Assembly: GCF_000760515.2 (NCBI RefSeq)
Contig: NW_013546143.1
Location: 1 to 64,000, forward strand
Origin: Mitosporidium daphniae
Taxonomy: Eukaryota; Microsporidia
Direction of reading: 5' to 3'
Length of the DNA: 64,000 nucleotides
How positions within the stretch are numbered: the stretch's first letter is position 1; each line of letters begins with the position of its first letter. The notes beneath the pieces are model-generated. The model saw nothing but the letters and a program-made list of their open reading frames with translations. It ran no database searches and had not been told where the DNA came from. The position numbers and the translations under genes are program-made. Of this stretch, positions 1-64,000 are shown piece after piece.

Positions 1-9
1 TCCAATTTG

Positions 10-330
10 ATGTTTGAGCCTCTTTTTGATCCCCCCCTTGCCTATCAAAGGTACAAACGCGCCTTTGAAGTGGTCGCTGGGTGCTCCAGGGTTAGGCGCC
101 ATTTCTAAAAATAGATTTTGGACGTGGGGTGTGGAGGCGGACAGTTTTTGGAGTTTTTTCGAGGCCAATTGCTTTTTCCTTAGCTCAAAGAAGGGTTAGG
201 CAAAATCTACGCTGTAAAAAAATCTTATTTGAATTTTAGGGGTCATGGCAGCTGATGCAACGCTCAGCCCAATTTCAAAATACACACCAATGCTTTTATT
301 TTTGCTTTATTTTCCACTGCAGCATTAATT
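10..330 (+). CDS. Hen1-like methyltransferase, N-terminal part (incomplete model)
   Basis: Exon 1 (10-90) encodes a start Met and a FDPPLAYQRYKRAFEVV segment. A 24-nt GT-AG intron (91-114) follows, and the next exon reads ILDVGCGGGQFLEFF, the SAM-binding motif I. The F-x-PPL-x-x-QRY stretch followed by V-x-D-x-GCG is the hallmark of Hen1-type small-RNA 3'-terminal 2'-O-methyltransferases. Frame is lost at a TAG near 173. A later block around 239-320 (GVMAADATLSPISKY) could be the next exon, but the splice is unclear. I see no later Hen1 motifs, so the gene may be very short, degenerate, or another class I methyltransferase. Confidence 0.35.
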
Positions 331-394
331 TAGCATTTATGCGTCTGCCATCCAATGCCTCTTTTTGATCAATTTTTCTCGTATCTCCAGCTTT

Positions 395-717
395 AGTTTG
401 CCATATGCTCTAGAGCGCTGCATGTGGCAGCTTTTGAGTTTGAAATTTCGGCAAGGTATTCGGGAAAGATCCATTCCGATAGAATAGCTAAACCTTGGCC
501 CTTAAAAGAGGATGATGAGACCGTGGCTTCGATCATGGATAGGATGGTTCGGCAAAATTCCAAAATTTTTTCTAAATTCTTCTCCACCATTAAATGGCCA
601 GACGTTGAAAGTGAAATGTTAGATAGCTTTTCTAAGTATGCCAGGGCTTCTGATGCCGTGCAAAATGCCATGACAACTGATCTCGAAATCGGAGATAGGC
701 CCTTCAACGTGCAATAG
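395..717 (+). CDS. hypothetical 3' exon
   Basis: An open block begins right after an acceptor-like TTTAG (390-394) and runs to TAG at 715-717. It encodes about 106 residues with mixed charge and amphipathic helical character (KEDDETVASIMDRMV, SKFFSTIKWPDVESEML). It has no ATG at its start, so if real it is a terminal exon, possibly of the methyltransferase gene starting at 10. The opposite strand is also open over 393-743, and I cannot decide which strand is coding. No family recognised. Confidence 0.28.
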
Positions 718-1110
718 TAGGATATGGATTCGTCCCATCGCACCGCACTTTCCTATTGCTAAGAAGATACCAAAACATGCCTCCTCAATGGTGTGCAGAA
801 TTGCAATTAGGAAAAAGGCTACGGACACTTTTGCAGAAACTTTAGCCTCTCCACACCCTATATAGGTGAAGGGGAACAAAAATCACATACTTTTGACAAT
901 TTCTTTGTTGGAGACATGCGATCGACATTCTTTTCCATTGCACGAGCCCTTGAACGAAAAATCATACAGTTGGCATATTGACCTGGGATCCCCGTCGCAA
1001 ATGACAAAGTCCAACATCTGTCCCGACCCGTCCAAGGATGAAAACTCAAACATCTGATAGCGTTGCGATGTGGCTCCATGCGAAAGTAGCAAGCAACTGA
1101 AATGCGCCAT
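619..1110 (-). CDS. hypothetical protein, two exons
   Basis: The ATG at 1110 opens a 73-codon exon containing several cysteines (VICDGDP, SICQLY, GSCNGKEC). A 33-nt GT-AG intron (in-sense gtatgtg...tatatag, near 868-900) joins it to a second open block ending at TAA 619-621. The cysteine spacing suggests a small secreted protein, but the N-terminus is only weakly signal-peptide-like. An alternative acceptor would instead lead into the open frame 743-393. No family recognised. Confidence 0.28.
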
Positions 1111-1182
1111 GGGAGCAGAAAGCAGTAAACTTGCAGCTAAAAAAATAAATTTTCAGACACAGCAATTTTTCAAACGATCCCC

Positions 1183-4100
1183 ATGCGGCTTGGCCATTCG
1201 TCAGGCATGGCCGGCTATTGCCTGCATCGAACGGCCTCTTGGCGTGCAAAATATTCTTCACATGCTAAATCACCTTCTGAATTCTCGTTGGATGTGCTGA
1301 TGCGTGATATTGACATCTTTGGTGATGACAACTACGGTCTGCAAGGCAGGATCTCCAACTATCTCTCGTGGATGCAAACATCGGGATATGACCGCAAATC
1401 TGAAGACACCAGGCAGGCCAATTTTACAGAAAATTCACAAGACATTCAGAAATCCGATCCTCTTTCTTTGCTACGGGGAAATATGCCCCTCCGATATCAA
1501 ATCCATGGATTTCTAAACGCCGTTACGGCCCAGCAAATCACATTCGACCGGCTTGATGCCGTTCAGATTCTTGCCTATTTGCTTGCATATGACGACTCAT
1601 TTTCTGTCGGGGAACGGCTTATTCGCATCGTCCGCTCTCACGAGCAGCTGACTCGGAGTATGCATCTCTTTTCGCTGGAAGAAAAAAACGCCATCATCTA
1701 TAGAATGCTGCAACTCTCCACACAGGTCTTCCATATTGGTGTTCTCGCCTCTTTAGTGGAGCATTTCTTCCAGTGCAAGGAAAACAGAAAAGCACTCAAT
1801 TTGAATGTAAAGTCCATTGAATACCAACATCTCTCCATGGCGCGCTCCATCTTACACCTGATGGCAATCAAGGGAGCACGCCTAGATTTTCGAATCTTAA
1901 AGCTGCTACTAAGAGCATATCGCAACCATCTGGCTACTTACCTGCGTAGTGACCATGGTAGCCGCCAAAAAATTATCGTCATCCCCATTACCGAGTTCAT
2001 TGTAGGACTTGAGGCGGCCCTTGGAGCACCCCACGGCTTAAGTGCCCCCACATCTGGTGCTATAAGTGCTTCAGCATCTTTTAGAACTTTGGAATCGGTC
2101 GATGTTCCTTGTTTGGTTCTCGAAATCTTTGTGCTGCAGTTACACCTGAGGTTATCAAGCCTTGCCGATGGAATTTCAGACTCTAACCGCCTTTTCTATG
2201 ACGAGATCTCCAGTCGTATCCGACGTAAATCTTGTGTATTTGAGCATCTACGCTCGCGTCTTTGTGTACAAGCGCCACAGATTCTTTTTGAGCTCGATCC
2301 CTCCTTTGATCGGCAGCAAGCCTTTCTCTACCACCGTGCACTAGAGTTTTCCACCGGAACTGTTCCTTTTCGGTCTTGGATGGTCTTTTTGCATAAAAAA
2401 CATGATGCCAATTTTAGAGCAAAAGATGGGCATTCCGATGATGTCAGTGTCGATGGCACCACTACGTGCGAACATATTCTTGCATGCAGTCGGTTGGGCT
2501 TTCGTGCGTTGTCGGAAATTTCAGACTCTGAAGTTCGAGAGCTTATTTTTCTTGTTCTCGGGCCCAAGATTAGACCCCCCTCTTCATCAGCCATGGCAGT
2601 TTATCCACTTCTTGATATTTTGTGGACCAAGGACACCCTAGTTCCTTTAGCGCAGTCTCTTATGAATGCCATTGCTGGAGATGTACGTAAGTCTGATACA
2701 CAGCTGCGGGCCCTGCGTGGCTGGCTTGTTTTGAAGGTCTTGCAGTTTTCTTTGGAAACGCTTACCAATTCAGGACCAAATGCAAGGTATCGCCAAAAAT
2801 CAGCCCAGTCATCGATAGAACCTTCTGTGATGTTAACGGGCCCTTCTAGCTCTGGAAGTAAACTAGATGTCCTGGTAACGTGGTTTAGGCGATCCTCGTT
2901 GTACGAGGGTCCTGTGAGTTCCATACCACGCCTTCAGACGGAAAAATTTGCTGTCGATAAGTTCATCTTTTCTCTTTTCACAATTGGCGGGACTTATCTC
3001 TCGTTCGTCTCGTCAATTCTCAATCTTTCAATGGCAAAGTCGATGCGGTCATCGGCAAACTTTCTTTATCTACTCGACGCACATGCATGGATAGCAACCA
3101 TATCGCTGTTGTGGGAACGGAAAAGATACAATCCAATCGTGGACTTTTATCGGCTATTTATTGAAACAGACAACAACAACAACAGCGCGTTTTGGCTGCC
3201 TCAAGGGGGAAAGTATCTCGCTAGAGAGCACCTCTCAGAGGCTGAGATAACGGAAATTGAGGATGGCCCATCCACGGCATTTTCGCACAATGGAGTCCGT
3301 GATGTTAATGCTAGACCTAGTGTATTATTTGATGATCTTTTTCTTGATCCTCTGATAAAAGCCCATGAAGAGGAGGGAGACCCCTGCGAGCATTTGGTCG
3401 CCGTTGATAACATGTCGGGCCAAACCATTGATAGTTCGCAGTGGATCCTTTCCAGATCATACAGGATACACCATGTGATGCGGTTGTTGGACATCCTCAT
3501 CATGGCAATGGTTATAAAGAGCGAATGGCAGCTGCTTTTGGGGTTGCTCTATCGCATTAAAGAGACCCTCCCTAGGGCCATTCCAGTCTCAAAAATCGTA
3601 AACAGACTACGAAGCCACATCCCATTTATTTTGCAAAATCTTTGTGGCGGCTTCATCCTCAACGACCAGAGCCATCTGGAAACAAGGCACCCAAAAGACA
3701 GGGATTTTCAAGCAAAGCCTGAGCGTACGAAATACAATCCGAATAGGACAGTCCATCTACAGGGGGAGTATGGCACGAGAATCGAGTTTTTTCCAAGGGA
3801 GCAGCCGCAATTCCCACACAGACCTTATCTCGTCGTGCAGATTGAGCAAACCCGAGTGCCATGCACACTCCCATGCCTTCCCGATCATATGAGCATGTCG
3901 CAATTTGGAAACCTGTTGCCGCTGATCCAATGGGGCCCCTACAAACGGAGCCGCCAATTTGATCCCGGATCGCTGGCCACACGAATACCCGAGTATGTAA
4001 AGGATGTGGGGGCGTTGAGATCATATTTGAAATCCGACACAACGGTCTTTTCGGCCGACGAAATCCAAGCATTGCGATTGGTGTTGTTTACTGTCCATAT

Positions 4101-4206
4101 CAAACCCGGGTCCACAGACCATAATAGAAATGGTGCTGATGGGATCAATCTTCTAGATCACGATGGCAATAGGGTGAAGGAGCGTATATTTAGGTGGCAA
4201 CGATAA
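1183..4206 (+). CDS. large hypothetical protein (1007 aa), possibly mitochondrial
   Basis: A single uninterrupted frame of 1007 codons, the longest intronless gene of the window. The first 32 residues contain no acidic residue and several Arg, Lys and His, as in a mitochondrial presequence. The body is rich in Leu-containing helices without a catalytic motif I recognise, for example residues 110-280 and 530-760, suggesting a helical-repeat fold. It has a short Asn run (DNNNN) near residue 665. No coiled coil or transmembrane segment is evident. I cannot assign a family; a lineage-specific organellar RNA or translation factor is one possibility among many. Confidence 0.75.
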   Translation: MRLGHSSGMAGYCLHRTASWRAKYSSHAKSPSEFSLDVLMRDIDIFGDDNYGLQGRISNYLSWMQTSGYDRKSEDTRQANFTENSQDIQKSDPLSLLRGNMPLRYQIHGFLNAVTAQQITFDRLDAVQILAYLLAYDDSFSVGERLIRIVRSHEQLTRSMHLFSLEEKNAIIYRMLQLSTQVFHIGVLASLVEHFFQCKENRKALNLNVKSIEYQHLSMARSILHLMAIKGARLDFRILKLLLRAYRNHLATYLRSDHGSRQKIIVIPITEFIVGLEAALGAPHGLSAPTSGAISASASFRTLESVDVPCLVLEIFVLQLHLRLSSLADGISDSNRLFYDEISSRIRRKSCVFEHLRSRLCVQAPQILFELDPSFDRQQAFLYHRALEFSTGTVPFRSWMVFLHKKHDANFRAKDGHSDDVSVDGTTTCEHILACSRLGFRALSEISDSEVRELIFLVLGPKIRPPSSSAMAVYPLLDILWTKDTLVPLAQSLMNAIAGDVRKSDTQLRALRGWLVLKVLQFSLETLTNSGPNARYRQKSAQSSIEPSVMLTGPSSSGSKLDVLVTWFRRSSLYEGPVSSIPRLQTEKFAVDKFIFSLFTIGGTYLSFVSSILNLSMAKSMRSSANFLYLLDAHAWIATISLLWERKRYNPIVDFYRLFIETDNNNNSAFWLPQGGKYLAREHLSEAEITEIEDGPSTAFSHNGVRDVNARPSVLFDDLFLDPLIKAHEEEGDPCEHLVAVDNMSGQTIDSSQWILSRSYRIHHVMRLLDILIMAMVIKSEWQLLLGLLYRIKETLPRAIPVSKIVNRLRSHIPFILQNLCGGFILNDQSHLETRHPKDRDFQAKPERTKYNPNRTVHLQGEYGTRIEFFPREQPQFPHRPYLVVQIEQTRVPCTLPCLPDHMSMSQFGNLLPLIQWGPYKRSRQFDPGSLATRIPEYVKDVGALRSYLKSDTTVFSADEIQALRLVLFTVHIKPGSTDHNRNGADGINLLDHDGNRVKERIFRWQR

Positions 4207-4397
4207 ATCTGAATGTAACCCTAAGCTCGATGAGGAGCCATTGTTCAATGGGTGCGGAATGCCTTTGTAAATTAAACTTTAATTTGGCGCCAATCAGAAA
4301 GACCCCAGCCCTGTGGTCGCACTGCAGCACAAACAAATGTAAAGATGGCCAGAGGCCACAATTCAGCAAAACCCCATCTGCATACATCGTAATTTGA

Positions 4398-7014
4398 ATG
4401 GGCTCCATGCACGAAAGCAAGCCCACGGCCTTTGTACACCCGTCGCGCCGGAGGGAATATTTTGAAACGGAACTTCAGACCCAGGTGACTCTGAGCCCTA
4501 TTTTCGGCGCAAAGCCATTTATTGGCTGCTCTTCTGACAGCCGCCCCAGGGAGGAAAGATCAGTAGAAGAGGTGTATGGGCCCAATGGCATTCAATTGGA
4601 TGAGCCGATAAAGTTTGTAATCAGCGCATCGGAATCAGATGTGCGAACACCTACTTTGGAGGATAAAGAGCAATCTTCTCCTATTTTGTCTCCGACGAGC
4701 ACCCCTGCCCGCACATTGCGAAAAAGATATCAAATGCAGGGAAATGGAAAGGCGGACTCAAGTTGCGACCATCAACAAAAACAAAATGCCTACCAATTTG
4801 AGGATAAAATAGATTGCTCCTCCGAACTAATTGGAAGCTCTCTAGGTAAGTAAATGTTGAAAATTTGTCGGCCTTTCTTGTCTGAAAATTTGTCGGCCTT
4901 TCTTGTCTGAAAATTTTTCGGCTTTTCTTGTTTGAAATTGACTAACTGTGGTGGTAGATGAGCGACTACCTGGTGCCAAAAAAAGGATTCTGCAGGCATT
5001 CCAATCATCCATAAAGTCATTTTCCACACAAATCACGGACAGCTTGATACAAACAAAAGGATTGCTGCCGCTGCCGTTGAACAACGAATATTTTGAAGAA
5101 ATTTCGTGTGCACCGATCGACCCATATTCGGTGGTCGAATACGACATGGATTTGGAAGGTATGCTGCGAATCTTGTCTTTAGATGCGGAATGGCTTCGAC
5201 TTTACAACGAGCAACATGCAGACGCAAAGGCGTATACATTTACCGAGAACGACTTTGAGGCTGCCATTGATGCATTTGAAAAAGAGTGGCATTCGCTGGT
5301 AAGTTTTTTTTACAAGCCCTAGATAAATCCGTTAATCCTAAAGGAAGAGTTCAACACCGAAGTGTCAGACGATTCTTGTTGCGATGTCTGTGGATCTCCA
5401 GACGCGTCGAATGCAAACGCGATAATATTTTGTGACCGATGTGACATGGCCGTCCACCAGGAATGCTACGGGGTGCCTAGTATTCCAGAGGGAAGATGGC
5501 TATGCACCAAGTGTGGACTGATTCCAAATTCCATTGTCAACTGCACGCTGTGCCCGCATTATGAAGGTGCCATCAAACCCACTGACGACGGAGGTTGGGC
5601 ACACATAGCTTGTGCACACTATATTGAAGAGACCGGGTTTTCAAACGAAACGTATTTGGAGCCGATCACTGGAATTTCGCAGATTTCCCCGGCAAGGTTG
5701 AAGCTAAAGTGCTTTCTTTGCAAAATCAAACACGGGGCACCGATCCAATGCTCTTCAAAACATTGTAATGTTTCGTTCCACGTAAGATGTGCGCAACTGG
5801 CAAACTTGAGCATGGATTATATGCATAAACGCACATATTGCCCTAGACACACTCCAAACGGCCAAAAAGATAGGACTTTTAATGGGATCGAACTCAACGC
5901 ACAAGGTACAATGCCAACTGAACCGATACAAACGGTTAACCACCAATATTTTGTTCCCAAAGGCTTCAAAGTTGAAGGTGCATCATCAGAAACCCTGCCC
6001 ACTCTGGTTCCAAACATAGCCGAAAAAAATGAACAACCAAACAGTGAGCCTATTAAGATTTCGCAGATGCCACCTGTATCTCCAGAAGTTATTTTTTCCA
6101 GAATTAGAAATGGCGAGCCATGGAAGCACGATTCGAACAAGTTTCCGTGGAAAAAGGTATCAACGGAGTCTTCCCATCAATTTGAGCATTTTTTGAGGTC
6201 CGTAGCAAGATATTGGTCGCTTAAAAGAGACTTCAAGGGGGTGTCCTTGATTCGACGATTGTATCTTGAAAATTCAAGCCCCTCAAGTTCACTGTCCGAA
6301 GATGTTTTGGAAGAAATTACACAAAGGTTGAGGGGCGTCCGATTTCAACTTGAAATGATCAGGAGCCTAGTTGAGCTCAACAAAAGGCTGTTTGAATTGA
6401 AGCTAAAAGATTTGCAGCAAATAGGACGCATTTCAAACTTACTGCGAGTGCCCACTTATCATGAACAGAAAGACGTGTTGCAAAAGTTAAAGTCCATTGA
6501 TAAGCAAAAATATTTTCGAGAACCCGTATCGGTTGAGTATGCGCCAGACTATTTGGATATTATAGAAAATCCGATGGATTTTGCAACGATCGAGTTCAAG
6601 TTAACGACAGGAAAATATCTGCAAAAGGCTCAATTGCTAATACCCTCAACAAGCAAAGATTCTGTGCATCAACAAATTTCATCTGCGGCATGGGAACTAT
6701 TCAAAAAAGATTTTGACCTCATCTGCTTTAATGCAACGACATACAATGGCCCCAAAACAAGATGGTACAAGGCAGCACAAAATCTAAACGCCCTTGGGAC
6801 GCCTCTCATTGAGCAAAGGCAGAAGGCCTCTTTGTGTTTCCTCAAAGAGGCCATAGATTGGATGCAAAGCCCCATTTCAGAGTATTTGCAAGTTTTGTGC
6901 CACCAGTTGTGCCCCTATTCCAAGCTGCCAATAGAAGAGCTTTTTGATGAACAAAAATATGGCAGCTCCTATAAAAAAAGCAATCCCTACTCGCTGATTG
7001 ATGTGGAATACTAG
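4398..7014 (+). CDS. NTO1: NuA3-type PHD-bromodomain protein (Nto1/BRPF family)
   Basis: Exons 4398-4845, 4958-5298 and 5323-7014 give 826 aa. Order of domains: charged N-terminus; PHD finger (CCDVCG...FCDRCDMAVHQECYG...WLCTKC, about residues 278-330); zinc knuckle and extended PHD (CTLCP...GWAHIACAHY...CFLCK...SFHVRCAQ); basic linker; C-terminal bromodomain (EYAPDYLDIIENPMDF...CFNATTYN). This PHD-zinc knuckle-PHD plus bromodomain order is that of Nto1/BRPF scaffolds, which hold MYST acetyltransferases on methylated histone H3. Intron 2 is 24 nt, while intron 1 is 112 nt and contains three 25-nt tandem copies. The stop lies 6 bp before the convergent Mrs6 stop. Confidence 0.9.
4860..4934 (+). 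repeat. three 25-nt tandem repeats inside an intron
   Basis: Units 4860-4884, 4885-4909 and 4910-4934 share the pattern AAAATTTGTCGG then CCTTTCTTGTCTG; units 1 and 2 are identical and unit 3 has a few T substitutions. They fill most of NTO1 intron 1 (4846-4957). Removing them would leave about 37 nt, a normal intron size here. The branch-like GACTAAC lies downstream at about 4940-4946. Confidence 0.9.
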
Positions 7015-7020
7015 CGACGC

Positions 7021-8337
7021 TCAACCGAAAATGTCTTTGTGCGGCCGCCTAAATAGCACACCGCCCAACGTATCCCTATTTAAGTCCTCTATTTTGAGAC
7101 ATTCGCTGACAAAGCACAACATGGTGTTGAAAGGTCCCTTTTGCCAAACATACACCAAAACTAAACATGTAACTTGGAAAAAATCGCCAAACTTGTCTCT
7201 GCAGGTGTGCAGCCCGTCGCTGATCCGAGACACAGAACATTGATCACCGTTCCATGATACAGAGAGGATGCAAAGCAAGCCCCATTGTGCATGCTTGGAA
7301 TGGGCACATTTGCTGTTGACGAGCAGGAAAGAACCAAGGCAGCGCAAGATGCATCCGCACAAATCGGTTCCGCTAAAGCGGACGCGGCCAAAGTGTTGGA
7401 GCGGAGAGTCCAGTGTGATTCTGAATCTTGAAGGACCGAAAATTGACAACTGTCGTTTTCCATTTGAACGAAATTGGATATTGATGCGTTCAAGATGATA
7501 GTAGATCCAAAAACACATGCTTTCCTAAAAACACGCTCAAATGTGTACCACGTACCTTATGAAGACCTGTAAAATTTCAAAATTCGAGTGTTGAGGAAAT
7601 AGCATTGGAGAAGTTGGCGTGCATGCTTTTCCAATCACATCATTTCCATCGTGCTCCTCGTCATCAATGTCAGAACAGGAGGGATGGAAGCGACCAATCG
7701 CCGATTTAAATTTCTGGAGGCGACTTTTAATGGTCTCATCGCTTGCGTTCTCTGCCTCCAAGGCTGAAGCGAAATTGCAATATCCAAAAAGAACCATTTC
7801 ACGAAATAAAGGGTCAAACGTGGAAAGCGTTTCCATAGACAGCGTTTCAACTTGATCCAATATGCGCATGAAGGATCTTTTTTTGAGCAGCGAAAAGGAG
7901 CGGTCCGAAAACACATCTTCTTTCGAAAGTGGAAGCTACAATCAACCCCAATGCCAACGAACCTTATAATGGCGGCCCTCAAACAAATAATAAAGCGGCT
8001 TGACCTCGATCATCGACAAATAATCGGAAGAAATTTTCAGCTCAATGCAGGAATCGACAACAGGGTGCCTTGTTCCCAGCGGACATGCGCCAAAATCAAT
8101 CAAAATGCTCTGAGCCTGCGGGGAGCACCACGACTTCTCGATTTGGATAGTTGAAATATCACAATCAGATGAATGGATTTCTTGCAGAGACCGGGCACAA
8201 TCCACGCTCCCGCCAAAAAAGGGGCTTTTCTCGACCATTAGAACCTTTTTGCCAGCCGCAGCTTGCACGGCAGCATTGATGCACGTTGACAAGCTTGTAG
8301 AATCAAAGAGCACATCAATGGATTCCCTTGTGTTCAT
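7021..8337 (-). CDS. MRS6: Rab escort protein (REP/Mrs6)
   Basis: Exons (sense order) 8337-7963, 7935-7556, 7524-7167 and 7137-7021 give 409 aa, with introns of 27, 31 and 29 nt. Residues 1-60 form a degenerate GDI/REP dinucleotide-binding start (KVLMVEKSPFFGGS). LPLSKEDVFSDRSFSLLKKRSFMR matches the REP block before helix D. FIRKACVFGS and LVLSCSST correspond to conserved C-terminal REP segments. REPs present newly made Rab GTPases to geranylgeranyltransferase and to membranes; the family also includes GDI, but the gene matches REP better. The last intron and C-terminus are the weakest part of the model. Divergent from COA6 with a 36-bp gap. Confidence 0.8.
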
Positions 8338-8373
8338 TGCAGTTAAAATTTTCTTAAATTTTAATTTTATTTT
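8338..8373. promoter_or_regulatory. 36-bp AT-rich divergent promoter, MRS6/COA6
   Basis: The whole interval between the two start codons. It contains TTAAAATTTTCTTAAATTTT followed by AATTTTATTTT up to the COA6 ATG. The AAATTT/TTAAATTTTAA core recurs at most start codons in this window, so it is the best candidate for the core promoter element. Confidence 0.5.
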
Positions 8374-8664
8374 ATGACCCCAGAAAAGGACTTGGAAACT
8401 TGTCCGGCTGCGTCACGATTGCCACGTAGTCGTGGCAGCTCATATAATAGAGAGGAAAGGGATAAATGCTGGAAATCCAAGGAACGCTACTTTGAATGTC
8501 TTGATAAAAAGGGCGATGCCAATTGTGGGGGTGAATATGAAGAGTTTTCCAAGCGGTGCCCAGAAGTGTGGGTTAATTATTTTGTTTCCAAACGAACATA
8601 CACGATCCGAATGGAGGAGGCCAAAAAACGGCTGGAAGAAGAAATTTCAAAATCTACAAACTGA
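8374..8664 (+). CDS. COA6: cytochrome c oxidase assembly factor 6 (Coa6)
   Basis: An intronless 96-aa protein. The middle reads DKCWKSKERYFECLDK...NC...FSKRCPEVWVNYFVSKR, the twin-cysteine CHCH arrangement (C-x9-C and C-x10-C type) of Coa6, which handles copper delivery to Cox2 in the mitochondrial intermembrane space. The length fits the family. The C-terminal tail is a charged helix. Its presence supports a functional complex IV. Confidence 0.92.
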   Translation: MTPEKDLETCPAASRLPRSRGSSYNREERDKCWKSKERYFECLDKKGDANCGGEYEEFSKRCPEVWVNYFVSKRTYTIRMEEAKKRLEEEISKSTN

Positions 8665-8830
8665 GTGGTAGCAACGTTGGGCTGCATAAATGTGTTACAT
8701 GACTATTCCTGTTTATTATTGGATTTACTGAGGCCCATTAAAAGATACCATAATTCACTGCGCGCGTATCACAGTTAGAAACATGTGTGCGGCAAGTTAT
8801 ATTTGGAAAAGGCTAACGAAAGAGAAAAGG

Positions 8831-10285
8831 CTAATGCACATACTGTTGACGCTTGATCAGCTCACATTCGCCTCCATTTTCAAAGTTGACTCTATATGTG
8901 TACAAGGAGCCCGAATAGGTTGCAACCACAAGCAAGTTACTGGTAGCGTTGGAAGGGTTAGCTCTTACTTGACAATGGCGCATATTACCCTTCGTGTCTT
9001 TTCCGGGATTTTGGCATATGCAAAGTGCCTTTCTGGCTCCAAGGCATCATTGATTGTCGATGGCAAAAGAGAGCCGATCACGCTACGGAGGGGTTAGAAA
9101 AAAGTCAATTGAAACCCGGAAGATGCCGAAAAAGAGCCACATCCACTGCTTGTAAATGGCAACAAGCGGAAAATGTGAATCGTGTCTGATTCCTCAGACG
9201 CCGCCACGAGAAAAGTAGAGTTCTGAGAGAAAGACAAATAGGTAATGGATATGGGAAACGAGCCTCTTCGGAATTGATACCGACAAATCCCGTCTGGAAG
9301 GCTAAATATCCTAATGATTGTGCCCTATGAGAAATGGGGAGGCAAGTCTCGATTACCTTGTCAGAGGCGGTGGCTATCAGATTCCCAGAAGTATTAAACT
9401 TTACATAAACTAATGGAGATTTGTGCGCCTGAACTATTTTTAACGCTGGTTTTGGCTTGCATGCGTCAGAGGTTGTCGCGTTCACGGGCTCCGAAGCAAA
9501 CGCGTCATAAACCAGCAGATCTCCGGGCGAAGATATGTCTGGAATTGCGAAATATGGCTCTTCCGAATTTGGAGATAAGCTGACGATGTGTCTTCCCGTG
9601 GAAACCTGCAACGTGGGCAGCAAGACACCGTCGTCTGTCGGCTCTTTGCCTTCGCCCGACGAAACTGCGGTGAAGGAAAAGGATGACGATGGAATGGTCA
9701 AATAAAATAGCTTTGCCATCGTGGACATGTCGTAAATAAAGACTTGGCCATCACAATTGACCAACAGCCTTTTTCTGTTCATTTGGACGTGAAAGATGGT
9801 CGATGGAAATCGCAGGTCATACATAACAGAACCGTGCTTTGTATTGATCAGAGAGAGCGTTCTGGCGCTGGAAAGGGCGCCTAGCCAAGAAAGCACAGAT
9901 TGCGTACCTTTTGGAATGGAATTAGATGGGCCGCCACCAAGGGGCAGCTCGGTTTCGCTCGAACCCCGGGGCGACGTGAGGCGGAGACGGCCGTCTCCAA
10001 GCCCAACGACGCCGATCATGCTTGTACAAAAGAGCATGGATACGATTCTGGCGCCGCTTTCCCGATTGTCGTCTTGAGGTAAACCATTTGTGCACACATG
10101 CTTACCAAGGTAATCGTAGCACAGGGAAAGCGGATCGCAATTGAAGATTTTAAACCCGTGCGTGGTGCCGACTGCCAAGCATCTGCAGGTAAGCTATGAA
10201 TGACAGCATACGATAGGTCCTGGTTGAATTCGAGCCACAGGATCATCTCATTTGTGAAGGACGAGGAGCAGGAAGAATCACCCAT
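8831..10285 (-). CDS. ATG18: PROPPIN WD-repeat autophagy protein (Atg18/WIPI)
   Basis: Exons (sense order) 10285-10212, 10182-9357, 9324-9116, 9082-8969 and 8939-8831 give 443 aa; introns are 29, 32, 33 and 29 nt. The N-terminal blade reads [23 protein letters not shown], and blade 5 has [19 protein letters not shown] followed by the lipid-binding FRRG motif (Q-FRRG-S). The C-terminus has [21 protein letters not shown] and [13 protein letters not shown], all diagnostic of PROPPINs. The FRRG motif binds PI3P and PI(3,5)P2 on the phagophore and vacuole. The extreme C-terminus could end in either of two ways because a further GT-AG pair overlaps the stop. Confidence 0.92.
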
Positions 10286-10333
10286 CGTAAAAATGATCAA
10301 ATTTTACATTTAAAATTTCAGCTGCTTCGTACA

Positions 10334-10919
10334 ATGTGGCATGCATGTGCAATAAAATTTACTTTTTGCATCGCCATCAGAATGACATCGATACTTTATT
10401 ACATTAGCCTTCCCGTGTACTGGATCTTTGGAATCCTCTACCCAATCTATCAGTCGTACAAAGCCGTCGAGGCCAGAGGCATTGCGGAGACCGCGCTAGG
10501 TACATATTTGTCACTTTTTTCCAGATGAATCGACCCAGGGAATCAGCGCTCAAAAGTCGACGGGTGGCGTTTCCCATTGGGTCAACTTTTGGATAGTCTC
10601 GAACCTGATGCATCTGATCACTGGAATTCTGGAGCATGGAAGCCCGGAAAACATGCCTGCTTTCTACATTATCTTTAAAATGGTTGCATTGGTGTATCTT
10701 CCTCTTGCCGAATCCGATTTGTCCGGAAAGTTTCTCGAATGCTGCGTGACGCCATTCTTTAAACCGCTTGTGCCGGAAATCGATTCTGCCTTCAACGATG
10801 TAATGAATGAACTCACCACAAAATCATCCAAGCTCTTCGACATGGCCAAAACAAAAGCATCTGCAAAAAGAGGGGCGCTTCCAAGGAAGCCATCTCCCCC
10901 CGCTCCATCTTCTAGCTAA
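10334..10919 (+). CDS. YOP1: Yop1/REEP family ER-shaping protein
   Basis: Exons 10334-10499 and 10525-10919 (25-nt intron) give 186 aa. The TB2/DP1/HVA22 domain is seen as ILYPIYQSYKAVEARGI then SHWVNFWIVSNLM...FYIIFKMVALVYL...KFLECCVTPFF. These are paired hydrophobic hairpins that curve tubular ER. The C-terminal tail is basic and Ser/Pro-rich. The ATG at 10381 is an alternative start that would remove the first 15 residues. Head-to-head with ATG18 with a 48-bp spacer. Confidence 0.82.
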
Positions 10920-11117
10920 ATCAATAAAAGTTTGTAGGAATTGACTCTCACAGCGGGCCCAAATTACGTCTCAACCCCTTTGCGTTACAAGCAATTGCCA
11001 ATGATTGCACATCAATGGATGGCTGCTTGGGGTGGCCGCGGGAATTTCCCATCCATCCATCGATTGATGGTGGGTTACCATTTCAGGCTTTGTTGTCCGA
11101 TTGATTTTTCAAATGTT

Positions 11118-12373
11118 CTATTTTTTAATACTGAGCCACTTTTCGTCGTCCCCTTGTCCAAGCTTGACGACACACAATTTTTTAACGAGCTCTTTAAAAA
11201 GCTCTTTGTTGGAAGGGTTGGCCTTCAAAGGCCCCTTTAGTAGCAGAATCAAGTCCTTCACCTTGATTGGGCCATTTTGGAGATGCGGGAGAATATCTGC
11301 ATCCGTAAGTAGCATGGAGTCATGGCCCACTGAAGAGGCGGGCAAGGAGACCCTGGCTTTTTTCAAAGGTCCATTGGTGTTCTAAGGAAAGATCTGCCAC
11401 AGCTACCTACCTTGGCGACGACTTCGGGCACCTCTTTTTTCTCCAATGGCAAGGCCACATTTTCGGTTCGCTCGTCTTCTTCAGATGAATAGGATAGCGA
11501 ATCCTCAGGTAAAACTTCGGATTCATCCTCATCGGATTGATAAAGGTTCGATTTATCCAGGTGGCGAAGTGTCTTTCGCATCTCTCGTCCTGCTATTGTG
11601 AGGGTCTAAGGTAAAAAAGCCCCCAGTACTGATTTAGTTGTCCGATCCTTGATGGCCTCACTACCTTCGTTGGTATCATCTTCATCGTCATCAAAGACAT
11701 CATCGTAGTCCAATCCCTCAATTTCCTTGAATTAGAAAGGAAGGGGATACATACATCGGGAACATGATCTGGGCGCTCCTCTTCATCGATTTCGACGACA
11801 GCCTCTTTTTTCATGACAATCTGTTCCAAACGCGTTGTGGGCTGCAGTTTCCTGGTGTTTTCGGCCTCCTCCTTGAGACCGATGTTTGTGGAAAGCGAAA
11901 GCCGGGGCGAAAATCGGTACCATTTGTTGACCAGTAACACTCTAAACTCGGCGCCCTATTCTTGTCATGGCATGCGGTGCTACCTGATTGACGAATAAAA
12001 CATATTTTTGCTGTTGCCCCCCTTCAAGTCGCGAAGAGTAGGACTTTCCATCGCCATCCTCCAGAACCCAAGGTGCTGCTTCTTCCGCTTTGAGGGCCTT
12101 TTGAGTTGGAGATTCAAAATGGGTGATAATTTGCGAGCGTCTCTTTAATCTTGGATTTGACGAGGCAAGATTTTCTTCGCCATCCATCGGAGGAGACGCC
12201 TCCGAAATGGCGTCTTTGGAGTTTCGATATAAACGTACGGGTGGCACAAATTCGGAAAAGGGAAGAGCACCGCCTCCCTTTTCGGGCATCAGCATGACGT
12301 GGTAGTTTGTTGATTGCAGAAAGGACTTGATTTTGTACTCGCTATACTTTGGGGCCTGGCTATTCGAGGACAT
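11118..12373 (-). CDS. TFG1: TFIIF alpha subunit (RAP74/Tfg1)
   Basis: Exons (sense order) 12373-11984, 11946-11755, 11725-11630, 11605-11411 and 11381-11118 give 378 aa; introns are 37, 29, 24 and 29 nt. The N-terminal dimerisation barrel includes YHVMLM and PWVLEDGDGKSYSSRLEGGQ...YVLFVN then WYRFSPRLSL. An acidic middle follows (GLDYDDVFDDDEDD). The C-terminus (DILPHLQNGPIKVKDLILLLK...LCVVKLG..KWLSIK) is the winged helix that binds the Fcp1/Pol II side. TFIIF escorts Pol II to the promoter. The protein is short for the family because the acidic linker is reduced. Divergent from the PPCDC gene (48-bp spacer). Confidence 0.93.
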
Positions 12374-12421
12374 CAATGAAAATGGAAAATAATTTGGAAG
12401 TAGCGCAATTTTTAAAGACAC

Positions 12422-13123
12422 ATGAACTTGCTCCTTGGTCTTACGGGAAGCGTTGCTGCAATAAAGCTGCCTCTATTGCTTTCCTCGATTGAAGAATCGC
12501 TTCCGGTTTGTTTAAGAAATTTATTTAGAATGCATCGGTAAAGGTAGTCCTCACTTCAACGGCCGAAAAGTTCATAAAGGATGTTGACATCAACGCTCCT
12601 GTTTATAGAGATGAAGATGAGTGGATCGTACGTGCTAAAGGGTCTGCTAACTTTTTAGAGCTGGAAGAGACTGGGCGACCCGGTGTTGCATATCCAGGTA
12701 CTTTGTTTGCCTTACCAGAGCTTAGGGATTGGTGCGATGTGATCCTGATAGCGCCATTAGATGCAAATTCGCTTGAAAAGATCGCACATGGAATGTGCGA
12801 CAATCTCCTGGTAAGTCATGCGCAACACATCTGATGTAGCGATAGACAAACATCATAAGAGCATCGATTCCACATGTGGCCTCATGCCCCAAAATCATGG
12901 TCGCTCCCGCTATGAACACGGCAATGTGGCAACATCCTTGTACCAATGACCAACTGGGGATATTGAAAAGCTGGGGCATGCGGATAATTCCGCCTGCCGA
13001 AAAGCTGCTTGCCTGCGGAGACTTTGGTGGCTTTTTATGTGCTAACGTGGCATAGGAATTGGAGCAATGGCTTCCGCCGCCGACATTGTCCGTATGCTTG
13101 CTACTCTTTGTGAGCAAATTTGA
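12422..13123 (+). CDS. phosphopantothenoylcysteine decarboxylase-like flavoprotein (Cab3/Hal3 family)
   Basis: Exons 12422-12505, 12529-12810, 12846-13026 and 13056-13123 give 204 aa; introns are 23, 35 and 29 nt. The N-terminal flavin fold is LLLGLTGSVAAIKLP. Then follow VILIAPLDANSLEKIAHGMCDNLL, the PAMNTAMW substrate motif with Asn, and LACGDFGIGAM with the catalytic Cys. The usual HI-x-L active-site His before the L-R-x-W segment is not present; the local reading is LPELRDW, or YPELRDW if a further in-frame 21-nt GT-AG stretch (about 12699-12719) is spliced. The enzyme family acts in CoA synthesis; in yeast, Cab3 supplies Cys/Asn and Hal3 supplies His. Stop is 10 bp from the convergent EFM4 stop. 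Confidence 0.88.
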
Positions 13124-13133
13124 AATTATATGT

Positions 13134-13881
13134 TTATATCTTTTCATAAATAAGGGCGGTCGTACTTTGTCCCGTTGAGCCACCATAGGAGAATGACGGG
13201 CCAGTTTGGATGTTTTCTAACAGCCTCCATTCTATAAATTAGCCATGGGAGCAATATAGCATACCGGCACCAAACCACCGATCTAGCTCCTCAATGGTCC
13301 AATTGCAGGAGACAATTATAAATATCGTAGTTGCCGGCAGTGCCAGCTGGCGCAAACTTGCCCTGTATTGATGGACGAGGTCGTCAAGGGGCCTCTGCGC
13401 ACAGGCGCCGAGCGTGATTGCATCAAAGGTCCCTTTGTCGAAGATTAGCGAATATGTAGAGTCGCACGAAAACGTGAGGAAATCAGCAACTTTCCATGAA
13501 AAGCTGCCGCCCAATAGTGCAGCGGCATTTTTGGAGGCAAGCTCAATGGCCTCATCAACATAGTCCATGCCGGTATATGAACAAAAGGCGTGTTTACGGA
13601 AAAGTGCTTGCAACAACTGTCCGTTTCCTGTACCGATCTCGAACACGGAGTGTTCGCACGGCCGGGACTCCAAATGGCCGTGTTTTATTGCATGCCAATG
13701 ACAGCTTCTTTCGACGATGGAATGCTGGACGGAACCGCCAAACCACACCTCCCCAGCATCGCCAAAGTCGTTCCAGTTATTCAGATCTTGGTGATAATAG
13801 GTCTTCCAGCTACAAATTAATTTCCATTGCCTACTATTGATGCGTGCCCAGGGCACTACTGCATTCAGAGTGGTGGTCCAT
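13134..13881 (-). CDS. EFM4: eEF1A lysine methyltransferase (Efm4/METTL10)
   Basis: Exons (sense order) 13881-13835, 13809-13265 and 13231-13134 give 229 aa; introns are 25 and 33 nt. The start is fixed by the conserved SALGTHQYWKTYY opening. Motif I is FEIGTGNGQLL. Then come GMDYVDEAIELA, FDKGTFDAITLG and the post-motif SCNWTIEEL. The C-terminal YGGSTGQSTTALIYEK matches the family end. The enzyme methylates a lysine of elongation factor 1A. The ATG lies only 17 bp from the oppositely oriented NCS2 ATG. Confidence 0.93.
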
Positions 13882-13898
13882 AAATTTTTTAAAAATTT
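13882..13898. promoter_or_regulatory. 17-bp bidirectional start-codon spacer, EFM4/NCS2
   Basis: The complete interval between the two divergent ATGs is aaattttttaaaaattt, a near-perfect palindrome with an AAATTT core at each end. Both start codons are fixed by conserved N-terminal residues, so the promoter and any 5' UTR must either sit within these 17 bp or reach into the neighbouring coding sequence. Confidence 0.6.
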
Positions 13899-14927
13899 AT
13901 GAATTCCAGCCAAGTCAACTGTATTAAATGCAAACGGGTTCCCTTTGTATTTTCATTTCGCGATTTTCATTATTGCAAACCTTGCTTCATTGAGCAATAT
14001 AAACAGAAGATTGGGCATGCGCTGAGTGCCCAGCCAAAGTCGTTGATTGCTTCCAAAATCGGCCAAGACAAGACATGTACAATTGTGGTTGCCCTATGGG
14101 ATACCCAGGACTCGCTTGCTCTTTTAAAATTTGTGCTCCACTACGAGCTTGGTGTAAATTCAAAATATCGCGGCATTTCGTACAAATTTCTGCTCTTCTT
14201 GGCGAAAGGCTGCCATGGAAAGCCCAAATACATGCCACAGATACGAGCTCTATTGGTGGGATACTCTGATGTCTCCGAGCAAGAGGAGGATCGCACTGAC
14301 GTCTTTCTAATTAAAACCTTGCTAAAATCGGAAACGTTAAAGTCGAACGACTTGGTTTACATTCCATCTGCACAATACGATGTTGCCTTCTTTACCCTTT
14401 TTTTGACGCTCAACGGGCATGGATCGTTAATTCCAGCCTTCAGTACGCCATCAATTGTCATCTCCTCAATCCGAGATGCAATCGTCCACGTTTGCAGACC
14501 GCTTTTTTACTTATGCAAGGAAGAAATAGCGTTCTTCAACGGCATAGCACAGGAAATGGCCAATCTGGACCCCGTCAGCGATGGATCTTTGGATTCAATA
14601 AGGTGCGATTTAGATTCCCTGGCCAATTTGAAGCTGGACGCCTCGTCTATTTGTGGGCACGATTTTCCATACTCTTCCAGCAAAAGTGGCGCCAATGTTT
14701 CGGAGAGTGCGAAAAACAATGACCAACACGGGCTAGCCTCGCTAGTTGATAGCTTCATTGATGAGCTTCAGAGGGACTCCAATGATGCCAGCGTGTCGAT
14801 CCTGGCCAGAACAGCACAAAAACTGGACTCGTCGTTTCTTGCGTGCAACCAAAGATGCGCCCAATGCCCGCTTCCAGACTTTCGGCAAACCACGCCATGC
14901 GACGCTTGCGCGGACAATAAACTCTGA
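13899..14927 (+). CDS. NCS2: cytoplasmic tRNA 2-thiolation protein 2 (Ncs2/Ctu2)
   Basis: An intronless gene of 342 aa. The N-terminal zinc motif reads NCIKCKR...YCKPCF. A Rossmann-like core follows (TCTIVVALWDTQDSLALLKF in place of the usual PP-loop, degenerate as in other Ctu2 proteins). The C-terminal second Cys cluster is RCAQCPLPDF..TTPCDAC. With Ncs6/Ctu1 it thiolates U34 of tRNA-Lys, -Glu and -Gln. Trm11 and Kti12 in the same window act on tRNA too, although they are not adjacent. Confidence 0.85.
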   Translation: MNSSQVNCIKCKRVPFVFSFRDFHYCKPCFIEQYKQKIGHALSAQPKSLIASKIGQDKTCTIVVALWDTQDSLALLKFVLHYELGVNSKYRGISYKFLLFLAKGCHGKPKYMPQIRALLVGYSDVSEQEEDRTDVFLIKTLLKSETLKSNDLVYIPSAQYDVAFFTLFLTLNGHGSLIPAFSTPSIVISSIRDAIVHVCRPLFYLCKEEIAFFNGIAQEMANLDPVSDGSLDSIRCDLDSLANLKLDASSICGHDFPYSSSKSGANVSESAKNNDQHGLASLVDSFIDELQRDSNDASVSILARTAQKLDSSFLACNQRCAQCPLPDFRQTTPCDACADNKL

Positions 14928-15139
14928 CATTTATTTAATAATTGGGAGGCACGCTGTTGGATAAACAGGTCATCACGATCCATGGACAGGATTTGCGATG
15001 GTTTTAATTCTCCACATGCTGCTATTGCACTATTGTCTGGACGCTCGTGACGGAAATAAAGCCAGGTGCGTAATTGTTAATGCTGTTGTTTTCAAAGTAA
15101 AAAGTACAAATCTTAAAAGTGATTCAAATAATTTCAATT

Positions 15140-15421
15140 ATGGTACCCCGCGTCCAAATTGTGGCCATTTTGCTTTGCATTGTCGCGCCTGTTTTGGAGG
15201 CAAGTGTCACCGTCACAATTACGTCGACACCGATTGTGTGGTACACTTCGGTGTTTGCAAAAAAATCTGCGCTGAACACGTCGATGGATATGGCGCACTA
15301 TTTCTCCTTTCCAGTTCTACATTGCATGGAGCAGGGATGCTCGCTTCTCGAATTTTCCAAGCTGCAAGCATTTTCAATTGCCATGAGCACCTTGGGGGCC
15401 CTTTTGTTCCTATTTGTGTAG
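15140..15421 (+). CDS. small secreted/membrane protein A (93 aa)
   Basis: The ATG at 15140 follows an AT-rich leader. The N-terminal 20 residues form a signal peptide (VQIVAILLCIVAPVLEA), then SVTVTITSTPIVWY, a short Cys-containing body, and a hydrophobic C-terminus that runs to the stop (AFSIAMSTLGALLFLFV). Signal peptide plus terminal hydrophobic segment with no cytosolic tail would fit a GPI-anchored or tail-embedded surface protein. Another frame (14998-15477, 159 codons, many Cys) overlaps the whole gene and also begins with a hydrophobic stretch; which is real is unresolved. No family recognised. Confidence 0.5.
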   Translation: MVPRVQIVAILLCIVAPVLEASVTVTITSTPIVWYTSVFAKKSALNTSMDMAHYFSFPVLHCMEQGCSLLEFSKLQAFSIAMSTLGALLFLFV

Positions 15422-15521
15422 GTGGTGACGGCAATGTTCGAAGATGCTTGTATATGTTGTTAAATGGTTCTTTTTGACATGTTTTGTAGTATAATCGCAG
15501 TGTATATGCCACGGCACCTAT

Positions 15522-15585
15522 GTAGCCCCAAGCGCAGATGCTCGATGTGGCCCCAAGCGCAGATGTTCGATGTGGCCCCAACCGC
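15522..15585 (+). repeat. 25-nt tandem repeat, 2.5 copies
   Basis: Units 15522-15546 and 15547-15571 (GTRGCCCCAAGCGCAGATG then YTCGAT) are followed by a 14-nt partial copy ending near 15585. They lie in the 3' intergenic space between protein A and the MAS1 stop. The period equals that of the intronic repeat at 4860-4934, but the sequence is unrelated. Confidence 0.9.
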
Positions 15586-15596
15586 TTTATTGAAAA

Positions 15597-17077
15597 CTAG
15601 TTTCTGAGCCACAATGTGCTGGCACGAATTCTATTATAATCTGGCAAGCTTTCAATGGGCCCAAAGGCGGCAACGGCAGGGCAACGGTCATACAGATACT
15701 CGGAACAGACCTTCTTGACCATAGAGACGTCAATTGCATCAATCAGAGCCTCCATCTCGGCAAGGGAGTAGCGTCGCCCAAAGACAAGAATTTGGCGGCC
15801 AATATCTTCCGCAACCTGGGTCGATCCGTCCAGCGAAAGCATCATCATGGCCTTGATTTGTGTTTTGGCTCGCTCAACCTCGCCCTCGGTGACATGAAGG
15901 CACAGGCGCACCCATTCGCTTTGGACATTGTTGACAAGGTCATCTAAATTATACTAGCATAGGGGGGGTAAGCACAAAGTAACAACATACTTTTCTATCG
16001 CTGACAAGGTAAATCCCCCAAAGACCGGTGTCCACATAGGCCGTATTGAACGACGTAAATGAGTGTGCCAACGAGTTGTGCGCCACATTTTGGGCCAATG
16101 GAGAGGAAAGGTAATATCCATCGGCCATGGACCGATCCCAGCTTCCCACAATTGTCTGCGCAACCAGGAGCGGGAAGTAGTCCGGGCTTTTGAATGAGGC
16201 TCCCTTGAGAGCAATGACAACATGCGCTGTTTCCATGTCGTCGTTTCTCACACGAACCTCTGCACCGGTATATGGTGCCGGGGGAGGCTTGCAAATGGAT
16301 GTTGTTTTTGGGATGCGTGAAAATAGCTTTTCAGCCAGCGTAACAATGGCATCGTNGTCAACATCTCCCGCCGCGGCTAGAACCATGCGGGATGCGGAAT
16401 AGTTGTCCGCTATGTACTGCTGAATGTCGCTTTTTGAGATTTTTCTAATATTCTCTTGGCTTCCTAAAATGGTCCTTCCTAGGGGAGTTCCTTGGAAGGC
16501 AACCGAGTGAAGGTAGTCCATGATGACCTCTTCCATGTTCTTATTGACCTCTTCATGCTCTCGCAAAATGACGTCTCTTTCGCGTTCAATTGCCCGGGGA
16601 TCCAAAACCGCGTTTTGAAGAAGGTCAGATAAGATATCCATGGCCGCAGGAACATCCTGTCTTAAAGTTTTGGCATAAAAGCACGTTTGTTCGCGGGAAG
16701 TATAGGCGTTTAGATGGCCCCCCATATTTTCGATTTCCAGCTCAATATCAGATTGCGATCGGCGTTTGGTGCCCTAAAACTAAGTCGCAATTTGGCCACC
16801 TTGAATGTCATATGTTCGAGAAAATGAGCGGTCCCGTTATTCTGCTCGGTCTCGTATCTTGATCCGGTATCGATCCACATGCCAACAGTAGCGGTGGCCA
16901 TATCGAGACGCTCGGTGGCAACCCGAAGCCCATTGGAAAGAACGGAGACGCGAGTCGAAGCGACCTTTGAAAAAGATGCCTTATTTACCGATGGGAGTGT
17001 GGAAAAGTGCTAAACAAATTATAACCAACACACCATGCCTTATGACTTGCGATAAATCTCTTTACCAAGCAATGCAT
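15597..17077 (-). CDS. MAS1: mitochondrial processing peptidase beta subunit
   Basis: Exons (sense order) about 17077-17030, 17009-16800, 16773-15991 and 15953-15597 give 465 aa. The zinc-binding HFLEH motif plus the downstream Glu ([30 protein letters not shown]) identify the catalytic beta subunit. Then come [13 protein letters not shown] and [14 protein letters not shown]. It removes presequences in the mitochondrial matrix. Introns 2 and 3 are 26 and 37 nt. The first intron could be only 20 nt (17010-17029), or 56 nt with an upstream donor; this changes only the Arg/Lys-rich presequence. One N at 16356 gives an unknown residue in GDVDxDAIV. Confidence 0.93.
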
Positions 17078-17160
17078 GTTGTTTGCAGGGAAGCAAAAAG
17101 GATTTCTAAAAATGCTAATTGCAAATGGTGGTGGACATTGATTGTAAATTTTAATTTTAA

Positions 17161-17583
17161 ATGAATCCGCTTCTTATTTGTGCAATGCTGCTCTTTACGC
17201 CCATTGTGAGTGTTGCTAGTGCCGGTAATGTTGTAACGATTATTAGTACGCTGAAAAATGGCGCACCGCTGAAGGGCACAATCAAACCCACATATACTGT
17301 GCAAGTTTTATTTGCAAAACCAACCACTTCGATTGTCATACTTTATGGCACTGATGGAACCATGGTTGCAGACGAAAAAGCAATGGAAGGGCTTATGAAT
17401 ACTCGGGGCCTGTACTATCAGCAACAGTCTACATTAAAAGTAATCTCAAGGACACCAGGAAAAGTTAATTATAATATAACCTGCCCCAACGCACACTTGT
17501 ACGCGAATGTTGGACTCTCCTTTTTGATGAAGATCATTTTGGCCGTGATCGTGTTGTCGATGGTGATTGCAATTATTTTATAA
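17161..17583 (+). CDS. small secreted/membrane protein B (140 aa)
   Basis: An intronless gene. The ATG is preceded directly by TAAATTTTAATTTTAA (17145-17160). Signal peptide MNPLLICAMLLFTPIVSVASA, then NVVTIISTLKNGAP and a beta-rich body with one cysteine (NITCPNAH). The C-terminus is a long hydrophobic run (MKIILAVIVLSMVIAIIL) ending exactly at the stop. It is the first of a tandem pair with protein C (25-bp gap). No recognised family; the V-T-I-x-ST motif after the signal peptide resembles protein A (TVTITST). Confidence 0.65.
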   Translation: MNPLLICAMLLFTPIVSVASAGNVVTIISTLKNGAPLKGTIKPTYTVQVLFAKPTTSIVILYGTDGTMVADEKAMEGLMNTRGLYYQQQSTLKVISRTPGKVNYNITCPNAHLYANVGLSFLMKIILAVIVLSMVIAIIL

Positions 17584-17608
17584 ATGTTTGTTTATCTCTT
17601 TTCTTCAT

Positions 17609-18004
17609 ATGATCAGTTTGAGGCCATCCCGCATCCTCCTACTTGCCTTTCTGATATCTTGTTGTGATGCATCTGCAAGATATTCGAAACCCACCAGTAG
17701 CGTCACGAGCACCTTAATTCTGTTTCAAAGCAAACCAGCAAAGCCCACCACAAATCCTACTATCAGTCGCGGGGCCAACACCAGCCAATTGGTCACGGTC
17801 TTTATGGGGAAAACCCTGATCTTTGATTACATCGTGTATTCTTCCGCGAGAACAATATATGTGAATACCAATCCTTCCCTGTGGAGCTCAATCGAACAAA
17901 TGCTAAGTGGTGGCAGGCGGGAATTTGAAGGTTTATTTACAACAGTTCTCATCATCCTGGGAGCCACAATCATCATCATTGTACCTATGTTCATCATCAT
18001 TTGA
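17609..18004 (+). CDS. small secreted/membrane protein C (131 aa)
   Basis: The ATG at 17609 is chosen because it begins a clear signal peptide (MISLRPSRILLLAFLISCC). A Ser/Thr/Pro-rich stretch follows (SKPTSSVTSTLILF, KPAKPTTNPT), then a short body and a SGGRREFEG spacer before a C-terminal hydrophobic run (VLIILGATIIIIVPMFIII) that ends at the stop. This is the outline of a GPI-anchored protein (small-residue site, spacer, hydrophobic end), although a plain C-terminal anchor is equally possible. The stop is 5 bp from the stop of convergent protein D. Confidence 0.62.
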   Translation: MISLRPSRILLLAFLISCCDASARYSKPTSSVTSTLILFQSKPAKPTTNPTISRGANTSQLVTVFMGKTLIFDYIVYSSARTIYVNTNPSLWSSIEQMLSGGRREFEGLFTTVLIILGATIIIIVPMFIII

Positions 18005-18009
18005 CAACA

Positions 18010-18330
18010 TTAGAGGAAAAGAAATATACAAAGTACAAAGGAAACAAGAATCATCACTACATGCATCCAAATGTATGCGTCATTCCATCCGTTATTTTCA
18101 ACAGACGGCAGGCTAAATCCAATGAACTTGTCCGTTACAATAAAGTATGTAGTCATTGAAAAAAGAGTCACAATCTGAAGGATTGGAAACAAGCATCTGC
18201 TTGTTTTCTCCCCAAAATCGTTGGTTTTGGTGTCAATTTCTACGGTCGTCGTAAGCGTATCCGTATTTGCAAATTTGAGCCCACGTGTGGCCACCACTAG
18301 AAAGAGCATGACAACAAGTGGAATTTTCAT
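18010..18330 (-). CDS. small secreted/membrane protein D (106 aa)
   Basis: Signal peptide MKIPLVVMLFLVVATRG, then NTDTLTTTVEIDTKTN, one Cys, a first membrane segment (LFPILQIVTLFSMTTYFIV), a short loop, and a terminal hydrophobic segment (VVMILVSFVLCIFLFL) at the very C-terminus. No family recognised. It shares an 87-bp AT-rich divergent spacer with SPT16. With A, B and C it forms a cluster of signal-peptide proteins within 3.2 kb. Confidence 0.62.
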   Translation of the reverse strand: MKIPLVVMLFLVVATRGLKFANTDTLTTTVEIDTKTNDFGEKTSRCLFPILQIVTLFSMTTYFIVTDKFIGFSLPSVENNGWNDAYIWMHVVMILVSFVLCIFLFL

Positions 18331-18417
18331 AAATTGCCCCCTTTTTAATTTTACAAATTTCTACACAATTGCAAATAGTAAATTCCGGTACTCCAAATTA
18401 CAAATTTTAGCTTTCCA

Positions 18418-21400
18418 ATGTCCTCGCAAATTGTTTTGGATGGCAGGTCATTCAGCAGGAGGTTCAGAACAATCTCGGAGCAGTGGAAGGTACATTTGGG
18501 GTTGCGTTACGTTATTTTCAGAATGACAGCATGGGCGGGAATGCAGCATATGCATTTTCAGATCTCGATGCAATTGTAGTTGTCGTTGGCAATCCCGACG
18601 ATACAACGGTGTATCAAAAATCGACGGCTCTTCATGTAAGAAAATCGACCCTCATCATGGCAATAGTTTTGGTTTTTTGGATACGAATTTCCAGAAACCC
18701 TTTTGGGCATCCAGCCGCACACCCTTTCTGCGGTCACTTCAGCAAAGAAGGGTACACCATTGCGCTTGCTCAACGATTTTTAATTTAGTTTCGATTTTGG
18801 AAACCCTTGAGCGGTCTAAATCTCCGGGCACAAGCGGTCCCCAATTGAATTTCTTTAAGCGTTCTAAAGATGGGTCCGATCAGATGCAGCTGTTTGAGGA
18901 ATTTTTGTCCTCGCTTAAAAAACACTCGCCGACAGGAAGGCTTGAAAAAATTGGTATTTTTTCAAAGGACCATGCATCTGGCTCCCTTGCTGCGGATTGG
19001 AAAAAATTTATGGCTGCTCATGCGGATTTGGAGCTAATCGACGTTTCATCGGCCGTTGGTGCTCTACTTGTTCAGAAGGATTCTGACGAACAGGAGCTTA
19101 TCCATCAAGCAGCCAAAAGTTCATCCTCTCTTCTGCAGGGCTATGTGACCGATCAGATTCTTTCTGTCATCGATGCCGATAAACGGGCTGTCACCCATTC
19201 AGACTTGTCGGAAAAGATCGAAAATGCCGTTTCGGCGCTTTCTGAAAAGCGGGCAAAGTTCAAGGTGCCTTCTGGCGTGGAGCCAGAGCACATTGAAATG
19301 TGCTATCCACCGATCATACAATCTGGTGGGAACTATTCGCTCAAACCCTCTGCCGTGTCTGATGGCGAGCCCTTGCATCCGGGGGCCATTGTTTGCTCGC
19401 TTGGCCTCCGTTATCGCTCTTATTGCTCAAATGTTGGGCGTACTTTCCTGATTGATCCAATACCACAACAAGAGACGGATTACAAGTTTTTGGAAGAGAC
19501 CTACGACTACCTTCTGTCACAGATACACACGGGATTACCTTTGGCCTCCATTTATACGCTCGGACATGATTTTGTCAACACAAAAAGGCCTGATCTTGAA
19601 AAGTCGTGGCTTTCCACTATTGGCTGGTCCACGGGTCTGGAATTCCGAGAACCTGACTACATCATTGGGGCAAAGTCGACGGCCAAGCCTCACGCCGTGT
19701 GTGATGGGATGACCCTGATATTAATGGTCGGCTTTGCAAACATTCATCTTCAGCCCAAGAAACAGGACCCTCGGGCCAATTTGTAAGTTTATTTCTAATG
19801 CTTGCTAGGTATTCGCTCATGATTTCAGACACCGTTCTCATTCAAAACGGGACTGCTCGAGTTTTGACCGAATGCACCAGAAAGCTTTCTGACATTTCGT
19901 ACTTCTTCAAGTCGACCTCAAAAAAAACCAAGTCCAAAAAAACGGATCATGCAGATGAATCGATCGAGGAGATCGATGATAGCGATGATGATGCAAAGCA
20001 GGGCAGAACGAAAATGGACACCCCTGTTGGGCGAAAAATACGCACCCGCTCTCGCACTGGACACGCAAAGGTTGATGAGGAAGCAATGAGACGAAGAGAA
20101 GCTCATCAATCTGGTCTTTTGAAAAAGCTCGTACGGGATTCACTGCTCAAATATACACAAGAAGAAGAAGAGGGAAAGGATCCTTCTAGCGCTGCTTCTT
20201 TTCTAAAGACCGGGGGTTCAACCGCCTATAAAGAGATCGAGTGTTACAAAAAAGAAGCATTTTTGCCAAAAGCCGTGCGTGATCTCAAAGTACCTTTATT
20301 TTGTTTCGCATTTTATAGATCCTCGTTGATGCCAAGAATGATTGTGTCGTGTTGCCGATCTTTGGCTTGCCCGTTCCATTCCATGTTTCCACCATCAAAA
20401 ATGTTAGCAAAAGCGAGGAAGGCGAGTTTGTCTATTTGCGCATCAACTTCAATTCCCCTGCGGGCGATTTATTGAAATCAAGTAGCTTTGTTCGGTCCTT
20501 GTCGTTCCGCTCAACAGACTCGTTCCACATGCTTTCTTGTTGGAAAGAACTCAATGACCTCCGCAAGACGTATACCACGAAAGAAGCAGAATCACGAGAA
20601 CGTCGTGATATTGTGGCCCAGGATGCACTGGTTGAGCACACAAAATCTGCCGGTGGTGTTCGCGAGCGTTCTGCACGGCTGCAAGACCTCTTCATGAGGC
20701 CTGCGCCGTGGGAAGGCAAGCGTGTTCCGGGCGATCTTGATGTTCATGCCAACGGTGTTCGCTACCGCTCCCTGTTGAAACCAGATGTCAAAATTGACAT
20801 CCTTTTTTCGAACATGAAGCACCTTTTCTTTCAACCTTGCGACAATGAAATGATCGTCGTTATACACATGCACCTTCATCATCCCATCATGATTGGCAAA
20901 AAAAAGACAAAGGATATTCAATTCTACAGAGAGGCTCTGGAGAACATTGTCGATGAAACCTCCACCAGCTCCAACAGTCGACGTCGAGTTCGCTATGGGG
21001 GCGGTGGCGATGAAGATGAAATCATCCAGGAGCAGGAGGAGCGGCGTCGAAGAGCAGTCCTCAATCAAGAATTCAAATCATTTTGCGAACGTCTTGAAGG
21101 CCAAGTGAGTGTGGATATTCCGATCCGCGACCTTGGATTTTATGGGGTGCCTTTTCGCCAAACTGTGTTATTGATGCCAACTCGAGATGCACTTATTCAT
21201 CTGACAGATCCGCCCTTCCTTGTGGTAACCCTTGCGGATGTAGAAGTCGCCTCGTTGGAGCGCATTCTTTTTGGGTTGAAGCATTTTGATCTCGTCTTCA
21301 TATGGAAGGACCATTCCAGGGCCCCGCAGCATGTCGACTCGATCCCGGTCTCGTATTTGGAAGCCATCAGAGCATGGCTTGATGCTGCAGATATTTACAC

Positions 21401-21794
21401 GATGACGTCCACCATCAACTTTAATTGGATCAATGTAATGAAGACAATTCAGGACGATCCCATTGGATTCTACGAGATGGGTGGGTGGTCGATCATCCAG
21501 GCACGTCCAGGAGGTAAGCGAAAAGACGGCGAGGATGACGGCAAAAGCGAAGCGTCATCTTCATCCTCCGACGATGATGATTCTGTTTATGATGAGGAAT
21601 CCGAAGACGAAAATGGCGAAGAATCGGATGAAATCGAGGAAGATGCATCCGATGATACCACACAAGATGAAGAAGAGTCTGACTTTGATGACGATGGCAC
21701 CGAAGACGATGAGGAGGAAGACGAAGAAGACGAGTCTGAGGATGATTCCAAGCAACACCGAAAATCCGCCGCCAGCAGTCGCGGCCGCAAATAG
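18418..21794 (+). CDS. SPT16: FACT histone chaperone large subunit Spt16
   Basis: Exons 18418-18489, 18522-18635, 18667-18751, 18789-19782, 19809-20289 and 20319-21794 give 1073 aa; introns are 32, 31, 37, 26 and 29 nt. The N-terminal aminopeptidase-like domain includes VYQKSTALHFWFFGYEFPETL and GSLAADW. Dimerisation and Pob3-binding parts follow, then the middle double-PH domain ([49 protein letters not shown]). The very acidic C-terminal tail (about 90 residues of D, E and S) binds H2A-H2B. FACT opens nucleosomes for Pol II. Confidence 0.97.
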
Positions 21795-21899
21795 GCGCTA
21801 TAAACTAATTTCCAATAAACAAAACCGCGGGCCAACTACGTTCTGCAATGTAATTTGGATATCAATTTTTACCCTGCCATTGCATATAAAGTAAGCCTC

Positions 21900-22136
21900 C
21901 TAGACTAGTAGTAGGCCAATTATGGAGCACATCGGCGCAGTGTTGTGAACCATCTCCATCATAACATATCGTTTTCGTGTCAAAAGTCGGGCCAGCCCTT
22001 TCATACAAACTGTGTGGGCTTGAAGACTGAAATCTGCCAGCCAATCGAGCTGCAAAATGCTTTGCCGCATTTGTTTCGCGTCGAATCCTTTAATTGTCTC
22101 TTTCAAGTTTGTTTGCAGCATGTGAGAGAACCCCAT
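21900..22136 (-). CDS. hypothetical protein (78 aa)
   Basis: The ATG at 22136 opens a frame of 78 codons with helical character (NLKETIKGFDAKQMRQSILQLDWLADFSLQ). No motif or family is visible. A donor-like GT within the frame could shorten the exon. The opposite strand has only short frames here. Low confidence that this is a gene. Confidence 0.25.
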   Translation of the reverse strand: MGFSHMLQTNLKETIKGFDAKQMRQSILQLDWLADFSLQAHTVCMKGLARLLTRKRYVMMEMVHNTAPMCSIIGLLLV

Positions 22137-22241
22137 TAATTCCAGACCCAATAGGAATGTATTGTATTGTGTTTGTAAATTTCTCTGCCTCAAGCGATAC
22201 TAACATCTATTTTGGGTGGGTAGCTATTTTCATCTCAATTC

Positions 22242-22505
22242 TTGGTAGAGGAGTTTATAGCCAAGCCTGTACACTTTTATAAGGCGTCTGCATTTCCTAG
22301 TTCTGCCGAGACGTCTGAATTTCCCAGTTCTGTATCCATCTCTCCGATGATTTTGCCGGGTTCAGCACACACATATGAGGCCTTTCTGGGATATGTCTTC
22401 GAGATATTTGCGCTTTGTTGTATTGCGGGTGTCGCTTTTAGCTTCTTGTTTTTGGTTCTTCGGAACTTTGAAACGCCTCATCTCGTCCTGCTGCGTGCAA
22501 TTTGA
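22242..22505 (+). CDS. hypothetical single-pass membrane protein (3' exon)
   Basis: An open frame to TGA at 22503-22505. It contains an imperfect internal repeat (SAFPSSAETSEFPSS), a 22-residue membrane segment (VFEIFALCCIAGVAFSFLFLVL) and a short tail. It has no ATG at the start, so a 5' exon is needed; the upstream frame beginning with ATG at 22158 is a candidate, but the splice is not resolved. No family recognised. Confidence 0.3.
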   Translation: MVEEFIAKPVHFYKASAFPSSAETSEFPSSVSISPMILPGSAHTYEAFLGYVFEIFALCCIAGVAFSFLFLVLRNFETPHLVLLRAI

Positions 22506-22887
22506 TTTTCCTTTTTTAATCGCCAAAATAGTTGGGATATCTTATCGCTGAAAGAATCCAAATCCTTTGCTTTCCAAAACGAAACTCCCGATTTTTGAAG
22601 CGGCCATGTTTCTATAAGACTCAAATGTAGCACCACAACCATTTGTAAATTGTGTGCGTCGTGATGTGTGGATTAATTTTCAGTGTGCAATTATATAAAT
22701 TTTGCACGGGTCCCCGCCCTTCGTACAAGCCCTGAAACGCACCATGGCCACTACGTAACACGAATTTCAAGCGAACAGAAGCACGAGGATGCATAAATCA
22801 ACATCCGCGCTACCCTCACCATGCTATGTAAATAAACTGGCCTCATTCAAGTGGCTGAGAGTGAATGGTAATAAATATATGTTGGTG
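22506..22887. other. no gene recognised
   Basis: 382 bp between the membrane ORF and the RSA4 stop. I see no open frame of note on either strand and no tRNA or repeat. Confidence 0.5.
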
Positions 22888-24549
22888 TTAGTTGCGCCAG
22901 AGCTTGACAGAATGGTCTTTGGAGCCTGAGGCACATGTCTGGCCATCTGAGGCCCAGTCAACGGCGTAAACCTCATCACGATGTCCGGAGAGGCATTTTT
23001 TCATCTTCCGCTGGGCTACACTCCATATGATCACTGTGGAGTCCTTTGAGGAGGAAAGCAGCATCCGCGAGTCTGCCGACCATGCCAGCTGATACACCGA
23101 CGACAGGTGACCCCGGAGCGAAGCAATAAATCTACCATTGAAAACCAAAAACCTACTCTCCAGATCTGGCGTCCCAAAGCTTCACTGATTTGTCGAACGA
23201 ACAGGAGGCAATCCAGTTTGTATCGGGCGAAAAGAGCGCTTGCGTCACCAACCCTTGGTGGCCAACAAGCCTTTTCACAAGCTTCCAGGAGCCCTGCGAC
23301 TCGCACCAAAGCATCAACGTAGCATCGTCGGACGACGAAATAAGACGTTCGGCACCGTGATCTCGGATATGTTTTTGATATATCGCCTTGGCTCTTTCTA
23401 TTCGCTCCATGAAAGAGGCTGCAACACCAGCTTGCCGCATGGTGACCAAATCTGCTGCATCTCTGTCGCCAGTGCGAAAGAGAGCATCTGTGGAAAGTGC
23501 CATGTGATTGATCCAATGAGCGTGCCCTTTCAGAGAACCGGAAAATTGAAATGCGGAGCCTGCCCATCGCCATGTATGAATTAGGCGATCGCGGGATCCA
23601 GTAAAAAGGACACCTGAACCTGACCATCGGACGGATGATATGAGCTCTGAATGCTGAGAAAGCACCTGGAGAACAACTCCAGTCTTCGGGTTCCAAATCC
23701 GAACGGTCTTATCTTTGGAGGCAGATGCAAGCAAGCAGGCACTTATAGCAGGATCAGCCAAGTGCAGCGGCTGCCATGCAAGCTGTGTAATGGCTGCAGA
23801 ATGGCCTCTCAGCACGGTATGTGATCCGAAGGCGGGTGTCGAGCTGGGTGGAAACTCCGCGCTTGATGTAGAGAAATTCTGGGGCATGTGCCAGACGGCC
23901 AAAGACGAATCGTGCGCACCAGAGGCAAGCATCGTGCCATCTGGCGACCATGTGACGGCCATCACCCAAGCTTTGTGTATTTCTAAAAAAAGTGATCCAA
24001 GCGCGTACCTTTGAGGCTCTTGACTGTCGTTCCAGTACGGACATCCCAAATTCGGATCGTGCAATCGCCAGACCCGGAGGCGAGGAAATGCCCATCAGCA
24101 GAAAATGCGACAGAAAGCACCGCATCTGTATGTCCCTCAAGGGTCCCTGTGCATCTTGTGGCTGGACGAACACGAAAGAGAGCCTGTGGGGCAGCGATTA
24201 TTTTGATTGTCAGCTCTTCGCTGCCATCGTTGGTGGGGATGATGGAGGAAAGCGATTTTCCGTCCTCAAAGGGAAGTATTTTGGAGCCAATGGAAACGGA
24301 AAAAGAAAATATTTGCTCTCCAATGCGTTCCCTTTCATCGTCGTCGCTTCCCTGGTACGCTTGAAGGAGCAGAGTGCGAGCAAGCTCGTTTAGCTGATCT
24401 GTATTTGTCTCCACGGGAAGCATAAAGGATACCGGAGCTAAATCATCTGGCATACATGCGATGGGGCCGACTTCTGAAACTGAAGAGTCACCGGCTGTTA
24501 CCGACAACGGCCTCCCAAGCACATCCACCAGTTGAGTCTTCACTTGCAT
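22888..24549 (-). CDS. RSA4: Notchless/Rsa4 WD-repeat ribosome assembly protein
   Basis: Exons (sense order) 24549-24009, 23982-23157 and 23131-22888 give 536 aa; introns are 26 and 25 nt. The N-terminal ubiquitin-like NLE domain (VPVSFMLPVETNTDQLNELA) is the part bound by the MIDAS domain of Rea1 during 60S maturation. Eight WD repeats follow (GTLEGHTDAVLSVAFSADG, LRGHSAAITQLAWQ, KRLVGHQGLVTQALFSPD, LRGHLSSVYQLAWSADSRM). The C-terminal repeat ends with SGSKDHSVKLW, as in the family. Confidence 0.95.
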
Positions 24550-24598
24550 CTGGCAAAATTCAAGTTAAAATAAATTTAAAATTTAACAGTCAATCCGC
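24550..24598. promoter_or_regulatory. 49-bp AT-rich divergent promoter, RSA4/TOA2
   Basis: The full spacer between two fixed start codons. It contains AAGTTAAAATAAATTTAAAA and TTTAAAATTTAAC, matching the recurring AAATTT-type element. Confidence 0.5.
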
Positions 24599-25092
24599 AT
24601 GCCCTATGAATTGTACCGCAGGAGCACGTTGGGCCTGACTTTAGCCGATGCTCTTGATGATATGATCCAGAGTGAGCAGCTCACTCCGCACCTTGCCATG
24701 CGCGTTCTTTCTCAGTTTGATCGGTCGATGATGGAAAACCTGGATCGAAAAATTCGATCTCGATGCGTTCTCAAGGTAATGTCGCCTTTGATGTCGCTTT
24801 CCCACAGCTTTTTATCTTTTCTTCGTTACTAATGCAATTTCGGCATCTACATATGCTTTAATGGAATATCCAGCCCTTTTGTATAATATTTTACCTATCA
24901 TAGGGCTATCTGAACATGTACAGATCTTGCGATGACGTGTGGACATTCGTGCTTTCCAACGCCTCTGTCCGAGTGGATGAGGAGCCGATTGCGGCAGATA
25001 GGATAAAGATTGTGGCATGTAATTCAAAGCGACCGAACTTAGACCCCGCCGGTCTAGGGGTCACTTCCGGCTTCAAAAAGCACCAACGATAG
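24599..25092 (+). CDS. TOA2: TFIIA small (gamma) subunit
   Basis: Exons 24599-24775 and 24904-25092 give 121 aa. The N-terminal helical bundle is YELYRRSTLGLTLADALDDM, and the C-terminal barrel is YRSCDDVWTFVLSNASVRV...RIKIVACNSK, as in Toa2/TFIIA-gamma. It stabilises TBP on DNA together with the TOA1 product, also encoded here at 35.4 kb. The single intron is 128 nt, several times longer than the local norm, and contains earlier AG dinucleotides that are not used in this model. Confidence 0.95.
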
Positions 25093-25202
25093 ATAAATAA
25101 ACCACATTTGCCTCCGGCTTTCTCATATCTTGGTGGTTGCAAATGATGATTGCTGGGGGTTTTATCAACAATTTGTGTGCTAGCAAGGTTTAATAATTAA
25201 AA

Positions 25203-26619
25203 TTAACTGAGGATCTTGGTGACGACACCTGTGCCCACGGTTTTGCCGCCTTCGCGCACAGAAAACTTGTCACCAGGCTTAAGGGCCACATCAAAGATCA
25301 GCGAGATGACAAGATTATGCGTCTTGTCACCAGGCATCATCACATCTAACCCTTCAGGCAATGTAAACTCTCCCGTGATATCGGTTGCTCGCAAAAAGAT
25401 TTGCGGACGATATTTCGACACGATTGCTGTGTGTCTGCCTCCCTCTTCTGTGGAGAGAAAGTAGAAGGTACATTCGAATTTCTTTACAGGAAAGGCAGTC
25501 TTTGGAGCGGCGATGACCTGCCCCCTGCACATGTCTTCCTTTTTGAGCGATCGGAGAAGCAGGCCAACGCTGTCTCCTGCTTCGCCACGATCGAGCTCTT
25601 TTCTAAAAGTCTCTATCCCAGTAACAGTGGTAGTTCGGATGCCGCCAAATCCGACAACTTCGACATCGGTGCCTTTTGTGATGGTGCCTGTCTCGATCAG
25701 ACCTGCAGCCACAGTGCCGCGCCCCGAAATAGAGTGGATGTTCTCAATGCTCATCAAAAAGGGCTTGTCGAGATCCCGTTTTGGAGTGGGGATGAATGAA
25801 TCAATGGCGTTCACAAGAGCTATAATGGAAGATTCGCCAATTTCTGGAGAGCGATTCTCTAAAGCGCAGAGAGCGGAGCCGACAATAATCGGTGTAGCCT
25901 CTCCGTCATACTTATTGGCAGTCAAAAGATCTCTAATTTCCATCTCCACCAACTCGATCATCTCGGCATCGACGGCATCCGCCTTATTGACAAAGACGAC
26001 CAGATGTTCGATACCAATCTGGCGAGCAAGTAGCAAGTGCTCTTTTGTTTGTGGCATAGCACCATCTGTGGCAGAAACGACCAAAATGGCGCCGTCCATG
26101 TGAGAAGCACCGGATATCATGTTCTTGATATAGTCTGCATGTCCAGGGCAATCCACATGCCCGTAATGGCGATTTGCGGTCTGATACTCGATGTGTGTGG
26201 CATTTATGGTGATTCCACGCGCACGTTCTTCCGGTGCATTGTCGATGTCTTTGTATTCCTTGTACTTTGTGTGGCCGCCTTTGGAGAGCACTGAAAAATA
26301 AGAGATAACAAAAAGGCAGGAAAGTGTAAGTTTCAACTAAGAGCTCATATATGTGGTGATGGTGACCCAATGCATGGCTGAACATTTGGTAAGAAATGGA
26401 ACCCAAACCGCAACGTACCTTTAGTGATAGCGGCCGTCAAGGAGGTCTTGCCGTGGTCGACATGGCCAATGGTGCCGATGTTGAGATGGGGGAGAGCACG
26501 CACGAATTTCCCTTCTGCATAGCAGCGGATCATATTCTATGCCAATGAGCCATCAAACTTACAAATGAAAGCGACCCTCCTCGTAGAATGGAAGGGAAAA
26601 GAGATCCCTTGATTAGCAT
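25203..26619 (-). CDS. TUF1: mitochondrial translation elongation factor Tu
   Basis: Exons (sense order) 26619-26563, 26536-26419 and 26290-25203 give 420 aa. The N-terminal presequence is basic ([19 protein letters not shown]). G1 [16 protein letters not shown]; switch region [17 protein letters not shown]3 [13 protein letters not shown]4 NKAD; domains 2 and 3 are complete to the C-terminus ([12 protein letters not shown]). It delivers aminoacyl-tRNA to mitochondrial ribosomes, so this organism should translate proteins in its mitochondria. Introns are 26 and 128 nt; the second interrupts the first G domain right after the P-loop helix. Confidence 0.97.
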
Positions 26620-26668
26620 CGGTATCTTTTCAATAATTAAAATTGCAATGCAATCGGGATGCTGTTTC

Positions 26669-26714
26669 AAATTTAGGGCTGGTATTGTTTGAAATTTAGG
26701 GTTGGTATTGTTTT
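26669..26714 (+). repeat. 23-nt direct repeat, two copies
   Basis: AAATTTAGGGYTGGTATTG then TTTK, at 26669-26691 and 26692-26714, differing at two positions. It lies in the 270-bp divergent spacer between TUF1 and the TatD gene, and each copy carries an AAATTT core. Confidence 0.85.
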
Positions 26715-26889
26715 CATAACCGCTGCAATCTTTTGTCGATGGGTAGACATTGTGGCAGTTGGATCGGTAAAAAGTCTTTTCATATCAAATAGACATCGGC
26801 TCAAATCTTCTAGGTATGCTTCTATCATCCTGTAGCTTTTCAAGATGCTTTGTTATTCTCTTATGATCGATACATTTCTATCCATTCTT

Positions 26890-28155
26890 ATGCCTTTGCC
26901 CCTAATATCGATATTTATTCTTAATCCCACAGATGATATGTTTATGGGCATTTATCATGGCAAACAAAAGCACCCAGGTAGCTGTAAATTACGGTAATTA
27001 TAGGCGATTTGGGCATGGTCTTGGAACGCGCTTTTACGAGCGGAAATCTGAAAAGGATTATCGTTACAGCCGGGTCTCTATCAGAAGCCAAGCAGGCTAT
27101 TTTACTATGCAATACAGATGGTATGTCTGAAAAGTGATCAGCTAGATCGTCTATATTGCACACTTGGATGCCATCCTACTCGAACCATGGAGTGGCATTT
27201 TGCGGAGCTTCAAAGCCAGCGGCCACAAGCTGACCATGAATCCTGCATTCCATCAATAGACATTCATTTGGCAGAAATGACCGATTTCTACCATCGACAT
27301 AAAAAAAGTGGGCGTATTGTTGCCATTGGCGAGCTTGGCTTGGGTTTGAGGCTTCAACTGAACGCTAATCTCTTAGACTACGATCGCCTCCAGTTTTCCT
27401 CAATTGACATCCAAAAAAAGTACCAGTTGACTTTTTACCACCTGCTAGGTTTTCGAGGAACCTGTTAATCGCTGTAGATACTTTGAGCGACAATTCGAGC
27501 TTGCAGAGCTAAGTGGCCTTCCACTTTTCTTACATTGCAGGGGAGCCGCATTTGCCGACTTTTTTGGTTGAATTTACCGCTTACTTTAGAAATCATTGTT
27601 CGCAATCGAAAAAGATTTACTTACGGCGTTTTGCACTCATTTACCGGCACTGAAGACGAAGTTAAGACTGCCCTAGAGCTTGGCCTCCACATTGGGTTGA
27701 ATGGCTGCTCGCTCCGACAACCAGAGAGTATTTCAATAATCAGAGATACCATTCCCTTGGATCGAATCCTTTTGGAAACTGGTTTGATGGCCATGATGGG
27801 AATAATCGTTTTTAGATGCCCCTTGGTGCCTGCTTAAGCGATCCAGTGCCGGTGTTCAGTTTTACACGCAACATCTTAATGGTCACCAAACGGTAGACAT
27901 TGATCATGATTCCGATAAAGAAGCCGTTGCCGAAGGATTACGCTCCATCTCAGCCCTGCAAAAGGATCCCTCAAAATGGAGCTCAGATTATTTTATCAAA
28001 GGCCGAAATGAACCTGCGCTGATAAGGTATTGTCTGCTAGTTAATGTAGTGATGTCGGACGGATTGTCGCATTGATAAAGAACATTTCGGTAACAGAGCT
28101 TTCGGAGGCTGTCATGGCGACCACGGAGACCATATTCTTTGCCACCGCAAAGTGA
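26890..28155 (+). CDS. TatD-family deoxyribonuclease (TATDN1-like)
   Basis: Eight exons: 26890-26977, 27004-27120, 27146-27343, 27377-27419, 27478-27566, 27590-27781, 27816-28026 and 28050-28155; 347 aa. Motifs: DDMFMGIYHGKQKHPGDL; YCTLGCHPTRT; IVAIGELGLDYDRLQF (metal-binding Glu); LPLFLHCR; GVLHSFTGTEDEV; IGLNGCSLR; LLETDAPWC (metal-binding Asp); FIKGRNEPALI. It is a magnesium-dependent 3'-5' DNase of the apoptosis and DNA-repair-linked family. Introns are 26, 25, 33, 58, 23, 34 and 23 nt. The start is tentative: the expected DIG-x-NL opening is replaced by ISIFILNPT, so a mini-exon upstream may be missing. About 25 residues (HLNGHQTVDIDHDSDKEAVA) appear inserted before the last motif. Confidence 0.88.
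27420..27477 (+). other. 58-nt composite intron made of two 29-nt GT...AG halves
   Basis: Within the TatD gene. The first half 27420-27448 starts gtaccag and ends gctag; the second half 27449-27477 starts gttttcg and ends tgtag, with a TTAAT branch-like site. Both are 29 nt, a modal intron size here, and abut with no exon between. Removing all 58 nt gives QKKYFERQFELAE, as required by the family; removing only one half breaks the frame. Confidence 0.7.
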
Positions 28156-28290
28156 CCGGGAAATATTTTGTCTTCAATAAAAACTTGATCTTAACACGGC
28201 TGCAATCCGTAATGGGAATGACGCAAGAAATGTACCCCGGTGTGGTGGTGTGTTGATAAGATTTACAGAACCAGTTTATTATTACAATGG

Positions 28291-30014
28291 CTATGTGCCG
28301 AGGACAGAGTTGCCTCTTTTCCGGGAGATGCCGTTGAGGCATACCCTTTCTTCAATCTGGGAGTCGTCTCTGAATCTAATGATGTGATGGATGCGCCTGA
28401 GAGGCTGGGGAGCACGAAACGAAGAAGGCTCGTCACTCAGAAGCTGGTGACGATGAAACAATGCTGGTGTGGAGGACGGCATTTTGGAGGCCATTACACC
28501 GGATGCAGAGTGTGCAGAAACAAAGCTGCAAGCACTCTCATCGTATCCACCCCATTCCTCGCCCTCAGATTCGTCGTCGGTTCCATCGTTATTGGCACCA
28601 TCATCCAGAGAGACAAGGAAAGACTCTGGAGGGCCCGAAAATGTTGGTGCTCGTGGCATTTTTTCCAAAGTCTGTGTGGACTGTGTTGCAGAGGGCGGCG
28701 GTAGCTTGCGTGCAGAATCAAAGAGAATTGCCAGAAATGCCCCAAGAATCGACTGTAGTGCGAAGAAAAGCTCTACCGATACATAAAACCTATCCATATT
28801 TTCCAGAATAGCGACGCAAATGGGAACAAAAATATAGGACGCATTGATGCACACCGTTACGATTCCATATGCCGTGGCCCAATACAGTTCAGGGACCAGA
28901 TATGGGATACATGGCCATATAGCGACAACCGACGAAGAAGCAAACCCGTTGATTATCAGCGGAATCACAGGGGATGAGATATCTCCTGCCAGTAGAAAGT
29001 GACCAAGCCCCAGCGCAAAACCACTCCCAATAAGATAGGCTACTTTGAACCCATAAAGATCGATCATGTAGCCGATAATGGGAATCAAAAAAATAGCCAT
29101 GGCATCTGGAATAGACATTGCCCAGGTGGCGGTAGAAGGCGATTCGGAATACCACTTGTGCTGCAGAAAGTCTGACGCAGTATTGTTAAATGGAGTGATC
29201 GAGCCATTTAAGGCAAAGCAGGCGCCGCACAGGACAAAAAAGCCGGATGAAAAGTTTTGACAATGGCTGGAGTAGATGTCAAGAGCTCTCTGATGCCCAG
29301 CGGTTTCAGTGGGCTCGGTGATTTTGCCACGGGAGAGCAGCAAGCGAGGTCGTTGCACACCGGGGCAATTCGTACATACGCAAGCCGCCTGTTCAAAGCA
29401 ACCGAAATAAACGTCAACACATACGAGAACACACAAAACCCGAAGCCAGCCCAAAGGGCAGTGGGCAGTGATGTGAGATCATCAATGATGGGAGAGAGCA
29501 CGTTATTTAAGACGAGCCCCGCACGTGACATGGCAAGGGTGATTCCAATCGCAAAACAAAGCTCGCTTCCGGAAAACCAGTATGTAATCAGCCTAGCTTG
29601 GGCGACGGTTAGGCTTTCTCCGCCCAATCCGAGCACGATTCTCCCTACCAACATAATGGGTAGGATTTTGAGCTGCCCACCAATGGCAAATATTCCCTGG
29701 CCAAGACATACGAGCCCGGAAAGAATAAGAAGCAGCGCATTCGTACCGTAAATATCTAAAAGACCTCCAATCAAAAAGGGGAGAGAGATGTTCGGAATCG
29801 AATACACTGAATAGAACAACATGAACTGAAACCCGTAAATTTCGTCCGAAATTCCTAGCCACGCCTCCAACTGGCGGTTCAGCGAAGACGGGTTATCATA
29901 TACATAAAAGTTGCCGAAATTTATCCAGCAGGAAAAAATCAAAATTAGCCATCGGGCAATTCTGCGAGTTCGATTCTTGGTAGCTTTACCTTTGCTTCCA
30001 GGACAGGATGGCAT
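28291..30014 (-). CDS. major facilitator superfamily transporter, MFSD1-like
   Basis: Two overlapping frames. The first (30014 to about 29250) has N-terminal helices: RIARWLILIFSCWINFGNFYVYDNPSSL, LIGGLLDIYGTNALLLI, GRIVLGLGGESLTVAQARLITYWF. The second (about 29320 to 28291) has the C-terminal half: PDAMAIFLIPIIGYMIDLYG, WPCIPYLVPELYWATAYGIV, then an acidic cytosolic tail. The sequence style is that of MFSD1-type lysosomal/vacuolar carriers. The frame change falls in the central loop; a 41-nt GT-AG stretch or a one-base error in an A run would both repair it, and I cannot decide. Substrate unknown. Confidence 0.72.
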
Positions 30015-30324
30015 ACACGCCACCGTTTATAACAACAAGCGAAAAGAGTGTGATGCACAGAAAAGTGGGAAAGTGATTCACAAAAAAGAGGAAAATTGAT
30101 CCGCAAAAATACAAGCTCGCTTATGTGGACTCGAGAAGTCCAAGTTTATCTGCAAAAAACATGTCTCGTTTTATTAAAATGCACCCCAACCAATGAAGCG
30201 CCGTGCAAGGTGCTACCATTGAAGCAGGGGTAGGTAGGTTTTGAATCAAGTTTTTATTTTGACCAATTAAATTAATTAAAATTTCGATTTCAACAATTTG
30301 GAATTTACATAAACAAATACATCA

Positions 30325-30987
30325 ATGAGTGCCAGCGATGAAATCAAGGACTTGCATGCGGAAAGAGACGCGCTGGAAGATGATGCCCTAATACGGACCA
30401 GAAGGGCCCTTGCAACGATCAAAGGTACCGAAGGTGTTGCTCAAGAAACACTATCTACACTGCAGTCTCAAGGGGAGCAGATTACCTCAACAGAGCGCAA
30501 GGCCAGAGAAATGGATGCAAATACACAAAAGAATTACATCGAGTCCAAGAAGGTTAAAAAGTATGGCAAATTCCTTAATTTCTCATTCACAACCTTTTTT
30601 AACCGCAAAAAAAAGAAAATTGACCGGGATTTCGACGACACGATTTTGGGGATCGAGTCCACTGCCCAAAAGGACAAAATCAAGCAGCGCGAGCGAATAT
30701 TGACCGAACAGTTGCAAAAGGAGCAAAAGATGAGGAAAGAGCTGTCGAAACCCCGAGCGAAAGAGGCTGAAATTGCACCCGCCCCAGAAAAAACGGAAAA
30801 GGAAACAGAAATTGATGGAAATTTGAGGGATATTTCCGCGGTTACCAAGAACCTCGGTAAAATGGCACTGGACATGTCGGATGAACTGGATGCGCAAAAG
30901 GTTAAAATCTCCAAAATTGGTGCGCTAAACAAGCACGCTGAAGCGACGCTTGTGAGGTCCGAAGCGAAAATTGAAAAGTACACTTGA
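30325..30987 (+). CDS. SEC9: SNAP-25/Sec9-like Qbc SNARE
   Basis: An intronless gene of 220 aa. Two SNARE helices are visible: about residues 20-70 (RALATIKGTEGVAQETLSTL, with a zero-layer Gln in LQSQGEQI) and about 160-215 (GNLRDISAVTKNLGKMALDM, with Gln in DAQKVKI). The linker is basic (NRKKKKIDRDF), followed by a charged, Pro-containing stretch. No palmitoylation Cys cluster is present, as in yeast Sec9. It would pair with a syntaxin and a synaptobrevin in exocytosis. The family call rests on heptad pattern and layout rather than long identities. Confidence 0.72.
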   Translation: MSASDEIKDLHAERDALEDDALIRTRRALATIKGTEGVAQETLSTLQSQGEQITSTERKAREMDANTQKNYIESKKVKKYGKFLNFSFTTFFNRKKKKIDRDFDDTILGIESTAQKDKIKQRERILTEQLQKEQKMRKELSKPRAKEAEIAPAPEKTEKETEIDGNLRDISAVTKNLGKMALDMSDELDAQKVKISKIGALNKHAEATLVRSEAKIEKYT

Positions 30988-31722
30988 TGGAGAGGGCATA
31001 TGATACAGACGACGGCTGTTGGCGACTCAAATGCCGACGCGCAATTGAACGTGTAAATACAAAATGAAAATTTGTTAACGTTTATTCAGGTTCAATTCAA
31101 TTCGACCATGACATATAATACTCGATTACAAATAGCAGGTGGGAGAATGCCGTTCGTACAAGGAAATGGTGCGATCCCTTGTGGTTATTTCTCCCTTTAT
31201 AGAGGATATCGCGTCGATTACCCTTCCATCGACTTTCGAAGCAGAAATGTTGCTAATGTTGGGAACCGCAAAATTTGCCATCACGTCAACGCCATCAAAG
31301 CCATGATGAATCCTGTGGACACGGTGTTTGGCCCGAATGGCGACCATTCCAGGATTTATGGTAGCAGGTATCAATTTAGAATGTGAAACTCTAGGTTTCG
31401 TTTCTGGCAGCGTCATGGGAATTAGCACTGGAGGTCAGGAGATGTGGATAATATAAATGAAATAGAGTTAGAGTTGCTGATTTGATCGGATTAGCTTTTC
31501 AAGAAGTGAGCTTAAAAAATCGCATGGTTTGATATGATAAATATATTGACAAATGAGGAATAATGATTAAGAATTCACCAATGAGAACTGCTAGAGGCCC
31601 TAGAAATCAGGAAAAAAAATCAAAATATGACATTCTGATGAATAATTGCAATATAATTTGTGTTTTTTGATAAAAATAAACATATTTTTAACAAAACTGA
31701 ATTTAAATTAAAATTTATCAGA
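30988..31722. other. no gene recognised; unexplained open frames on both strands
   Basis: Two roughly 100-codon frames lie opposite each other at 31072-31386 (+) and 31126-31428 (-), and neither shows a family motif. The rest (31440-31700) is strongly AT-rich and ends in the RSC7 leader. No tRNA or obvious repeat seen. Confidence 0.4.
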
Positions 31723-32687
31723 ATGCAAAGTGCCAGGAAAACAGCAACTCTTGCTACCGATTTGTGGGTCGAAACAGCAAAGTTTGAATTTTGTTTTCCA
31801 GAAGGTATGTGTACACTTGACATTTATCCCCATCCATCCAGCGCTTGCATCTGACCTTTCCCAGAACATTGCAATCTCTTCTTTGCAGAAGAGCGCCCAG
31901 TCTCTTACTCCATACGCCGGTAAAGATGATCGAAGGAAAGCGCGAAGTCCAGGAGCTAGGCATTCAGAGAATCCCGTCTCAACAGCCGCATCTGCATCTG
32001 CTGCGGGAAGCTCTGGTTTTCCTGCAAGGGGCGTACTTCAATGTAAGAATCGTGGCATTGCTTATTTTAGCCTCCATTTTTGCCATTCCCGTGTTCCCAC
32101 TCCCTCAGCGGGATCCCAAGAAGCTCTACGTGATAGCATTAGATCTTGCAAGGGAACTGGGGATGCGTGACTCGTATACGCTCTTCCACCGCAATGTGGA
32201 AACATTGACAAAGCTCTGGGCTTCGGAAGACGAAAAAAACTGGCTGTCATCCCTGGGGCTGATTGCAAGCAACATCAGACACAGAGATATCTCGCTTGTC
32301 GAGGTTGGCCAGGCCATCAAAAAATATGCCGTAAATTTGGCCAAGCCTGGGATTTCCATATCGCGACTGGAGCATTTTATTGAGAATCCGGTCATTTCAG
32401 ACATTCTTACTGTTGCCGAATTTGAGGGCATGAAGAGCTATGGGTTGGTACCGGAGGGATTTTCACCCTCTTTTGATTCAGAGCATCCAAAGGATATTCA
32501 CATCCCCGTTTTCGACACGCCACCGAACAAACGGACCAAAATCGCAACTGCCACCTCCAGCGACTCTCTGGCAGAGCACTTTTCCGACCCTGCTTGTTCG
32601 CAGCTCCTGACCAGGGCAATTGCAGAGGCCTCCGATTATAATCGCTGGCTAGTAATGTACAGAGCATCTATAGGCAAAAGTAGTTAA
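31723..32687 (+). CDS. Rsc7/Npl6-like chromatin-remodelling subunit
   Basis: Exons 31723-31804, 31842-32042 and 32071-32687 give 299 aa; introns are 37 and 28 nt. The core reads LPQRDPKKLYVIALDLAREL then GMRDSYTLFHRNVETLTKLW, ASEDEKNWL and ISLVEVGQAIKKYA. This follows the Rsc7/Swp82 pattern (..R-x-x-RLYMLA-x-x-AR-x-LG-x-RDSY-x-x-F-x-x-N..) found in RSC and SWI/SNF. A low-complexity Ser/Ala segment precedes it, and PPNKRTKI near the end may be a nuclear signal. The leader contains AATTTAAATTAAAATTTATC. The family call is good but not certain because the identities are modest. Confidence 0.62.
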
Positions 32688-32709
32688 TAAATTTATTATT
32701 ATCCTCCCC

Positions 32710-33297
32710 ATGCTGTATCAATTGTATTGCAGTGGCGAATTTGAAAATGTCCAGCGCGTGAAGCTTTCCGAGAACGACTCTCCTCACTATGAGATCGAGG
32801 TAAGGCTATCTGTGCGTCAAATCAAGCCTTCAGGTTGCATGTCTTCGATGTCATAGTGCAGGCACGGCGCAGACGGTATTTGCAAATCCACATCTGCTTT
32901 ACTCTGCCAAATGTAAGGAGTGCAAATGTTCTTTTACCGTTGAATGTAACCCTAAATGTCACTTATGATCATGATGAAGGCATTGAAAATAACCCTTTGC
33001 TGCTGCTGGGAGACCGCGAGGTCGCAATGGGCGAACGTTTCTCAACGATCAGCGACTTTCCAAGCATTGCATTTGATTTTCGGGGTGTTGAGCCGCTTTT
33101 TTTTTCGGTCACCAAGGTTTGATGCAATCCCCAATCAATAGAATGCCTCCTGGGAGATCAAATCGGCATCTGGCCTCTGTTTTGATCGCGCTGCTTTTGA
33201 CGAAAATTGCGAATGGCTAGGGTATGATGAAGGGCTGAAGGACGTCGTTGCGGCGTCCATACGCTCTGTAAGTTGGCGGCGAGGGCTTGTCAAGTAG
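32710..33297 (+). CDS. CXXC-motif zinc-binding protein (DUF866/C1orf123 family)
   Basis: Exons 32710-32799, 32834-32945, 32980-33116 and 33142-33297 give 164 aa; introns are 34, 34 and 25 nt. Two zinc knuckles: CLRCHSAG and CKECKCSF. The barrel segment SIAFDFRGVEPLFF matches the family's EFECRGLEP block, and the C-terminus has ADFDEN-like CFDRAAFDENCEWLGYDE. The family is conserved across eukaryotes and of poorly known function. The last 27 nt before the stop again look like an intron (gtaagttgg...gtcaag), and the same TAG ends the protein whether it is spliced or not. Confidence 0.85.
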
Positions 33298-33434
33298 TTT
33301 TATCAATAAATAGTAGCGGGACGGAACCAAATTTTTTGTTTCCCAAGTGTAAATTGGGATTTCCTCTCCGCATCAAGTGAAAATCTTATCGAGTGTTAGC
33401 AGTAAGTTTTATTTATCAACAAATGAGCTGGACC

Positions 33435-33999
33435 TTAGAGCTGCAGACTCTTCGCAACACATTCCCTGACGATTACATGGAAGGCCTCTCGATTGGTGCG
33501 CCACATTTTCGACGCTTCGATATTTGCCCCCGACTCATCATTAGGCTCGGCCAGCATGGATACAACACTCAAAAGTATTTTTTCGACAGATTGAACGGGC
33601 GACCATCTCTCGGAGCTGTGTTCATACATGTTTGGATCATCTCCAGGCGGATGCAGGATGCTAATGCACACCCTTCCGTCCTCATAAACTAGCGGTAAGT
33701 TAGACCATTGTGCATACTATTGGGATGGAACAGTTTGCAGGTAAATTTCATTGTCGGCGGGCTGAGCGGATAGTCCTTTGGGAAGGTGAGAATTGCAGGG
33801 AACAGCCCACCTTCGAAGGAAGTGTCTGGCGGGCCAGAAATAAGAGCCTCCCACACCAACATGTTATCATCTGAAACCGGGCCAGCGGTGATTCCATCTG
33901 GGGGGTTTCTTGTCAGCTCTATGAAAAGGCCAGTGCCAAAGTACCTTTATATTCTGCCATCAGTCGCTTTACGGCTGTTGTTCCCCCGGCGGATGACAT
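33435..33999 (-). CDS. UBC7: ubiquitin-conjugating enzyme E2 (Ubc7/UBE2G type)
   Basis: Exons (sense order) 33999-33945, 33918-33718 and 33688-33435 give 169 aa; introns are 26 and 29 nt. [23 protein letters not shown] motif in FHPNIYEDG; active-site Cys in [16 protein letters not shown]. The acidic-loop insertion after the Cys ([22 protein letters not shown]) is typical of the Ubc7/UBE2G class that works in ER-associated degradation. In-frame upstream ATGs at 34020 and 34029 would add a few residues. Confidence 0.95.
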
Positions 34000-34103
34000 T
34001 GAGTGGCTTCTAGATGACATTGAAATCATCAAACGAAAGACAGAAAAGTTAAATTGGGCGAAATAAAAATTAATTTCAGATTTATTTACAATGCAGAGGA
34101 GGG

Positions 34104-34397
34104 TTAAAATGGAGACAGTTTTAGCAGATTTTTTTCTCGCACCCAAAACTCGCTTTGCTCGTCCTCGCCCAGGGTTGCCATCCGATACCGGCGAATAGCC
34201 ATGATCAGAAGGGAAAGGCTGCTGCACTCCTGCGAAAAGCCCCTGAATCCGGCCTTTTCATAGCACCGATCGAAAGTTCCCTTGAGAATGGGATGTTTGG
34301 CGACCCCTAGTGAATTTGCAATTTCCGAGAGCGACTGCAGCTCCTTGATGTCATAGTCAAACCGCTCAATTGTGTTTATGGTTGGAGGAGGAATCAT
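34104..34397 (-). CDS. hypothetical protein (97 aa)
   Basis: An intronless frame from ATG 34397 to TAA at 34104. Helical and charged (IERFDYDIKELQSLSEIANSL, then GTFDRCYEKAGFRGF). It has no signal peptide or membrane segment. It lies in the same orientation as UBC7, about 100 bp upstream of it. I do not recognise a family, although base composition and amino-acid mix look coding. Confidence 0.5.
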   Translation of the reverse strand: MIPPPTINTIERFDYDIKELQSLSEIANSLGVAKHPILKGTFDRCYEKAGFRGFSQECSSLSLLIMAIRRYRMATLGEDEQSEFWVREKNLLKLSPF

Positions 34398-34663
34398 AAT
34401 TGATGATGGTTATCAGATATGGTGATCTCGCGATTCCTTGATATAATTCAAGATTATCTTGTTTTTTGTTCGCATAACAACGCCGCGATTGATCATGTCA
34501 TTACTGTCGCCAAGACACCAAATATTTGATCATCCGTAATTTGCAGCGTTAATTTCGGGTCGTTTACAAGAGCCCTAAGCGATTTATTTTCCATTCGCCG
34601 TGATGAATGTCACCATTTTATGACCAAGTTCCTGGAGCGAAGCCAACCGTAAACGCACTAAAA

Positions 34664-35359
34664 TTAAGTAGACACCGCACTGGGGGAGGCTACCTCTGGT
34701 AGGTTATGGCGCAGTGGGTATAGTTCGGCCTCCCTGTGCAACAACACAACAAGAACACCAAGGGCCGCCATCAGAACAGCAACGAAGACCCAGAAAAGCC
34801 AAGATGCTATGGCCTCGTTAATAGTGAACCCCACCGTCGAATGCGCTTGCTGAGCGCTGGCCAGACTTTTTGCTGTGGCTCTGTATGGAGGTAGAGATGA
34901 TCGAATCTGCCGTTTGAAGGGTGGGGAAAACCAGTTGCATGTATATAGGAGATGGGGAGATGATAACTGAAACTCTATAAAGCATCATAAAAACCTGTTT
35001 CCGACGCAAGCGGATTGTCAATGTCCTCCACATACAGGTTTCCCTCACCACAGGCTACAATGCCCTCTTTCGTGCACACATGCTGGTCGTTTTCGGCGAA
35101 CATTTCGGTGTCCTGGACCCCCTGGTCTGGTGTGTTTTTTTCGCCATCAACACTTGGCATGTCCATTATTTGCCAGCTCTGTTCCATAGCAAATCGGGAA
35201 TCGTTTGGAGCGCTATTATGATCGCCGCGTTCAAACTTAAATAATAAAGCAAACCTAAATTCGGCGTATCCTGAATAGATATTTATTAGCATTACCAAGT
35301 TTACAAAAATAAGCTGCCATCCTTGAAGGGATTCGCGTAATATACAAAATGACACACAT
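34664..35359 (-). CDS. single-pass membrane protein, unknown
   Basis: Exons (sense order) 35320-35296 (or from ATG 35359), 35270-34995 and 34974-34664; 203 or 216 aa. The body holds a cysteine pair (HVCTKEGIVACGEGNLY) and acidic stretches. A membrane helix (IASWLFWVFVAVLMAALGVLVVLL) is followed by a roughly 30-residue tail. Intron 1 is 25 nt with GCTAAT; intron 2 is only 20 nt (34975-34994). The frame after that intron stays open for about 100 codons and carries the membrane helix, which supports the splice. The upstream ATG at 35359 overlaps the TOA1 stop codon by one base. Confidence 0.55.
34975..34994 (-). other. candidate 20-nt intron
   Basis: In sense orientation gtttttatgatgctttatag: a GT start, an AG end and an in-frame TAG inside. 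Without removal the preceding 276-nt exon stops here; with removal it continues into the transmembrane exon. Other donors in the neighbourhood give the wrong phase. Confidence 0.55.
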
Positions 35360-36147
35360 CAGATCCAATCAAATTCACCCGTTGCCCGGTGGGCAGCATA
35401 GTCGACCCCGTTTATGTGCAGAATTATGTCTTTGAACGTGCATCTCCATTTTGTCTTGGTGTGTCCAACCTATGGGGGCCGCAGTTAGCAAATAAACATC
35501 CCTACCTTTTCAAATTGGCACAAAATGATGTTGTCAGTGTCCTGGACATCGATGTCTTCCTCCGAGTCGTCAAGATCAGATCCAAGGACATCTTCTCCAG
35601 CAGCCTTATCTTGAGATCCATTGTTGCGCATCGGTGCATTGTGTGATGGATCCTTTTCGGCTTCGCCGTTTGCATCTTCCTCATCGCTGTGATCAAACCT
35701 GCCTTGCTTCAACAATGTCCCTTTTGAGAACAGATTTTCGGGTGATCTTTTCAGCGATGATGGCTGGGTCGACGTTAATCCCTGCCTGATTGATTGGGGC
35801 CCATAGAACAAAGAAGTGTTGTTCCATTGCGATGCCTGTGTATTGGAGGGGTGGATATGATGCATATTATGGTTGAGAAAATGTTGAGGAATCGATGCCG
35901 GCACATCTATCGATGTAAGCACTCGTGCCTCGATGAGCTTTGTTTCCCAGAGCTATTCTTTTAGCACCAACAATGGCATACCTCCTGCAGCTCAAATAAA
36001 ACCTGTTCATCGAGTCCCATGTTAAGAAAGTCGTTTCTTACTTGATATATCACATCCTCAATAACAGATCTGTACAAAATGGCCTAAAACATGGTGATGA
36101 TGAAACCCCGGATGCTGACTTACTGTGTCATTTTGGTGTGAATTCAT
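35359..36147 (-). CDS. TOA1: TFIIA large (alpha/beta) subunit
   Basis: Exons (sense order) 36147-36124, 36083-35982, 35952-35506 and 35469-35359 give 227 aa; introns are 40, 29 and 36 nt. The N-terminal four-helix part is ILYRSVIEDVIYQVRNDF..MGLDEQVLFELQELWETKL. A variable linker follows, then the acidic SEEDIDVQDTDNIILCQFEK and the C-terminal barrel KTKWRCTFKDIILHINGVDY ending ATGEFDW. Partner of TOA2. Divergent from GLN4 with 81 bp containing AAATTAAAAATTAAAAAC. Confidence 0.96.
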
Positions 36148-36228
36148 AAATGTGAAATTAAAAATTAAAAACACAAGTTTTTGTTACTCATCCCTCGTCT
36201 TTCTAAACTCTTTTTGTCGATCCGCGCC

Positions 36229-38544
36229 ATGGCATCCACCGCTGGGATTGATGATTTAATTTCCAAATTTACGCGCATTGGCATCGATATCAAAAAGGCA
36301 AAAGAAACCGCTTCAAATAGCAAGCTTTCCTCCACTCTGACTTTGGCCATAGACTCTGCCGGTGTTTCTCACAACGGATGTCCAAAGCCTTCCGGAATGC
36401 TGCTGTATACACTTGCCTCGACATGTCCAAAAGAAAAGGAAAGCTTTTTGATTCCCATTCTTTCAAAGGCCATTGCAGACAATCTAATCACACGAGATGT
36501 ACAAATACAGTCGGCTATCAGCGACGCAAAGCCCTCCTTTTCAAAAGAAGAGATATACAATTGTGCCGGCATTGGAGTAAGCGTATCTGAATCTGAAATT
36601 GATGATGCCATTTCTCGCGTATTGAATGCGCAAGAATCCCCTTCCTCCATTCATATTGCCCAGCTTTTGAAGCTAGTAAGGGATGAACCGAAAATCAAAT
36701 TTGCAAACGGAAAAACCGTCAAGGAAAGGGCAGAATCGCTTTTATTGCAAGCTCAACAAAAAAGGAAAGAAAACGAATCCGTTTTGGCTCCCGTTTCGGA
36801 GACCACGAGTTCCGAAAATTTCCGCTCTTTTTATGGGGCAGTTTTGAAGCTTCACAAACCAGGGGAAAATCCACAGCTTTCTGAAGAAATTCGCCAGGCA
36901 CACTTGAAAGCAACCGGTGGAAGAGTCGTAACTCGCTTCCCCCCTGAGCCCAATGGATTTCTGCATATCGGCCATGCAAAGGCTATAAACTTCAACTTCA
37001 ATTATGCCAAGGCACATGGTGGCTACACCTATCTGAGGTTTGATGATACCAATCCAGAAGCAGAGAAACCCATATATTATGATGCAATTAGAGAATCTGT
37101 GCAGTGGCTGGGATTTACTCCTTGTGCAGAAACAGCATCGTCGGATTATTTTCAAAAGCTATATGATATCGCAAAACTTTTGGTTTCTGAGGGAAAGGCT
37201 TATGTTTGCCATCAGACGGCCGAAGAAATTCACGCAAGCCGAGGGGGAGATGATAAGGGGCCAAGAACACCTAGCCCATGGAGAGACAGGCCCATTGAGG
37301 AGAGTGTCCGTATCTTCCAAGAAATGTATGAAGGAAAATGGAAGCCAGAAACGGCCACTCTTCGTCTTCGCCAAGACATGGATTCGCACAACCCATTCAT
37401 GTGGGACCTGGTTGCATATCGTATTTTGGACACCCCTCATTGCCTTACTGGGTCGACATGGCATATTTATCCAATGTACGACTATACGCATTGCTTATGC
37501 GATTCCTTTGAAAACATTAGCCATTCCTTTTGCACGACCGAGTTTATCCTGGCGCGCGAGGCTTACTATTGGGTTTGCGATGCCGCTCGCGTCTATAAGC
37601 CTGTGCAGTGGGAATACGGGCGTCTCAATATCACCAATACCGTGCTTTCAAAAAGAAAGCTTACCAAGCTAGTTTCGTCTGGCGTTGTTGATGGGTGGGA
37701 TGATCCACGAATTTATACGATTGCCGGAATTCGCCGTCGTGGATTCACTCCTGAAGCTGTGAACAAATTTGTGGAAAACATTGGCATCACCACGGCATTT
37801 ACTACCGTCGATGTGCGCTTGCTGGAAAGCTATGTCAGAGAGCATCTCAATGAAATTGCCCCAAGGGTCATGGCTATTTTGGAACCTTTACATGTTGAGA
37901 TTTCGCTGAAATCGTGGAATGAAGTTGCCTTGCCCGCTGTTATCGAGGCAGGAGGCGTTCTTAGAGACGACGGGTACTATTGGATCTCAGTTCCAGACTT
38001 TCCTTCTTCTGCTTCAACTGGAAAGGCCGTGTCTAGCAAGTGGATTCCGATTAGTCGAACCATATCCATCGATCGCTCTGACTTTGATCCAAACGGCGAT
38101 TCCGATTATAGGAGACTCACTTTGACCCAGCCTGTAGGCCTATTTAAAGCTTCGTTCTCGATTCAAATTTCACCTGGCTATCACGGCAACTCCAATGTGC
38201 TTCCCGTAGAAGCGGTGAGCGTAGCCACTTGTCCACCAAGGACATTTATACAATGGGTCGAGTCTAACAAAAATTGCCCCGCCGAAATTCGATTGTATTC
38301 CGATCTGTTTAAATCATTATCGCCCGATGACGCCCCGGGAGGATGGCTCTCCGACATCGCAGAAAGCTCCCTGATTGTGCACAAACATTCTATGGTTGAT
38401 CTCCGTGTTAGCTGTGCTCCAGTTGAAAGCAAATTTCAATTTCAACGCTTAGGGTATTTCTGTGTCGATAAGGATTCATCTGGCGGCAATCTCGTTTTCA
38501 ATAGGACCGTCACGCTCAAAGAAGATCCAACTAAAAAGTATTAA
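36229..38544 (+). CDS. GLN4: glutaminyl-tRNA synthetase
   Basis: An intronless gene of 771 aa. The N-terminal GlnRS-specific domain (GIDDLISKFTRIGID..) precedes the class I core: FPPEPNGFLHIGHAKAI (HIGH), RFDDTNPEAE, CTTEFILAR, WEYGRLNITNTVLSKRKL (KMSKS-like VLSKRKL) and WDDPRIYTIAGIRRRGFTP. The anticodon-binding beta-barrels follow. It charges cytosolic tRNA-Gln. The ATG at 36229 is the first in frame. Its 2.3 kb without introns contrasts with most neighbours. Confidence 0.97.
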   Translation: MASTAGIDDLISKFTRIGIDIKKAKETASNSKLSSTLTLAIDSAGVSHNGCPKPSGMLLYTLASTCPKEKESFLIPILSKAIADNLITRDVQIQSAISDAKPSFSKEEIYNCAGIGVSVSESEIDDAISRVLNAQESPSSIHIAQLLKLVRDEPKIKFANGKTVKERAESLLLQAQQKRKENESVLAPVSETTSSENFRSFYGAVLKLHKPGENPQLSEEIRQAHLKATGGRVVTRFPPEPNGFLHIGHAKAINFNFNYAKAHGGYTYLRFDDTNPEAEKPIYYDAIRESVQWLGFTPCAETASSDYFQKLYDIAKLLVSEGKAYVCHQTAEEIHASRGGDDKGPRTPSPWRDRPIEESVRIFQEMYEGKWKPETATLRLRQDMDSHNPFMWDLVAYRILDTPHCLTGSTWHIYPMYDYTHCLCDSFENISHSFCTTEFILAREAYYWVCDAARVYKPVQWEYGRLNITNTVLSKRKLTKLVSSGVVDGWDDPRIYTIAGIRRRGFTPEAVNKFVENIGITTAFTTVDVRLLESYVREHLNEIAPRVMAILEPLHVEISLKSWNEVALPAVIEAGGVLRDDGYYWISVPDFPSSASTGKAVSSKWIPISRTISIDRSDFDPNGDSDYRRLTLTQPVGLFKASFSIQISPGYHGNSNVLPVEAVSVATCPPRTFIQWVESNKNCPAEIRLYSDLFKSLSPDDAPGGWLSDIAESSLIVHKHSMVDLRVSCAPVESKFQFQRLGYFCVDKDSSGGNLVFNRTVTLKEDPTKKY

Positions 38545-38546
38545 CT

Positions 38547-38708
38547 TTAACCCGACAATAAAACCAAAAAGACTTTTTTTAACACAGCGATCGGATTTAT
38601 TCGGCTTGATGTGCAATTCTGGCATAGCCGCCACAAAAAGACAAAATTTTCAGTTTGGAATTCAGGCGACCCACCGCTCTTCTCCAACTCATTCAAAAAC
38701 GTCAGCAT
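38547..38708 (-). CDS. small ORF (53 aa), unknown
   Basis: ATG 38708 to TAA 38547-38549, ending 2 bp from the convergent GLN4 stop. It encodes a helical, partly hydrophobic peptide (LTFLNELEKSGGSPEF, then LKKVFLVLLSG). It may be a short gene or the last exon of one. An AT-rich stretch (TTAAATAATTAC...) lies about 40-60 bp upstream, as before other genes. No family recognised. Confidence 0.28.
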   Translation of the reverse strand: MLTFLNELEKSGGSPEFQTENFVFLWRLCQNCTSSRINPIAVLKKVFLVLLSG

Positions 38709-38870
38709 TTGCACGGATCCGCTTGCAAAGCAATTAAATTATTTTGTAATTATTTAAGGTACATGTGGTAAAGTATAGGTCATAGGCTAATCGGGATGAG
38801 CAACCTTTTGACTGTTGATTTTAACAGCCAAAATCTATTTTTTATTTCAATATTTCAGAGGGCATAGAAC

Positions 38871-40604
38871 TTAAAACAAAAAAGACATCTTTTTTTTGGG
38901 AAACAAATAGGCTAAAAGAAAAGAAAAATTGTAACCTGCATAATATTTTGAATAAAAATTGTAACTTAGACAAGATTGTGAATAAAAATTGGGTTTAAGC
39001 CTTTCAATGATGGGGACCAAGATTGGGAAGAGAATCAATGCATGATAATAATGCCAGCGCGAAAATCTCTTATGCACAAAAATAGCATTCGCCAGGTAAA
39101 GCCCAAGTACCGCGATAAACCCCAGAAAAGTAATTTTGCGGCCGACAATAAATTTGCGCGGCAGAAAAAAGATCATAAACAAAGCTAGATAAAAGCAACG
39201 GGATGTAAAAACGCTGAAAATATTACTGGTGGTAGCCAGGTGGTTGCCTCCATAAAGTATCTGCCAATCACACCAGTAAAGCGAAAGGGATGAATAAAGA
39301 AACATAAAAAACAGACACAAATACTTTTGTAGCATTTGTTGATTTAAAGAAAATCTTTTTATCTTCGATGCTACGTATATAGATATTGCTATGCAATGCG
39401 ACAATATAAACAAAGGATACGTGAGATATTGAGATGATTTGTGTTCAAAGCTAAATAAACCTGAATGATAAATTTTTGCAACCAAGGAACTAGGAAGAGT
39501 TTCACCTTCAATAGCGGATCTGATACCGCTAACGAATGCATATTCCAGCCATAAGTTGGACAATTTTAGTGCACTCTTTCGAACATAGGCGTTTTGAAAA
39601 AAATCAACCACGAAATTACAGCTATTTAATAAGAAATCTTTGTTCCGGGCAAAAATACCAGTTTTCTGTCTTAAGTGACGGCTAAAATAGCTAAAAGTCT
39701 TAATAAACACATATTTCAGAAAATAAGCGACAGCAAAAGCAACCAGGATCTTAATGAAAATGTAACCGACATCCGATTTCATTTCAACAAGCCTAGAATT
39801 GAGAATATCCACATCTCGAGAAAAAAGATCAATATTCTGTTTTTGAACAATAGGATCCTTGTAGCCTGTGTCAAAAAAGCTATTTTTGCCATCAAAACTA
39901 CTAGTGTTTCCAGAAAATGTAATCACATATGGATCTTTATCTTGATTCCCTTTCGATACTTCGTAGTTTTTCTTTGGATAAAAAATAGTGGTATCACTTT
40001 TCTCACCAATGAAGGGGTTCAGGTTTAATCTCGAAGAAAAACGCCATAAAGAAAGACAGGAATTCACATCTTGAAGCGTGCTTCCAGGTAGGTTTGCAAT
40101 AAGAACAGACCTGCCCATTAGCTCCATACTAGTCATTATGGATGCAGCCTCAAAATCAATAAGCATTCTAGATGAACAATCAATGATAGAAGGCTTCTGA
40201 GAATTCGAAAATTTTCGGATAGACTGGAAAATAACCAATTTAACAGAATTAATCTCAAGAACTGCCAACGAACGAGAATATTGCATATCTTTTTCTGGAC
40301 CCCATATGAAAGGTCTATGATCAAACTTGCACTTTTCTTGCAAAAATATCAAAATTCCAGACCCATACGACCATTTTTGAAACAGATACATCGATGCCTG
40401 AATTGGAATGGTCACACTAACGGGATAGATGTTCTCAAGCGCTTGCTTAAAAAGCTCAACATCTGAAGATGTCCAAACATCGAAGATAACAACGCAATCA
40501 ATCGCGTTTGCATTTTTAATGCTGGAAGCCCAAGACTTAATAGCATTTAACCTTTCGGGATCCTGGAGATCTGGGGAAATAAAACTCTTAACAGTAATTG
40601 ACAT
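38871..40604 (-). CDS. polytopic membrane protein, unknown (577 aa)
   Basis: An intronless frame, AT-richer than its neighbours. The N-terminal about 300 residues are soluble (CVVIFDVWTSSDVELFKQAL). The C-terminal half has five or more membrane segments (VGYIFIKILVAFAVAYFLKY, YPLFILSHCIAISIYVAS, FYLALFMIFFLPR, TFLGFIAVLGLYLANAIFV). The C-terminus has three Asn/Tyr-rich near-repeats (SYNFYSKYY, GYNFSF). The layout recalls Gpi1/PIGQ of the GPI-GlcNAc transferase, but the signature segments are not clearly present, so I leave it unassigned. Divergent from PRP46 with 51 bp. Confidence 0.7.
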   Translation of the reverse strand: MSITVKSFISPDLQDPERLNAIKSWASSIKNANAIDCVVIFDVWTSSDVELFKQALENIYPVSVTIPIQASMYLFQKWSYGSGILIFLQEKCKFDHRPFIWGPEKDMQYSRSLAVLEINSVKLVIFQSIRKFSNSQKPSIIDCSSRMLIDFEAASIMTSMELMGRSVLIANLPGSTLQDVNSCLSLWRFSSRLNLNPFIGEKSDTTIFYPKKNYEVSKGNQDKDPYVITFSGNTSSFDGKNSFFDTGYKDPIVQKQNIDLFSRDVDILNSRLVEMKSDVGYIFIKILVAFAVAYFLKYVFIKTFSYFSRHLRQKTGIFARNKDFLLNSCNFVVDFFQNAYVRKSALKLSNLWLEYAFVSGIRSAIEGETLPSSLVAKIYHSGLFSFEHKSSQYLTYPLFILSHCIAISIYVASKIKRFSLNQQMLQKYLCLFFMFLYSSLSLYWCDWQILYGGNHLATTSNIFSVFTSRCFYLALFMIFFLPRKFIVGRKITFLGFIAVLGLYLANAIFVHKRFSRWHYYHALILFPILVPIIERLKPNFYSQSCLSYNFYSKYYAGYNFSFLLAYLFPKKKMSFLF

Positions 40605-40655
40605 GGTAACTTAAAATTTATTGCGACCTTGCTTTTAATTAACTTTTAATATAAA

Positions 40656-41734
40656 ATGGAGCTCCAGGTCACTGCTAAATATAAAGATTTAAATGAAGAC
40701 CGCCCCAATCCCTTGCCACATTTGAAATGGGAACTGCTGCGTGTTATTAGTGGGCATATTGGTACCGGCCCTAAATCTTAATCGGTAGGATGGGTTCGTT
40801 CGTTAGCCGTCGATGTTTCCAATGAATGGTTTGCCTCTGGCTCTGGCGATCGGACAATCAAAGTTTTTTCTTGACCAATTAATGGAATGTAGATATGGGA
40901 CTTGGCCTCGGGAAATCTCAAGCTTTCCCTTACAGGGCACATATCAACAGTACGTGGCTTGGCAGTTTCGGATCGACATCCTTACCTATTCTCAGCGGGT
41001 GAGGATAAGCAGGTCAAATGCTGGGATTTGGAACAGAACAAAGTCGTTAGACATTACCATGGGCATCTATCTGCTGTATATTCACTTGCTTTGCATCCAA
41101 CCTTGGATATCCTCATTACTGGAGGAAGGGACTCCGTAGCCAGAGTATGGGACATGAGGACCAAGCAACCCATCCATGTTCTGACCGGCCACACGGCAGC
41201 CGTCAATGCTGTCATTTGCCAAGCCCCTGAGCCTCAAGTAGTGACAGCCTCAAACGACTCTACCGTAAGGCTATGGGACTTGGCAGCTGGAAAAACGAGG
41301 GTGACGTTGACACATCACAAGAAAGCAATCAGAGCGCTTGCTACCCATCCCAGAGAGTATTTCCTGTGTTTTTATTTAGATACACGTTTGCTGCCGGGTC
41401 CCCAGATCGAGTCAAAAAGTATCTTTTTCCGCACGGCGAATTCCTGCACGACTTTATCGAAGGGGGCCCCCTTCCTTGTGTAATTAATGCCATGGCAATC
41501 TCTGAAGACAATGTTATGGTTACAGGGTCAGATGATGGGGCTCTCACATGGTATGACTGGCGGTCCGGCCGTGGGTTTCAGCGGGAGCAATCCATCCCAC
41601 AACCGGGATCCCTTGATTCTGAAGCCGGAATTTTTGCCGCAACTTTTGATCGCTCCGGATTGCGTTTGATCACCGGCGAGGCTGACAAAAGCATAAAGAT
41701 CTGGAAAGAATCGTCGACCGATTATGACCAGTAA
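40656..41734 (+). CDS. PRP46: splicing factor Prp46/PLRG1 (WD repeats)
   Basis: Exons 40656-40761, 40789-40862, 40893-41356 and 41380-41734 give 332 aa; introns are 27, 30 and 23 nt. [40 protein letters not shown] then [79 protein letters not shown]. These match the seven-blade propeller of Prp46, a core subunit of the Prp19 complex in the active spliceosome. Compared with human PLRG1 (about 514 aa) nearly all of the N-terminal extension is missing; only about 25 residues precede the first WD block. Confidence 0.97.
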
Positions 41735-41764
41735 AGAAACGAAACATTTAATTAATTAGTCAGC

Positions 41765-43078
41765 TTAGTTTGGCGATCGGAAATATTCGGTTCGGAAAAA
41801 GCGTGGTTCAACCTCACAAGCTGGGGGGTTAGGGAGAGAAGAGGGTGATGCGATTTTCTGCATCGTTATGAGCCATCTGCTCCATGTGTTAAGCTTCTGC
41901 TCTGACTTGGCCACAAGCTTCATGCATGGGTGAGCTGGGACATCCAACTCGGCTCCACTGCTATCTTCGTCTGTCGAGGGAATCCAAAAAACAACTCTTC
42001 CACCCACAACCAATCGCACGGCAGAAAAATCAACCAAGTCTGCATATACTTGCGACGTAGGATATGGAGCGGTTTTAGGATAAACGGGTTTCATACAATC
42101 AGCAACTTTGGAAACCAATAAGGAACTCAGGGGTGTGATTTTCTTTGCCCCAGCACGGACTCCATATGGAGGATCTGTAATGATAGCATCGAAAATTTCC
42201 AAATCGCATCGAAGTGGATTTCTCGTAATGTCGCAAATGAAGGCTCCCAATATGTTTGAAGATACGTTATATTGCCTTGCATTTGATTTAATATCCGAGT
42301 GTCCTTTCCCTCGAATTTGCCGGCCATCAATGTCGCACCCCAGTGCTAGCCCTCCAAAATATGCTCCTGTTAAAAGAAAAGAGCCTGTCCCAACAAAGGG
42401 GTCAAAGAAAAAGGATCCTTTTTTGATCAAAGCCATATTGGACATGATAAGAGACAATTCTGCGTTCATCGATGTGATCCCTATATACGACCTCTTTTTT
42501 AGATCGAACACATCAACCAAATATCTGCTACTTTGAGCCATTAGTCTTCCAAACAGCCAAATCTCTGGATCAAAGTTCCATGTTTTCGAGGAAAGGCATC
42601 CAAAAACTACAAAAGTTTCATCAGGATCTTGTAACTTAATGGGACCTTTTAGGGGTAAAAATGAAAACCTGTTGATAATTGCCATCTGCTGTTCAGCTGA
42701 TAATGTAGATCCAAAGGTGTCAAATGTAAACTTGAACGAAGAAGTGGATAGGGGGGCCAACATTTCGCGAATCGTGCAAGATTTTTCAACATCAACTATA
42801 AGATCATCAACAGAGGAAGAATAACAGTAGTTCTGGTATAAATCCCGAATAAGAATAGACCGAGAAACTATCTGTTTCAGCACATCTAGCGGAATCCCGC
42901 CGATTGGAAGAAACGGGCAATATTCCAAAAAAGACAAATCGGACGGGATTTTCACAAGATCACTAACTTCAAATAGCTCTAAAAGTGAGAATAATTCTGG
43001 TAATCTAAAAGATAAATGCTGATGAGCAAATCGGAGTACAAAAGGATATTCGGGCGATAAAAAAAAATCATGATTCAT
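41765..43078 (-). CDS. TRM11: tRNA (guanine-10-N2) methyltransferase Trm11
   Basis: An intronless gene of 437 aa. I start at ATG 43078 because the longer frame upstream runs into the tRNA-Ser gene. The N-terminal THUMP-like part is followed by FVVFGCLSSKT, the methyltransferase motifs FFDPFVGTGSFLLTGAYFGG and GCDIDGRQIRGKG, and the catalytic DAIITDPPYGVRAGAKK. The C-terminal region ends in YFRSPN. With Trm112 it makes m2G10 in tRNAs. Stop is 30 bp from the convergent PRP46 stop; the tRNA starts 17 bp upstream of the ATG. Confidence 0.93.
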   Translation of the reverse strand: MNHDFFLSPEYPFVLRFAHQHLSFRLPELFSLLELFEVSDLVKIPSDLSFLEYCPFLPIGGIPLDVLKQIVSRSILIRDLYQNYCYSSSVDDLIVDVEKSCTIREMLAPLSTSSFKFTFDTFGSTLSAEQQMAIINRFSFLPLKGPIKLQDPDETFVVFGCLSSKTWNFDPEIWLFGRLMAQSSRYLVDVFDLKKRSYIGITSMNAELSLIMSNMALIKKGSFFFDPFVGTGSFLLTGAYFGGLALGCDIDGRQIRGKGHSDIKSNARQYNVSSNILGAFICDITRNPLRCDLEIFDAIITDPPYGVRAGAKKITPLSSLLVSKVADCMKPVYPKTAPYPTSQVYADLVDFSAVRLVVGGRVVFWIPSTDEDSSGAELDVPAHPCMKLVAKSEQKLNTWSRWLITMQKIASPSSLPNPPACEVEPRFFRTEYFRSPN

Positions 43079-43095
43079 TTCCAAAATTAAAAAAT

Positions 43096-43177
43096 CGACA
43101 CCTGTGAGATTCGAACTCACGCGCCCAAAGGGCACCAGCTTAGCAGGCTGGCGCGTTAACCACTCCGCCAAAGTGCC
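43096..43177 (-). tRNA. tRNA-Ser(GCU)
   Basis: 82 nt, no intron. Acceptor stem GGCACTT pairs with AGGTGTC (G-T pairs allowed); discriminator G. D-arm with GGCGGAGTGGTTAACGC; anticodon stem-loop CCAGC CTGCTAA GCTGG, giving anticodon GCT. Long variable arm (TGCCCTTTGGGCGC) typical of serine tRNAs; T-arm with GTTCGAATC. It decodes AGC/AGU. Confidence 0.97.
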
Positions 43178-43604
43178 TTGCTTCTGCTAAAAAAACAGTG
43201 TATATAAAATTGTTTTATACAAAACCATGGACAACAAGCTCCATCAAAGTTCCATGCCACTCAAAGTGTCTAAGCATGCGGCCATCAATACGATGTTATC
43301 CCAATTATCACTAATATTGTGGTTATTAAACGGGGTCCCTTATTTTTATCAAAATAAAGGATAATACTTAAACTATGGCCTCCAAGTGTGCTGAAAACCT
43401 TTGAATACACCATAAATTACAGATCTTCCGACAATCCTAACCCGACATACCGCTGATTTCCTTTTGTACGATTAAAAAGCACCTCAAAGACAAATTTAAA
43501 TCTTTCAAATTTTGCTGCAAACTGTATCTGTACTTTGAGAATGGGATGATAGCCGATAGTGCCATTATGATGAATTTAAATTGAAAAAATTTAGACCTGC
43601 ATTG
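43178..43604. other. spacer; one 45-aa ORF
   Basis: 427 bp between the tRNA and the peroxiredoxin. A short frame at 43227-43364 (+) would encode a 45-aa peptide with one hydrophobic stretch (SQLSLILWLLNGVPYF), possibly a tiny membrane protein. The right end holds the peroxiredoxin leader with GAATTTAAATTGAAAAAATT (43572-43591). Nothing else recognised. Confidence 0.35.
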
Positions 43605-44331
43605 ATGCCTTCTTTAATGCTTGGGGATAAATTCCCGGATTTTGAATGCCATACAACTGCAGGCGTTTTTTCGCTGCATGCTTGGGCCGAACAAAAACGG
43701 ACTTTATGTCCTAAAGACCCATGGATTTTGTTTTTCAGTCATCCAGCCGATTTCAGTATTTCCGATTTCTCTTATCACTTTAGCGCCCGTTTGCACGACC
43801 GAAATCTCGCAGCTGATGAAAGAACAAGCGAAATTGGAAGCCTTGAACCTATACCCTATAGGGCTTTCGGTTGACGATCTTGAATTTCATTTGAAGTGGA
43901 GGGAACATTTATCGATTTTTTCGGGACTAAGCGCTACAGATGTGCCACCCATCATTGCCGATCCCAACGGGAAAATCGCGTCATTGTTGGGGATGTTAGA
44001 TTCTTATGACCACGACCCTTCCAATGTGATTAATGGGATTCCTTTGACCGTCAGGAGTGTGTTTGTTCTTGACCATCGCATGTCAGTTAGAGCTATCTGG
44101 ACATATCCGGCTTCAGTTGGCAGACTTTGGTCCGAGATTTTCCGTGTCGTAGAGGCCTTGCAGCTATCTGAAAAATACCCAATTGCCACGCCTGAATCTT
44201 GGACTCCAAACTCTGCTGTCCTTATTAGGGCCAACATCAGCACTGAAGATGCCATGCCCCTCTTGCCAAAGGACACCAAAGTTTCGGTCCCCTTTTCCGA
44301 CATCCCGTACGTTCGCTTTGCTAAGCTGTGA
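43605..44331 (+). CDS. 1-Cys peroxiredoxin (Prx6 type)
   Basis: Exons 43605-43755 and 43784-44331 (28-nt intron) give 232 aa. LGDKFPDFECHTTAG, FFSHPADFTPVCTTEI with the single peroxidatic Cys, LSVDDLEFHLKW, LLGMLDSYDHD, GIPLTVRSVFVLD and YPASVGRLWSEIFRVVEALQL. The C-terminal Prx6-type extension is present. It reduces hydroperoxides. No clear mitochondrial presequence. The intron lies just before the active-site codon block. Confidence 0.95.
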
Positions 44332-44679
44332 TAATCTGGGCAAACTTTCTTATTTATGAATAAACCCATCTGCCAGAAGTCGTCGTAATTACGGCACTGA
44401 GGAATATGCAGCATGATCACCACGATGGCACTGGAGGTTTGAGGGTTCCCTTTGCACGTTGGAGTTGATTGCATGCGTTGAAATAGTCGGATGCGATTTT
44501 ATGCTTATGCTAGTGATGCGTGACCCTTGGTGGCAATCTTTCCCTATTGGGCAGCAATGCAGAAATCAGAACGGCCGTACACATTTTCATGCATTACCCT
44601 ATTGCATGTAAATTGTCTTCACCACTAAAATGGGCAAATTCAAATTTGCGCCAATTTTTACCCGCTATTTAAGTACCAT
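44332..44679. other. no gene recognised
   Basis: 348 bp between the peroxiredoxin stop and the CDK1 ATG. An open frame on the minus strand continues into the peroxiredoxin antisense and looks spurious. The right end is AT-rich with CAAATTCAAATTTGCG near 44638-44653, likely the CDK1 leader. Confidence 0.4.
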
Positions 44680-45852
<1,173 letters not shown>

Positions 45853-45875
45853 AAACAAACAATAAATAACGTCGA

Positions 45876-46337
45876 TTATTTATTTTTCTTTACTTGGCGA
45901 AGAAGCGATCTAAACTCGGTTTTTGATTTCGGATTGATGTTCCTATCTTTCCATGTGCTTTTCCGCAGTTTGACAGGCCTACTTCCAATGTATTTGCCTA
46001 CGCAATTATATAGCGAGCCAATGTACCATTCATTTCCTTCATGGCGCTGATAAAATCATCAACTTTGGCGAAAGAGACAAAACCGTAGCCCCTTGACTTT
46101 CCCGTTCGTTTTTCTCGGATCACACGAGCCTTAGAAAAAGAAGAATACCGAGAAAAGGCCTTCTCCAAATGCTCATCACCGACCTCGACCCCAAGGTCTC
46201 CGCAAAATATCCTAAAGTCATCTAAACAAATAAGCGATGCCATTTATACTTGGATCCCAATCTGAAAGCGTCTCATCAACCCAAACCTCGCCACCGGCTT
46301 TTCGTAACGGCTTGGTCTCGCTTTTTGGCAAATTCAT
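45876..46337 (-). CDS. RBM42-like single-RRM protein
   Basis: Exons (sense order) 46337-46250, 46221-46027 and 45997-45876 give 134 aa; introns are 28 and 29 nt. EVWVDETLSDWDPNDFRIFC, GDLGVEVGDEHLEKAFSRY, ARVIREKRTGKSRGYGFVSF (RNP1 KSRGYGFVSF) and MNGKYIGSRPVKLRKSTWKD are the RBM42 C-terminal RRM module almost intact. The long N-terminal region of animal RBM42 is absent. RBM42 is linked to spliceosomes and hnRNP K. Stop is 23 bp from the convergent CDK1 stop. Confidence 0.92.
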
Positions 46338-46459
46338 GGATTTAAAATGTTTGAAGAATGTAAATTCAACTTTCACGCCAATTTATTAGCGAAGCTACCT
46401 GCGTGCCAATTGGATGTTGCGACGACACCTGAACGCGTGGACCCAACCGGTGTGTTCAA

Positions 46460-46982
46460 TTAGATGCTCTGGCTTTTGCCGCCGCCGCCGCCGCTTGCTA
46501 GCCGCTTAAAACGAGGATTCATGGTGGACGATGATATTACATGGTAATCCTTCAGCTTTGACAGCGATTGGGAAAAGTCTACATGGATCCTTCGATCGTC
46601 AATTAACACATTTTCCATCTTTTTGTACGCCTCTTCACATGACTCTTTGGATTCATACTCAATAAAGGCATATTGCAGGCTTTGGCCAGTCCTTGGGTTC
46701 CTTATTATCTCCAGACTATCGAACAGATCAGCATAACGCCTACCTTTTAATTGGGCCAAACCTCGAGAATATCAGTTCGAGGTCTTCATCTTCCGTGACA
46801 GGGTTAAGTTTACATACAAACAGAACATTTTCTGGCGGCGCCAAATTTGCAGACGGAACGTCTCCCAAGATTTCCAACGTCACCGCACGCGACGAGGCAT
46901 CTCGCGCTCGTCGCGCAGCCTCTATTGCCGCATCCAGCTCGGCGTCCGATAATTTGGAATAGTCTTTCCGTAATTTAGACAT
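46460..46982 (-). CDS. PPIL4/Cyp6-type RRM protein lacking the cyclophilin domain
   Basis: Exons (sense order) 46982-46744 and 46715-46460 (28-nt intron) give 164 aa. [60 protein letters not shown] and [20 protein letters not shown] match the linker and RRM of PPIL4 nearly residue for residue. However, the protein starts only about 40 residues before this, so the N-terminal cyclophilin domain of PPIL4/Cyp6 is missing, and upstream DNA belongs to divergent KTI12. The short Gly-rich end (ASGGGGGKS) replaces the RS tail. Probably a spliceosome-associated factor without isomerase activity. Confidence 0.88.
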
Positions 46983-47017
46983 CAAATTAAAATTTTCAAT
47001 TTTCCAGTTTGTTTACC
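46983..47017. promoter_or_regulatory. 35-bp AT-rich divergent promoter, PPIL4-like/KTI12
   Basis: The entire spacer between two start codons, beginning CAAATTAAAATTTTCAATTT. It carries the same AAATT-type element seen at other divergent pairs. A TTTCCAG acceptor-like stretch precedes the KTI12 ATG, but no upstream exon fits in the space. Confidence 0.5.
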
Positions 47018-47919
47018 ATGGCGCTCGTATGCCTTACTGGATATCCATGCTCCGGTAAAACCACCCGGGCCAAAGAAATAGAAGGCCTGCTTTTCAATTC
47101 AGAGCAAATAAAGGCGAATAACATGTCCGTTCGTTTATTGTCCGAATCAGATTTTGGATACAACCCAGAGTCTACTCCATTAGGTATGTGGCTTTATCCC
47201 AATTTTGAGACTTTAGATCGGAAAAATCTGTTCGGGAATCTCTTTTGTCTGCTATTGAACAAAGGCTTACAAAAAACACGATTGTAATCGTTGATTCTAG
47301 TAATGAACTGAAAAGCATGCGATACCAAATGTCTTGTTCCGCAAAAACAATGGGCGTTCCCCATTTAGTGGTAACCTGTACTTATTGATTATCCAAGATC
47401 CAAATATCAACATCTGAGGCCAATTGTAGCGTTTGGAATGTCAAAAGACGATCCGAATCGCTCCCATCTTATGCTGATTCCATCTTTAAAGAATTAATTA
47501 ATCGCTACGAATTTCCAAACCCCGCCGTGCGATGGGATTCTCCCCTTTGGATTGTGAATCCCCAAGATGCATTTCCTATTTCTGAGATTCTTGCTGCTAT
47601 ATTGGATGCAAGGAAAAATACTAGCAAAAAGCCGCATGCACCCACTCAGCCGGTACTTGTTTGCTGCATTTATTCTTAGAAATTGCGTCAATCTGGATCG
47701 TACCTGCAATCAGTTGATATAATTATCAACACTTCGGTCCAAGAATTAGAAGAGGCGTTTAATAGAAACGAAAAAGAACGCATCCTGCCATCTGTCCTGC
47801 AACGAAAGAAAAAAGAATTTCTGCACCAAATTAAGTTAAATCCCATCCCATTGGATTCAAATGGAAATGGTTCTGATTCCAAGGTAAAATCGGCCTTTCT
47901 CGATTACGTTTATTTATGA
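47018..47919 (+). CDS. KTI12: Elongator-associated ATPase Kti12
   Basis: Exons 47018-47183, 47210-47370, 47398-47652 and 47680-47919 give 273 aa; introns are 26, 27 and 27 nt. P-loop LTGYPCSGKTTRA at the N-terminus, EKSVRESLLSAIEQRL, the Walker-B-like TIVIVDSSNELKSMRYQMSC, then INRYEFPNPAVRWDSPLWIV, typical of Kti12/PSTK-like kinases. Kti12 supports Elongator in forming wobble-uridine side chains, the same anticodon position that Ncs2 thiolates. Only 35 bp separate it from the divergent PPIL4-like gene. Confidence 0.9.
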
Positions 47920-48666
47920 AATACTTACAATATAATAAATGGTTGGTCCAGGTGTGGGAATATTCTCCCACATAGCCCACCACAAACCCTAGCCCTAATC
48001 GTTAATTTCGTATTTTAAATTCAATTCTTTAATTAAGGGCAGACAGATACACAGTAATGCTGATCAAAAAATAGGACGGCTGATAATTAAATTTATTTGA
48101 AATTGTTGATTGGATCAGTAATCATTGAACGGGCCCCAAATTCTCATTAGAAGAAATGTTTTCAGAAAACCGCTCACTTCAATAAACATTCAAACATTCG
48201 GATTTCCGATCGTTTTGATTACCATTTTTGTTCTCCCATCAATATATGATGATACCGCAGAGAATGGCGTACAATAGACATCAATATATAGACTCCACTC
48301 GCTCGATTGGATCCGCTCCTTATTTGCCAAGAACATGATCAAGATCCATATCTTAATTTCCTGCGAGGCGTCGCACATCATAGAGACACGCCAATTTTGA
48401 TGTGCTGTATTTTAGTTGCATTTCAATCCGTTGTGCCGATTCTATATCCTTATTTTTAGGGGATTGTCTTTTATTCAAGTGAAAGATCATTTGAAATTCT
48501 AAAAGGTATGCCACTTTGGAACGTTCATGAGTGGTTAGCTCAATATTTGCTGGCGAAGCGTATAAAAACTTTAGGATACTTATTGCGATTTCCCCAGTTG
48601 CTTTAAGTATTTGTTTGGTCTATAACCCTTTATGAAGGATGATATAAAAGTTCGGAGTGCATCCTT

Positions 48667-49113
48667 ATGCCTTTTGGATTTATCTCGCATGTTTTTACGT
48701 CTTCACATTGTCGAGGTGAGATTTGCGGTCCTCTTTATGGATATCAAGTCCAAATAATTCTTTGTCAAAATGAAATTGCCTGTCTATTTGTTTTTAGCAT
48801 TTTCGCGGGATCTTCCATTAATTACTTTGGCTATTACGACAATGAAGTTAAAGGTAAACATCGAGCTTTTCAACTCGATAAAAATGGGCACTCCAATTTT
48901 TTCAACACTAACCAAGGTAAAAGGGAAAGTACAAATGAAGGCATCACTGCACCTCCGTTCTTATTTTTAGCCACTAGCCATAGTCTTTCCCCTTTTTTGC
49001 CCTTACTCAAAGGAAATAATGACGAGAAACATCATCCACAAACATCACCCAGAAACATCACCCACAAACATCACCCAGAAACATCATCCACATCCAATGG
49101 TGGTGAAACCTGA
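48667..49113 (+). CDS. hypothetical ORF (148 aa) ending in 13-nt repeats
   Basis: ATG 48667 to TGA 49111-49113. The body has no recognised motif; the C-terminus is encoded by the 13-nt repeat array (KHHPQTSPRNITHKHH...). Parts look like translated non-coding AT-rich DNA. Low confidence. Confidence 0.25.
   Translation: MPFGFISHVFTSSHCRGEICGPLYGYQVQIILCQNEIACLFVFSIFAGSSINYFGYYDNEVKGKHRAFQLDKNGHSNFFNTNQGKRESTNEGITAPPFLFLATSHSLSPFLPLLKGNNDEKHHPQTSPRNITHKHHPETSSTSNGGET
49027..49091 (+). repeat. five 13-nt tandem repeats
   Basis: Units AAACATCAYCCAS at 49027-49039, 49040-49052, 49053-49065, 49066-49078 and 49079-49091. The last base of the unit alternates C, G, C, G, C, giving a 26-nt higher-order period. 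Because 13 is not a multiple of three, the repeat would read in all frames if translated. Confidence 0.9.
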
Positions 49114-49656
49114 ATTTTTATTGGATCGAAATTCTCTGGATCTTATAGGGATACTACTCTTGATTCTTTTACCATAGACGCTTAATAAATTCATACATCG
49201 CCAAATGATATCCATCACGGCATCGATGCAACGAGCATCGTCACACTCTTGATTTTTACTAGAGCGAATGCTGGGTATATCCACCCCCATTTTCATTGAT
49301 ATGACACAATTTTTTTCAAGCGAAATGTTGCTGCATCTGCTTCACATATCGTTACTGGACATAAACCGTTTACCGCGACGATGCTACACATGCCACCGCC
49401 TCCTTAGCCTTATGGGCTTTCATCTGTGTACTGGAGTTAGAATGTTGTTCTTTTCCTCGCTTCTCGTCAAAGATTTACCAGATTCTTTATGACATCAAAA
49501 ACGCGATTTCTGAAAGCCGTAAAAAATTTCTCAAAAATTTCGTACTAATATTTTTCCCGATTTAAGTGCAGGCTCCAAATTAACTCTGGTGGCCCAACCC
49601 TAAATTAAATGCAATACAGCATTTCAAAATCTGCAATTTTTATCATTGCAAGTTTA

Positions 49657-50020
49657 ATGTCAGACCCATCATCGACGGGAAATGTATTCTGTATTGGTTT
49701 ACCGTAGACTGCGTTCTGTAGAGCCGCAGAGGAGGTCAAAAACTTGCAGAAAAAGCCTTCAGATAGCGATCTTTTAAAGATATATGCTCTTTATAAGCAA
49801 GGGATAGAAGGCGATAACACTACAGGTAGGAAATATGCAAATATTAACTCTCAGCTAAGCCTTCGTTTTATGATTTTAAAAACGTTGCAAAGTGGAATGC
49901 TTGGTCTGAGCTAAGAGGTTTTCATGGTTATGGCTAAATCAAATTGTAGAACTGTCAAAGGAGGACGCACAAAAAAAATACATTGCACTTGTGGATTCGC
50001 TTAAGACGGCTCCCCAATAA
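49657..50020 (+). CDS. ACB1: acyl-CoA-binding protein
   Basis: Exons 49657-49683, 49708-49825, 49855-49917 and 49950-50020 give 92 aa; introns are 24, 29 and 32 nt (the second with TTAAC). [60 protein letters not shown] and [18 protein letters not shown] are the complete four-helix ACBP fold, with the K-WNAW ligand contacts. It buffers and delivers long-chain acyl-CoA. The exons are so short that no reading frame over 60 codons exists; the gene is visible only after splicing. Confidence 0.95.
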
Positions 50021-50094
50021 AGGATACCCAAAATTTCAGGCAATTTAAGTGGCACTAAAATTTAAATGGACGTGCAATCTATTTTCATTTGTTT

Positions 50095-52217
50095 ATGGTT
50101 CAATTCGACAATCTGAAGGTGCGATCTATTGGCATAAATGGTTACTAGGATGAGCTGAAACGCCGTGAACATATAGTCCAGAACGAGTTGGACCTTTTAA
50201 GGGACATTAAAGAGTTTTTCAAGGACTATTGCTCACTGGAAAGGGATCATGTGAAAAACCTTGATACGCTTGTAAAGAAACATTCCACTCGCATTGACCA
50301 AAGAAAGGCGTATGATTCTGCTTCAGAGTTTTGTCCCATTTTTGATTCTATAGATCTTGGTTTTCGGTGTGGCGTTTTATCATAGCCGAGCTATTGTCCA
50401 CCGCTAAAGAGATGCAAAAGGCTTTGGAGGATGAGATAAACCCCACTTTCGAATCTATTAAAAGATTTCACAAACAGCAGGACGATCTTTTCCGAAAATT
50501 TACTCAATTTCAACACGACTTGATCGGCCTTTGCGAAAAGCAAATTGCGGATTGCGACAAGGTCTGTGATCGACGTTCTTATGATTGTAGAATAGAACAA
50601 GATATATAGACTCGTATCTTTCGCTGAACAAGGCCGAAAATTCGACTGGAGAGCCCTCTGTCAAAATGGAAAAGGTATGCCCCACCTCCCCATGTATGTT
50701 TATGTGTAGAAAATACAGGATCTCGCCTACGACTCGCAACTTAAGAAAATAAATTATGTCTTGGGAAATTCGGCAGCAAATGCATCGCTCCAGTTCTTGG
50801 TGAAGACGTATCTGCCTGAGATTGAAGAGGTTCGTTTTAATCCATCTGATAGCAGTGGATCTCGGAGGGCATCGACGTAAGGATTCTGAAAATGCAGAGC
50901 CTGTGGATCACCATTTCCGAAGCATTGGCTTGCTCATCGAAGAAATCGGTAGAATGCTGGGCAAAGATTAGCGAAAAGTGCAACGCCATGAAGCTGGTCA
51001 AGGAAACCGACTACTCTGTCCTGGATATGGAAATGGATTCCAAACTTACATTTGTAAATAACTATGACCCGACGGACTCGGTATTTTGGTCTTTGTAACG
51101 CTCAGGAGCTTCTTTCCACACAAGTTGACATCCGGCCATATTTGATGAACTTGTACTCTCAAGTGCTACCAAAGTTGCAAGAATCGCAGGAGTCGCTGCA
51201 GAATCGACAAAAGGAGATCCAGGGCCTCAATGCCCTGAAAGCTGCCTATAAGAGCGGCGCAACCAAAAGCTCCGATTATGACCAAATATACTTGGTAATT
51301 TCGTTCGCATATGATGACACCTTAGTCATGGTTTGATATCAAAAGGCAGTACCTGTCCAATATTATGTCCATTTCGGCCAACGAAAACCAAATAGATCAC
51401 CTAAAGAGTTACCTGGGAAATGGTAGGATCGGTCTTTTCACGTTTATTGATTGCTAGCTTCTCTTGATCAGGGGAAAGCACATCTTTTTAAAGCATCGTC
51501 ATTTGCCTCTTCTGCCCAATGTAACTTTTGCCTGAGCTCGATTTGGGGACTGTCCAGGAGCACTGGATACATTTGCGAAGGTAAGAATGGCCTTTCATTT
51601 TGCCAAAGACTGTGGATATGTGTGCCATTTTAAATGTCAACCAAAGATTCTCGATTATTGCGGCCGAGTTACCAACTCCTCCATCACATCGAATTCCTCT
51701 TCAAAGAAAAAGCTGGGCTCCACCGCCCATTTTCCAGTCAACACTAATGAGCTAAATTCCTACCATGACCTCAAGGGTAAGGCGGTGAAGGCAAAATTTG
51801 CATTTGCCTCCGATGACCCCGAAGAAGTTTCCATTTCACTTTCAGATGTGCTGCTCATTGTTGATGGGGTTTTAGATAACGGATGGATCAAGGTTCCCTT
51901 GCAGCCTCGTTGACTTTAGGTTTCAAGAATGTCCGACAATGTGACCGGCTTCGTCCCATTCAATTACTTGGATGTATACAAGGAATTTCCTATTCTGGAA
52001 ACTGGTATTGGAAAAATAGCCGAGTCATTTCTACTAGTCAAAGCCATGTACTCCTATAGTCCTGTGGAAGCAGACGAATTGTCCTTTCTCATTGGGGACC
52101 AGATCCAGGTGCTCGAAAAGTTTGACGATGGCTGGTGGCTTGGTAATTCTTTGGCTTCTTTTCATAGGTCGCTGCAACGACTGTCAGGGCGTGTTTCCCT
52201 CAAACTATGTGGCATAA
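50095..52217 (+). CDS. BZZ1: Bzz1-like F-BAR / C1 / double-SH3 protein
   Basis: Twelve exons: 50095-50118, 50149-50359, 50386-50561, 50591-50674, 50710-50829, 50856-51080, 51106-51294, 51326-51422, 51458-51580, 51609-51892, 51920-52142 and 52168-52217; 601 aa. The N-terminal F-BAR coiled region is DLLRDIKEFFKDYCSLERDH. A C1 zinc domain follows (HLFKASSF...CNFCLSS...GYICEDCGYVCHFKCQPKI...C). Then a first SH3 (AKFAFASDDPEEVSISL...GWIKV, GFVPFNYL) and a second SH3 (VKAMYSYSPVEADELSFLIG, GWWLG, GVFPSNYVA). It links curved endocytic membranes to WASP/Las17 and actin. The eleven introns are 25-35 nt. Confidence 0.92.
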
Positions 52218-52255
52218 TCATTTTAGACTAAAAAATAAAATTTATTGAACTCGCG

Positions 52256-52941
52256 TTACACCACCAGTCGGTAAGTAACGTAGCGGCCTGCTGTCTCGGA
52301 GGTGCGAATAATTTTAATAACTTGGCCCCTTCTAAACCCATAGTATCTTGAGACCGGGTCCGAAGACAAGATGCGAGGGAGCTGGGTATCTTTGAGGCGG
52401 CTGGACGTTAAAATAATCAGGCTTACTATTTGTCCAAAAGCTCTTTTCTTTCGTCATCGTTGAGAAGAATATGAGGGGGAACCAATTGATGCTCAGTAAT
52501 GTTTACAAGGAGCTCTGTCTCTTTAAACTGCTCGAGAATGTATTTGGGCGCCATTTGCTGCATCACCTTTTCGGCAGAGGGCGTCAGCGAATTTCTGTAA
52601 ATGATGATGGCCTTGAAGACACCCTGTTCAACCATCTTTTCGCAATATATGCGGATCGGCTTTACACCAACAGAAAGGTCGTCTGGGAAAAAGATAAACA
52701 GTTGATCCGATGAATTCTCTTTTTTTTGCACCAAAAATGTCAAGGCCGAACGGCTAAAGTAAGTAAACAGCTTCAATGCATACTCTGTGACGATCCCTCC
52801 ACGGCCAAAGGTGTGTGTGAAATCTTGTAAAGACATGTCCAACTCGGATTGGCTTACTATGTATCCCCTGTCATGGACCATATGGTGGATCGTTTTATGA
52901 ACCCTCCAAAGCTTTGCAGTTTCCCTTTCCGATTGATCCAT
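52256..52941 (-). CDS. RPB5: RNA polymerase subunit Rpb5
   Basis: Exons (sense order) 52941-52427 and 52400-52256 (26-nt intron with TTTAAC) give 219 aa. The N-terminal jaw is [20 protein letters not shown]. The assembly domain is [29 protein letters not shown] then [29 protein letters not shown], ending [13 protein letters not shown]. It is shared by RNA polymerases I, II and III. A spacer of 72 bp with GAAAATGAAAGT-type repeats separates it from divergent IBA57. Confidence 0.97.
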
Positions 52942-53013
52942 TTTAAAAAAGAAAATGAAAGTGAAAATGAAAAACAAAACCAAAGTGAAAATAAAAGTTT
53001 AAATTATTGTTTG

Positions 53014-54083
53014 ATGGGAATTTTCCCAAAACCGCTAGCAGATCGTGCAATTTTGTCATTGTCTCCATCATCGAAAAAGTGTGGGGACTTTTTGGATCGA
53101 TATTTGCAGAATCTGATTACGAACAATGTTCTCAAATTTTCTCCAAAAGGCATACATTCATTAGCGGTTGCCTTTCTGAATGCAAAAGTAACATACCACG
53201 TTTGAATTCTCCGTTAGGGGCGCATATTGTTTGATGGAATTCTATATAGACCCTTGCCACACTGTGAAGCATACATTGGGGATGGCGCTTTTTTACTTGA
53301 TATTCACCGATCGACAGAGCTGCCATTGTTGGCCCACCTGAACTCGTATATTTTGCGTCAGGAGGTCAAGATTGAGAATATTTCTCCCCAATATTCGGTG
53401 TTTGTGTCGCAGACAAACGAAAATCCGCAAGCCCTATTTGAGGATCCTCGATCTCCGTTACTGGGATATCGGGGAATCATGCGAAAGATGGCTTCTCTAG
53501 ATATCAACAATCAAATGCCTCGTTGTGAAGACTCTAGTTCAAAAGGCCTTGCATTTGATGCCGTTTATTCGCTAAAGAGGATTCTATTGGGCTGTCCAGA
53601 ACTTCCGTTTGACATGGTTTCTGGCTCTTCCTTGCCCTTTGAATGCAATTTGGATGTTTTCAACTTTAGTAGGTTTCCGATGGTTTTATGTAACGCCTAG
53701 TTGATTTCCACAAGGGATGCTACTTGGGGCAAGAGCTGACCATCCGGACCAAACATCAGGGGGTCATTCGGCGAAGATACATTCCCGTAAAGCTTCTCTC
53801 TGATCCGGCACACGAATTGTCAGTACCAGCTTCGCTTTGCGATCATGACTTGTGTATATATTTAAATGGAGAGCCCAGCAAATGTTACAATGCATTTTCT
53901 TCTCCCATCGAGTTCAAAGGAGGAAGATTGGTGTCTTTGCTGGGATCGATCGGACTGGCCAGGATGAGCCTTAACGAAGTTGAAAATGCGGATCCCATAT
54001 GGCCGATTCTCGTCAACGGCGAGAAGCGGTATGTCAAGCCCATCTTACAGCATGTCAAAAGATCAAACGTTTATTGCAAATAA
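53014..54083 (+). CDS. IBA57: Iba57/Caf17 Fe-S cluster assembly factor
   Basis: Exons 53014-53187, 53218-53668 and 53701-54083 give 335 aa; introns are 30 and 32 nt. The GcvT-like fold shows [10 protein letters not shown] and [16 protein letters not shown]. The signature [26 protein letters not shown] carries the conserved Cys of the K-GC-Y-x-GQE motif. It matures mitochondrial [4Fe-4S] proteins with Isa1/Isa2. The early residues [15 protein letters not shown] may include a short targeting region. Stop is 10 bp from the convergent aminopeptidase stop. Confidence 0.93.
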
Positions 54084-54093
54084 ATTTAAAGCA

Positions 54094-55816
54094 CTAATAC
54101 TGAGGGAAATGTCTGCAAAAGGCAGATATCTTATCCTCTGGCAGCGACAGCAAGAGCGTCTCGAGGCTCGATCCAGAGCTACAGTTAAACAGGAGTAAAG
54201 CAAACCTTGCCAATGTGGCTTTAGATCGCTCTAACAGCCAATATAGCAGCATACGAATGGGGCGGCCACTCATTCCCTTTGAAAGAACGCCATCTTCAGA
54301 AGACACTTGCATTGTTCCTGCAATGTCCAGATGGGCCCAGACCTGCCCATCGTCAACAAATTCTTTCAGAAATGCAGCGGCCGTACAGGCTCCGCCACCG
54401 CGCAAGCTAGAGGCGTTCTTGATGTCAGCAACGGAAGAGTCCATTAGTGGGCGATAGTCGTCCCACAAAGGCATTCGCCATATGCGATCACCAGAGGAAT
54501 ATCCGGCCTCCTCCATCTCTTTGAACAAATTGTCGCAGGTGGAAAAGATGGCTGAAGTGGCCGATCCAAGAGCAACGCCAATGGCGCCTGTCAACGTAGC
54601 AGCGTCAATAATAACGGATGGCGAATATTTTTTGATGAACACCAGCGCGTCGGCCAAAATTAGCCTACCCTCCGCATCGGTATTGTCAATCTTTGGTAAG
54701 CAAATGTGTATATCATCATACCTCGATGGTCTTCCCATTGCTGGCAGTGATGACGTCTCCAGGCTTGGTGGCTGTGCCGGAAGGCAGATTTTCAGTCAAT
54801 GGAATCACAGCAACAAGATTAATAGGCAGCTTACAGAAGGCAGCCGTAATGAACGAGGTCGCCATAATTGCAGCCCCCTGCATGTCTGCTTTCATGTTGG
54901 CCATGTTGGCGGCCGGCTTGAGAGAAATACCTCCAGCATCAAAGGTTACTCCCTTTCCCACTAACCCGATGGGAGATTCATCTGCAGATGAAAGGCCATT
55001 TGCATCTCGGCCTTGGTACTCCATTATTAAGAACTTGCAGGGTTCTGCTGATCCCTGGGATACAGAGAGAAAGGAATTCATTCCCTGCTCCTTGGCCCAT
55101 GATGCATCTTTGGCTTCTATTTTTACATGCGAAGAAATGTGCGACAGATGCTCTTGTGCAAATTTTTGTATCACTTCCACAAATTTCGAGGGCGTGCAAA
55201 TATTTGCCGGCGTGTCGGCCAAGTATCGTGTAACGTTCTGAGCAGACGCCATAATGAAGCCACGTTTAAACGATTGGATATCATTGGCAGTGCACACAGG
55301 AGCCATTTTAAACGACAGAGATTTGCAGTTCTCGGAAAACTTGAGGTAAGAATAAGACGAAAGGATGGCGCCTTCGACTGCAGCTTGAGAATCCGAAAAG
55401 GTATCAAGAATGTACTCCTTGACGCCCTGGCTTGAAAGCAATCTTACTCCATTTGCCGCCGCCTTACGAACAGATTCTCTTTTCTCGTAAAGAGAACGGG
55501 GGGTTGAAGAGTTTCCAAGGGAAATTGCCGCAAGTTGGAATGGAAGCGACGAGTCAATATTGTAGAGGATCCGACGTTCATCTTTCTTTCCTTCAGCATT
55601 GGTTTTTTCAAGCAGGGTTTTGATCGAGCCCTTGGCTTCGGTGGATAGAGTCGTTGATGAAACGGAAATATCAGGCGTCCCTGCAGATGGTCCCGACGTG
55701 GGCTTATCGCAAAAATATCCGGTAATAAACCCTTGGTGAAGAGGAATTGGTGACGATGACATCGAAAAAAAGAGGCGATTCCGATTTGAAACCTTCTGCA
55801 AAATGGCTCGATGCAT
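54094..55816 (-). CDS. leucyl aminopeptidase (M17 family)
   Basis: Exons (sense order) 55816-54722 and 54690-54094 (31-nt intron) give 563 aa. Metal and catalytic motifs: VGKGVTFDAGGISLKPAANM, MKADMQGAA and, across the intron, TIEIDNTDAEGRL. C-terminal DAATLTGAIGVALGS, RMPLWDDY, WAHLDIAGT. The N-terminus (MHRAILQKVSNRNRLFF) is basic and could target mitochondria. FDAGG and ADMQG replace the usual FDSGG and ADMGG, so two small-residue positions are altered. It is a hexameric dimetal exopeptidase. Confidence 0.95.
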
Positions 55817-55922
55817 TCTCTATTTATACTTATGTGGTGTTGATTGATGCAATTTAGTTTGCGCTAAATTGATTAAAGGCGGGATGATTTTCAATTTATA
55901 AAGTTGATTTTTTTATTTCAAA

Positions 55923-56195
55923 ATGAATTCTGTCAATCCAAAGCCGTTTTTAAACAGTTTGGCTGGACACATGGTTCTTGTGAAGACGAAATGGGGCCAC
56001 TCGTACAAGGGGACCCTGATCTCCATCGATTCATACATGAACCTACAGCTCCAAAATACGCACGAACAGGTGCCCGGTGCTGATGTTGCAACCGAGCCAG
56101 AAAGCTCCACAATGCTCGGAGACGTTATGATCAGGTATTTCTTTTTTCATGTTGACATTAGATGCAACAATGTCCTGTATGTTAAATCTGCTTAA
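55923..56195 (+). CDS. SMX3: Sm protein F
   Basis: Exons 55923-56134 and 56162-56195 (27-nt intron) give 81 aa. [20 protein letters not shown] then [19 protein letters not shown] (Sm1), and [17 protein letters not shown] (Sm2), specific for SmF. A loop insertion ([14 protein letters not shown]) lengthens the segment between Sm1 and Sm2. It is part of the heptameric ring on spliceosomal snRNAs. Confidence 0.96.
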
Positions 56196-56294
56196 GCGGC
56201 CGTTCATCGGCTACCTGATGTCGCTCCCCTATGTTCTGGATTAGTTATTAAATTTCATGTAAATTTTAAATGGCGATTTTTTATACTGCACAAT

Positions 56295-57117
56295 ATGAAT
56301 GAAAGCCGCAATGACCTGATTCAATGGATCAATGATTTGTTGTCATTGAACGTTACCAAAATAGAGCAACTGGGCACCGGGGCGGTCTATTGCCAGATCA
56401 TGGATTCCATATATGGTACCGTTCTTTTTTCTCACCAAAGGGGATGTTCCCTTGCACAAGGTGAAATTCGACGCCAATCAAGAGTTTATGTACATTCAAA
56501 ACTTTAAAATTCTTCAGCTCTCCTTCACCAAGCATAACATCTTGAATGTGTGTCCCTTATTCATTTTTACTGGCTAGGCAATACCTGTGGAAAGGCTGAT
56601 CAAGATGCGATTTCAGGACAATTTGGTAATTCGCAGCAGGCTTACGGTGATTAGGAATTTTGCCAATGGATAAAAAAATATTGGGATTCATATTTCCAAA
56701 ACCAAAGCTACGATCCTGTTGCTAGAAGGAGCTCATGCTCCAACGCCCCGATTTTCCATATTTCGGACAGGCCTGTGGCGTCAAATCGAAATTCTGGCGG
56801 CGAGCACAGAGCCTTTCGGAGTACGCGATATTTTGTATAATTGAGTAGCTACTGTTGCACCCAAGTCTGTTGCTCTTAATCCCTGCTCAGTCAATAATGC
56901 CGGGAAAATGAGCGACCTAGCACAGCAGGTTGCCGACCTGACACAGTTGACGGCCGAGTTAAAGCTTAATTCGGAAAATATGGAGCGAGAAAGAGATTTT
57001 TATTTCAACAAGCTCCGTGAAATTGAAATTTTACTTCAGCGGGAATCAACCGAAAGCGACATATCAAAAGAAAAGCTAACCGGCCTCGTTATGTCCATTC
57101 TTTATAGTACCGAATAA
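56295..57117 (+). CDS. BIM1: EB1/Bim1 microtubule plus-end protein
   Basis: Exons 56295-56415, 56441-56547, 56578-56625, 56655-56820 and 56849-57117 give 236 aa; introns are 25, 30, 29 and 28 nt. The calponin-homology domain is LIQWINDLLSLNVTKIEQLG, TGAVYCQIMDSIYGDVPLHK, KFDANQEFMYIQNFKILQLS and FCQWIKKYWDSYF. A Ser-rich linker follows, then the EB coiled-coil dimerisation domain (RERDFYFNKLREIEILLQ), ending without the EEY/F tail. It tracks growing microtubule ends. Confidence 0.96.
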
Positions 57118-57196
57118 AATGCAATTCAGCTTTCAACTTTGAAATTGCATTTTACGGCAGTTTCTGGATTTTTCTTTGAATTTGTTATCTCCGTAA

Positions 57197-57585
57197 ATGA
57201 ACTTGGCCAATTCTGTACGTCCATGTTATATGTATTGACTTTCAGTTGATTGGTAAACGCATTCTGCCCCTTCTGGACCGTGTTGTGATTCGCAAGCCCA
57301 AGGCCCTGGAAAAGACAGCGTCTGGCATCTTAATCCCTGAAAAGAGCCAAGAATCCATTAGCCACGGCGAGGTTGTTGCTGTTGGACCTGGAGACAAGGT
57401 TGCTTTTGCGCTCGTCTAACTTTGGTAGGATTACAAAATGGTCCTAGTTCCTGGCGATAAAGTGGTCCTTCCAACATACGGCGGCACTCAAGTTAAGCTC
57501 GGTGATGAGGTACCACTTTGCTTCTGACCTTTAGATGGTATTTATTTTCCGTGAAAGCGAAATCCCTGGAAAGCTCATCGAATAA
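57197..57585 (+). CDS. HSP10: mitochondrial chaperonin Hsp10
   Basis: Exons 57197-57214, 57246-57398, 57429-57509 and 57535-57585 give 100 aa; introns are 31, 30 and 25 nt. GKRILPLLDRVVIRKPKALE, KTASGILIPEKSQESISHGE (mobile loop), VVAVGPGD, VLVPGDKVVLPTYGG and a C-terminal ESEIPGKLIE. It caps Hsp60. The first exon is only six codons, and the start is fixed by the short N-terminus normal for the family. Confidence 0.97.
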
Positions 57586-58010
57586 ATTGACAATTGTTAC
57601 GATTTTGGCTGTCAATAAATCATATCGTGTACACTGTATTTTAATCCAAATGACCAGCCGATGGTTCGCAAAAAAGAGGCAATTTTTAAGCAACTTGACA
57701 AGTTATCTGATTGCGTACCGCAATGTTGAGCGTAACACAAAACACAACACCAAAGGCAGCGTAAACTTTGGTATTTTTGGATCTTCCTTTGGCCGTTTGA
57801 AGAGCTCTTCTCATGGACGCTGTGTTAAGAAATCCAATGCTTTGCATTCTTCTAGCCTTACCGCTTTTGATGGGAGGTCTGTTTTTCATGCCGAAACCAC
57901 ATGATTGAGCGGAAATTCTTTTGGATGTATTTAAGGTTTATGAGGGAACTATTGCTTCCCTAAATAACAGTGACACGCAAGTGAACAAAATTAAATTTAA
58001 AAACCCATCA
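57586..58010. other. spacer with an unassigned 67-codon frame
   Basis: 425 bp between HSP10 and CUTA. On the minus strand a frame from ATG 57889 to TAA 57686 encodes a basic N-terminus (SMRRALQTAKGRSKNTK) and one hydrophobic helix (VYAAFGVVFCVTLNIAV), as in a small mitochondrial or ER membrane protein. The plus strand is open too (57648-57904). The right end carries the CUTA leader with AAAATTAAATTTAAAAACCC (57987-58006). Confidence 0.35.
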
Positions 58011-58331
58011 ATGGCAATGATTATTTGGTGCACCGTTCCAAATGCACTGAGCGCTATGAAAATATCGAAAAGCCTTGTTGAGTCCAAGCTTGTTGCATGT
58101 GTTAACATCGTTCCGGGCATCAAATCTGTTTATCAATGGGAAAACAAAATACAAGAGTCCGAAGAACAACTTTTATTCATCAAAACGGGGGAAGAACTTT
58201 TCCCCCAAGTCAGGGACAACATACTGAAGTTGCATGAATATGAGGTACCTGAAATCATTGGGGTTCCAATTACTCATGCACATCAGCCATATTTGGACTG
58301 GATATTGTCTTCAACTAAAAAAGTAAATTAG
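58011..58331 (+). CDS. CUTA: CutA-like divalent-cation tolerance protein
   Basis: An intronless gene of 106 aa, the usual CutA length. LVACVNIVPGIKSVYQWENK, EEQLLFIKT, LHEYEVPEIIGVPITHAHQP and YLDWIL are the conserved trimeric CutA fold. I take ATG 58011 because it follows the AAATTT-type leader; an open frame upstream lacks a Met. Role unclear across life (metal tolerance in bacteria). Confidence 0.92.
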   Translation: MAMIIWCTVPNALSAMKISKSLVESKLVACVNIVPGIKSVYQWENKIQESEEQLLFIKTGEELFPQVRDNILKLHEYEVPEIIGVPITHAHQPYLDWILSSTKKVN

Positions 58332-58362
58332 TTGCGAAAATAAAATATAAATTTTTGGTCTC

Positions 58363-59137
58363 ATGCTGGAGTTCTTTGGCGCTCCTGAATATAGTGTGCC
58401 TCCACTCCCGCTAAAAGTGGCAGACGCAGTTGGTGGGAAAATAGCTAATGCTACCAATAATATTACGGAGCCCTTTAACATCCTCACAGGTACCGGTTTG
58501 ATGCCCTGATCCTTTAGGAGCTCTTCCTTCGCCCGTTGGATCTTGTCTGGTTGAACATGGCAATACCAAAGTGATTGCTACGGTCAATGGACCATATCCT
58601 CTGCCCAAATCACAACAAGAAGCATCAAGAGCTGTTTTAAGGGTACGCGTGTTGCCCTCCGCCGTTTGCTTTGAGGCAATGACGCCCGAAGCGATTCAAA
58701 AGACCAAGCTGTGCTCATCCATTTTACAAGACATTTTGAAAGTCTCGTTCGAGTCCGTGATAATGCTAGATAGGCATCCTAGAATGGCGATTGAGCTTGA
58801 TGTACATATATTGGGCGATCATGGTGATGTATTGATGGCTGCCACGGTTGCATGTAGCGCCGCATTATCCCAGTCACAGGTCCAAATGCTCGATTTGCTC
58901 ATCGGCCTCTCGATCTCTAATTCCGCATCAAAGGGTGGCATCAAGTTGGAGGGCTTCCAAAACTCCATAAACGTGACCTATGCCCCCACCCTTTGTAAGT
59001 ATGCCTCCATATATGGGATGGGCGCACTTCAAAAAAATGAATTTCAAAAAATTGATTCTGCAGTCAGAGAACAGGCAAATTTTATTACAAAGCTTTTAAA
59101 AAAGTCGCTCTTATCGTATGCAGATGCTAACAAATGA
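58363..59137 (+). CDS. exosome RNase PH-like subunit (Mtr3/Rrp46 group)
   Basis: Exons 58363-58499 and 58528-59137 (28-nt intron) give 248 aa. SPVGSCLVEHGNTKVIATVNGPYPLP, SILQDILKVSFESVIMLDRHPRMAIELDVHI and AATVACSAALSQS are the RNase PH fold of the exosome ring. Catalytic RNase PH residues look degenerate, as in inactive ring subunits. The N-terminal extension of about 45 residues and the overall layout favour Mtr3, but Rrp46 is possible. It follows CUTA by 31 bp. Confidence 0.82.
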
Positions 59138-59202
59138 ATAAATATTTGGACCAGTAAATGTACAAGTGTAAATCTGGCCGTTCAAAATGGGTGTACTTAA
59201 TT

Positions 59203-62200
59203 TCACTTTGAACAAATCTTGGCTGCTATGCCTTGAATCATGCCGGTGATTTCGCGTTCCTTTTCAAGCAAATTTTGCAACTCGTTTGCCTTTTCCTCAA
59301 AAGTGGCGGCGGTTTTCTCCAATTCCAGCAGCTTTATTTTCTGGTCATCACACTATACATTAGAATTACTTATGCCTACTTCTGCTTGACATATGGACAA
59401 TAACCTCTCTTGATCTTGGTACCCAATTTTCTGAATACCAAGCTCATTTTGGAGATTGGACAATGCATTCTTGCAAAATAGCAGCTATTTGGTCAGATAA
59501 TTATATCACGCGTACCTCTGATTGGTGACTTTCATCCAATGCCTTCAGTTCAACTATGGCTTCCTCTTTCAACAAGACTTTGCGTTCAAGATGTGATATT
59601 TTCACCTTCAAGTCGTCACATTCGGAGGAGATTTGGCCAATTTCAACAGAAAATAAATTTTCGTTGGAAGATTTTTCGCTTAAAAAGGCTTCAAGATGAG
59701 CTTCATGCTGAGACGTTAAAGCACGGTTTTCACAAATGCTTCTTTCAAGCTCCTTTTCTAAATTGGATATAAAGGCGGACTTTTCTTCCAATTTAAGCGT
59801 AAATTCATTAAGAAGATTATTTTTCTCCGCTTCGAATTGATTGATAAGAAATTGCTTTTCAGACACTACCTTTTCCAATTGATTGCCAAGACATTCCTTT
59901 TCAGAGACGATCTTTTCCAGTTCATTGCCAAGACATTCTTTGGCAGAAATAATTTTTTCCAATTCTTCGACAAGATCTCTATTGAGGGATTGTAGCGAAC
60001 AAACTTTTTCCTCTAGCCCTGCCAATTCTACATCAGAAGACCCGATCATGAGTTCTTTTTGTTTAAGCTCGCTTCTTAAATCAGAAATTAGAATCGAATT
60101 TTCTTCCAGAAGATTGGCTGACGCTTCGTTTTGGGCAGATAAATTGCATACCAAACTTTGGTGCTCAATTAGATTTTGTTCCAAAGATACCATATTTACA
60201 GTTTTTTTGTCGAGTTCTGAAGAAAGTTGGTCTATAACGCTCTTGCTATTCCTCAACTGGCCCTTTAGCTGGTCAACAACTTCAATGTAATTGATGCTTT
60301 GAAGTGTATTGTCATCAAGCGAACTCAAATCGATTATCTCGATGTTGTTGAAGATAATTTCTGCAAAGTCAAGCAATTTTGGCTCAAGCATCCCGACATT
60401 GGTTAGCAAAGATTTTGGGCAAAAGTGCTTCAGTACGTGATATTGCTCCAGCAAAAGTAAATTTTCAATTTTCTGGAGGCCAAATTTGAGCGAGGAAAAT
60501 GGCGAATATGCAGCCGGATCTTCAAAAAGCAAGCGGGAATTCTCATCGCTAGACATGGAAAGAAAATACTCTTGTAAAGCTAAATGAAGGGAGCGCAAAA
60601 AGAGATATGAAATAATGAACGAAGAGTAAAAGGAATTGAGGTACTGACAAAATTGGGCCAAAAGTGAACCGTTCAAAGGTCTAGCGGCCAATTCAAGTTG
60701 GGAAGAAATCGATTTAAATTGGAAAAACGCAGTGGAGCACGTTTCGAAGCATATTTTCTTGATAGCATCTGCAATCAATTGAAAAAACGTTTCCAAACAA
60801 GCGGGCTCGATCGAAATGCAAGAAATTGCGGAGAACAACACCTTGAAAGCCTTAGAAAACATACTATCCTCAGCTTGGCAATAAAGAGAAAATGGAGAAT
60901 TCATCCTCAAAAAGCAGCGCTCTTCCAACAAATCACGTCCAAAAGAGAATGGAGTCAAAGGCAGATTATCACGTATGATTTCAACGACCGAATGGAATAC
61001 TGCGGGAAAAATCAACACCACAAATTGACCCTTTGTACTAACAATGCAGTCAAAAAACTCACGAAAGAAGGCCTGATTGCGAAAAATGTGCGAACACTTT
61101 TTTTTGAATTGCAGCAAAAAGGTCTTTTCCTTCATCCTAGTGATGATGGGAGTGATTTGTTGCTCTGGAAACACCACTGACGTTAAACAGACCATTAGCA
61201 TGGAAATGATATAAAAATTGTTATCTTCTGACGCTTCGGTGGCAATTAGCTCATCCAGCAATCGATTCATCAACGGGGATAACTTTTGCAAAATTTCGAA
61301 AAAGACCGGGGAATCTTTTGATGAAAATAACGGCAAAAACGATTTGAAGAAGCTTCGGATATTCTTTTGAATGGCATATTTTTCGGATAATTGATCTTGC
61401 ATTGCAAGCGAATTGAAAAATAAGCAAGTAGAAACCAGCAACAGCTGTTCATATTGACTACTATCTTGGACATCCTTCTCCTACATGATCAAAAATTTAA
61501 GCGAATACCAAAAACAGGGTCGAGTTGGAAAATATGTTGGCTAGAATAACAAGTGCACCGCTATGGGTAGCCAAATCAAAATGCCCCAAAAGCTTCGCAG
61601 TGCACTTTACAAACTTTTCTTTCGACAAGGGGAAAAAACTTTCGGCAAAAAAGCGTTCCTTTTTGTGGGTGATAAAGTACTTTAGCACCGCCAATAAAGA
61701 TCTATAAGATGTTGTTGGCGATTCCGGCATATCTTGTGTTGACAAAGTGTAGCAACTTATGACAAACGGAAGTGACAATGTCAATAATTCCGAAGCGGCT
61801 GACAAAGATTTTGTCTCGATATGGCTATTTTCCAGCGTTACTGAGATAAACTCGAGCGAAAGAAAATAAGACGCAGAATTAGAAACATTTCTTTCAGATA
61901 AAAACGAAATAATGCCGGGACACTCTTGCAATAAGATCGGGAAAGGCTCTATTGAGGCTAAACATATAATGAAGCTAAAATCAACCTAATTTTACCAAAA
62001 CCGATAGAAAGGCCAAATGCTCTTCAGAATTGCAGTTTAATTTGGCATGGCAAGCCACTTTCTCTAAAAGCTTAACAAGATGTTCGGCATTAGATATTCC
62101 CATGCTAGTGATGGGCAACCAAAGCGTCTGGGAAGACCAGACGCAAGAAAGATTTTCGAGTAAATTCTAGTCGAATAAACAGGCAAAACGCGTACCTGTA

Positions 62201-62456
62201 ACAGTGGATTCAAATACTTCAAAGGCTCGAGCAATGAGAAATACCTAAAGTCCGAAAAGAGAGACAAAATTTGAAGCTCAATGTTTGCACTCTGCTTGAT
62301 TTCCTTGGACATGTTGTGAATGTTAATAATCGAGTGGACATACATCGGATTCTCGTGATAGACGTCCATGAACCTCTTCTTCGATGCGTTTGGAGGTATA
62401 AGTGAGATGCAATGAGACAGCTTCAGTAGAAATTGCAATATACCATTTTCCAACAT
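59203..62456 (-). CDS. large helical protein with C-terminal coiled coil
   Basis: Exons (sense order) 62456-62196, 62166-61986, 61957-61509, 61480-59516, 59484-59380 and 59352-59203 give 1036 aa; introns are 29, 28, 28, 31 and 27 nt. About 700 N-terminal residues are Leu-rich helices without catalytic motifs. The last about 330 residues are a heptad coiled coil with internal near-repeats (ELEKIVSEKECLGNQLEKVV). The start follows TTTTTAATTTTA. A helical head plus coiled coil is the layout of p115/Uso1-type tethers, but I see no diagnostic head motif, so this is architecture only. Confidence 0.8.
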
Positions 62457-62546
62457 TAAAATTAAAAATTGGAGCCACATTGGAATGGGTGAAAATTTTA
62501 TTGGATGCAGAGTTAGCGTTTCCAAAGCACGACTAGATTGCAAATT

Positions 62547-63248
62547 TTATTCTGCCATTGTGATTGTTAGTGTTGCCGTAACGGTGGCAGTATATTTATC
62601 GCAATTTGAAGATGTAGGTGTAATTATTTGGTTATCCGTGTTCAATGTCGAAATCCTGTTCATATCGTTTCGGCCAATAGATTTTGTTGGCTTCGCCAAT
62701 ATGGAGCCTATCGACTCCAACGTTAAAGAGGCCGGAAATCTTTCGGCGGATCGAGCATGGGAGCAAAATGAGTCTTCCCCAATCAGACACATTGCTTGCA
62801 TGAATTTGCCTGGTGGACTATAGCAAACCGATCCTTCAGGACATTCGATCAGTCGAATGAATTTATAGCCGCTGCACTCGACAACATGCTTGAAGGCACC
62901 GTTAGTGGGAGGCAGACAAAATAAACCGCCAACCTAAAATTACACGACACGCATTACCCTTTCTTTGCAAAACAAGTCAAAATCAATCGGGGTCTCGCAA
63001 AAATAACAACTGGGAACTTTTCCAATCGAAGAGCAGCTTCTTCCATTTGGGCACGGCTTTAGCGTATTATCGGGGCAGCTGATTATATTTTCAGCATGGC
63101 TTGGATGGCAGTAATATCCCTCCGTCCTTTGAAGACAAAATTCTGGATCGATTTCATTCTTCGGATATGTCGATCTGAGCACAGCGGATTTACTTGCAAG
63201 TGATCCCGAAACTGACAAAGCAATCACAAAAAGAGTATAAAATAGCAT
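62547..63248 (-). CDS. secreted Cys-rich protein with two chitin-binding-like modules
   Basis: Exons (sense order) 63248-62958 and 62933-62547 (24-nt intron) give 225 aa. Signal peptide MLFYTLFVIALSVSGSLA. Module 1: FCLQRTEGYYCHPSHAENII then SCPDNTLKPCPNGRSC. Module 2: FCKERVGGLFCLPPTNGAFK, HVVECSGYKFIRLIECPEGS and VC. Each follows FC-x5-G-x-(Y/F)C-x-P...C...CP-x-G-x-x-C, similar to CBM19-type chitin-binding repeats of fungi. A Ser/Thr-rich C-terminus ends TATVTATLTI, a style common in fungal wall proteins. Likely a spore-wall or host-interface protein. Confidence 0.72.
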
Positions 63249-63369
63249 GTACCTGTTTTCAATAGTGTGGAAAAATTGGAATCCAACATCAGATTCAAAT
63301 ATTTAATCACACATTGTTGCCAAAACAGAGATGATATAAATATCCAAAAAATAAACACCAAAATGGTCG

Positions 63370-64000
63370 ATGTTTCTGAAGACCTTCTTTGTGCTATTTA
63401 TATTGCAAGCAATTGATGTATATGGAGAGCTATTAGTGCATAAGACGTTTTATTACCAAAGAAAACTTGACACATCTGTAAACTCCATTACTCGATCCTC
63501 GGATTGGACTAGTGTTGGGCACAGTTACCAACATCACAGCCAAAGAGACAGCATATTTGAGCTTTTGGAGACAACACAAAGTGCCTTAAAACGCTATCTA
63601 ATCTCCGTTGCCGATGAGGAAGTGACGGCCGAAGGCTTTTTATCGGGTCTACAAATGGTAGATCCTCAAATGTCAAACGCTTTAAAAGAATTAATTAGCG
63701 GAGACTTGAAAATTTTAGCCAAATCTGATCCTTTAATTGTTACCAGTTTATTTGATCTTCGCCTATGTAGGCTCAAGCCCTTTTCCAAAGACGCTTTAAA
63801 AGCTTTCATAGTATTTAGAAATGAGCATGTAATCGAGCTCTATGACGGAGACATTCGATATGACACATATCGGGCATTTAGAAAAGACTATCCCGCATGC
63901 TTACAGGCCTTTCCAAAGTCCTATTCAGATCCAAAAGAGCTTGCAAAGCTAACTTTCATGAATATGAATTCTCAAGACTCTTTACATACATTTCAACAAT
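63370..64000 (+). CDS. secreted protein, truncated by window end
   Basis: The ATG at 63370 starts a signal peptide (MFLKTFFVLFILQAIDVYG). The frame is open for at least 210 codons to the edge. The mature part is charged and helical with few Cys (RLCRLK, PACLQAF). No recognised family. It is divergent from the chitin-binding-like gene with a 121-bp spacer, so the two may be co-expressed. Confidence 0.7.
   Translation, partial: MFLKTFFVLFILQAIDVYGELLVHKTFYYQRKLDTSVNSITRSSDWTSVGHSYQHHSQRDSIFELLETTQSALKRYLISVADEEVTAEGFLSGLQMVDPQMSNALKELISGDLKILAKSDPLIVTSLFDLRLCRLKPFSKDALKAFIVFRNEHVIELYDGDIRYDTYRAFRKDYPACLQAFPKSYSDPKELAKLTFMNMNSQDSLHTFQQ

What the first reader, a model, noticed from the sequence alone, without database searches (positions are those of the whole stretch)
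4846..62957. Genome-wide ultrashort introns of 23-37 nt with degenerate donors
About 80 introns placed by protein conservation cluster at 23-37 nt. Donors vary widely (GTAAG, GTATG, GTACC, GTTTT, GTGCC, GTCTG); acceptors are usually TAG or CAG. CTAAC/CTAAT-type branch sites often lie within about 20 nt of the acceptor, leaving almost no room for usual U1/U2 spacing. Clear examples: 23 nt at 12506-12528, 27567-27589, 28027-28049 and 41357-41379; 24 nt at 5299-5322 and 45417-45440. Few nuclear genomes are known with such small introns.
Basis: partly seen in the sequence, partly recalled or inferred. Interest (0 to 1): 0.8.

Follow-up and report, generated by a model that had tools for sequence, protein, structure and literature searches.

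The report
Tiny introns in Mitosporidium daphniae
A parasite of water fleas at the base of the microsporidia appears to carry thousands of very small introns, mostly 23 to 33 letters long, with loosely defined ends and an ordinary set of splicing RNAs; such genomes are rare but already known as a kind.

Summary
The window is Mitosporidium daphniae (GlnRS 100%). A self-trained gene finder with a flat length prior (15-200 nt) put 200 of 315 introns at 20-40 nt. Without splice-site models, GT..AG gave 139 calls of 20-40 nt, against a mean of 57 for 103 decoy pairs and 1-4 on simulated intronless sequence. Of 23 junctions in six conserved genes, 18 are clean, 3 lie beside small gaps and 2 are uncovered. 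Acceptors are TAG in 293 of 341; donors are GTA in 243 of 341 and weak beyond that; a faint branch adenosine sits at -7 to -10. All five major snRNAs are present, U1 and U2 with canonical pairing sequences. These are U2-type introns of the tiny, dense, loosely marked class (Paramecium, nucleomorph), unlike the few strict introns of Encephalitozoon. No transcript was examined, and the original genome paper could not be read. Kind known; member useful.

The parts
44680..45852 (+).
   Evidence: spliced protein identical at 337 of 337 aligned residues to NCBI M. daphniae CDK P0121, whose only difference is the sixth intron
26845..28155 (+).
   Evidence: all 7 junctions ungapped against TATDN1 (8efg); the last lies in a weak second alignment piece (11 bits)
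33435..33999 (-). UBC7/UBE2G2-type gene; introns 33689-33717 (29), 33919-33944 (26)
   Evidence: 2 of 2 junctions ungapped against E2 G2 (3fsh)
   Evidence: 2 of 3 junctions clean, 1 three residues from a one-residue gap, against 1qzu
15597..17036 (-). mitochondrial processing peptidase beta-type gene; introns 15954-15990 (37), 16774-16799 (26), 17010-17033 (24)
   Evidence: 1 junction clean, 1 with a one-residue gap, 1 outside the alignment to 9h8t; Pfam M16 domains span the first two
47018..47919 (+). KTI12-type gene; introns 47184-47209 (26), 47371-47397 (27), 47653-47679 (27)
54094..55816 (-). leucyl aminopeptidase (M17) gene; introns 54691-54721 (31) and 54179-54205 (27)
   Evidence: Pfam Peptidase_M17 runs across the 31-nt junction, profile 1-309/310; the 27-nt call is model only
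4407..7014 (+).
   Evidence: gene model; the flat-length model called 5299-5343 instead
   Evidence: gene model only
50095..52217 (+). F-BAR/C1/SH3-type gene with 11 introns: 50119-50148, 50360-50385, 50562-50590, 50675-50709, 50830-50852, 51081-51105, 51295-51325, 51423-51457, 51581-51608, 51893-51919, 52143-52167 (23-35 nt)
   Evidence: spliced protein matches a Mycena protein over 99% of its length, E 5.5e-34, 24% identity
22888..24453 (-). WD-repeat gene; introns 23132-23156 (25), 23983-24008 (26)
   Evidence: WD-type profiles on both sides of, or across, the junctions
58363..59137 (+).
   Evidence: Pfam RNase_PH starts at the junction
59203..63289 (-). long gene with 9 introns: 59353-59379, 59485-59515, 61481-61508, 61958-61985, 62167-62195, 62352-62373, 62533-62582 (50), 62934-62957, 63212-63252 (41)
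   Evidence: gene model only
31723..33380 (+). gene with introns 31805-31841, 32043-32070, 32652-32673, 32834-32856, 33117-33141, 33294-33316 (22-37 nt)
   Evidence: gene model only
11118..12373 (-). gene with introns 11382-11410, 11606-11629, 11726-11754, 11956-11983 (24-29 nt)
   Evidence: gene model only
8797..10285 (-). gene with introns 8813-8843, 8940-8968, 9083-9115, 9325-9356, 9881-9907, 10183-10211 (27-33 nt)
   Evidence: gene model only
1..64000. whole window: 124 called introns, 117 of 20-40 nt, 114 of 23-37 nt, on both strands; the full list by gene is; the call 43187-43220 is held to be false
   Evidence: false-call estimate 15-19 of 20-40 nt per simulated intronless copy of the 264 kb

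Best explanation
These are true U2-type spliceosomal introns of Mitosporidium daphniae, an early-branching microsporidian, shrunk mostly to 20-40 nt (median 28). Shown here: the GT..AG segments, their length peak, a weak branch adenosine at -7 to -10, a strong TAG end, exon-side AG before the donor, and an ordinary set of major-spliceosome snRNAs. Inferred mechanism: U1 pairs across the exon-intron junction, so a weak intron side can be offset by the exon side. U2 pairs loosely with a yTnAy site about 15-20 nt from the donor in introns of 23-28 nt, and the TAG just downstream is used. The intron is recognised as one short unit. Deletion has driven lengths to a floor near 22-23 nt. The sites have stayed loose because introns are still many, whereas intron-poor relatives such as Encephalitozoon show strict sites.
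For: Length peak with a flat prior: 200 of 315 calls at 20-40 nt. GT..AG 139 against a decoy mean of 56.5, and 1-4 in simulations. Final set 341 of 20-40 nt in 264 kb against 15-19 in simulated intronless sequence and 6 in reversed sequence. Junctions in six genes: 18 of 23 clean, 3 beside small gaps, 2 outside. The public CDK model comes from another assembly (its contig is 729,536 bases; the window's contig is 78,437) and removes the same five segments. YTNAY adenosine at -7..-10: 56 observed, 18.4 expected in the 140 introns called without site models. TAG 116 of 140, exon -1 G 0.59 and -2 A 0.51 in that set. U1 5' end ACUUACCUG and U2 GUAGUA intact; U6, U5, U4 found; U1C-, U1-70K- and LUC7-family matches.
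Against: No RNA evidence was available. The final site statistics come from a model that scores those sites, so they are partly circular (the 140-intron set is not). Introns whose length is a multiple of 3 and that hold no stop are nearly invisible to the method; one such was missed in the CDK gene. The six genes for the junction check were chosen for having relatives, not at random. The exon/intron donor trade-off is modest: -1G against +4A, odds ratio 0.33, p 0.0088, among 12 combinations tried in the unscored set; none with +5G reached p 0.1.
Confidence: 0.94

Rival explanations
1. The segments are assembly errors or coding insertions that relatives lack, not introns.
For: Single N bases show that the draft is imperfect.
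Against: Indel errors would not share GT..TAG ends, a branch signal and a 23-33 nt peak. The public CDK model, from another assembly, removes the same five segments.
Confidence: 0.02
2. The segments are removed in another way: DNA elimination as for ciliate IESs, or ribosomal bypassing.
For: Ciliate eliminated sequences are similarly short (recalled).
Against: GT..AG ends stand out against 103 other pairs, whereas IESs are TA-bounded (recalled); exon-side AG and a yTnAy site match U1 and U2 pairing; all five snRNAs are present.
Confidence: 0.01
3. The introns are real but are spliced by a reduced or remodelled spliceosome, for instance without U2AF65, with the TAG chosen by distance from the branch site alone.
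For: Only 3-6 nt lie between a branch A at -7..-10 and the TAG, so there is no room for a long pyrimidine tract. No clear U2AF65: the best TIGR01642 piece scores 55 bits against a cut-off of 310 and belongs to a CstF64-like protein; another is RBM39-like (both names by eye). CLK kinases are reported absent in M. daphniae (PMC12795684, passage).
Against: The search is exon by exon, so a split gene scores low; SF1-HH and U12 searches had no positive control; matches over the cut-off exist for U1C, U1-70K, LUC7 and a BBP-type KH domain, though the U1C zinc-finger family also rang over its cut-off in the E. coli control.
Confidence: 0.25

Closest known systems
Paramecium tetraurelia, Bigelowiella natans nucleomorph and dicyemid introns (the short-intron, intron-dense class of Irimia and Roy 2008, PMC2483917; section 15 read, other passages seen)
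   Same: very short, numerous; donors little more than GT(A) in Paramecium and the nucleomorph
   Different: a weak branch-site signal is detectable here; that paper reports none for those three; independent lineage
Encephalitozoon cuniculi introns (PMC3629993 and PMC2483917, passages)
   Same: microsporidian, short (22-76 nt), GT-AG
   Different: 37 introns with strict donor and branch motifs and 6.2 bits donor information, against hundreds in 264 kb and about 1.0-1.2 bits at +3..+6 here (the definitions may differ)
Stentor and mikrocytid introns (PMC9505925, section 4 part 1 of 3; PMC10245619, passages)
   Same: tiny introns; Stentor keeps all five snRNAs and canonical U1/U2 pairing sequences
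   Different: those are 15-17 nt in a very narrow range; here mostly 20-40 nt

Membership tests
U2-type spliceosomal introns | GT..AG boundaries beyond chance | tested here: met
   139 calls of 20-40 nt, decoy mean 56.5, maximum 90 over 103 pairs
U2-type spliceosomal introns | branch adenosine near the 3' end | tested here: met
   YTNAY A at -7..-10: 56 observed, 18.4 expected (n = 140); weak, 155 of 341 have one at -6..-12
U2-type spliceosomal introns | U1, U2, U4, U5, U6 snRNAs in the genome | tested here: met
   one match each, all above the gathering score
U2-type spliceosomal introns | removal from RNA | not testable with these tools
   no reads available; the public CDK gene model agrees
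U12-type introns | U12 snRNA | tested here: inconclusive
   none found, but the search had no positive control
Short, dense, loosely marked intron class (Paramecium type) | introns mostly below 40 nt | tested here: met
   344 of 377 at most 40 nt
Short, dense, loosely marked intron class (Paramecium type) | high intron density | tested here: met
   1.72 introns per kb CDS
Short, dense, loosely marked intron class (Paramecium type) | donor little more than GT(A) | tested here: met
   GTA 243 of 341; +3..+6 information about 1.2 bits, about 1.0 without site models
Short, dense, loosely marked intron class (Paramecium type) | no branch-point signature | tested here: not met
   weak but clear peak at -8
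Encephalitozoon-type introns | few introns with strict donor and branch motifs | tested here: not met
   377 introns in 264 kb; commonest NCTRAY hexamer 9 occurrences in 341 introns
Heterotrich or mikrocytid 15-17 nt introns | single fixed length | tested here: not met
   341 of 377 spread over 20-40 nt, median 28

The most novel reading that the evidence does not exclude
Within one phylum, Mitosporidium and Encephalitozoon form a natural experiment. Introns shrank to the 23-33 nt range before most were lost, so the few strict introns of later microsporidia are survivors of an already tiny set whose splice sites tightened only after the loss. The tiny introns would be spliced with weak U1 and U2 pairing and little or no U2AF65-type tract reading.
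Probability: 0.4. Interest if true: 0.62.

Novelty: new member of a known kind. Interest (0 to 1): 0.46.

Why it matters
Microsporidia are usually described as nearly intronless. A 263-species reconstruction gives 15 microsporidia a mean of 0.01 introns/kb and their ancestor 0.22, against 2.53 in Rozella (PMC8476143, passages). Its main text never names daphniae, and a mean of 0.01 over 15 species could hardly include one at about 1.7 per kb. Placing M. daphniae on that tree would put the great loss after its branch (inference). It also gives a within-phylum test of the idea that intron number, not intron shortness, decides how strict splice sites are. In practice, gene finders with ordinary minimum intron lengths would break these genes.

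Tried and rejected
First gene-finder settings were unusable: too low a gene cost gave 1413 genes and 66 introns in 264 kb; too high a cost bridged neighbouring genes and gave a flat tail of long introns. The long calls (93 above 45 nt in the run without site models) have near-random ends, TAG 34 of 93, so most are probably bridging errors.

The call 43187-43220 was rejected: the gene model there reads through the tRNA-Ser gene 43096-43177. It was left in the counts.

The idea of selection for stop codons inside introns (as proposed for Paramecium, recalled) found no support where it is testable: 55 of 115 and 58 of 117 introns of length 3n+1 and 3n+2 hold an in-frame stop, against 54.9 and 60.3 expected. 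For length 3n it is 80 of 103 against 70.4, but detection favours stops in that class (335 of the 341 introns, from genes with a start codon and whole codons).

U2AF65 was sought and not settled. SF1-HH was not found and is not informative. The 11-intron F-BAR/SH3 gene returned no M. daphniae protein, only a Mycena relative. A plasmid search with the tRNA gave nothing. A motif search by expectation-maximisation gave only a vague branch motif.

Papers not held: the M. daphniae genome paper and Whelan et al. 2019 on microsporidian introns. I therefore cannot say whether the intron sizes are already in print. Searches: of which 7, 58 and 84 listed only part of their hits (40 of 93, 15 of 151, 10 of 994). 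In the papers opened I saw passages only, plus an outline and sections; none of what I saw gives M. daphniae intron sizes. One passage says that its caleosin gene is intronless (PMC6309107).
Full report
Identity. The glutaminyl-tRNA synthetase frame 36226-38541 is 100% identical to the NCBI protein of Mitosporidium daphniae, and a CDK gene matches at every aligned residue. The genome held is 4.66 Mb in 147 contigs; the window is the first 64 kb of contig 125, which has 78,437 bases. NCBI taxonomy places Mitosporidium in Microsporidia incertae sedis.

Checking the observation. The six quoted segments are GT..AG with the stated lengths. To test the claim without assuming it, I wrote a two-strand gene finder with a codon-pair model trained on the data themselves and a flat prior on intron length. 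It used 264 kb: the window, 190 kb of two other contigs and 10 kb of a third. With GT and AG required but no other site model, 258 introns were called, 140 of them 20-40 nt. Five simulated intronless genomes gave 2, 1, 3, 2 and 4 of that length. In a rerun, GT..AG gave 139, while 103 other dinucleotide pairs averaged 56.5 with a maximum of 90. After donor and acceptor models were learned, still with a flat length prior of 15-200 nt, 200 of 315 calls were 20-40 nt, most at 23-33 nt, over a low flat tail.

A final model with the learned lengths and sites called 377 introns, 341 of 20-40 nt and 325 of 23-37 nt; the median of the 341 is 28. In the window the figures are 124, 117 and 114. Four simulated intronless genomes gave 15-19 false calls of 20-40 nt, about 5%; reversed sequence gave 6. 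A second pass on the sequence with called introns removed gave 0, a weak control because those calls had already been taken. All six examples are in the final set. The earlier flat-length model had only three of them, and had one more with the same donor and another acceptor. One window call, 43187-43220, is held to be false because it depends on reading a tRNA gene as coding.

Protein evidence. I checked 23 junctions in six genes chosen for having known relatives. CDK: 5 of 5 agree with the NCBI gene model, which comes from another assembly (contig of 729,536 bases) and also removes a sixth 27-nt GT..TAG segment without in-frame stop that my method could not see. UBC7: 2 of 2 ungapped against E2 G2. 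TatD: 7 of 7 ungapped against TATDN1, one in a weak second piece, including introns of 33 and 58 nt. PPC decarboxylase: 2 clean, 1 near a one-residue gap. MPP-beta: 1 clean, 1 with a one-residue gap, 1 outside. KTI12: 1 clean, 1 beside a gap, 1 outside. In sum 18 clean (no gap within three residues), 3 beside small gaps, 2 not covered. The 11-intron F-BAR/SH3 gene is supported along its whole length only by a 24% identical Mycena protein. Most of the other window introns rest on the gene model alone.

Anatomy. In the 341 introns, acceptors are TAG 293, CAG 28, AAG 17, GAG 3; donors are GTA 243, GTT 64, GTG 29, GTC 5. In the 140 introns called without site models the picture is the same: TAG 116, GTA 92, exon -1 G 0.59, exon -2 A 0.51, +5 G 0.44. 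Information at +3..+6 sums to 1.16 bits in the final set and 0.97 bits in the unscored set. Donors match CAG|GTAAGT at 5.2 of 9 positions on average (5.0 in the unscored set), against 3.7 for background GT sites. The branch site is faint: YTNAY with its A at -7 to -10 occurs 123 times against 46 expected in the final set, and 56 against 18.4 in the unscored set, with a peak at -8; no NCTRAY hexamer exceeds 9 occurrences. Density is 1.72 introns per kb of coding sequence. Scaling 377 per 264 kb to the whole genome gives roughly 6,000 introns; density varied from 0.7 to 1.9 per kb of sequence among the four contigs sampled, so this is rough.

Machinery. U2 (137 bits), U1 (84), U6 (91), U5 (90) and U4 (97) each have one match over the curated threshold. 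The U1 5' end reads ACUUACCUG and the U2 branch-pairing stretch reads GUAGUA, both canonical. U6 carries ACAGAGA and U5 the GCCUUUUAC loop (sequence; motifs recalled). Over their cut-offs are two zf-U1 matches, one of which looks like U1C by eye (68 bits; the E. coli control also rang for this family), one U1-70K N-terminal match (35 bits), three LUC7 pieces on one contig and a partial BBP-type KH domain (46 bits). U12 was not found, without a positive control. U2AF65 was not identified, and the test cannot show absence. A paper reports that M. daphniae has no CLK splicing kinase (PMC12795684, passage). Nothing tested suggests lost core snRNAs.

Mechanism. Shown: segment ends, lengths, branch peak, snRNAs. 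Inferred: U1 pairs across the junction, and a weak intron side can be offset by exon G at -1. Support for the offset is modest: in the unscored set the odds ratio for -1G with +4A is 0.33, p 0.0088, among 12 combinations, and none with +5G or +6T reached p 0.1. U2 pairs loosely at a site some 15-20 nt from the donor in introns of 23-28 nt, and the next TAG is used. In this view the donor and branch are so close that the intron is recognised as one unit. Stentor, with 15-16 nt introns and the same canonical U1 and U2 sequences, suggests that a major spliceosome can do this (PMC9505925, section 4 part 1 of 3 read).

Comparison with what is known. Irimia and Roy described two opposed classes: intron-poor genomes with strict sites, and short-intron, intron-dense genomes (Paramecium, B. 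natans nucleomorph, dicyemids) with very weak sites (PMC2483917, section 15 read). They place E. cuniculi in the strict class with 6.2 bits of donor information; E. cuniculi introns are 22-76 nt with strict motifs (PMC3629993, passages). M. daphniae falls in the opposite class although it belongs to the same phylum, except that a weak branch signal remains. A 2023 comparison still describes microsporidian introns as few, short and similar to one another (PMC10245619, passages), and a 2021 reconstruction gives 15 microsporidia a mean of 0.01 introns/kb (PMC8476143, passages).

Novelty. The public CDK model already contains these introns, and the genome paper was not available to me, so the tiny introns may well be in print. 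The kind is known. The contribution here is a measured description and the contrast within Microsporidia. No transcript was examined.

Noticed in passing
window 4846-4957: A 112-nt intron in the PHD-finger gene holds about three copies of a 25-nt tandem repeat (sequence), as if it had grown by tandem duplication.
   Followed up: partly
window 45737-45763: A 27-nt GT..TAG intron without in-frame stop that would be read through as nine residues; the public gene model removes it, which may mean that transcript evidence was used there.
   Followed up: partly
window 43096-43177: tRNA-Ser (GCT) gene directly at the 5' side of a minus-strand gene; my gene finder read it as coding.
   Followed up: yes
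window 24906-26783: Gene resembling mitochondrial EF-Tu (named by eye) with a called 128-nt intron 26291-26418, and an MPP-beta-type gene at 15597-17036: nuclear genes suggesting a mitochondrion that still imports and translates.
   Followed up: no
proteins P0002 and P0003: Unnamed relatives 83% and 77% identical in GlnRS exist in public data; their DNA would allow a direct comparison of intron lengths and sites.
   Followed up: no
264 kb sampled: Intron phase is skewed: 161 phase 0, 94 phase 1, 80 phase 2 of 335.
   Followed up: no
L036 878-2508 (-): RS-rich protein with RRM and UHM-like domains, RBM39/Rsd1-like by eye, itself interrupted by called introns of 26-60 nt.
   Followed up: partly
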